Source: Heterotrichella gracilis (taxonomy: Eukaryota > Sar > Xanthophyceae > Tribonematales > Xanthonemataceae). From it: a DNA stretch of 42,852 bases. This document shows positions 1 through 42,852 of the stretch, piece after piece. The stretch is from the NCBI GenBank assembly GCA_032358255.1, contig JAULBX010026852.1, forward strand, positions 1-42,852, given 5' to 3'. The notes under the pieces were generated by a model that had not been told where the DNA came from, did not search any database, and worked only from the letters and a program-made list of their open reading frames with translations. The position numbers and the translations under genes are program-made. Position 1 is the stretch's first letter. Every line of letters starts with the position of its first letter.

Positions 1-1600
1 TATTGGGCAACTGTTATTGAATACCCAGCAGCACAATACACCCCCCCCCACCCCCCCCACCCACCCCCCACCCCTTCACACTGTACACTGGAAGCAAATA
101 TCAGGGCCTTGCAGAGTGCGTGCAATTGCTGCACTGGCGAAAGCAATGCTACACAGGTTATCTTTTGGTTCTTTCACTTGCATATGAGGCATATGAGGCA
201 AAATTAATTGCTGCGCATATTTATGTGGTTCAAACCGGTACACAGCTGTGCGGCACAATACCCCCGCCCCCCTCCCCTACCCCCTTTCACGCTGTATATG
301 TACAAGCTGTTCAACAGCCCTGCTCCTGCATGTGGCCATGGCTGCAGCACAGGGCTGCACAGGTTGTATTCTTCTGCAACCGCATGTGGGTTTCAAACCA
401 GTGATGCTTATAATAAAATGGTTCCAGGTCGGTACACAGCAGCATAATAACCCCTCCCCCCTCCCCCACCCCCTTTCACGCTGTCCATTTTGCAACCTAT
501 TGTCCACACCTTGGGGCATGCCTCGCTTTGGATGAATGTGACGGCGAAATGTTGCACAAAGTACAAATTCCTTTCTTGCACTACTAAATGAGGATAATAT
601 CACCTGCTGCACATACTTTATGTATGTTCAAGGCAGGTACACAGCAGCGCAATACCTCCTCCCCCCACCCCCCCGCCCTTTTTCACACTATGCATTTCAA
701 ATGCGCCGCCTACATGCAGCAGAAACCGCATGCTGCAACGCGCCACACCCACCCCACTAGAAAAGTGATTTTTCATTGGCACTGAATTTAAAATTCAGTG
801 CCAATACTAAACCACCACTCCGCTTTCTAAAAAGTCTCACATTACTGTACTCCCCCGTGTGACGGACATCTACAGGGAAACCCTTTGGTCCCTTTTGGTC
901 CCTTCACTTGCATATGAGGTAAATTAACTGCTGCACATATTTATGTGGTTCAAGCCGGTACACAGCTGTGCGGCACAATATCCCCGCCCCCTCCCCTACC
1001 CCCTTTCACGCTGTATATGTACAAGCTGTTCAACAGCCTGGTTTTGCTGCATGTGGCCATGGCTGCAGCGCAGGGCTGCACAGATTGTATTCTTCTGCAA
1101 CCGCACGTGGGTTTCAAACCAGTGCTGCTTATAAAAAAAATGGTTCCAGGTCGGTACACAGCAGCATAATAACCCCGCCCCCCTCCCCCACCCCCTTTCA
1201 CGCTGTCCATTTTGCAACCTATTGTCCACACCTTGGGGCATGCCGCGCATTGGATGAATGTGGCGGCAAAATGTTGCACAAAGTACAAATTCCTTTCTTG
1301 CACTACTAAATGAGGATAATATAACCTGCTGCACTGCATGGCATACTTTATGTATGTTCAAGGCAAGTACACAGCAGCACAATACCTACTCCCCCCACCC
1401 CCCCGCCCATTTTCACACTATGCATGTCAAATGCGCCGCCTACATGCAGCAGAAACCGCATGCTGCAACGCGCCACACCCACCCCACTGGCAATTTGATT
1501 TTTAATTCAGTGCCAATACTAAACCACCACTCCGCTTTCCGAAAAAGTCCCACATTACTGTCCTCCTCCGTGTGACGGACACCTACAGGGAAACCCTTTC
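1..1600. repeat. Higher-order satellite of C-tract monomers
   Basis: Two long copies, about 161-886 and 887-1600, share the same order of blocks and both end with a GTGACGGACA...ACAGGGAAACCCTTT block (861-886 and 1572-1600). Each long copy contains three related monomers of roughly 200 bp. Their cores read GGTACACAGC followed by (G/C)CACAATA or GCATAATA and a long C-rich tract, at about 236, 429 and 635 in the first copy and 957, 1153 and 1366 in the second. A further partial monomer sits at 1-80. No open frame here resembles a gene; the frames are read through the C tracts. The element type is not recognised. Confidence 0.85.
776..804. repeat. Perfect 14-bp inverted repeat (hairpin)
   Basis: TTGGCACTGAATTT at 776-789 is followed, after one A, by its exact reverse complement at 791-804. 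The corresponding place in the second satellite copy (about 1486-1520) keeps only the right arm. The hairpin is therefore a difference between the two copies. Confidence 0.8.
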
Positions 1601-2018
1601 CCTGTTCTTTATTTATGAGTATACAAGGACTAAAAGACGTCTCTTTGTGTTAACCCTAAACAGTGGCCCCCTAACTACGCCTCTGTGCGTTCCCTTTCTT
1701 TCTTTCTCAACACAAGCTTTGCATGAAGTCACAATCATTCACCCGTCCACTGGAAGTGGGCAACCGAGTACAGTTTTTTAGTCAAAAAATAAAATATTTT
1801 TGAATGAGATTGCCACAGCTTTTTCAAAGTTTTGTGCTGTCAACGACGACTGTCGTTCGCGTTGTCTGCAACAGTGGGTATTCCTTGCTCTCATACGCTA
1901 GACTCAAGCTGTAGCGAAAGTACCCTGCTCGGTTCCACTGTCATGCCCAGCACATGCCCGTTTGCCAAACGGTCAAGTCTGTAAAAAGCTCCTGTCTCAA
2001 TAAAGTCTGCCTGCAAGC
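1601..2018. other. Gene-free stretch upstream of YIPF6-like gene
   Basis: This holds a partial copy of a dispersed repeat (about 1661-1712, also seen at 15646 and 39313), an AT-rich patch near 1775-1805, and the presumed promoter and 5' UTR of the gene starting at 2019. I see no convincing TATA box or coding exon. Confidence 0.5.
1661..1712 (+). repeat. Dispersed repeat, partial copy (CTTT-tailed)
   Basis: The block CAGTGGCCCCCTAACTACGC, then CTCTGTGCGTTCCC and a TTTC microsatellite, matches 39357-39410 almost exactly. A diverged version lies at 15646-15735. Only the right-hand part is present here; it begins directly after a CCCTAAA heptamer. Confidence 0.75.
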
Positions 2019-3354
2019 ATGTTCGGCACCGGCAGCAAAGGCTCGGCTTGGGAAGCCACGCCGTCCAATGACGACGTAGAACAGGTAACTCCCTTGCAAG
2101 TTGCCTGTTGATTACATGTCCGTTGCAAGTCATGGGGGCCCAAACGTCTGACTCTGCTGTTAATACACACAGCTGTTCACGGGCCAAGCCTCCTCCATCA
2201 GCGGGACCGTCCCAGTATCCACAAGCTACCAACAGCCCCTGTCACCTGCTCCAGCCGGCAGCTCCTCCCCTCCCCTGTCCAACAGCCCCTTGAACACACT
2301 GGATGAGCCTGTGTGGGCAACCATCAGGAGGGACCTGCTGCGGATCTGGTACAACCTGGTGCTTGTGGTGTTCCCGTTCAAGAGCAGGGACCAACAGCAT
2401 GTGGCACTGCGCAACTGGGATCTGTGGGGACCCATGGTGAGGGCATGGCCACATGGCACTCTATGCATGGATATGCTCCTGTTCATATCTGGATGGGATG
2501 ACGGTTAATTCTATGAGGCAACGTGATAACATTGAGCCACGTGAACCAGATGGGTGTGTGGGTATCGCTAGCAAGGACACATACGCCATCCTGATGCATT
2601 GGTATACTGCCTGCTGCATGTCTGGATTCTGCTGTATTGCCATCAACTCTCCTGCCTTCCTGTCTGCAGATCTTCACCCTGGTGTTGGCCATCACCCTGT
2701 CTGTGGGGAACGCCAGTGCTTCCCACGTGTTCTCGGTGAGTTCATGCACGGGTTCAGTCACAAGCGTGACACCGCAATGCAACCAAATTAGCAGTCACTA
2801 CCCCCTGGTGGCCTGATGGTCTGATGTACCCTCAGGCTTAGGGGTTAAGGGTGGCTGAAGCAAGCCTCATATGAACAATATTGTGTGCAGATCGTGTTTG
2901 CAGAACCTCGGAGTTTAGGGTTTTAGGGTCGAGCTAAAGAAACCTCAATGCGCACAGATCTTGTTTGCGTAACCTCAGGGTATATGGTTTAAGGTCTAGG
3001 GTTGTGCTAAAGCAAGCCTCTCTGTCCCCGCAGATTGTGTTTGCCGTGGTGTCCTTTGGCGCTGTGGTCCTCACCTTCAACGTGGAGCTGCTGGGGGGCA
3101 ACATCGCCTTCTTCCAGAGCCTGTGCCTGCTGGGCTACTGCCTGTTCCCCATTGACGTGGCGGGCCTGGTGTGCGCCTTTGTCAACAACCTCATCGTGCG
3201 CTGGGTGCTGGTGTCGGTGGCGCTGGTGTGGTCCTCGTGGGCGTCCATCCCCTTCATTGGGGGCTCGGTGCCGCCCGCCAGGCGCATGCTGGCGGTCTAC
3301 CCCACCATCCTGCTCTACACAGCGCTGTCCTGGCTCACGCTTGTGGCGGCTTGA
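2019..3354 (+). CDS. YIPF6: YIPF6-like Yip1-domain Golgi membrane protein
   Basis: Exons: 2019-2084, 2173-2436, 2670-2735, 3034-3354, all joined in phase 0, giving 238 aa (human YIPF6 is about the same length). The N-terminus is a Ser/Pro/Gln-rich cytosolic tail. It is followed by the family block [11 protein letters not shown] (near residue 60), RDWDLWGP-like sequence (RNWDLWGPM at the end of exon 2), then five hydrophobic segments including [16 protein letters not shown] and [14 protein letters not shown]1-family proteins sit in Golgi/ER membranes and bind Rab GTPases and vesicle machinery; this role is family knowledge, not shown by the sequence. The start is the first ATG giving an in-frame exon with a good GTAACT donor. 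A TGTAA polyadenylation-like motif lies at 3693. Intron 3 carries a three-unit tandem duplication of the exon 4 edge. The gene converges on QNG1. Confidence 0.93.
2837..3050 (+). repeat. Triplicated exon-4 edge in YIPF6-like intron 3
   Basis: Three tandem units of about 65-75 bp each carry a TTTAGGG-like tract, a (G/C)TGAAGCAAGCCTC or GCTAAAGAAACCTC block, and CAG followed by AT(C/T)(G/T)TGTTTGC. The first two (acceptors near 2890 and 2957) are decoys. Only the third, at 3034, continues into the conserved reading frame. Confidence 0.8.
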
Positions 3355-3692
3355 GGGGCTCAGCAGCTGTCGCGTCCTAGGTCTTGTAATGCTTTTGTGG
3401 CGTGCTGTGGCCCTGCTGACACCCTTGGGTGGGGCTGGGCTTCTGAAACCACCACTGCACCATCAATGAAGGAGCGCTTGGGGGGCTGCCATCTCCACTT
3501 GATACGTGTGCAGCGCAGCAGTGGCGTCCAGCAATGGAGCGCATGCTGGCTACTCCATCACCCTGGCAGCAGTGCCCCACACAGGGTATTGCTGGCTCGC
3601 CTCCTGGCAGCGTGCAGGATGGGTAGGAGTCATGTTTAAATGCACAGTTTGCGATGATTTCATATACCCACAAATTGCTGTGCGCTGGGCCC

Positions 3693-3697
3693 TGTAA
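3693..3697 (+). promoter_or_regulatory. TGTAA polyadenylation-like signal
   Basis: TGTAA lies about 340 bp downstream of the YIPF6-like stop. TGTAA is the usual poly(A) signal of Chlorophyceae, so the assignment depends on the organism being in that group. Confidence 0.5.
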
Positions 3698-4012
3698 ACA
3701 CTGCAACATTTTAATTTACACTCATACGAACATGGAAACCCAGTGTGCTGTAGCACCGATTATACACAAGTAAATCAGGCTAGGTAGACGAACAGCTTCT
3801 TCTTCATAATGATTTGCTTTCAATTGTCGCCTTTTTCAAGCGAGTAATCAAGCATTGTACTGGCTGTCAGGCTTGGGCAACTCACGAAACTGTACCGTGG
3901 ATCGTACATTGTCAGGTTGAATGAATCTGTCAGCTTGAAGAAGTTCTGAAGACTTTGTGCCTGGCATTTTTTTGCATGACATGGGTCAGACTTCTGTCGC
4001 TGTGACCACATG

Positions 4013-4022
4013 TGTAATTACA
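4013..4022. promoter_or_regulatory. Palindromic TGTAATTACA, possible bidirectional poly(A) signal
   Basis: A perfect 10-bp palindrome presents TGTAA on both strands between two convergent genes. On the minus strand it is the first TGTAA I find downstream of the QNG1 stop, about 600 bp away. The use as a poly(A) signal is inferred. Confidence 0.35.
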
Positions 4023-4614
4023 ATTATCATGATGGTGCAACTGGTACACTCTGAGACTCTCTGAGCGCCAGGCCGGGCCTCTGCACTTGATACTCCTAGG
4101 CAGCCTGCGTCAGCACTCCATGCCATGTCAATGACATCAGTCGGACTGCGCCCCACAGACAGTGTCACAATCCTGTGGCGCCCGTCATCATAATCATTTT
4201 GATTGCAATCGGCGCCACCCATTGGCAATCATTCTTGTGTTGTGATAGTACGCAGTCTGACCTTGTTATAACCATGTTCCAATGGTTGCTGCCCGGCCTG
4301 CCTGTGTTTTTCAACATTGCTGGTTGTGGTGTGCTGCCGTGTGTGGGGGCGTTTTGTTTCTTTCTTTCTTACTGGAAGTTACCCTGGAAATCCGATGGAG
4401 TCCATCAATCAATGAAATTAAGTTTTGGATTATTATTAAAGATCATTAACTGAAATTTTCTGAGCTACTCGCAACAGGTGCGAGATGATGAATCGCGATT
4501 CGACTTGTCTAGCTAGGATCATACTAGCAAGCAATGACATCGTGATATAGGCTAGTGGCCACATTGAACTTTGCCGCAACGCCCAGGCCCAGGCCCAGGC
4601 CAGGCCGCACCAGC

Positions 4615-7296
4615 CTAGTAGTACACAGTGAGCGTGCGGTGGTGCGGCGGCGCCCCCTCCCTGGCCCGCTCCCCCTGCTCCCACAGCCACCAGTCCAGCT
4701 GCACAGCACACACACACAGCCCCCGTGACGCCAGCACCCCCGCCAGCCGCTCCACCGCCACTATGGTGGCTGCGCGAATCTCCACCTCCTGGGCCGAGCC
4801 AGGGGGGATACCCACCTGGCCGTCCACCTGCGGGAGGGGAGTGGAGGGTGGGGTTCAAGGCAGGCAGAACCCTATACAGGCTGATGGTCAATGCGGGCTG
4901 AACCCTAGGCCATAACCCTAAACAAGCCGGTGGTTATGGCACACTATTTAATGGACCTAGACATTTGCCTGTGGTCAAAACCTACTTACAGTACTGGGCC
5001 CCCGCGAGTTGGCAATTACCCCACCTTTTCCGCCAGTCCCAGGGAGTACTCCATGATCCCCATGCCCCTCAGCACTACAGGCACGCGGTAGTCGGCAAAC
5101 ATGGTGAGGCGGGAAATGTCGTGGAATGCGCCCAGGCCCTGCCCCCCAAATGCGCCCCACAGGTCCGCCACAAAGATCTGTGCGCGCTTGTACAGGAACA
5201 CCTGGCGGCCCCTGCAGCGCACATACACTTTAGGGTTGGGTAATAGGGTTCAGGGTTTAGAAATTGGAATAATCAGTGTGCGTTTGTACAGGAACACCTG
5301 GCGACCCCTGCAGCGTACAATCACTTTGGGTTGTAGGTCTTCGTGTTGAGCAACATAGGGTATCCGCACGCGCTTCATCCCCAGCTAATTGCAGATTCAC
5401 CTTATGGGTCCCAAAACCCTAAACCTTGGTACCTGCGGTCAACCTTTACCCCAAACCCTCCACCGCAAACCCCAGACCCTTACCCGTACACCGCGTGGTC
5501 CCTGAATCCAGGGAAGTGCTGCGCCACAAGCTCAACCAGGCGTGCAGCTGACCCCCCGGCGGACTCAACTATCTCGCTCGCCTGGCCTCCAAAATGGCGC
5601 AGCAGGCCCCGCCCCACCTGCGGCACACACGAATTGCCCTGGATTAGGGTTTAGCGGCCACCAAACGTTGCCACAATAGGCCTCGCACCAACCGCGCGAT
5701 ACCTGGGACAGGATGTTGCAGTCGCTGAGGTGCCACTATGGTGAGGTTCCCAGAGGCAAATAGACACACTGGGCGCATTGAGGGCCCCTTCATAATGCAA
5801 AAGTTAGACGTCAAGGTTCATTAATGATTTTCATTGCACTTCCATTACGTAAATCCATTGATTACTCTTGTGCTCACAATGTGCACAATCCCATGGGGCA
5901 GAAGCACAGCGGCCCCCCATCCCCCCTTCTCCTCCCAGCAATACCCCCTTATCACACACACACACACACACACAGTACCCACCTCCCTGAGCAGACGCGC
6001 CCTCTCACCCGCCAGCGGCACATCCCCCCTCCCCCCCACCAGCCGCTGCACCAGCCCCTCGTCGGCCGCAGCCAGAGCAGGGGCGCTGATGCAGGAGGGG
6101 TCGGCACCCACTGCTGCCTGCAGGGGAGAGGGGGGCAACAGGGAAAGCGTAAAAATAGGCAGATAAATTTAGCAATGTCCATCCTGTGTAATTGTTAATT
6201 GTATCGATAGGTTGTATGGAATGGTGGTTATGTGCAAGCTGATTCACATTTGGATTACAGATTACGAGTTTAGCATGCACACCAGCTGTGTCTTAGGCAT
6301 ACGATGTAAAACCAAGATGAACTCAAAACTGCTTAGAACGGTGAACCAGACGCCCCCACCTTTTACCTCCCATGGCCCCACCCCACCCCACCCCACCACC
6401 CACTCCCCACCACCCACCTTTACCCCCCCCGCCAGGTGCTCGTACTCCAGCCCCTGCTGCGGCCAGAAGCAGAAGTTGAGCGCATCCACCACCAGCAGGT
6501 ACTGCGCGGTCAGGGGGCCGGCGCCACACAGGTGCAGGTCTGCAGGGGTGAAGAGGGCTCGGGCATGGTTTGCCAGGCGTCTGTGCGTTTTTGGCAGGGT
6601 TTTGTAGGGTTGAGCCTGGCACCACATAGCTGCAAGTCTGCATAAGTGGTGGGTGGATGGCACAACCCTAAGCGAGGGTATTTGCGCCACGGCACACAGC
6701 ATGGAAAGCATGATCAAAAGCATGGACCTGACACAGTGCAAATTAAGGTGGCCTACCTGCATCGAATGCGCGAGGGGAGGTGATGGCGGCAACCTCCTCG
6801 TCACTCAGGCCGGACGCAACACGCTCAATGGCTGCAGGGCACACACACCCTAGCTTAGGGTACTTGGTACGCACTACCCGGCACCCATGTGCACACCCTG
6901 TCTCGGGTATTGGCGTAGTTGTGCACCTGCTGTTTCAAGTGCACAAGCCGGGATCCCCAGGTGGGTCTAATAAACAGGCCAGTGTGCATGCGTTGTGCAA
7001 CTGATCCACACCTGCACCATCCGCGGTGGCCTGTGGTGACGCTAGGGGGATGCACGAACAGAAGGCGGGGTGCCGTAGGGTGGCGCGCGTGATGGCTTCG
7101 TGTACAATGGATGCAATGAAGTGCATGGCGTCTGCGTAGGGCAGTGTTTGTGGGGTTGGTATCAGTGTAGCAACTACCCACCTTGGTCCGAGATGGACAC
7201 GTCTTGCGCATTCTGGACCACGTACGCGGTGCTCTGAATGATGTTGTCAAGGATGTCTTCTCCGCCCACCCCACCACCGCTCTTACTGCTGGCCAT
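4615..7296 (-). CDS. QNG1: Queuosine 5'-phosphate N-glycosylase/hydrolase (queuosine salvage protein)
   Basis: Minus-strand exons, 5' to 3': 7296-7182, 6831-6757, 6539-6418, 6117-5983, 5617-5484, 5211-5025, 4827-4615. All phases agree, giving 326 aa (human QNG1 is 341). Family blocks in order: VQNAQDVSI near the N-terminus, VVDALNFCFWP with LEYEHLAGGVK, FPGFRDHAVY, FLYKRAQIFVADLWG and LTMFADYRVP (residues about 199-238), EVEIRAA, LDWWLWE and the C-terminal HHRTLTVYY. The family releases queuine from queuosine or its 5'-phosphate so it can be reinserted into tRNA by TGT. The start ATG has a strong GCCACCATGG context and lies just after a CTGCAG acceptor, suggesting a spliced 5' UTR. The exon 6 donor is a weak GTGGGG chosen for phase. 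The exon 6 edge is duplicated in intron 5. Confidence 0.94.
5181..5330 (-). repeat. Duplicated QNG1 exon-6 edge with acceptor
   Basis: A 54-bp stretch at 5181-5234 (acceptor plus the first part of exon 6) recurs at 5277-5330 with a few changes. The copies are offset by 96 bp, with CAGGGTTTAG-type telomeric variants between. The upstream copy keeps a CTGCAG acceptor but runs into intron after about 34 bp. Confidence 0.85.
5952..5974. repeat. (AC)n microsatellite
   Basis: An uninterrupted CA-dinucleotide run lies in QNG1 intron 4, immediately downstream of the exon 4 donor. Confidence 0.9.
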
Positions 7297-9772
7297 GGTG
7301 GCTTCTGCAGGCGATATGGGTGGACACACGTTACAGTGCACAGAATAGGCAAACCGGGTATAAGTGTACAGTCCAATGTACCTGAGGTAGCATAATACTT
7401 GCAGTGTAGTGCTCTAAAATGAGCGAGCAGAGCAGCCGTGCATCTGTATGCCTTGTCAGGCATCAAGATGCGTCAATGCATGGCACATATATGCCTGGCC
7501 TACCGGCAAGCATCGCCTTTGCATTGGTTGCACAGTCTACAAACGACATCTTTTCTCCAGGCAAACGCTCACGTTCAGTCCGCAAGCGGCTTTAGAGACT
7601 GATTTGTCGCCTTGCACATGCATGCATGCATCAACATGCAGGCATCGTAAGCCTCCAAGGAAAGCTGTGGGTCAAACCTCACGGTATGGTATTGCAAAGG
7701 GTTAGGTTAGGGTCTGGGCTACCTTTCTGCACAGGGGGTACTGGCGGCAGCTAGTGCGGCGCTTGTGGCTGCCTTAGTACCGATGTCCCTCGTATAGCCT
7801 TGCGCCAACGAACTGTACACCACCAGGGCGGAAGAGGTGCCCAGTGAAGTGCGGCACAATCACACATGTATGACACACAAGCTACTAAAAGTACAGAACG
7901 TATTCCTAAAAAATTCTAAGGATGACAAGGCTGGTGCCACCAGTGGTGGTATAAAAAAACCCCTAAACCCTAAACTGTGCACATGCCATGCTTCCGCTAT
8001 GTGCAGCGCACTGGCACCTACTGCAATTATTTCCATGACAGCTTCTGCCCTTATACAGTCATCATCTGGCTGCCATGTTGCTTGTGCCCAAGAGTACGCC
8101 AGTGTCGATGAAAACAGAAAAATTGCCATGCCTGCAGGGCCTTAAAAGCGCCGCCCGTGGCGGGCTTGCCTGCCACTTTCAAAGGCGGCACCCTGAACCC
8201 TAACATGTGCAGTGGGCATGCCCTGACCACCTTGCAGAGGTAGGGCTGGAGTGGTGGCACTGGGGACTGTCAGGAGAGCAGGGTTACCCAAGGAGGGGGT
8301 CAGGTGAGGTCGCGCACCGCAGGGTCGCGGGACACCCTACGAGGGTTACACAACGAGGGTTACTCAAGAAGGGGGGACGATGTATATAAGTCGTCTCCTA
8401 TCACAACTGCAATCGGTTGGTGGGGGCTATACCCTGCCCATATATGGCAGGGTAGCAAAAGCCCTCTTTCGAAAGAATTCAAGGTTTTTGTGGGTGCCGT
8501 CAGCAGAGGTACGCTGCCTGTGGGTGGAGGGGGCGAGGGGTGTGGGGTAGGGCTATGGCTGTGGCTGGGTATTGGCTGTTTGGCGGTGGAGTGGACGAGC
8601 ATATGCATGTCAGACAAGATCCTCACTGCCTCACTAGGTGGCCACATGGTGGGTCCCGTATAGGTGGGGGCCGACGGTGGGTGGACGCAGCTGGTAGTGA
8701 TTATGGGGGTGCCTGGGCCTCACTGCTTGCGGCTAGCGTGTAAACTATGTAGTGTGTGTGCCAACGATTTAAAAATACTTGCAAGCGTTTCTGCCGTTTT
8801 ATACCAAGCCAAGCTTGCTTACCAGGTTGCTTACCAGGTTGCTGCCTGGCGCCAGGCCGCGCGTGCTGGGCATACAGTGCACTGTATGCAGGACCAGCCA
8901 TGAACACAACAGTACGGTAAAAGGCAAACAGTCATCATGACCCCGGGGGTTGGCAACAATCCGGAACCCTGTACCCTAAAACCGGGTGCTGCTCTCCTCC
9001 AGCGCCACCCTGTGTGCCTGCGCCACCCGCACCACCTCCACCATCCCCCACCCGTGACTCACCCCAAATTAGCATGCTCCACCGCCATATCCCATCCGAT
9101 GGCGGTGGTAGTGTTGGTGTCCTTTACGTGAACGGAAGGGCATCTCTATGTGGGCATTGCCGGTCAACGCACCCTGCTGTGCACCACTTGGGTGCAGTGC
9201 GCAGTGCCGCGGCTTGGCAAGTTCGTGGCTAAGATAAAGACAAGAGTGCTTGCAGCTTTTGCACCAGCCTTGTCGGTACCTACCAGTAGACCTTGAAGCC
9301 AGAAAGACCCTGGTTGCACATGCAGTTTCACTTCGAGCATGCAAGCAAGCATGCATTTTCACTTCGAGCAGTAGTGCTATGTTTTTACAGAAAGCGGAAA
9401 CCTGTTTGGCATACTTAGCCCATAGCACACAGTCACTACTTTCACGCAGTAGACATACGCGTTGCAGTATAGGTATCGGTTGTCGATACTTGCACGCAGC
9501 AACGATCCCAATCCAGGGTGTCGGTTGATGAGACTACGGTGAGGCCAAGCACTTAACAGGGCTTGAACAAGCTTGCCAAGGTTTCCTAGGGACAGGGTGT
9601 GGGCCTGCAGACCTGGTCAATTGGGCATCAACCCTTATTCTCCAGGGGTCCACCCACAACCGTGGTTTTACCAGGCTTGTACACCCACCAGGGTCAACAC
9701 CCTCCAGCCAAGAAGCGGTCCAACGCGCCAAGGCCAGAAGGAGTTCGGCGGGTTGGAGAAGCAGCGGGGCCG
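7297..9772. other. No supported gene; scattered exon-like scraps
   Basis: The region between the divergent QNG1 and coiled-coil genes contains telomere-like heptamers and minisatellites (for example repeated AGGGTTAC(C/A)CAA at 8278-8366). Several minus-strand pieces look exonic. One at about 7735-7823 reads YTRDIGTKAATSAALAAAS before a GTAGCC donor. Another is at about 8140-8195 (VAGKPATGGAFKALQ). A third at 8838-8894 reads MAGPAYSALYAQH and ends at a duplicated CAACCTG/GTAAGC donor. I could not link them in phase or name a family. They may be 5' UTR exons, a relic or a small unrecognised gene. Confidence 0.3.
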
Positions 9773-12700
9773 ATGTCATCCATGGTGAGCGTTTGGTTTT
9801 GGGTACACAAATAGGGGAGTTGACGTTTTGTGACACATGCATGCATATACACACGCATGCATATACCACAGAGCAGCAAGATGCCAAGCGTTTCATCGTC
9901 ACTTAGGGCTGCATGGGCCGGCTTTACAGTATTTCGGTAGTAGTATGTTACTTGCCAAAGGGCGCGCAACCATCCTGCACACCCTGCCCTGGGTAGTACT
10001 TCCTCAACTTGAGGCTTAAGGGTTGAGGAGGGGTCTGATCACCACCACTCTGCTGTACCACAGCACATATCATTTGAATCGGTTCACTGACCAAGGCGCG
10101 TTCTTTCCGAATCCCAGATGGAAGGGCTTCGGTCCCAGCTTGCATCCATGGAACAGGCCCAGTTGGACCTGAAGGGACAGCTGGAGGCAAAGTGCAGGAT
10201 CTTTGGACACGTGTGGCAGGTAAGCCCTAGGCTAGGTTTGGGGAAGGATAGGTCGCTGGGCGCCTGCGGGGGTTAAGCCCTAGGTTAAGGGTTGGGGTTA
10301 GGGCAACGCGGCAGGCTGGTGCACCCTACACCACCAGCGTGCACCTCACAAAACCTTGTAGGGTAAAGGCTGAGATGGTGTGCTTTGTGCGCTTTCTGGT
10401 TGAGGATTAGGATTCCGGTGGTCCTGGCTTAGGGTTTAGGGTTTTGGTGCTGCTGGTTGGAGACTTAGGACTAGAGGTCTCTCCCCTGTGCACAGCGCCA
10501 TGCATTCACAAAGCTGAGGTGGTGCATTTTAGGGTTCAAGGTTTAGGTTTCCCCCTTCCCTGTACACAGCACCACGAGGCCGAGGTGGGTGCGCTGTGGG
10601 GGAAGATGATTTAGGATTCAACTTTAGGGTTTTGAGCTCCCCCCTTCCCTGTGCACAGCGCCACGAGACGGAGGTGGGTCCGCTGTGGGAGAAGATTGGG
10701 GCCATGGGTGTCCACGTGGAGATGATGCGACTCCAGGGCGATGGGGCAGGGGCCAGCGGTGCGCAAAGAAACCCTACGACCTGGCACACCCCCTCCCTGA
10801 AACCCTACCGGCAACCTGGCACAAGTCCTACTGACCCTGACACCACGCCTCGGGAACATCAACAGAATCTCGTACAAAACCTTTCCCTCCGATCTCAACC
10901 ACAGCCTTCCCCATGCCCCAGCCCCCCACCACGCCTCACCCCCCACCACAGGCCACTGAGACCGAGGGCCCGAGGGCCCCCTCCGCCCCAGACCCCCCAC
11001 CCAACGGGGTGGGGGCAGTTGAGTTGCTTGATCACCAGGAGGCCATTCTTTGAGCCCTGGCATGCGCATCGCGACCACAGGACCCTAGCGTAGGGTTGAC
11101 ACGCCCGCCCCGGCCGGCAGGTGCGGTTCAGAGTTGAGGGCTAGGGTTCAGGGTTTAGGGGGATGTTCCATTGGCAGGCCTGGTCTCGTGAGGGAGGCGG
11201 GGGAGTCGGGTGGTGTGGTGGTGGGGGGGGGGGCGGCTTTCAGCTTGGCAGGTAGTTTGTGGCCCCCTAATTATCGTTGCGAATATTTGCCAACGCTTCG
11301 TGTGGATTCCATGCAAGTAATGAAACACCGCAGCTGGTAGACGCACACCATTGCCTCTGTATTTTCCTAACTAAAATGCAGTCCGTTGTTATGCCCGGGC
11401 ACGCAAGCACAGTACTCTATCTTTATCTTTCATCTATTTGTGATACCAAACCAGGTATGGGCGGCAACCAGCCCCTTCTGTGGTGATCGCAGGCCGCGCC
11501 TCCCGGGCACGCCCTGCTGCGCAAGCGGCGCCAACTGAGAGAAAAGCCTCTCCAGCTGGTGCACCAATGCCACCAGGCGCTGTAGCGCCCCCTCCTGCCG
11601 GTACACCAGTGGCTTGGTCAGCGACAGGAGCCTCTCAGCCAGGTGCCGCTGCAGCGGGAATGGCGCCACCAATACCCTTTCCGCCTGGTGCGCCAGCATC
11701 GCCAGGCGCTGCGGGAGCCCTTCAGGCAGGGGCTCAGATGGCGCCAAGCGCGTACTGGGGATCTCATGCCGGCGCCGCTGCGGTGGCAATGGTGCCACCA
11801 GGCGCTGAAGGGCCCTCTCAGGCAGCTGGTGCTTCAACTTGGCCAGGAACCGCGGGGTTCGCTCAGGCAGGAGCGCAGATGCCACCAGACGCGCAATGGG
11901 GATACCATCCAGGTGTCGCTGCGCCACCAGCGCACGGTGCTGCGCCAGGGGTTGTGCCCCCGCAGGCTGGTGCACCAATGGCTTGGGCAGCGATGACGCC
12001 CTCTCAGGCAGGGGCACCAGCGGCTCAAGCACCGCTGGCGCCAAGCGCGGCAGGGCACTCCCTGGCTGGTGCGCCCATGGCGCCAAGCGCTGGTGGGCCC
12101 ATTGAGACATGTGCCGCTGAACCAATGGCGTCATCGGCTGCCGCACCCACACCTCCTTTGCCTCCTTTACCTCCTGCTAGTAGACCGCCACAGCCCGCGC
12201 CAACCACTCAACCGCCCACCACAGCAGCAGCACCCGCCAGCTTTGCCCCTGGCAGACTTTCAACGCAACCGCAGCCTTCCTCCCCGCCGCAACGCCACCA
12301 CACACCACCCCCCTTGCTACCCACCCCCCACACCCACCCACACACCACGGAGACCGACCCCCACCCACCAACCACACCCCAAGGGCTGCTGGGGGGGGAT
12401 CAAGACGCCATACTCCTTGCCCTGGCCTCCGCATTCCGACCGCCGGTGAATACCCTGGGTATGGCCGCCGTATAAAGCAGCCGGCAGGTGAGGGTTTTGG
12501 GGTTGGACTTTGCACAAGAACTCTGTAAGGTGTGATAGATAGCGCATTTTCCGAGAGCGTCGCCAATTACAGTACATAATAAGGATGTTAAAATGATGCA
12601 TGAATCATGCTTGCAAGAAATCTGTGCATTGAATTCCAGCATCACTGTAGAATGCGCAGTGTATATGATGGGTGGCAATCACATGACAACAACAGCCTGT

Positions 12701-13571
12701 GTTGACGGCAAGCCAGTATCTACTGTATACACGTAGGTAACATAGGTATATATAGGATCTGTTGCACCCACGACCTTGTCTTGACCACAGAATTGTCTCT
12801 TGCAGGTGGCGCTAGCACCCCCAGCAGCGCTGCGCACATGGCACCGACAGCTGCATCAGCCACACCTCCACCTCCCTTGGCCCCTGCCAGCCAACCGCCA
12901 CAGCCTGGGCCAATGGTGCGTGCAAAGAGGGCGCATTCTACCTCCAGAGATGCCTGTCATGCTATATTGATGTAAGATTCACGCTGGAATGAAAAGCCGG
13001 TCATTTGGTGTCACCCGTGTAGAGCCTCAGCACAATCTCCCCGTCCCCCCATCAGCGATCTCACCCCTCCACCGCCACACCGCAGGCCACCTGGCCCGCC
13101 CCCCGCCGTACCCCATCCGCCCCTTACCCCCCACCCTCCTGGCTGCCGCCCCCACACCCACCACCACCACCGGTACCTCCACCAGCGCTCATGCCACACC
13201 CACGCGCGGTGCTGCCCTACCCCTACCCCCACCCCCCCTCACCCGGACCCTGCTTCGTCATGCCTTGGCCAGGCCCACCCCCACATGCCATCCCCGCCAA
13301 CACGCCCCTTGGTGGCGGTGGCGCCGTCCCTGGGGATGTGGGCAAAACCCCAGGGAGGGTTTGCAAGGAGTGCACCGCCAAGTTTGGGCGCACGGTGTAT
13401 TTGAAGCAGGATGTGTGCAGGTGTAGGAGCGAGGCTTGCAAACGGGCTATGGCGGAAAGAAAGAGGAAGAGGGATCTGGAGGGGGAAGGGGGTGGAATCC
13501 CCGCTCCACCTGACCCCGTGATCCCAGCAGCCGGAGAAGAAAACGCGGCGTTGCTGCCACAGACAAGTTAG
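9773..13571 (+). CDS. Coiled-coil, Ala/Pro-rich, Cys-rich-tail protein (N-terminal paralogue of the ALKBH gene)
   Basis: Proposed exons: 9773-9784, 10118-10219, 10659-10758, 11493-12458, 12806-12915, 13086-13571, giving 591 aa with all phases agreeing. Exons 1-3 (coiled coil, LRSQLASMEQAQ...) match exons 1-3 of the gene at 14910 in size (12, 102 and 100 against 105 bp), phase and flanking intron sequence. Exon 3 is 5 bp shorter and ends in phase 1, which fits only the exon at 11493. The sequence equivalent to exon 4 of the ALKBH gene survives at about 10957-11118 but meets stops and seems to be an intronic relic. Exon 4 encodes a 320-residue Ala/Pro/Gly-rich repeat. The last exon ends in C-x2-C-x14-C-x-C-x4-C followed by a basic KRKRKRD stretch, suggesting metal and nucleic-acid binding. 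The 12458 donor (GTATGG) is weak; read-through would stop at 12475. Function unknown. Confidence 0.58.
10480..10690 (+). repeat. Triplicated exon-3 edge of the coiled-coil gene
   Basis: Three copies of CCCTGTGCACAG or CCCTGTACACAGC followed by (G)CCA-GAG(A/G)(C/G)GGAGGTGGGT-like sequence occur near 10480, 10550 and 10640, with TTTAGGG variants between. The middle copy keeps about 40 bp of the exon before reaching a TTTAGG stop region. Only the third copy opens the full exon. Confidence 0.8.
10957..11118 (+). pseudogene. Relic exon equivalent to ALKBH exon 4
   Basis: CCACCACAG followed by GCCACTGAGACCGAGG closely matches the acceptor and start of the true exon at 16297 (GCCCCAGAGACCGAGG). Similarity continues through GTTGAGTTGCTTGATCACCAG against GACCTCTTCAACCAG. 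A TGA replaces the sense codon at about 11051 in the homologous frame, and no PPGF motifs follow. Phase also excludes it from the upstream exon. Confidence 0.6.
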
Positions 13572-14027
13572 TAGGGGGGGGATTGGATCCAATCCGTATT
13601 TGACGTTGTGTTCTGCATGGTTTGCTAGTTTGAACTGCGTTGGTTGTGTTACCTTTGTGCAACCAACTCCTGTGCAGATCTTCTTTTGACTTTGCACCAA
13701 TCGTATTGGTATTGCATATGGAAGTCCAGCGTTGGCAATTGCTGTCCTATAGTTCCATTATGAGCCACTAAGTTATCAGGAATTTTTTCTATTGCGTTTT
13801 TCACTTGCTTTTGAAGAACTGTTTTGAATTGGTAGGCATCGACATGCCTTGGTGCGGGCAAGTTGGTTGGCGCCTGTTCAGACCTGGTTGCAACCCTAGC
13901 CCCCTCGTAAGGGTCTGGCAACCCGCCTATCTAGGACTCCTACCCAAAGCAATCACCCACCTGCTAGCCAACCACCTCTGCCTGAGACCCGAGCAGGTTG
14001 GGTGGAGGGCCCATGGCTCTGTCAGGG

Positions 14028-14049
14028 TAAGTAAGTAAGTAAGTAAGTA
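14028..14049. repeat. (GTAA)n microsatellite
   Basis: Five or more GTAA units in a row follow CAGG. The tract resembles an iterated splice donor, but no exon reaches it. Confidence 0.85.
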
Positions 14050-14336
14050 TTTGCTTTCCAGCTTTGAAGCCAGGTTAGCATGTCTGGGTATGCCTCACCC
14101 AAGTCCTAGAGCCAAGGCTGAACTGACACTGTTTCCAGTGTGGCAGATGGTGGCCAACCACTCGTTCTGCGTACCGCACTCACGTGCTGTCAGGGTATCT
14201 GGGTCTTGTGAACACAGTCCTTGCAAAGTTCAACTTGGTGTTACAAGGCTACACTCGGTGAGAGATTTGGGCACGTACACGGCTGCCCACTGGCGCTAGC
14301 CGCCAAATTGTATTGATGTCAACAGCTACCAACTGG

Positions 14337-14638
14337 GCAGCATCCACGGCGTATGGGCGTAAGGCGTATGAGGCGTATGAGGGCGTATCGCTTACGCCCG
14401 CCGCTGGACCATACGCCCGAGCATGCGCCCTCTCAGGGAAGTATGATATTCGGTGAAATGGGGGTGTAATTCACAAATTAAATGCAATAAATAATTTTTA
14501 ATGAATAAAAACTTAATTTTATACTTTTAATGCATTTATGTATTAAATAGCATACGCCCATACGCCCCTCGTACGCCCTATACGCCCCCGGGATACGCCC
14601 ATCCGCCTCGGGGAAAAAGCATACGCCGTGGATGCTGC
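14337..14638. mobile_element. Foldback/MITE-like element, 19-bp terminal inverted repeats
   Basis: GCAGCATCCACGGCGTATG at 14337-14355 is the exact reverse complement of 14620-14638. Inside each arm are several GGGCGTA units in opposite orientation (GGCGTA on the left, TACGCC on the right), and the centre (about 14465-14550) is very AT-rich with its own imperfect hairpins. No reading frame lies within and no clear target-site duplication is visible. The structure fits a non-autonomous foldback or MITE element; the superfamily is unknown. Confidence 0.65.
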
Positions 14639-14909
14639 ATGCACATTAGGGTTTTACTGAGTTATGTGTGGTAGTACTACCCCTTCAAACCGGATATATT
14701 TCCCGAAATTCCCACCGACGGGCTACACTATTCAAAACAGACCACGCATCAAACAGGGCTTTTGACTCGGTTTCCTAGGAGCCTGCACTAGGCTCTCCAA
14801 CCTTGTTCAATCAGCACAGCCAAGACACCCACCCACCCACCCACCAAAAAACGGCCCAACGCGGAATAACAACCAGGTAGTCGGGTGAATTGGAGCTCCA
14901 GTGGGACCC

Positions 14910-17900
14910 ATGGCGTCCCCGGTGAGTGTTTGAGATCAAGTGGGCTGTTTTTCGGGGGAGGGTTTACCTGGGTGGAAAATGCATGCATATACAAAACACG
15001 CTACACCGACACCGAGACAGATAGGTGGGCACACCAACCCCGCACGGCGCTGTATAGCTGTAGACACAGGTCTCCAACGTCAAGTCCCACAGGCAAGAAC
15101 GCACATACCCATGGGCAACACCCATCAAGGAAGGGTGCTGCAGGGCATACAAAACCCTGCCACACTTGGTGCACCACCATCCAACGTCAGCCAGTTGCAT
15201 GTTGCGACACTTGCAAGCCATGACGGTGCATACCAGTGCAGTCTCAGCACCACGCTCTTCAACGTTTATTGGTCTATCAAGGTGATGGCCTTTGTTTTGA
15301 CAGCCCCAGGTGGCATGCCACTGTAAAACTGCCCACTGCCCATCCACAGAACCATCCCCTCGCTCACCAAAACCAGTCGCTGATGATATGGGGTGTGTTT
15401 CTAAATCCCAGGTGGACGAGCTGCGGTCCCAGCTTGCATCCCTGGAGCAGGCACGGGACAGCTTGAGGGAGCAGCTGGAGGCGAAGGCAAGGGCATGGGA
15501 GCACGTGCAGCGGGTAAGCCCTAGCATAGGGTGCAGCACTTAGATGTCCTAGCCCAGGGATAAATTAATTGCGTGGTTTGCAGCCCTGGGCTAAGGTTCG
15601 GTCAGGGCTTGTGTTGCAGGGTAAGCCCTAGGGTAGCCAAGGTCTGTGCTTGACCAGCCGTTCTGACTGGTTGTTGTGCCCTGGTCCGTGGCTGCGCCTC
15701 TGTGCGTCCCCTTTCCTTCTTTCTTCTTTGAAATAGGGCTGCTGGTAAACCCCGCGCCAGGCTAGGATCCCTGTTTTCAAACTCACAAGCAGGTAAGGTG
15801 GAAGCCCTAGCTAAGGGCTGGGTTGGGGCTGCAAGGCAGGCTAGACAACCTAGGGTACATCGTGGCAGGGTTTTGGGCACCCTGTAGAGACTTAGGGTTT
15901 TGGCGCTGTTGAATAGGGTAAACCTTTCGCCCTTATTGAAGGCTCAAGTTGATTAGGGTTTTAGTGCTGTTATCTAAGGGTTTCCCCTTTGTCCGCAGTG
16001 CCATGAGGCTGAAATGGGTGGCCTGCGGCAGCAAATGGAGGCAATGGGGGCACATATGGAGGCCATCCATAACCAGCTCAGAGCAGGAACAAGGGGCCCG
16101 GCGGTGCGCAAGAAAAACCCTACATGTACCCTGCATGAAACCCTACTTGATATTTGGCACAAATACAGCACACCTGACATGATGCACATCGCATGGAACC
16201 CCCTGGTAGCACACACCACACACCCCGCTTCGCCCTCGGTCCCCCTACCCCCTTCAAAACCACCCCACACCCTCACCCCCCCACCCCCCACCACAGGCCC
16301 CAGAGACCGAGGCCCCCAAGCCCCACTCCGGCCCCCCACCAAATCCGGTGCGGGCATTCGACCTCTTCAACCAGGGGGCAATATTCCGGGCGCGCGCCGC
16401 CGCACCCCCCCCGGCAGACCCTAGCCTAGGGCACGGCGCCGCCCCCACCCGCCGCGCCCCCCCACCAGGGTTTGGCCCCACCCCTCGCACTGTGGCATCC
16501 CCGGATGCGGTGGGGGTGGTGGAGGGGGATGGCCCGCCTGGATTTGGCCGCCCCACGCGACCTACAGGTGGGAAACTAGGGTTCAGGGTTAGGGTTTAGG
16601 GTTGAACACTTGCCCACATCGCTACTCATGCCCAACATCACACGCACACCACGCCCTAAATGAGGCTTACCCTAAGCACCTTTCCCCGCCTGCAGCTAAC
16701 GGCACCCTGTCACCTCCTCTGGTATACACCAACGGCTACACAAATGGGGACTCAGACCACCCCCCGGGATTCGGACTCCCCTCAGCCGACCTCCCCCCAG
16801 GCTTTGAAAGCCCCCCGCCAAATGTGCCAGACGCTGCATCGCCGGTGGTCGACATGCCCCCCGGGTTTGATTCCGCCCCCCGGGGAGCAGATGTGGTGCC
16901 CAGGGGGGGCGGCAGGCCACCTGGATTTGGCCCCTCTCCGCGGGTGGCAAATGCCCCCCTGCAGGCGGACGACTTCCCGCCTGGATTTGATTCCGCCCCG
17001 CGGGGAGTGGATTTGGCACCCGGGGGGGGTGGCAGGCCCCCAGGATTTGGCCCCGCTCCAGGGGTGGCGAATGCGCCCGCTTGGGGGGTGGACACCCCGC
17101 CCGGATTTGAGGCCGCGCCTGCCCCGGTGGGGGGTGGGGAGGTGGTTGAGCAGCGGAGGGGTGGGGGGACTGGGAGGGGGCAGTGGGGGGGCGACGCGGG
17201 GAGCCGGGGGGGCGAGAGGTGGGTGTGGGGCCTTTGGCACTTAGTGATGTTGATTATTGTGCTTTGTTGGAACCTGCCGGTTGTCGTGCCTTTGTGAAGT
17301 CATATCCAAAACGCAAGAGACCCCAGCACTGACTGTTCATCTGCCTGTTCGGATGGTGTGCATGTAAAATTCTCAGTTAAGGTTCACTGCATGGGTGCCA
17401 TGATGTGGACCTGCAACTGATCGATTACCTCCGCTGAATATGGTAGCATTAATTCAGCTGACTGCATCCCTTTTTCACAAACCTGCTCCCATCCCCACGC
17501 ACCCCAGGGACAGCAGCACCAAGCCCAGGCCCTCCACCCCCTCCCCTGTGGTGCAACACGATGACGCCCCCCCTGAAGGACCTCCCACTAATGGCTCGCA
17601 CGGCTGGGGCGCCAGGTAGGGTTTCACTAGGGTTTCACTAGGGTCCAGGGTGTAGGGTTTCCCTGGGATCTCACAGTAGCAGGTAGGCATCCCTAGCGCC
17701 CTCGCTGGCGTTTGCTCCAAACTTGGAATTTACCGAGAGTTCATCTGTGGTTTCCTGATTGCAATGCCAGGAATCGGCGGGGTGTGTATCTACCCACAGG
17801 TGATATCCCCCCAGTGCATACCCTTGCACCGCCACACACACTGCCTTCCCTGGTGCACCTGGGAAACACGCTGTTTTAATGCGTGGCTCGCAATCAAAGT

Positions 17901-20900
17901 ACGAGGGTGCTTGCACATCCCATTGGGCAACTCCTGTGCTCAATGCGCTCAGGTTCTACTGCTGCGGAGTCGAGGCTGCTGCAAGTCCAGACTGGCAGCA
18001 GGCTTGAGTCTGCAACAATAGAGCCTCAGCGGGTTGTACACAGGAGTCGCCTAGATCTAGCCCTGGCGCAGGACACCCTGGACAGTACAAGAGCCTCCCC
18101 AACGTAGTCTACAAGGGGGTCAACCCAACTTTGCCGCCTCACCCCTCACTCCCTCCCCCCCCACCCCTGCAGCCCCGCCGCCTCTGCGGTTGGTGCGCCC
18201 TCCCCTGATGCCTTCCCTGAGCTATCGTCCACCCCTGTGTCGAAGGCGCCCGCTGGGGCCTGGGGCAACCCCGCTGGGGCATGGGGCGGTGGCAAGGGGC
18301 TGGCGTCGCGGTTACTGGCAAGCGCAGGTGGGTGTGTAGGGTTTGGGAGGGGGTTCAGGTTTACAGCTGGTGTGGCGGTGACTGGCGAGCGCTGTGGGTA
18401 TTTGAGGGTTTAAGCTTTAGAGTTTAAGGATTTCGTCGCGGTGACTGGCAAACGCGAGTGGGTGGGGGTTCAGGCCCCACTGTGTGCAACCATGTGGGAG
18501 TTCAGTTGTTCCTTGTAAAAGCCATGCTGTGTACAACCATGTGAGGAAGCATTGAGTGAAGCATTATGTACGAAAACGTGTACGAAACCATTATGTTTGA
18601 AACCATTATGTACGAAAACGTGTACGAAACCTTGTGATAAGTGCCTTCATACATGTGCGGCCACCGTTCCTCCACGACACCCCCTCACACACACATTTAC
18701 ACACCCAAACTTACCCCCCCAGCCCCCTCCCACCCCCCCTCCACCCCCGCAGGTGTGCCGGTGTCCGCCCCTGCCGCCTCCCGCCCCACCCGCCCGACGC
18801 AGGAGGATGTGGTGGTCTATGAGCAGCGGTGCGGGCTGCGGGTGGGGGATGACGAGGTGCCGGACACCATGCGCAAGAAACAGGTGGGGGGTGGGAGGGT
18901 GGGAGGGTGGGGGGGCTGAAGTTGGTATAGGGTTTACGGTCCAGCTTAATATGTCCAGCTTTACAGCCAGGGGAGCAGTGCTGGGTGCGCATGCCTCACC
19001 CCATTTTGTGGTCAAGGCTTGTTGAACCGCCAACCCTGGTGCATGTAGGGTCCATGGCCACAACGTCCTGGCAGCTCAAACCTGACCCGTGTTTGTCATT
19101 CGCACAAACCCCTAACTCAGGGCTTCTCCCTGCGCACAGGCCCGGAAGCAAGAGTTTGAGCACACCGAGTATGTCCCCGGCAAGGGCCAGGTCAACATCC
19201 TCCAGGGGCTGGAGCTGCACTGCCCCATACTGTCACCTGCTGAGCAAGAGCAGCTTGCGGCACATGTGATGCAGTGGGAGGAGATGGTGAGGGGAAGAAC
19301 ACACTTAGCAGGGGTTTTTGGGTGCACGGGCTGTTAGGAGGTGGTGCAGTGGGACGACATGGTAGGGAGGACAGAACATGAACATTGAACAATCTCGCAA
19401 AGGGAGCTGGAACTGGACTGCCCCATACTGCCACCTGCCTAGCATGTGTTGTAGTGGGAGGAGATGGTGAGGGGAGGAAACCCTTAGCAGGGGTTTGGGT
19501 GCGGCGGGGGTGGGGCGTGGGGTTGTTGGCGGCGCATGTGGCACAGTGGGGAAGCCGCACAAACGGGAGTGGCATCACCGGGGTGTGGGGCTGACAAGGC
19601 CATACTGCCAAAACCCTTCGTTTAAAACCCTACTGCCATTGCCACACCACCATCAGTAAGGAATTGCACTTGCACTGCAGGGCCGCGCCAACATGCTTCG
19701 GGGCCGCACCTTCTCGGCCCCCCGCAAATGGCTGCCCGGCAAGGGCAGGATCACCATCCAGTTTGGCTGCTGCTACAACTACGCAACAGACCAGCAGGGC
19801 AGGCTGCCAGGTAACCCTAAACCCTAAACCCCCGCAAGTGGCTGCCCGGCAAGGGCAGGATCGTCATCCAGTTTGGCTGCTGCTACAACTACGCAACAGA
19901 CCAGCAGGGCAGGCTGCCAGGTAAAATCACAAACCCTACCATACCCTACATAGGCAGGCAAGTGGTAACGGGAAGGTAAACTTTGAATCAAAGCTGCTTG
20001 TGCATTCCTGGAGAACACGTTATATGTCGCGTGACGAGTGCAGAGAGCACGCCCTGTCTGCAACTTGCTGTGATATACCCAAACCATGTGATGCGTACCA
20101 CAGCATCACAAGGACTGGTGTTGAGAAATGAGCTGCGCACCAAACCCTCCGCCAAACCCTACCCAAACCCCTAAGCAGGGGTCCCCCCTCCTCTCACCAG
20201 ACATCGTCCTGAGGCTTCTGTCGAGCCGGTCCGCCTAATGCCAACCATGAGTGTCCAAACCCCTAACCTAGGGTTCCTCCCCCCGCAGGCATCGTCCCTG
20301 AGGAGGTTGTTGAGCCCCTCCCCCCAGTGCTCCAGGCGCTGTGCAGGCGGCTGGTCCGCTGGTCAATACTGCCTGCATCACGGGAGCCAGACACTGCCAT
20401 CATCAACATCTACGAAGAGGGTAGGGCAATGCTGGGGGTCGATGGGGGTTTGTGCATATCACAAATCCATGCCCAGGCGCCAGTCACAGCAGTTTTCACC
20501 AGATACAGATAGGTTGAGCTCGTGAAACTAGATAATGGATGGCATCTGCAACTTTTTGACGCCTCCCATACGCATGCGCACCCCTGCAGCAGCTTCCACC
20601 CCCGCACATATGCATACACCAAGCCCCCTCTCCCTGCAGGCGACTGCATCCCCCCACACATTGATCATCACGACTGCATCTATCCCTTCCCTAAACCCTA
20701 CCCCCCCCCCTGCAGGTGCCTGCATCCCCTCACACATTGACCACCGCGACTGCATATCTCCCTTCCCTAAACCCTCAAACCTAACCCTAAACCTTAAATT
20801 GTTTCTGCAGGCGACTGCATCCCCCCGCACATCGACCACCACGACTTCATCCGCCCCTTCTGCACCGTGTCGCTCCTCAGCCAACAGCACATGCTGCTGG

Positions 20901-21378
20901 GATCCAGGCTGGTCCCCAAGGGGCCGGGGGAATTTGAGGGGTCGTGCGAAATCGACCTGCCAGTGGGTGAGTGTGGGGAGGGGTGGGGTTATGGGGATTG
21001 TGCGGAAGGGGCCTGTGAGTGAGAGAGAGGAGGGGTGGGGACTGGCGGGTCGTCCTTTGTGCAAGAGGTCTGCGTGTGGGGAGGGAGTAAAGCAACGTAT
21101 TGGCAATAGCAAATTGTGTGGCACCAAAAGCCTACACAACCTAATCAGCTCCCCCAATGAAACCCTAACCAAAGCCCCAACACCCCCCTGCAGGCTCCTG
21201 CATGGTCCTCAAGGGCCACGGCGCCGACACCGCCAAGCACTGCATCCCGCCCGTCACCGCCAAGCGCATCAGCATCACCCTGAGGTGCATGGACCCCAAG
21301 TGGGCGGAGCGGGTGGCGGCGGAGCGGGCCAGGTACCAGGGCCAGGAGTCCCGGCGGGGGGCCATCACGATCAAGTAG
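14910..21378 (+). CDS. ALKBH9/10: ALKBH9/10-type RNA N6-methyladenosine demethylase (2OG/Fe(II) oxygenase) with PPGF array
   Basis: Exons: 14910-14921, 15412-15513, 15999-16103, 16297-16567, 16696-17218, 17508-17615, 18173-18327, 18753-18883, 19140-19286, 19681-19810, 20289-20420, 20811-20966, 21194-21378, giving 718 aa with all phases agreeing. Residues 5-73 form a coiled coil. Residues about 74-337 are disordered, with nine PPGF motifs and an RG/GG-rich end. From about residue 430 the protein follows plant ALKBH9/10: FSAPRKWLPGKGRITIQFG, CCYNYATD, IINIYEEGD. The Fe ligands are H612 and D614 (PPHIDHHDF) and H673 (AKHC); R682 (KRISIT) should bind 2-oxoglutarate. All are intact, so activity is likely. 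Plant relatives remove m6A from mRNA. Exon edges 2, 7, 9, 10, 11 and 12 are duplicated in introns. The last exon adds a short basic tail. Confidence 0.92.
15502..15640 (+). repeat. Duplicated exon-2 donor edge of the ALKBH gene
   Basis: The real edge (GTGCAGCGG then GTAAGCCCTAG, at 15505-15524) has a copy near 15615-15635 reading GTTGCAGG then GTAAGCCCTAGGGTAG. A weaker echo is seen near 15788-15810. The paralogue at 10219 shows a similar second GTTAAGCCCTAGG at about 10273. Confidence 0.55.
15646..15735 (+). repeat. Dispersed repeat, diverged full-length copy
   Basis: GCTTGACCAGCCGTTCTGAC, then GTGCCCTGG, CCTCTGTGCGT and a CTTT-rich tail, match 39313-39415 with substitutions and small deletions. 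It lies in intron 2 of the ALKBH gene. Confidence 0.75.
16863..17110 (+). repeat. 120-bp coding tandem repeat with PPGF motifs
   Basis: The sequence around GGTTTGATTCCGCCCC at 16863 recurs at 16983 with a 120-bp period (40 residues). Each period encodes one PPGFD and one PPGFG motif. The repeat is in frame with the gene and explains part of the motif array. Confidence 0.8.
18302..18468 (+). repeat. Triplicated exon-7 donor edge of the ALKBH gene
   Basis: The real edge GCGTCGCGGTTACTGGCAAG, then CGCAG and GTGGGTG, is followed by copies at about 18370-18400 (GGCGGTGACTGGCGAGCGC) and 18433-18468 (CGTCGCGGTGACTGGCAAAC). Each precedes TGGGT(A/G), with TTTAGGG-like variants between. Confidence 0.85.
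19207..19475 (+). repeat. Repeated exon-9 donor edges of the ALKBH gene
   Basis: The exon 9 end (GGGCTGGAGCTGCACTGCCC through GAGATGGTGAGGGG, 19207-19292) is echoed by a short piece at 19337-19362 (GTGCAGTGGGACGACATGGT). A longer copy at about 19402-19475 keeps GAACTGGACTGCCCCATACT and GGAGGAGATGGTGAGGGG with an internal deletion. The copies do not extend the reading frame. Confidence 0.8.
19721..19922 (+). repeat. 92-bp tandem duplication of the exon-10 3' part
   Basis: Positions 19721-19812 and 19831-19922 are nearly identical (a few substitutions, offset exactly 110 bp) and include the GT donor. The spacer is GTAACCCTAAACCCTAAAC, perfect telomeric heptamers. The second copy encodes the same CCYNYATD block and ends in its own donor (GTAAAATC), but its 5' side offers only a weak CGCAAG acceptor. 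It is therefore probably intronic. Confidence 0.9.
20199..20320 (+). repeat. Duplicated exon-11 acceptor edge of the ALKBH gene
   Basis: The real acceptor (CGCAG, then GCATCGTCCCTGAGGAGGTT, exon start 20289) is preceded by a decoy at about 20199-20235. The decoy reads ACCAG, then ACATCGTCCTGAGGCTTCTG and GAGCC. One deleted base puts the decoy out of frame. Confidence 0.75.
20631..20860 (+). repeat. Triplicated exon-12 edge carrying the iron-binding HxD motif
   Basis: Three tandem copies begin at about 20631, 20707 and 20801. Each has CTGCAG, then G(C/T)G(A/C)CTGCATCCCC, and codes CIP(P/S)HIDH(H/R)D. The first two then read TGCAT and CCCTTCCCTAAACCCT, diverging into intron. Only the third continues as DFIRPFCTVS. 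Each decoy keeps a good CTGCAG acceptor in the right phase. Confidence 0.9.
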
Positions 21379-23751
21379 GCGGTTGTGGGGGGCGGAGCGG
21401 GTACCCTGAACCCTAGGGTTTCTGGGGTGCGTGTGGCGGTGGTGCCCACCCTGGGCATTTGGGTTTTGCCGCTGCATGCCCTTAGTGGCGGGTGGCGGCG
21501 GAGAGGGTTTCCCCAGGTCAGGGGTCCAGGGGGGGGTGGGGGCTGTGGGGACTGTGGTCAAATAGGGCATTTTGGGGGGAGAGCTGGTTGCTGTAACCCT
21601 CCTCTGGGGTTCTGCCACTGCCGGGTCCAGGGAAGGAGGCACTGCGGTCAAGAGTGCAGGGTTTGGGGTACAGGGTTTGGGGGGGGAGCCTGGTTGCGTT
21701 TGCCAACTGCGGTCGACAAGCCTTAGGGTTTCCGCGTTGTAGGGTTTTGCTGGGTGGGCAGGGTGGGAGTCAATCTCAGCCTCATTTCAGAAGAGGAGTG
21801 GGCCCGCAGGGCTTCCTTATCCTACAATACTGGAGGGCTCACTTTTCACCGTCACTGGGGTGTGTCTCTGCATAAGTAGCACTGGTATGCGATGGCTTTG
21901 AGCGTGACATGCTACACCGCCACTTGGCTGGGGGCAGGAGGCGCGGTGGGGCATTGGAGTTGCGAGCAGATGACGGTTTTCCCCACTTCCCAAGTACCTC
22001 TTTTTTTGTGCATTGCTGGGCGCTGGTCAGTGCGCTGGAGGCGACATCGTGATCCCGCGCACTGTGCTGTGTACAGTTGACGAGAACCAGCGGCAAGTTT
22101 GGCTGTCATACACAGGACTGATGGGCTGTATTGCACGGGACTGATACCTGCTAGCCACTGATGTGAGCTTACCGCTAGCCTAGCTCTTGTTGCAGTGGTG
22201 GTGTGTGAGAATGCCAGGACAAGGCTGGTTTTCGTGGGGCAAGTTGGTCAGTGTGCTTCATCTGGAAGGCTTGTAACAACGTTGTAAACTTTGTAGTGTA
22301 CACTTTGTGACTGTGCCTCAGTCTGACTCTGCTCAGGGCTTTGCTATGCATGGTGTCTCCCCCAAGTGGCTCAGGGGTATCCATGATTCCCTAGGCTGGC
22401 TCTGTTACTATCTGTGATAGCTGCCAGGAATGACTATTTCAAAAAATAGTTGTATACATGGAGGTAACGCTGTTGAGAGGCATAGCAGCTCAGTTCTTGA
22501 AAAGATCTTCTGGGTGTGAACATAGCTGGGTCCTATGGCAGCCATGGGTGCGCAGAAGAGTGTGGGATCTGGCAGCGGGTGGTGGGCTGTCGTGGGCGTC
22601 CCAGCGCGCTGCAGCGCCGCGTCCCCCGGCTACTGGATACCGTACAGATACATGCACCACCCTGGTTGGTGATGCCGCAAGCGTGGGGGTGTGTATACCT
22701 GCGGTGTGCTACCGTGCTTGTACGCAGAGTGTTCCCATACATGCGCTCTGCGCTCCAACGCAGTATTTGCACTTGCCCTGGATTGAGGCTAGAGATCACA
22801 ACGCCCAGCTACACACAAGCGCGTGATTGTGCCATCCCGCTTGGCGTGACTCGGATACGCCTACCTTACAACAGCGCATAGCATATGCATATGCATTGCA
22901 CACACACCCTGGACAACATGCCGGGCTCGGGAACGCCGTTCGGCAACTGTGCTTTGAAGTGTGCTCTTCCCCGCACACCAGACTACCATCAAGCTCATCT
23001 CGCCCCAACCGTGCACGCAAGAAGCCTTCACAGGCCGTAAAGCCACAGCGGTTTGCTTTTGCCTCTCCCAGGGTGCTCGCAAAGCCAGGCTGCGGCTGCC
23101 AGGGCAGGGGGAGTGAGTTACGTCATTCCACAAGAGGAAGGTTCCTAAGCCGCCGTCGGTGCCGGCCGCGTCTAAAACGGCGGCAGGTCCACCATTTAAC
23201 CTGATCAGGGGGCAGATTTACCTGCGGGGAGGTAGCAGCGGGGCCAGATTCCACTGATCCGTTTCAGTCCGACGCGCTCCTTTGTATGTCAGGGCGTCTA
23301 TACCAATGGCCCATACGCTAACGAGCAGACGAGTCCAGTGTGCTGCTACAGTGGCGGATGTATGCTTCTTTCACCTCGTGACAGCCGTTGATCCGTGTTG
23401 CCAGTCCGCCAGCGGGGCCTGAAAGGCGATAAGGGGGCGGGCATCGCAGGGTGGCATAAAGTGGAAGGCAGCGAAAAGCAGGCAGCAGGTGTATAGTGTA
23501 CCACGGCGTTTTACCCAAGCGGTGGACCGCACAGCGTTTGGGCAGTCCCACAGGCCTGACTGGCCAACGGTTGGTGTGCGAGCAGCAGCCTGAGCCTGGT
23601 GACGAGCTCGATCTTGGCAGGGTTCCAGCCAGGCGTGTCGTGGTGTTGGGTGGGCAGCGGTTCTGCCCGTCTCAGCCACCAGGATGCCTCTGGCCCGCAG
23701 CAGCGTGCATTATCATAGCCTTGGGAGCCGGGGCTAACACACCGGGGAGCC
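21379..23751. other. Intergenic stretch between ALKBH and LRR-kinase genes
   Basis: The left 350 bp hold TTTAGGG/GGGTTTGGGG variants. TGTAA motifs at 21592 and 22272/22283 could end the ALKBH transcript. A small hairpin (ACTATTT-CAAA-AAATAGT) lies at about 22434-22451. Short open frames lack recognisable features, and I could support no exon. Confidence 0.5.
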
Positions 23752-26700
23752 ATGCCCTGGTTTTGCCACTTACGGCCACTCGCCACGGCCCTTGCCGTGG
23801 TGTTGGTGGCCGTGGCAGGCCAGGGATGGGCACTGGAGGCCAGTCTCGAAAGCGACAGTAAGTCCACGCGTGCTGCACCATACAGCACGCTTGCAGCGTC
23901 TCTTGGGAAAAGGTGCCTCTTGCCCACGGCCTGGGGCGCTATCTGTACCTGTTTTGGCGCTGAATTGGGACCCATGAGGGTTGTGCTTATTCATGGAATG
24001 GAGCACAAAATTACCGGGCACTTTTTGAGGCACCCAAAAGGCTTCATTGTGTTTACTGTTGCTGCAAGGAGTGGTACACCGCCTGACCAGCCTCTTCAAA
24101 CCCCTCCTTGTGCAGTTTAAACTGTGCAAGCTGGCATAGGTGCTCGTCAGGTAGTTGGTTCTGCATCGCTAACATGGCTTCCCCTTTGTTGCAGTGAGCA
24201 ACCTGCTGAAATTGAAGGACTCTTTCCAGAACTGGGACACCTTTGCGTACGACAACCAGGTGGTGGGCTGGGTGCACTCTGCAACAGCAGCAGCGGTGTG
24301 CACCTGGTCCTTCGTGAAGTGCAGCAAGGTGTCAGATGGGTCGACCCGGGTTACAGAACTGTAAGTGGCCACACCAGACAGCTGAGATGAACAGCGCTTG
24401 CTCATGCCAGTCCTCTTTCCTAGTATTGTTCTTAATCTTACGTGATGAGCACAGCTGCCAGTTACCAGAATACACTGTCCCTAATCTTGGTACACTTCCT
24501 TTTGGTACCAACTGACCACCAGACATGCAGCCATCAACTCCACCCCCGTCTGTTGCAGATCGATTGACGGGACGTCCCTATGCCCGTCCATCGACACGCC
24601 CTGTACGTACGCCATCGCAAGCATCCCGTACGAGCTGGGGCGCTTGGACCAACTACAAATACTGTACGTGGTGCACACCCCGGGGCGCACCTTACCCGCA
24701 CAACCTGCAGCGCTTGCCCTGCCCATGTGGGGTTTAGGGTTTATTGCCCTGGTAGGGGTTGGGGTTTAGGGTTTATTGCCCTGCCCTTGCTCCGCGCCAG
24801 GGGGAGACCCGTGGGTTTGTCTTGTGACAGGAATGCTTCTATGCTGTAGCGTGTGGCAGCTTTGGTGGGTGTATCCCACTTCTGGCAGAGGTACTGTACG
24901 TTGGGGCTGACTTGCGTGTTTGCATGCAGGATGCTGTCATCCAACCAGTTCCATGGCACCCTACCCGCGTGGGGGCGTTTGGACGAGCCCATTTTTGGGG
25001 AGCTGGTGCAATTGTAAGCGTCTGCAGCACTCACAATGCGCCTGTTTGCAGCAAGGATCTGCTTGGGTGTAGGCTGCAGCACAAACGAAATCGCCCTGCT
25101 GCAATAGGAAACTGGCCGGGTATCTGCTCGTTAGACACCCTGAGCCCCACTTGGAGGGAGGGGTGTTTGTATACAGTTCATCACACTCCCCGCAATGCGC
25201 CGCACGGCACTGGGTTCTACCAGACAAGGACACGGCTACCGCACCACCCCTTGTGCAAGGGTTTAGGGTCTGCACCACCCACTGGCCACCTGAGCAGTTG
25301 GTTTTCTAGGGTTTAGGGTTTGCCTGTGCCCTCTCAACCTGTGCCACATAGAGATCTTCCACTAGGGTTGGGGCTAGGATGTGCAGGGTTTAGGGTTTGC
25401 CCTCACGCGCACCCCTCTCCATGCTGTGCAGGTTCTTCCCCTCCAACAACCTAAGCGGAGGTCTTCCCCCTGAGTGGGGCAGCAACCACACCTTCCCAAA
25501 GCTGCAACAACTGTGAGTCACCAGCACCCTAAACCTATACCTTTTGGTGTGTCTTGCACCCCCTTTGCTGGCCCACTGCCACAACCCATGCGCCTGTCGC
25601 TGCATCCCCGCGGGCCCCCACCACTGCACGGGCTTACCACTCACTGCACCACCCGCCACACCCACACACTTCCTGTCATTCCTCGGTTGGCTGACATGTG
25701 ACACCAGGGCAGTGGTTGACCCCCCACACCCCCACCCAACGCACACACACACATCTTGCCACCACCCCTGCTCATCCCATCGCCAACCAGTGCGGGATAA
25801 GAAAAGACAAATTCGACACGTTCATCGACGCTGAAAGCCTAAGCCTTAACCCCCTCCCCCACCCCCCACCCCCTGCAGGGACATGTCCATCAATGCCCTC
25901 ACGGGCACCCTGCCCATCTCCTGGTCAAGGAACGACAGCTTCAGGAGCCTCAACACAATGTGAGTGGCCACACGCGACAGGTGTTTGGGGTTCCCAGGCT
26001 GGACACTATGCAAGTCAAGCGTGGGCTGCTAGGGGTATTATTGGTGGTGGGCCCTGCCCCGCTGCAGCCCCGTTTTCTGCAATATGCTAGCTCCGCTGCA
26101 GCTCCCTTGTTAGCTATCTCACAGATCTCAGAATGAATGGACCTCACATTGAACGGATCTCACAACGAATACATCGCATGATGCATGGATCCCACAGCGA
26201 TAGTACAGCAGAATGGTGACGAAAAACCTGCTTGGTTTAAGCGTACCATAAGCAACTGCCGCGGCATGCCTGGTGATGGGCATCACCCCCCACTCCGCTC
26301 CCCTCTGCTCACGCCCCATTCCCCTCGATGTTTGTGTGGCGGAACCCTAAACCCTAAATATACCCTTGCCTGCAGGTCTGTGTGGCAGAACCGGCTGACT
26401 GGCCGCCTGCCACCCCAGTGGGGATTCAAGGAGGCGTTCCCGGAGCTGGCAATACTGTAAGTGGACACCACCCACCACCACCCGCACTGTATGGAAACCA
26501 CACTGCACGCCACCCACCACCACCCGCGCTGCATGGGCACTGCCCACACTGCTTGCCCTGTTGCAACACACAAGCGCGCATGCACATGGACAAGCGCGCA
26601 TGCACATGGCGTTGGGCGCTGTGCCCATGCATGCACACACATGGCGCCATGAGATTCGCATCATAGGATCAGGGGCATGCTAGTTATAAGAAGTCAGTGT

Positions 26701-29700
26701 ATTAGTATGCCCTGATAGGATACGCGCGCGCATACTGTGCGTCCATGCAGCAAAGCACAAGGATCACAAGTCTTGAGGCCATGTTCATCCCCACCATGCA
26801 CTAAGGGCAGGGGCGCATTGCATGCATTAAAGCAATGCACGGCGCACATGCGCTTGGAGTTGCAAACTCTGCAACGCACGCCACACGCACGCACGCCTTG
26901 CACTGAGCCATGCGCACTGGGTTACCCACCCACTGCCAGCCCCCCCTCACTCACTCCCCTTCGCTCCCCTTGCAGGGATTTGTCCTCCAACCAGCTCACA
27001 GGCCAGCTGCCCTTTGATTGGGCCAGCCAGTATGGATTCCAGAAGCTGGAGCAGCTGTACGTGCAAAACCCTCAACCCTGGCCCAAACCCCAAACCCTTG
27101 GACTGGTCCTGCCAATGTGATTGACACGCCTGCGAGTTGCTGCACCGTATTGCACCACGCGTTGCCCCAATACCCTAAACTGAAACCCTAATTTGCCAAG
27201 GGCCATGCCGTGCTGTTCCAAGTGGTCAATAACGATGCCGTGAACCAGCTGCCCTTGATGGAACCCCTGTTATACGTTCCAGCAATACAGCCAGATTAGC
27301 AGTCAGTCCTACGTGCCTTGCGCCAATCAGCTTATATGGAACTCTAATGACGCGTATTCTTTGCTGCAGCAACCTGTTCTCCAACTACCTGACCATCACC
27401 TTCCCCTTTGACTGGGGCAAGTACTCTTACGCCTTCCCCTCCCTGCAGCAGCTGTGAGTATAACACATCCCCCTTGCACACACACCACCACACGCACCAT
27501 GGTTGTCCTCTTCCCGCACACACCACCACCACGTATTCCTTCCCGCCACTGCAGCAGCTGTTGGGTATATTTCACCCCCTTGCATGCATTTCCTGTTGGT
27601 TCTGCCTGAGCTCCTTGCACACACGCAACCACGCACACGCGCGTGACACTCACCACACTCACACACCACACTGCTAATTTCGCCTTGTGCGCACGTTCCT
27701 GCTGTGCGGACAGTCCCCACACCTGCTGGGATCTTGCCTGACCCCTCCCCCCTTCCCCATCTTGCAGCACCCTGAGCAACAACACCGCTGGGTTCCTCCA
27801 GGAGGCGGACCTGGACCAGCCCACATCCAACGCATTCCCAAACCTCACAACGCTGTAAGTGACAGAAGGAGAGGGTGGTAGACCCTAGGCTAGGGTGTGC
27901 ATATGTGTGGGGGATAGTGTCATGCCTGGCTACGCAATGGCGTTGCAAGGAGGAACCCTAGGGTAGGGTGTCTGTGCGGCAGAAGGGGGTATTCTCGGAT
28001 AGGAGTGGACGACTATCCCCATCACCACCACCCCCCCACCCACCCCCACCCACCCACTAACCCCCACCTCCCACAGGCAACTGGACACCATCGGCCTCAC
28101 CTCCTCCCTCCCGCGCGACACCTGGGGCACCCCGCGCTTCCTGCCCAACCTGCAGTACCTGTACCTGCAGAACAACCTGCTCAAGGGGAGCATACCAGAC
28201 GAGTGGCTTATGCCGGGGAGGTTTGAGAAGCTGGTGTACCTGTAAGTGGGGAGAGCCCTAGGAAACCCTCAAGAACCCTAGACCTGTGTGTGGGTCCCTA
28301 AACATATCCGACGAGTGGCTCATGCCGGGGAGGTTTGAGGAGCTGGGGTACCTGTGCGTGGCACAAACCCTATAAAACCCTATGTGTGATCAACTCTTGG
28401 AACCCTCACTGAAGGGGCCTGGATCAAACCCCCGGAGTTATCTAACCTGCAAATTGCGTGTACATGGTCGATACACCCACACACTGTCCACCACCTGCAA
28501 ACCCACCCACATCCACGCCGCACCCACCGCCCACCACCACCACGCCCCGCCTCACCCCCCACCCCGCACCTGCAGGGACCTGTCCACCAACCACCTGTCT
28601 GGCACCCTGCCCGAGGCGTGGGGCGCCAACGTGACCCTCCCGCTGCAGCACCTCAACCTATCGGCAAATCAGCTGAGGGGGACGCTGCCGGCGTGCTGGG
28701 GGGACACGTTCACGCAGCTGGAGAAACTGTGAGTCTTGCATGTACCCTACTTTGCCAGGGGTTACCTAGGTTTTAGGGTTTAGGCCGGCATGCTTGGGTG
28801 CTCGTTTGTGAGAGCTGTGGGTCAACCCTAGGCTGCTGTGCGTTGACCTTCTGGGCCTATACCCATGGATGCTCGGTTGCAGATGCGGCTGTACGAGTGC
28901 GGGCATGTAGGGTATAGGCTGACAAGCAGTCGCACAACCTCATCCCCCACACACCCTCACTCACCCCCTCCACCCCCCACCCCGCAGCGTGTTGAGCTTG
29001 AACCAGCTGAGCGGCACCCTCCCCCCCGAGTGGTCCTCCATGGTGTCTGTGTCTGAGCTGCGGGTGGATGACAACCTGATCGAGGGGGCGCTGCCCTACG
29101 AGTGGGGGGTGGGCGGCATGGAGCAGCTCAAAATACTGTGAGTGGCTGGGTGGGGGTGGGGGTGAAGTGTGGGTGCCTTGTGACCTGTTGAGTGGGCCGC
29201 TGCTTCGAGGATCTGAATGCAAACTTGAATTTGATTTTGGGTACTTATTGCGCCTTTTGCCAATCGTAGGCTGGCCAGTGTCTCCGTCCTATGCCGCTAA
29301 CCTCAAGGACGAAAATGCCAGTCCTATCCTATCATAGTCCCCCCTTCTTAACTCCCCTGCTGAATCCCCCTCCCCTCCCGTTCCACAGGAGCCTGGCCAA
29401 TAATCTCATCAATAGCACCATGCCAGAGACATGGGGGCCAGGCGCGGGCATGCCGTTCCTGCTGTCAATGTAAGGACCGCACTCACCCCTGTGAATTGCT
29501 TATATGCTTCCCCCTTGTTGACACACACACACACATACTGGCAGACCTCTCGGTGCGCTGCCTGTTGGATGATCTGCATAAATGTGACGGTGGATGGATG
29601 CGGAAGACACTTTCCCTGTCCATGTGCTTGGATGTGGTAGGGTTGCAGGGTACACCATGTTTAGGGTTGCAGGGTGTTTTAGGGTGTCAGGGTGGTTTGC

Positions 29701-32700
29701 ACCGATGCGCAGGTCCTCACACCCCCACCCCCCACCCCAGGTACATCCACAACAACGACCTCCAGGGCTGCCTCCCCCCCTCCTTCTCGCACGCCCCCCA
29801 GGCCGACCCCGCCCTCAACGGCCCCAACGCCTGGTACATCCGGCCCGGGAACCCCGAGCTCTGCGCCGAGGACTTCTCCGACGGCTCGGTCAACGAGCTG
29901 AACAGCAACATCACGCTGCTGTGCCATGTCATCGACTATGACCCCAACGCCGCCAACGTGTCGTCGTGCATCGAGGTGGATTCGGTGTGCGCCGCGGGCG
30001 AGGCGTGGGCGATGTCGGACGTGTGCCTCATCCCCGAGGACTGCGCGCCACTGACCTGCGGTGAGTCGGGGTTTTAGGGTTGAGGTGTGTGCGCGGTTCC
30101 CAATATAGTCCCCTGACCAGTCTCAATCCCATGTGTACATTGCCATACCATAGCCAGGGTTCTCTGCGATTGCTACAGACCCTAGCTAGGGTTTAATCAC
30201 CAGGCCCTCACCCCTGTGTGCCCCTGTTTATTTGCAGAGAGCCTCAACGACCCACCACCACCTGTGCCCCCCATCGCCGCCGCCACCCCACCCACCCAGG
30301 GGCTGTCGCCCGCGCCCACCCCCATCCCAGCCCCCTCAGGTGTGCGCGCGCTATCACAACACACACCGGGCACCCATTAGCCCACACTGCCTACCCCAAA
30401 TTCTGTTGGCGCCCCTGCACTCCCCTTCCCCACACCATAATCAGCAAATATGGCGGTTGCTGCCAAGTCTGGTGTACCATGGGACTTTGCTACATCACAT
30501 CTGTTTTTGGGTTTGCGCTGAACGGTCCAGCATCATTTAAGCCCCCCCACCCCCCCACCCACCCTCCCCTCCGATTCCAGCACCCTCGTGGCCCTCACAC
30601 ACGCGACCCGCAAACCCTAAACCCTGAATCCTGAACCCTAATCCCTCCCCTGCAGGCTCCAACTCCAGCACTCTTGTGGCGATCCTCGCCTCAGTGGTGA
30701 GCGTGCTCCTTGTAGCCACCCTGGTGTGCGGAGGCTGCATATGGAACAGGCGCCGCAAGCGCAAGGCCGCGGCACTGCAGGACCCGACCCAAAAGCCATC
30801 CCTCTCGCCCCTCACCGATGCCGACCACGACCACCACCACCTCCAGCATGCCTATGCCGCCGTGCGCCCTGCGGATTCTGCGCGGGAGGAGGAGGATGGG
30901 GGCAAGGAGGGGGTGGTGGTTGTGGGGTCGATGCTGGGCGGCAAGGGGGGCTTGGTGGAGGGTGCGGACCAGGACCACAGCCCATTTGCCGGGCTGGCGG
31001 GGCTGATGCCGGCACTGAGTAAGTGCCATAGCCCCTATTTGGAAACCCTTAAACCTAAAATACTATACTTGTAATCCCTACACCCTTTGCGATGGCTCGG
31101 CTGCTACCTGCACTGAGTAAGGACCCAAGCCATAAACTGGAAACCCTAAAACCTGAACCACTCAATTGTTAACCCTAATAAACCCTTTAAGGTGGCGGAA
31201 CTGCTGCCTGCACTGAGTAAGGGCCTACAACCTAAAGTTCTTTTTAACCACAACTGTGAAAACACGTGACCTTGAAGTATATACCCATTTTGGTCGCTGC
31301 CTGTGCATGGTATGTGTGAAATTCAACCTTGAACGAATACCCGCCAATTCTAAGAAAGCCACCTCGCCATGCCATGGTGGTTAAAGGTAAATGCATGTAG
31401 CACTCTTGCGCCTCCTCATTTCTGAAATCTGACCAAACCTGCATTTTTTGCATCCCCAGGCGGCGTCGTCACCCCCCGGGACCGCCCCGCCAGCTCCTCC
31501 GATGGCGGCTCCGGCTCCCGCTCCCGCTCCCCACGCCTGTCCCGGGAGAGCTCCACCACCTCTTCCCGGGATCCCAAGGCCGGCGGCCCATCCCGGAAAT
31601 TCCCCATCGACGCCGAGCTGGACGCAGCCTTACCGCGCCACCTGGCAGTGGCGCAGCAGGCGGGCGAGCCCGGGACCCCCCACGGGGATGGGGACCAGCG
31701 CTCGCTGCCCTCCTTCACGCAGCGCCCCTTCACGCGGCCCCCCACCGCCCCCCACCCCTTTGCCGACTGGGTGCAGCGGCCCCCACAGGGCGACGCCCAG
31801 CAACCCCCGCCGCCCCCCAACGGCCGCCCCACCCGGCACTTGTCGGGGGGCGCCGTGCAGCCCGCTGTGCACCATGGGGCGGAGCTCGCGAGGTCTTCCA
31901 CGCTGCCTGCGGACCTTGCTGCTATTGGGGCGAAAGTGGTGTCATCCCCGGCATCTGGGGCTGGCTGTGGCTCCACATCGCTGCGTGAGGAGCGGCCGAT
32001 GCGGCAAACGGACGTGCTGCGGAGGTGCGTGCAGGTTTCAGGGTGTGGGTGGACGCGCTGTAGGCGGTAAACCCTAATGTTAGGTGAGAGGCAGGGGGTC
32101 ATGAGGGGCTCTCCCGCTGCTCACCACACGGGGCCTGTCTGACACAGTCCATTGTTGATTAGCATAGCTTATCGGAGGGAATCCCAGGGATGCGCTTCGT
32201 TCCACTTGCAATTTTCGATAATCCCAGGGATGCCCGCTGCAACATTTTGTGCCTGATTGGCGCCTGGCTGCGCACTGTTCTGCATGTGCCTGCTTGGCCA
32301 GTGCGCCGCACCCCCACTCACCCCACCCCATTACCCTCCCTTAGGGTTGATGGCGGGCCGGATGACGAGGACGTCTCCCCCCCTGCGCCCTCCACCTCGT
32401 TCCCCCTGGGCTTGATGGACGACGACTGGCAGGTGTGCCCAGAGGAGCTTGAGATCTGCACGCGAGCAAACGGGGAGGACTGGGTGCTTGGCCGGGGGTC
32501 GTTTGGAGCGGTGGGTGGGGATGGGAAATGGGGAATGTGCACTGGTTTGGGGATTTAGACTGGAGTTTGTTTTGGCTGTGTGGGGTGTGAGCTTGTGTGG
32601 GGGGTAGGCATTTGGAGCATAAGGGCGACCGCGGGTTGCACTAGCTGCACTCATGTCATGTGTGCCACCTGTCACCCACATGTCAACCCCTGCCTGGGTT

Positions 32701-34421
32701 ACCCCTGCTGCTGCTACCATGCAAGTGTAGACATGCAGCATGCACCTTACCACCACCACCACCCCGTCACCACCACCACCCCACCCAGGCCCAGTTTGAA
32801 AGGGGCATGTGCACATACCCCTCCACGCACACCCCCTCCCCCCCCCCACCACCACCACCTCACCCCCCCACCCCCTCCACCCGCAGGTGTTCAAGGCGCA
32901 GTGGAAGGGCGGCATCTACGTGGCTGTGAAGACCATGAACAACGTCAACGACCAGACCTGCGCCACCTTCTTGCGCGAGATCACGCTGCTCAAGTCGTGT
33001 CGGAACCCGCACATCGTGCAGTTCCTGGGCGCCTGCGTTGGCCCCGCGCGGGTGCTGCTGGTCACTGAGCTGATGGCGGGGGGCAGCCTGTGGATGCAGC
33101 TGCAGAAGCGCACCGTCTCGTGGTTCCACAGGTGGGGAGGGGGAGGGTTTCCTGGCTTTCTGGTTGGGATCTGGGTAGGGTCTGCGTGGGCACTGACAGT
33201 GACAACCTGTGCAGAAGCGCACTGACAAGCCCTGAGAATACTCCCTTAAGATTTTTAAACAGACAACATGAAGTATACATGAATGAACCGTACCCTGAAC
33301 CCTGCGGATACCTTACACAGTACCCCGCCAAACCCTACCCAAATCCCTGCAACTAACCCCGCCCAACCCTCGCCAGGGGCTACCGGATCGCCATGGAGAT
33401 TGCGCACGGCCTGCACTACCTGCACGAGCGGAAGGTGCTGCACCTGGACATCAAGTCGCCCAACATCCTGCTGTCCTCCAACGGGACAGCCAAGATTGCG
33501 GACGTGGGGTTGGCCCAGATCATCCAGAGCACCTACACCAACCACCCAGGGGGGGCGCTGCCGCCCGAGTTGCAGGGCACGTGGGCGTGGATGGCGCCCG
33601 AGGTCATAGTGGGTGCGTGGCGGGGGGTCTGGGTGGTGGGTGGTAGGGTTTGTGAAGCGGGGCGGAGCCTGTCCTTTTTTCAAGGATACTGCAGGGCACG
33701 CGGGCATGTTGACGAGTAGATGCATAGACTTGACCCAGCCATATGGGCCCTAGTGGTTGGATGATGGGATATCCATGTGGATGGGCTGGTGGTGTAGGGT
33801 TTTGTCTCATTTTGTCTCAGCGCCCCCACTCCTTCCCCTTCCTGCACGCCCCAAGGCCGACGTGTACAGCTTTTGGTGCCACATCATTGTTTCTCTGTGG
33901 GTTTTTTAGGGTTTCTTTGTGGTTTCTCTAGGGTTTCCTGACAGATCTCCTTCAATTGCAGGCCCCAAGGTGACCACCAAGGCTGACGTGTACAGCTTTG
34001 GTGTGCTCATGTGGGAGATTGTGACAGGGGAGGCGCCGCAGAGGAATTTGCGGAGGGAGGTCAGGTGAGCGGTACAGTCATACTGCATGCAGTGCAGAAT
34101 AGTACCTGCAACCGCGCCCATCATCATCATAGCCCAATCACACATTATGCACTGTTGCGGCGGCAAACCCACCCCTCACACCCCACGGGCACCCAGCCCC
34201 ATCATTGCACGTGCAAAACCCTCACCTAGGGTTCATTCTCCCCTTGCTAAAACCCTCTTTCTTTCCCCTGCCGCAGCGTGCCCGATGAGTGCCCCGCCGA
34301 GGTGCAGGAGCTCATCTCGGAGTGCACAGAGAGCGCCCCGGGCGAGCGACCCGCCATGCGCCAAGTCATCGCCACGCTGCGGGCGCTGGTCAGGCAGGAC
34401 CCGCAGCGGTACCGCGGGTGA
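23752..34421 (+). CDS. LRR receptor-like kinase with TKL-type kinase domain, single-pass membrane protein
   Basis: Twenty-three exons: 23752-23857, 24195-24360, 24559-24663, 24930-25013, 25432-25512, 25879-25959, 26376-26456, 26976-27056, 27370-27453, 27768-27854, 28077-28241, 28576-28728, 28988-29137, 29389-29469, 29741-30060, 30238-30339, 30656-31018, 31460-32024, 32345-32510, 32887-33131, 33377-33612, 33962-34064, 34277-34421. All phases agree; 1249 aa. Order: signal peptide (1-30), LRR cap with VCTWSFVKC, about 13 LRRs (92-502), Cys-containing ectodomain (to 608), Pro-rich stalk, TM 648-672 followed by NRRRKRK, a long Ser/Pro-rich juxtamembrane segment, kinase from about 990. Kinase motifs: GRGSFGAV, K1022, E1038, HLD (D1113), N1118, DVG (D1131), APE 1162-1164. 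The active-site residues are present but HRD is HLD and DFG is DVG. IVQFLGAC suggests a TKL/Raf-like origin rather than plant RLK/Pelle. Ligand unknown; probably a plasma-membrane sensor. Confidence 0.93.
24725..24785 (+). repeat. Duplicated telomere-like intron segment
   Basis: GGGGTTTAGGGTTTATTGCC is present twice in tandem in LRR-kinase intron 3 (about 24728 and 24762), each copy followed by CTG. Confidence 0.8.
27431..27565 (+). repeat. Duplicated exon-9 donor edge of the LRR-kinase gene
   Basis: The exon end CGCCTTCCCCTCCCTGCAGC, then AGCTGTGAGTATA (27431-27463), is echoed at about 27537-27570 by TTCCTTCCCGCCACTGCAGC and AGCTGTTGGGTATAT. The decoy has lost the GTGAGT donor. Confidence 0.7.
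28191..28357 (+). repeat. Duplicated exon-11 donor edge of the LRR-kinase gene
   Basis: About 54 bp at 28191-28245 (GACGAGTGGCTTATGCCGGG, then AGGTTTGAGAAGCTGG) recur at 28304-28357 with four or five changes. The offset is about 113 bp and CCCTA-rich sequence lies between. The decoy ends CTGTGCGTGG instead of CTGTAAGTGG, so it keeps a GTGCGT-type donor. Confidence 0.85.
30575..30690 (+). repeat. Duplicated exon-17 acceptor edge of the LRR-kinase gene
   Basis: GATTCCAGCACCCTCGTGGC at about 30573-30592 mirrors CAACTCCAGCACTCTTGTGG of the true exon (30660-30679). CCCTAAACCCTGAATCCTG lies between. The decoy would start inside the sequence just before the membrane segment. Confidence 0.75.
31001..31230 (+). 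repeat. Triplicated exon-17 donor edge of the LRR-kinase gene
   Basis: Three copies of GGC-GG-CTG-TGCC(T/G)GCACTGA followed by GTAAG occur at 31001-31023, 31091-31118 and 31192-31220. Units of 90-100 bp each carry GGAAACCCTAAAACCT or AACCCTAATAAACCCT spacers. All three keep an intact GTAAG donor; only the first follows the coding exon. Confidence 0.85.
33841..33998 (+). repeat. Duplicated exon-22 edge of the LRR-kinase gene
   Basis: GCCCCAAGGCCGACGTGTAC then AGCTTTTGGTG at about 33848-33878 copies the true exon start at 33962-33998 (GGCCCCAAGGTGACCACCAAGG, then CTGACGTGTACAGCTTTGGTG) with a 9-bp deletion and an extra T. CTGCAC replaces CTGCAG, so the decoy acceptor is dead. Confidence 0.75.
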
Positions 34422-36573
34422 GCGGGAGAACCCTACGTAAGGGTTTGGGGTTTGGCGGGGGGGTAGGATCCCCCCCAGGGTGGATCCCCCCCAGGGTGGA
34501 GTGCCAATAGGCGGGAGGGGGGGAGGGTAGATTTTCCTACACTTGGCGGCGCAGTTGGCTGTGAGCCTTGTCCAATTACTTTACATTTTAATAACGCCAG
34601 GTATCTGGCAGCCAGTTGAAGGACCCGAGTACCTTGGCACTATTCCCTTTACCCCGCAGCGGGCTGCTTGGTCTTCTGTGGTGATGTCCTTTGGTTCTTT
34701 TTGTTGTTTTTCAAGCTGTGGGACCCAAGGTCGGCCTTCTTGAGTGTTTGCCAGGGGCCTGTTATTTTGGTACGTGGTATCGGTACATCCCTTTCCAACC
34801 GCATAGTATCGCATAGACAGCAATCGCTGCTTCCAACGAACTCGCGCAGCCCTGTGTGTATCTGTACAAAACTGTCCTGGGCGGGCACTAACAAGGCTAT
34901 TGCTGATTTTTTTTTTCCTGTAGTACTTGTGGCCAAAGGGACACGAATTCCTGCCCCTTGGGCGGGCTGAAATTCTAGCTACTACTCTCGCCTTGGTCAA
35001 AAGTTGTTTGAAAAAGTTTCCCTTTTTTTCCTTTTGCATCTCCACCTGGTTTTCTGTGTAGACTCTTCACACTGTAGATCCGGAAATGGGAAGTTACAAA
35101 TATTTGAATAGTGTCCTTTGTGCAACAAGCCGCCTTTTTAACTGGTGTGCGGCAGTACCCTGCGCCCAAATGGCTGACACACGTACCACCGCTTTGAAAT
35201 TCATGGTGTAGCAAGTAATCATGTGCGTGTAGTGAAAGTATAACCCATCCATACTTGCCGCTGCAGCAGGCCCTGTAACCCAGTAAATGCACACAGCTAC
35301 CCAGCTGAGCAGGGCAGGGCAGTGGTCAGTGAACATGTCGCTACTCAGGTGTCTGCGCAGACGTGGTGGGTTGTGGTCAGTGACACCCCTGAGGGTTGTG
35401 GTTGTGGTCAGTGACACCCCTCAGGGTTGTGGTGGGTGGTGGTGAGTCCATGCTGGTGGACTTCCTTCAGGCAACCTGGTAGTCCTCTGGTGGTGGTGGT
35501 GAGTCCATGCTGGTGGTGGTGCCCATGGCGTCACACTGTCAAGGTATGCAAGGGTGTCCCACACGGCATGCCAGACCTGGAAAACAGCGCCTGGTGGCGC
35601 AAAGTCGTTCATTGACCCACGGTGGCATGCGTCTTCAGTGACAGTGCCATGCCAGGTGGAAGTGGGAAGTGCAGCAATTTTATTTCTGAAAGCCCTTAGA
35701 AATGTGCTTCCCGGGTCTCACAGTCTCTGGGAGGCAGGCAACTTACTGCCGTCTTGCTGAAGGCAGGGGGTAGTCTGCTGGCATGTAATGCCGGGCCCAT
35801 GTCAGTTCAATCCATGCGGGGGCATCCTTGCCGCTTTCCTCCTTGCAGCAATCGCCCACCTATTCGTTCGATGCGCACAGGCTCACAGAGCGCTCAGCCC
35901 CACAGTGTATTCGACGGTTAGACGCGACAGAGCCGGCAATGACAAAGAGAAGTGACAAAGTGGTTTGATACACCACAGCTGGCTCGCACACGGCCCCCCA
36001 CCTGTCCCAGACGCTGAGCCGACTGGCCTGGCCATGATCGCAGACAACGTCATCAAATTCACTGTGACCGACACCGCTCCGGATGTATGACGTGATTTAG
36101 ACCGAAGAGGTCCTCGAAATACCTCCCCGGAATTATTCCACGAAATACTTCCCCTGGGGGTGCCAGGCTGTCGCCTTGCCCGTACGCGCCCAACAGAGTG
36201 GCACGATGCTCCTCAAAGACGGGAAGTTCCCAACAAGGCAGGCCAAAGCTCCGTGGAAACGTCCAAGATAGGTGTCTGTGAGGTCTTTGGAGGGTTGCGG
36301 AGTGTACTCGCTGTGTTTGTTGCCGTTCCTGGGAAGCAAGCCGCGCGCACACCTTTCTCTGTGAATTGCGAGGCGTGTCGTTGTTTCTTTGGCTGATTAA
36401 GAGGCACCAGCAGCACCACCAGCAGCAACAGACTTGGCTGCTCTTTCACCAACCCTGAAGGGTTTGGGAACCATACGTTGAAGTCGGTGTTGGTTGTGTT
36501 GGTGTGAGGAGGGCGACCATGCGTTGTCATAATATGCCACCTGGACATCACTGATTCCCTCCACCGTGCAGCA
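34422..36573. other. 3' flank of LRR-kinase gene and intergenic DNA
   Basis: Contains TGTAA at about 35274-35278, a possible poly(A) signal some 850 bp after the stop, and the short tandem repeats at 35360-35520. Minus-strand frames at 36213-36683 show no recognisable domain. No exon was supported. Confidence 0.5.
35360..35520. repeat. GT-rich short tandem duplications
   Basis: GGTTGTGGTCAGTGACACCC with CT(C/G)AGG occurs twice (about 35370 and 35403). GGTGGTGAGTCCATGCTGGT occurs twice (about 35439 and 35494). These are local tandem duplications in non-coding sequence. Confidence 0.75.
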
Positions 36574-38108
36574 ATGGTGGGCCTGCAGCGGGCTATGTTG
36601 CTGGCCCTGTCTACACTATTATTTGCACAGGTAAACACCAGGTTTTGCCGGTCGTTGTGGGGTGTTCGATGTCCCACCTGCATGCGGACGGATTAGAGGG
36701 TGCCCAGATGGCAAAAGGGCTGTGATTGTGGTGCTTGCATCTCCCCTCTTGTACCCGGCGGGTTTCTTGGTTGTCGTCTGTCGGGTGTTGGGCTGTGGTA
36801 GTGGGCGGGATGGGTGCGAAGGGACTTGCAAAACGAACTGGCGCTTTTCCTCACACGTGGAGCACATTGTGGTGGTTACACCTACTCGCCCCGCGAGCGA
36901 TCGTTTCTGGGTCAGCGTTTGGTGTCGTTCAACGGGTTTTTTACCTTCCTTTGGACTTGCCAATTGTACCCCCGTTTGCTGCTTGAAGTTCGTGACACAT
37001 CAGGGACGTTCTTCTCCCGTGGGCAGTGGGCTGCCAAAGAGCCTGTTCCATACCAGTCCACTTCATTTTTCTGGACTTGGTTCTACGCAGCATGGGCAGC
37101 TGTACAACACGGTTCTTTAGCCACTGTGTTTTGCAACCTTCTAACCTGCTGTGTGGGGGTCCTGGCTGTTGGGTGGTGCACACTGAATTCATGCCTGTGC
37201 CCTGCAGTTGTCTTTTGCCAGTGTCAAGGTGACAGCCTCACTCTCCCAGTCGTCACCGCCTCTGCCACCTCCACCAAGGCCACCATCTCCAGCACCACCA
37301 AAGCCACCAAGGCCACCACCACCACGGCCACCGTCCCCAGAGCCCCCTTCGCCACCACCACCCTCCCCTGAGCCTCCCTCGCCACCACCACCCTCCCCAG
37401 CGGCTCCCGGCCCAGACAAGTCAGTAGGTGTGTGTCCTACCAGTAGAGTACTGTGGCATCCTGCTTACATCATGGATCATCAAGGCAGGGTGAGCATAAT
37501 AGGGGGTCCTGGTGCACTACCCAGCCGAGCACTGTGGCATTCTGCTACATTGTGGATCATCAAGGCAGGGTGAGCACAAAAGAGGGCCCTGGTGTGAAGC
37601 CTACCATGGGCCTTTCACCAAGCTTTTGAACAGTAGCTTAGCTGTAACAGTAGAATAGCTGTTACCACAAGTCTGGAGGTACAGCTGCCTCCCCGCCTGT
37701 GGTCACACCATATCACCTTCTGGAGAGACCTGTATCGCATACAACTATTCACTGTTCCCTTTTCCCACGGGTCTTGTTCCATCAACTAAAAAGTTGCCCA
37801 CCAACCTGCCTTGGATCCCCTGAAGCTCACTGTACCCCCCTGCTGCAGATGGAGTCTTCAACTGCAGAGAGAAAACAGCAGTCCAGATGGGCAGGGTTGG
37901 GGGCCCCATCCTGGGTTTCAAGACGATGGATGACGTGTGCGCATACCACAACATCCGGGACTGCAGCAGCCGCGTCAAGCAACGGCTGAACCAGCTGAAC
38001 GGGAACGTGGTCCAAAACAAGCGGGTGATCTACATCCCCTGTGAGGCACTCCCCGCAAACTCAAAGTACAGGAATGCGCACTGGCGGAGGCGGCTACACC
38101 TGCAATGA
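36574..38108 (+). CDS. Secreted hydroxyproline-rich linker protein with C-terminal LysM domain
   Basis: Proposed exons: 36574-36630, 37208-37427, 37849-38108, giving 178 aa with phases agreeing. Exon 1 is a signal peptide (MVGLQRAMLLALSTLLFAQ). Exon 2 encodes a Pro-rich linker of the volvocine cell-wall type (PPSPEPPSPPPPSP repeats, residues about 35-88). Exon 3 encodes a LysM-like domain at residues about 106-157: GFKTMDDVCAYHNI, LNQLNGNVVQNKRVIYIPC, with Cys near its ends. LysM domains bind N-acetylglucosamine-containing glycans such as chitin or peptidoglycan. The exon 2 donor is chosen for phase (GTGTGT after GTAG); the alternative GTAGGT at 37424 would break the LysM frame. The protein probably sits in the extracellular matrix. 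The 1-kb intergenic and intron frames do not add to it. Confidence 0.68.
37430..37580 (+). repeat. Tandem 72-bp duplication in LysM-gene intron 2
   Basis: GAGTACTGTGGCATCCTGCT and GATCATCAAGGCAGGGTGAGC (about 37447-37496) recur at about 37518-37578 as GAGCACTGTGGCATTCTGCT and GATCATCAAGGCAGGGTGAGC. It lies directly after the exon 2 donor. Confidence 0.85.
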
Positions 38109-39920
38109 GTGTGCGCTGCGGACCCGTTACCATTTACAAATGGGTTTGGTTACAAGAGGGTGGGGATTCCAGACTCTGGTGGGGACAGTATTTCCACGCC
38201 CGGCTTTTGTCTCATGTAGCCACCATCATAACACTAGGCTCTGTACCTATAGGCCGGCACACGTAGTGCAGCTGTACGCTGTATCCAAGGACCAACCCAC
38301 CTGACGCGCCCACCTGCATTTTATGAGCCCTTGTAGACTAGGCCATTTTTGTAGTTGCCTGGAGCTGAGATTGAGGTCCTGCGACATAGGGTCGCAGTAG
38401 ATTGCAGCCTTCACTGTTGTTGCTGGCTGTTTACCATTTCATTTAGAACCCTGCAGTGCTGCCTGCCACAGTGTCAATCCGTATCGCAGCTTTGAAAACC
38501 CCGGCAGAAATCCTTTAAGCGCACTATCCTCACCATGGGTGTTTGTGGCGCGGTGGTGGATAAGTATGTTGTGGCATTGCTGGAACTTGCTCTGCAGGCC
38601 AGTCAGTTTCTGTCTATTTGCGCAGGTGCAGCCAGTTTGTTGACTACACACCTTGCAGTTGAAAGTGTCCTTTTGACCGGCACTGTGGGAGCTCGGTCCC
38701 CCTTAGGCTCTAAAATGCAAGCTCTGTTCTGTTTGGATGCAGCGATGGCACCCCCCTTTTTGGAAGTTCTTACTGAGGCAATTCAGGATTGCCCAGACAG
38801 TGGGCAGCGACTGCAATACCTTTGATAGTGTTTTACTTTTTAATTTCCCAAACGTTTGCTTTTTTCGTATCCAGCTGGAAGTGTTTTTCACCCAACAAAT
38901 ATGCCATATTAGTACCCATGTATTTTCTGTTCCTACTGCAATAAGCAGTACTGGCACTCAGTTCTAGACACGGCCTCGCACAGCTGGGAAGGGCCATTCT
39001 ACATATGTTACCTGCTGCAGTCTAGGCAGCTGCTGGTTTTGTTAGTAGTACTCTTTGCAGCCCCTTTTCTCAAGACGCTGCCAGCTACAATTTTTAGTAC
39101 TAGGTATTGTAACACACCTGTAGAGTGGCCTGCAAAGTTGCTTTCCGTGCACGGTGAGAGCATGCCCCCTTGTCGCACCTTGGGGAGCGCACCCAATCCC
39201 GGAATGTCACTTGATATGACCCACAACGTGGCCGTTCCCTTTCAATTTTCCCTTCAAGTTAGCCAACACCAACCCTCGGTAGGATATTGGCTAATTAGGC
39301 CTCCAGGCCTATACTTGACCAGCCGTTCTGGCTGGTGTGGTGCCCTGGTGCGAGCCAGTGGCCCCCTAACTACGCCTCTGTGCGTTCCCTTTCTTTCTTT
39401 CTTCTTTCTTTCTATTCCACATAGTTGGTCGTTGTACCGCCTGAGGCTCCTTCAGTGCACACACCAATCACTGCTGCTGCCTGACGTGCCATAGGCACAG
39501 TAAATGTCCAACCATTTGGGCATAGCAAGTCCCACCCTAGCCTGGGCCAGCCATGCCGTGCCATGCCTGGGAGCGCACAGTTTGGAGCCATCTGTCGCAC
39601 GCTATGCTTGAGGACACATTACTATCGCGGGATGTGGCCCTAGCATAGACCCCAAGTTACACATCCGTGCTTGACCTCCCTTCAGATATCGCCAGGGGTG
39701 GTACTGGTCAAGAGTTGACAGGTTGGGAGCACACTACCGTATCATACAGCCAGGCATCCGATGACAGGCTGTAGTACTAGTTCTAGTACCTTTGTTGCAG
39801 TGCTGGGGGCTACGTTGTGTGACCATGATGTAGTATCCGTCACTGTAACATATTAGTATTGTGCTTGCAAACGAAACGTTGCATATACGTACTGCCCACC
39901 TGATACACATGCATGCATAC
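38109..39920. other. Intergenic stretch with a dispersed repeat
   Basis: Contains the repeat copy at 39313-39415 and TGTAA-like motifs (about 39107 and 39843). No exon could be supported. Short frames at 38535-38825 and 39039-39494 show no recognised features. Confidence 0.5.
39313..39415 (+). repeat. Dispersed repeat, best full copy (CTTT tail)
   Basis: It begins ACTTGACCAGCCGTTCTGGC, continues GTGCCCTGGTGCGAGCCAGT and GGCCCCCTAACTACGCCTCTG, and ends in a CTTT microsatellite. Copies occur at 1661-1712 and 15646-15735. A short body with a simple-repeat tail is SINE-like, but I see no clear pol III B box, so the class is open. Confidence 0.7.
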
Positions 39921-40699
39921 CACGACGTCGCGGTAGATCTCGCTGTATGTCGCCACGAGCTTGACAACAATCGACCCAACGGCGAAGATAGCGCATAAAA
40001 AGCCACACCCAAATCCCCAGCCAAACCAGCTAAAGCTGTTAGTCAGCCTGATGTCCCATTCTACCCACTCCCGAAACTTGCATGCATACATGGCGCGACA
40101 AGGCGTGGCGTCTGTCGTGTTGAGGCGGACCGCGAAGGTGTTGTAAAGCCACCCTTGATAAAACCTAGGTAACAAAGGTATGTTCCCAACCACCTACGCT
40201 AGTAAACGCTCCTGATGGGTGCAAAATGCATGCATGCAAAAACTTCTTGTTGCATGCCTCAGCGCCCCGCCCACTAGGCGGACCTGCTCCCTTTCCACGA
40301 AGAACCCATATAAAGCTCCATTACTATAACTTTTACACCCCTTAGCCGCAGCCTTCTGCTCTACCTGCAGCCAAAGCCATCCCGAACACTACAGGAGGTG
40401 TTCGCATGTGACCACCCTATAGATGCTTTCCAGCTGACTGCAGCTTGCACTCCCTCAGAGGGTGCGTCACGAAGTGCAGGAAGGTATGGTGGGCGTATCC
40501 TAGTCACGCGTGTTTATACCTGCAGGCACCGAATATCCGTTAAGCATCTAGCCAGCATGTGCATTTGCTCCCGGTGGTTTGGGCACTATATTCGGCAAGA
40601 AGCACAGCAAGTGCTCGCCTACAATACCCGCTACAGCTAGGACCCTCACTTGAACACCTGTACTTCTCTACAACTGTGGACGTCTTCCAGGAGCGACAT
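39921..40699 (-). CDS. Putative small membrane protein, C-terminus unresolved
   Basis: Tentative minus-strand exons 40699-40650 and 40164 to about 39921, joined in phase 2. Exon 1 reads MSLLEDVHSCREVQVF with a GTGAGG donor. Exon 2 continues FYQGWLYNTFAVRLNTTDAT, FREWVEWDIRLTNSF and a hydrophobic segment GFGCGFLCAIFAVGSIVVKL. NTT is a possible N-glycosylation site. The frame stays open to 39840, and the donor at 39921 (GTATGC) would lead to an immediate stop after the next CAG acceptor, so the end is uncertain. It starts about 100 bp from the divergent gene at 40800, which supports a real promoter between them. The family is not recognised. Confidence 0.4.
40309..40314 (+). promoter_or_regulatory. 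TATAAA motif, uncertain relevance
   Basis: CCCATATAAAGC reads as a TATA box on the plus strand, about 490 bp before the ATG at 40800 and inside the proposed intron of the minus-strand gene. A connection to either gene is not shown. Confidence 0.2.
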
Positions 40700-40799
40700 A
40701 TCTTAGTCTGGTCTAGATTTAGCGAAAGGCGTCATGACAGCTGAACAGTAGCGTAGCTAGTTATAGCTTTAAATTTAGGGGGCTTCAACTGCAGCTTCA
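40700..40799. promoter_or_regulatory. Putative bidirectional promoter
   Basis: Only about 100 bp separates the proposed minus-strand start at 40699 from the plus-strand start at 40800. An AT-rich TTATAGCTTTAAATTTAGG lies near the plus gene. The assignment rests on both start exons being right. Confidence 0.35.
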
Positions 40800-42823
40800 A
40801 TGGACACCATGGTCAGAACCTGTGCCTGGGTCACTGTGGTGCTGCGCCTGGTGGGAGCGAGGCAATTATCGGCCACTGGAAGCGACGTAGACCGCTATGA
40901 AGGTAGGTACACTGCTGGGCAACTGTTGGCTATAGCAAGGCGCACATGCATGCATGCACGACGCACCGTCACACCTAGTATGTATCACGCTCCGAAAGTG
41001 CCCATACCACGCCGCAGTTGCCGCAGTGCTGTTAGGCCTCTTGCCATTTCAGAGGACCACGTACGTGTGAGCTTGCATCTATCGTGTGTTGATCACACCT
41101 TGATTCGAGTGGGGTGACCCATGGCGCAGGTATCCTCCCCGCCCAAGCTCCAGACCTGGAACTATTGGCTAGCACAAGTACTCAAGCTCCTGCTGCCAGC
41201 GTGGCTGCCTTCGCACCAGGACCTACCACGACCCAGGAACACGCTGGCACGGCCACTGAGGTTGGTGAAATGGTTCCTAACCCTGGCATCACACATATGT
41301 ACACCCCGCACTGCCCTCTGCAGTTGAAACCACGCCAACCAGGCACACGCCCCCCAAACTAACATGCAGCGGCCACCTGCTCCCCACCTGTGCTTACCCT
41401 GCACCCCAAATGCCTGAACCCTGAACCCTTAGACCCATACTCCATGGATGCAGCCGTGCCAGCGCTCAACCCTAATCCCCAACCCCTAAACCCTATGCCC
41501 AGTTCCAACACCCACCTCTGGTCTGCAGCGCACCGGCCCACTGAGCCTTCCCACCACCTCCAAACCCACGGCCCCCCTGCCCACTGCCGCCCACAACCCC
41601 CAGCTGCAGCCCACCACCACACCCACCCCCTCCGCCAACCTGACCACCCTGACTACCCCCACCGCCACTGCCCACGCACCCCCACCCACCACCCCAACCC
41701 AGGGCGTGGCCGCAGCCAGTCTGCCCTCTGCCACGCCAGCACCAGCACCATGGTCAGCGTCCCCGCCAGCACTTTCCCAGCTGCTGCCCGGCTCCAAGAG
41801 GGGCCAGGAGGAGGCTCTGTGCCACTGCCCGGCGCAGGCTGTGGCTGTGCAGGTCCAGGCAGCTCAGGTAGCGCAGGCGCCAGGCCCAGTGGAAGCCTGC
41901 ATTCCAAGTGAGTGGCCATAGCTGCGCCTGTGCTTCGAGTCCTTGCCTAGGAAGCTCGACCCACGTCATGTCAAATGATTCTGTGAGGGAACCTGGAGCC
42001 CCTGATACTAGGGCATGTATTGCAGAGTGGGGTGGTGACTGTTTTTAACACCCAAATTCCAGGTTCACTGCACCTGTTGTGCCCCCTCCCCTTTGCAGCC
42101 CCCTGCCCTCTGATAGTAGATATCACATCATATTCTTATAAATTAACAAAAAAGGACAATAAAATTCATCAGTACGGTAATGGTACACTGCATCCCCGCA
42201 TGAAGTAGTATACTGTTCTTATTCCCCCCTTGTGCCGCAGCCCCCGTGCAGTACGCCAGCGACGCCCTCAAGGCAAAGTGCAAGGACTACCGCCTCATGG
42301 GCGCGCTGTTTGCCACACTCATGGACTCCTTCAGGGCAGAAAACATCACCGCGGGCGAGCTGGCGGGAACAATCGACACCCTCACAGTGGCCGCTTTGGG
42401 CAACAAGCTCAATGACAAGCCATGGTTGGCAGCTGCGGATAAGAAGGTGATGCAGGCATTTATTTGTATCTTTATTTATTGATTTACGTATTATTTATAT
42501 ACCAAATAAATAAATAAATATTTATTTACCTATTTGTTCATTTATTTAGGTGGATGCAGAGTTATAACTTGTATTGATTGATGTACTGATTTATTTATGT
42601 ATTTACTCATATATTTACTCATTTGTTTCTTCATCAGGTGGACGCAGATATTTGGAGCGCCACCAGCGCCGCCTGGCAGGCCAAGTGCCGGAGGCACTAC
42701 TGGAGCTTTGCATGCGACCTGTGGGTGCCCGTGTTCTGGATTATGGTGTTCCTGGGCCAACTTTGCTGCCGTCCCTGTAAACAAATTCGGACTTGTCATA
42801 GCGCAGTTGTGGTGGTTGGGTGA
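40800..42823 (+). CDS. Thr/Pro/Ala-rich secretory-pathway protein with C-terminal hydrophobic segment
   Basis: Proposed exons: 40800-40902, 41130-41264, 41503-41907, 42241-42446, 42638-42823, giving 344 aa with phases agreeing. The N-terminus (MDTMVRTCAWVTVVLRLVGA) resembles a signal peptide. The middle is Thr/Pro/Ala-rich, a likely O-glycosylated stalk. Exon 4 encodes a compact helical part (YASDALKAKCKDYRLMGALF, TIDTLTVAALG). The last exon has LWVPVFWIMVFLGQL, a probable membrane segment, then a Cys-rich tail (LCCRPCKQIRTC). The last two exons have strong splice sites and clear coding character. The 41264 donor and 41503 acceptor are chosen for phase; 41260 with 41529 is an alternative. Family unknown. 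Intron 4 is rich in ATTT repeats and holds a decoy copy of the last exon's edge. Confidence 0.55.
42460..42635. repeat. (ATTT)n-rich intron with decoy exon edge
   Basis: ATTTATTT and TAAATAAATAAAT runs fill this intron. At 42544-42562 TTATTTAGGTGGATGCAGAG copies the true acceptor edge TCATCAGGTGGACGCAGATA at 42632-42651. The decoy keeps an AG and the same phase but soon meets a stop. Confidence 0.8.
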
Positions 42824-42852
42824 AGGCTGTTGGTAGTGGTATGGTGGGTGGG

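Follow-up and report, generated by a model that had tools for sequence, protein, structure and literature searches.

The window, by which we mean the whole analysed stretch of 42,852 nucleotides from Heterotrichella gracilis, holds an ALKBH9/10-like gene and a leucine-rich-repeat (LRR) receptor-like kinase gene, and many of their exon edges recur in the neighbouring introns (Table 1). The protein encoded by the last five exons of the ALKBH9/10-like gene gave its lowest E-values with Trebouxia (60% identity) and Coccomyxa (59%), followed by land plants at similar identity, and the joins of these exons are gap-free against five homologues. The genome seems to be that of a green alga. The LRR kinase gene has Pfam matches to LRR_1 and PK_Tyr_Ser-Thr/Pkinase, an open conceptual reading frame and gene-finder support, its exons upstream of 26976 coming from the gene finder only. 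In the window as a whole, four of the 20 ORFs had Pfam matches. The gene finder was trained on these two genes, and exon calls elsewhere depend on it; after retraining it shifted one hand-set donor from 33612 to 33642 and took parts of certain copies for exons (window 10570-10584; L017).

Table 1. Genes, duplicated exon edges and telomeric tracts in the window. X1 and X2 are the two copies of one duplicated segment.
Feature	Position	Strand	Remarks
Acceptor-edge copies of Yip1-domain exon (3034)	2888..3044	+	Array 45.5 bits; edge score 25; Yip1 profile match
Acceptor edge of exon ending 5211, with copy 5272-5333	5176..5333	-	87.3% identity; edge score 68
Acceptor edge of exon predicted at 10659, two copies	10528..10696	+	80.5% identity; edge score 36
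ALKBH9/10-like (m6A RNA demethylase-like) gene	18173..21374	+	7 exons found: 18173-18327, 18753-18883, 19140-19286, 19681-19810, 20289-20420, 20811-20966, 21194-21374; re-found by gene finder
Donor edge of exon a (18304-18334) with two copies in the intron (ends ~18399 and 18464)	18299..18464	+	Telomere-like spacers
Donor edge of exon c with copies in the intron, 19341-19378 and 19403-19502	19205..19502	+
X1, ALKBH exon d end with donor site	19719..19814	+	96.9% identity to 19829-19924
Telomeric junction filler, perfect 19-base tract	19813..19831	+	Between X1 and X2
X2, exon d end with donor copied into the intron	19829..19924	+
Exon e acceptor edge, intronic copy	20163..20241	+	Edge itself 20255-20330; 36.5 bits; edge score 28 (null maximum 27)
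Exon f acceptor edge, first intronic copy	20625..20689	+
Telomeric tract, 12 bases	20689..20700	+	Between exon f edge copies
Exon f acceptor edge, second intronic copy	20701..20765	+	Followed by degenerate telomeric repeats
ALKBH exon f, real acceptor edge	20805..20860	+
LRR receptor-like kinase gene	24195..34417	+	16 exons annotated by hand, from 26976 on
LRR exon, donor edge at 27432-27478 with its copy in the intron at 27538-27584	27432..27584	+	Spacer without telomeric heptamer
LRR exon, donor edge at 28191-28269 with its copy in the intron at 28303-28381	28191..28381	+	CCCTA-type spacer
Weak intronic copy of exon starting 30656	30569..30592	+	Score 28 (null maximum 27)
Donor edge of exon ending 31018 and two more ~98-bp intronic units	30995..31225	+
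Kinase exon stretch 33977-34003 with its copy in the intron at 33851-33878	33851..34003	+	92.9% identity, 28 bp
Listed locus, 13-bp match at chance level	42541..42655	+	Score 21

An earlier note on this DNA had listed 14 duplicated exon-intron junctions, on both strands and with copies spaced about 65-115 bp apart. When exon edges were aligned to their own introns, 12 of the 14 loci scored 28-94, above every one of 1,397 null alignments of left exon edges with introns of other genes (maximum 27). Locus 2837-3050 is weak, its score of 25 exceeding the null's 99.5th percentile, while 42541-42655 falls inside the null with a match indistinguishable from chance. Two junctions beyond that list also exceed the null maximum, namely the edge of the minus-strand intron 6540-6756 (31) and the acceptor of 18328-18752 (28). 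By gene-finder prediction a single listed locus, 5181-5330, lies in a minus-strand gene, and the spacing proved broader genome-wide, about 20-220 bp. The copies do sit in the adjoining intron, as had been claimed, a position that is unavoidable because the outer copy must remain attached to its exon. They diverge by 3-29% within the window, which argues against assembly duplication, the artefact that the earlier note had kept in view.

The pattern extends beyond the window, since in the genome-wide sample 47 of 587 edges have a copy at a score of at least 34, 37 of them among the 483 edges outside the window. Among 108 local duplication pairs, 52 contact the edge of a predicted exon, against an expectation of 34.0±4.7, and none of 1,000 random placements reached 52; 28 pairs are fully intronic (31.8 under random placement) and seven intergenic (22.5 expected). 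These pairs come from our own offset scan, reduced from 144 pairs by removing periods below 20 and non-adjacent array pairs. The statistics on duplications, telomeric repeats and genes leave out L002, L007 and L011 (GC 35-38%), which were kept in an octamer count, and the adjacent-pair counts leave out the coding repeat arrays of L018 before 8,400. Low-complexity segments were dropped as well. BLAST pairs underlie the analysis of hand-annotated introns, the 21-segment correlation and part of the splice-site retention given below. BLAST discards self-matches on near diagonals, and this explains an apparent minimum period of about 60 bp, which we had considered as a splicing constraint and rejected as an artefact, the offset scan giving 22 rows below 62 bp.

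Exon edges are thus enriched, as had been proposed, but the location is not exclusive. In the 21 hand-annotated introns, eight of which are involved in duplication, pairs of at least 28 bits contact an edge or the adjacent exon, apart from low-complexity repeats and copies of decoys; the intron-only class looked empty in this small sample, but the 28 wholly intronic pairs led to the rejection of strict edge specificity. The emphasis on exon edges is partly an effect of survival and detection, since conservation of the copy in the exon keeps such pairs recognisable for longer.

The main clue to the mechanism, absent from the earlier note, is the telomeric repeat at the junction between copies. 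The telomere repeat of this genome is CCCTAAA/TTTAGGG, and CCCTAAA arrays start at positions 4-7 of seven contigs. Internal tracts match this terminal repeat, with 2,437 exact matches of 17-mers, overlapping ones included, as opposed to one in the reversed control. The telomeric heptamer occurs in 39 of 66 spacers between copies, compared with a mean of 17.3 and a maximum of 28 in 500 draws from introns of the same loci, and with 12 and 17 of 66 in the outer flanks, which are 6 nt shorter. Likewise, at a score of at least 30, 38 of 109 telomeric tracts have direct duplications on their flanks; for random positions the count is 123 of 910, and for mixed flanks it is 10 of 2,000. Two above-cut-off matches to Telomerase_RBD, the telomerase RNA-binding domain, were found on C626 in a profile search. 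On this sequence evidence we put at just under 0.6 the probability that the duplicated segments with telomeric filler (X-telomere-X) are scars left when staggered breaks or paired nicks were repaired with telomerase extending an end, and that they survive where they are spliced out.

Such an event would begin with a staggered double-strand break, or a pair of nicks about 15 to 140 bp apart, in a transcribed region. Judging from the repeat found there, telomerase would add the cell's own telomere repeat to one 3' end, and fill-in and joining of the ends, sometimes by microhomology of a few bases, would yield X-(TTTAGGG)n-X, an anatomy directly visible in clean cases (window 19719-19924, L057, L064 and L065). 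Further rounds could produce X-tract-X-tract-X arrays in a single orientation; the arrays and their common orientation are observed. Scars in coding exons would presumably be harmful and lost. Where the duplicated segment X includes an exon edge, the outer splice site would still function, so that the scar would persist as a decoy exon edge in a lengthened intron, and scars entirely within introns would persist as well.

Several details of the junctions bear on this scenario. Of 50 cases scoring at least 26, 15 have X no more than 10 nt from the tract on both sides and 25 on one side. At right junctions microhomology of at least 2 nt was seen in 7 of 12 (null 9%), one of the seven being a pre-existing tract; at left junctions it was seen in 7 of 16 (null 5%), five of these being 7-12 nt long, that is, telomeric sequence also outside X, which leaves 2 of 11. 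One 167-bp segment checked for dispersed, introner-type copies matched the genome only at its own place. On the other hand, 27 of the 66 spacers lack the heptamer, the share of tracts flanked by duplications shows no clear increase as tracts get longer (13/36, 9/34, 10/23 and 6/16), and L019 has many duplications and few telomeric repeats, all of which count against repair by telomerase.

The same is true of the 71 of 109 tracts without a flanking duplication at score 30, a figure that would instead suit pre-existing intronic tracts that are fragile or form G-quadruplexes and stall forks, template switching or slippage then re-copying 50-200 bp of flank, so that the tract causes the duplication. 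Some tandem units do hold the tract inside or at their outer side, and tract-rich loci are also rich in duplications (Spearman 0.65, 21 segments). We nevertheless consider this explanation unlikely, as heptamers favour the spacers over the outer flanks and, in L030 and L065, both tracts lie between the three copies and none directly outside them. Moreover, the identity between X copies increases with tract length (Spearman 0.52, P 8e-4, n=38), as expected if duplication and tract arose together.

Alternatively, unequal exchange or slippage between neighbouring tracts could amplify the segment between them, turning tract-X-tract into tract-X-tract-X-tract. Close tract pairs, 80-110 bp apart, are in the same orientation in 262 cases and in opposite orientation in 17, with 41 same-orientation pairs at 400-430 bp, a distribution that would suit repeated telomerase repair as well; L003 8227-8518 is bounded by tracts on both outer sides. 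Outer tracts, for example in L003, L014 and L044, fit recombination between existing tracts and speak against telomerase repair there. As the source of the duplications this process is improbable, leaving the first X-tract-X unexplained where an outer tract is absent (window 19719-19924, L057, L030), but it may well add copies after the first duplication.

Regarding the fate of the copies, GT or AG is preserved in 54 of 59 decoy alignments, which might point to selection keeping the decoys as alternative or regulatory splice sites. Against a first control of 75% the one-sided P was 0.0015, and against the best control, exon codon-position 1-2 dinucleotides (82%), it was 0.03; the excess shrank with the better control and faded once margins were applied (43/47, P 0.05; 35/38, P 0.09; 27/29, P 0.13). 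As wholly intronic duplications also lie near their random-placement frequency (28 vs 31.8), such selection would be the least expected of explanations.

The earlier note had read the duplications as a process creating or lengthening introns. Recurrent local duplication does add intron sequence; creation, however, was rejected as a general outcome, since a repeat in donor-acceptor register scores at least 12 in only two of 402 introns (0.06 expected) and at least 14 in none. That a duplicated exon segment generally turns into a new intron, by tandem genomic duplication or break repair, is accordingly very improbable, the pairs in annotated genes joining a donor or an acceptor edge with the intron and never donor with acceptor. 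The case that favours it, besides the two introns above expectation, is L062, which was spotted by eye among 14 loci and lies outside the 402 introns. A perfect telomeric tract lies within its 87-bp GT...AG intron, and the end of the left exon matches that of the intron in register with a score of 15.4, where up to 20,000 random pairings gave no more than 15; a single frame is open across the full spliced 348 nt. The main outcome of the proposed telomerase repair would be longer introns, perhaps with a new intron now and then, as in L062.

On the repair reading, the duplications described here would be a variant of already known telomeric break-repair scars. Short interstitial telomeric sequences of mammals are described, in the cited passages, as insertions of the cell's own repeat at double-strand breaks (PMC2246262, PMC7215372). 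The two share the own telomere repeat at internal sites and direct target duplication, explained there by staggered breaks; the nucleotides in register with the tract described there at the break may have a counterpart at some of our junctions (PMC2246262, PMC7215372). In those passages, however, plain duplication is the minority (6 of 130 rodent, 4 of 25 primate and 3 of 66 horse loci), compared with 38 of 109 tracts here, and our cases differ in forming recurring arrays, most frequent in and around introns (PMC2246262, PMC7215372).

Related processes have been connected with introns and transcribed regions in other organisms. New introns of Daphnia likewise contain direct repeats in their interior, which were interpreted as successive staggered breaks with passive intron lengthening; the exon-neointron repeats are 4-12 bp and the text contains no word starting with 'telomer', whereas our copies are longer and often have telomeric filler (PMC4202315). 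Intron gain by tandem genomic duplication also involves local duplication with splice-like sites, but by the accounts cited it requires a donor-acceptor register that is generally lacking here and present in L062 (PMC3443670, PMC4974935). For the spread of plant telo boxes, telomerase has been proposed to act on free 3' ends in transcribed regions, with transcription-linked breaks; those boxes are mostly single motifs concentrated in 5' UTRs, with no intron enrichment in the table and no mention of flanking duplications in the part cited (PMC3022908). Direct repeats near intron borders have similarly been taken as break-repair footprints close to splice sites, although they average 11.4 bp and are there attributed to intron insertion, while ours chiefly reflect lengthening of existing introns (PMC11782384).

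Taken together, the data suggest that telomerase participates in DNA-break repair and thereby lengthens introns. A stronger version is possible, if rather doubtful: telomerase could be a regular, iterative partner of break repair in transcribed regions, the extended 3' end re-annealing about 15-140 bp upstream, copying the segment anew and being extended again, so that X-telomere arrays build up. Introns would then owe much of their growth to this process, which would also supply ready-made decoy splice sites and occasionally new introns (L062). The source of intron sequence is a long-standing open question, and here the telomere repeat labels individual events, so that the mutational origin of intron length, of decoy exon edges and perhaps of new introns could be read genome-wide from such scars. 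If the repair reading is true, telomerase would be a routine partner in internal break repair beyond mammals.

Self-comparison of the window (contig C434, 1-42852) recovered local duplications at exon edges. In the ALKBH9/10-like and leucine-rich-repeat (LRR) receptor kinase genes, where 21 introns were annotated by hand, eight introns hold copies of neighbouring exon edges at a cut-off of at least 28 bits, namely of six donor and three acceptor edges; one acceptor-edge pair begins 15 bp inside the exon. The earlier note had listed fourteen loci where exon edges are copied into adjoining introns; on a common score scale, twelve exceed all 1,397 null comparisons, while 2837-3050 is weak and 42541-42655 is attributable to chance. 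The five joined exons of the ALKBH9/10-like gene (19140-21374) show gap-free joins against five homologues, and the extra exon-edge copies there are therefore not coding. Among the 120 of 367 matches listed for their conceptual protein, the best E-values belong to Trebouxia (60% identity) and Coccomyxa (59%), and land plants come next with similar identity; together with the CCCTAAA telomere, such matches suggest a green alga as the source of the assembly (903 contigs, 68.5 Mb). Further genes of the window encode the LRR receptor kinase and a Yip1-domain protein.

Repeat features in the window and at other places in the assembly (C, contig; L, locus sampled elsewhere)
Feature	Location	Unit, copies or spacing	Remark
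Array of related units	window 209-1425	neighbour spacing about 195-213 bp	no predicted exons; copies without telomeric heptamers
Repeats within predicted coding sequence or long ORFs	window 16841-17119 and 11573-12015; L018:3203-4604 and 7413-8317	120 bp; 141-372 bp; 125-126 bp (roughly 42 codons)	
Short tandem repeat	window 35369-35433	31-bp unit, 2.1 copies, 97%	not picked up by BLAST self-comparison
Cleanest window case of copies around a tract	window 19719-19924	two 96-bp copies, 96.9% identical	telomeric tract in between
GTGAGT plus telomeric tract, twice	C28:6347/6424	77 bp	candidate donor-edge duplication
GTGAGT plus telomeric tract, twice	C172:77630/77711	81 bp	candidate donor-edge duplication
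GTGAGT plus telomeric tract, twice	C244:223251/223361	110 bp	candidate donor-edge duplication

The genome-wide sample comprised 20 stretches, namely positions 20,001-30,000 of C1 and of contigs C20 to C380 in steps of 20. Three stretches with a GC content of 35-38%, against 50-60% in the remaining samples, were set aside (L002, L007 and L011, from C1, C100 and C180, respectively); these contigs are probably bacterial, judging from GC and, in L002 and L007, from ORFs of at least 250 aa (five, the longest of 838 aa, and three, respectively). A small gene finder, for which the ALKBH and LRR-kinase genes served as training set, recovered the exons of both genes and mistook none of the decoys in them for an exon, decoys being intronic copies of an exon edge with its splice site. 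Retrained on its own calls, it shifted one hand-set donor from 33612 to 33642 and treated segments of some copies as exonic (window 10570-10584 and one copy in L017), exons outside the two genes being predictions only.

Alignment of exon edges with their own introns bore out the recurrent copying: a copy at a score of at least 34 was found for 47 of 587 edges and in none of 1,397 null comparisons. Intron-interior segments reached this score in 65 of 1,182 cases, where each pair can count twice, and at a score of at least 50 the counts were 27/587 for exon edges versus 20/1,182 for intron-interior segments. An offset scan yielded 144 pairs, or 108 once periods below 20, non-adjacent array pairs, the coding repeat arrays of L018 before 8,400 and low-complexity segments were dropped. 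The proposed focus on exon edges was upheld as an excess, with 52 of the 108 pairs touching a predicted edge versus 34.0±4.7 under random placement (0 of 1,000 placements reached 52), but not as a rule, since 28 pairs are intronic (31.8 at random). The remainder were intergenic or unassigned (7 versus 22.5), exon-other (13 versus 13.8) and exon-exon (8 versus 6.0). Conservation of the exon copy would by itself produce some of this excess at edges; identity within edge alignments was 82% for dinucleotides of codon positions 1-2, 72.5% for those including position 3, and 58% in the intron part. Across the 17 sampled loci and the window, duplication periods are spread rather evenly between about 20 and 200 bp, with a sharp fall above about 220-250 bp.

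The most frequent octamers in the sampled DNA are telomeric, and the density of telomeric heptamers is 10.2 per kb in introns, compared with 0.65 in predicted exons and 4.2 in other sequence. Such a heptamer was present in 39 of the 66 spacers separating two copies, versus 12/66 and 17/66 outer flanks (flank windows being 6 nt shorter) and a mean of 17.3 and a maximum of 28 in 500 draws from introns of the same loci; half of the tandem units lacking a spacer (7/14) also hold one. Viewed from the tracts, direct duplication was found across 38 of 109 (score of at least 30, within 180 bp); random positions from these loci gave 123 of 910, and mixed flanks 10 of 2,000. Unselected loci contributed 13 duplicated of 45 tracts, the remainder coming from loci chosen for holding a tract. 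On the sense strand of introns in unselected loci, C-type telomeric blocks outnumber G-type ones (192 versus 146, P 0.014), the former peaking near both intron ends and the latter near the donor end. The palindrome GCATGCAT occurs 155 times in the sampled loci, both strands counted, versus 55 expected.

In regard to the origin of these structures, several observations favour a single event for tract and duplication over a chance meeting of the two. Copies on either side of longer tracts are more alike (Spearman 0.52, P 8e-4, n=38), and microhomology of at least 2 nt was found at 7 of 12 right junctions (null 9%), one of the seven being a pre-existing tract. At left junctions the count was 7 of 16, but five of those seven represent 7-12 nt of telomeric sequence outside the duplicated segment. 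L030 and L065 each have three copies separated by two tracts, the sequence immediately outside being free of tracts, and in L057, L059 and L064 copies of 21-64 bp lie beside or near perfect tracts of 39-48 bp. Genome-wide, 262 pairs of telomeric 13-mers share their orientation at 80-110 bp, a count that falls to 64 at 200-230 bp and to 41 at 400-430 bp; for opposite orientations, the two counts at 80-110 bp are 6 and 11. All counts include overlapping matches and some contribution from terminal arrays. The assembly also contains a telomerase RNA-binding domain, as well as genes of the DNA polymerase A family that are spread across several hits; polymerase theta may be among them.

The main rival explanation is that fragile telomeric tracts were already present and caused the duplications. 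Against the involvement of telomerase, about two thirds of the tracts have no flanking duplication at score 30, the duplicated share shows no clear rise with tract length (13/36, 9/34, 10/23 and 6/16), some arrays carry tracts outside the duplicated segment, 27 of 66 spacers are without a telomeric heptamer, and L019 has duplications with few telomeric repeats. Given the copy-identity, junction, array, orientation and telomerase-gene results, we favour telomerase extension, in which a staggered break or paired nicks would arise and one end would be extended by telomerase during repair, a scheme whose break, enzyme and sequence of steps are all inferred.

Median intron length is 319 bp where a telomeric heptamer is present (139 of 324 introns) and 213 bp where it is absent, a difference partly expected because longer introns offer more room for heptamers. 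Intron creation, also proposed in the earlier note, is not supported as the usual outcome: its signature, a donor-acceptor register repeat, is nearly absent, being found in 3 of 402 introns at a score of at least 10 (0.58 expected), 2 at 12 or more (0.06 expected) and none at 14 or more. The best candidate for intron creation is L062, chosen by eye among 14 loci and outside the 402-intron set, the gene finder having predicted no exon at this locus. Here a perfect telomeric tract of 41 bp lies in a GT...AG stretch of 87 bp, the end of the putative left exon matches that of the putative intron in register at 13.6 + 1.8 = 15.4 (random-pairing maximum 15, up to 20,000), and one frame is open across all 348 nt once the stretch is removed.

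A study of Chlamydomonas reports interstitial telomeric repeats, with end-to-end fusion named as a possible source (PMC6549138). Comparison was extended to work on mammalian interstitial telomeric insertions (PMC2246262, PMC7215372), telo boxes (PMC3022908), Daphnia introns (PMC4202315), intron gain by tandem duplication (PMC3443670, PMC4974935) and intron-border repeats (PMC11782384), and to PMC12636532 and PMC10236652. Among the titles and abstract beginnings listed, mostly outside subscription journals, none dealt with telomeric filler in duplications of intron edges; an earlier description is possible. Telomeric break-repair scars with target duplication and intron growth at staggered breaks are already known. 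The pattern described here is real and recurrent, carries a specific telomeric signature, and is a variation on both.
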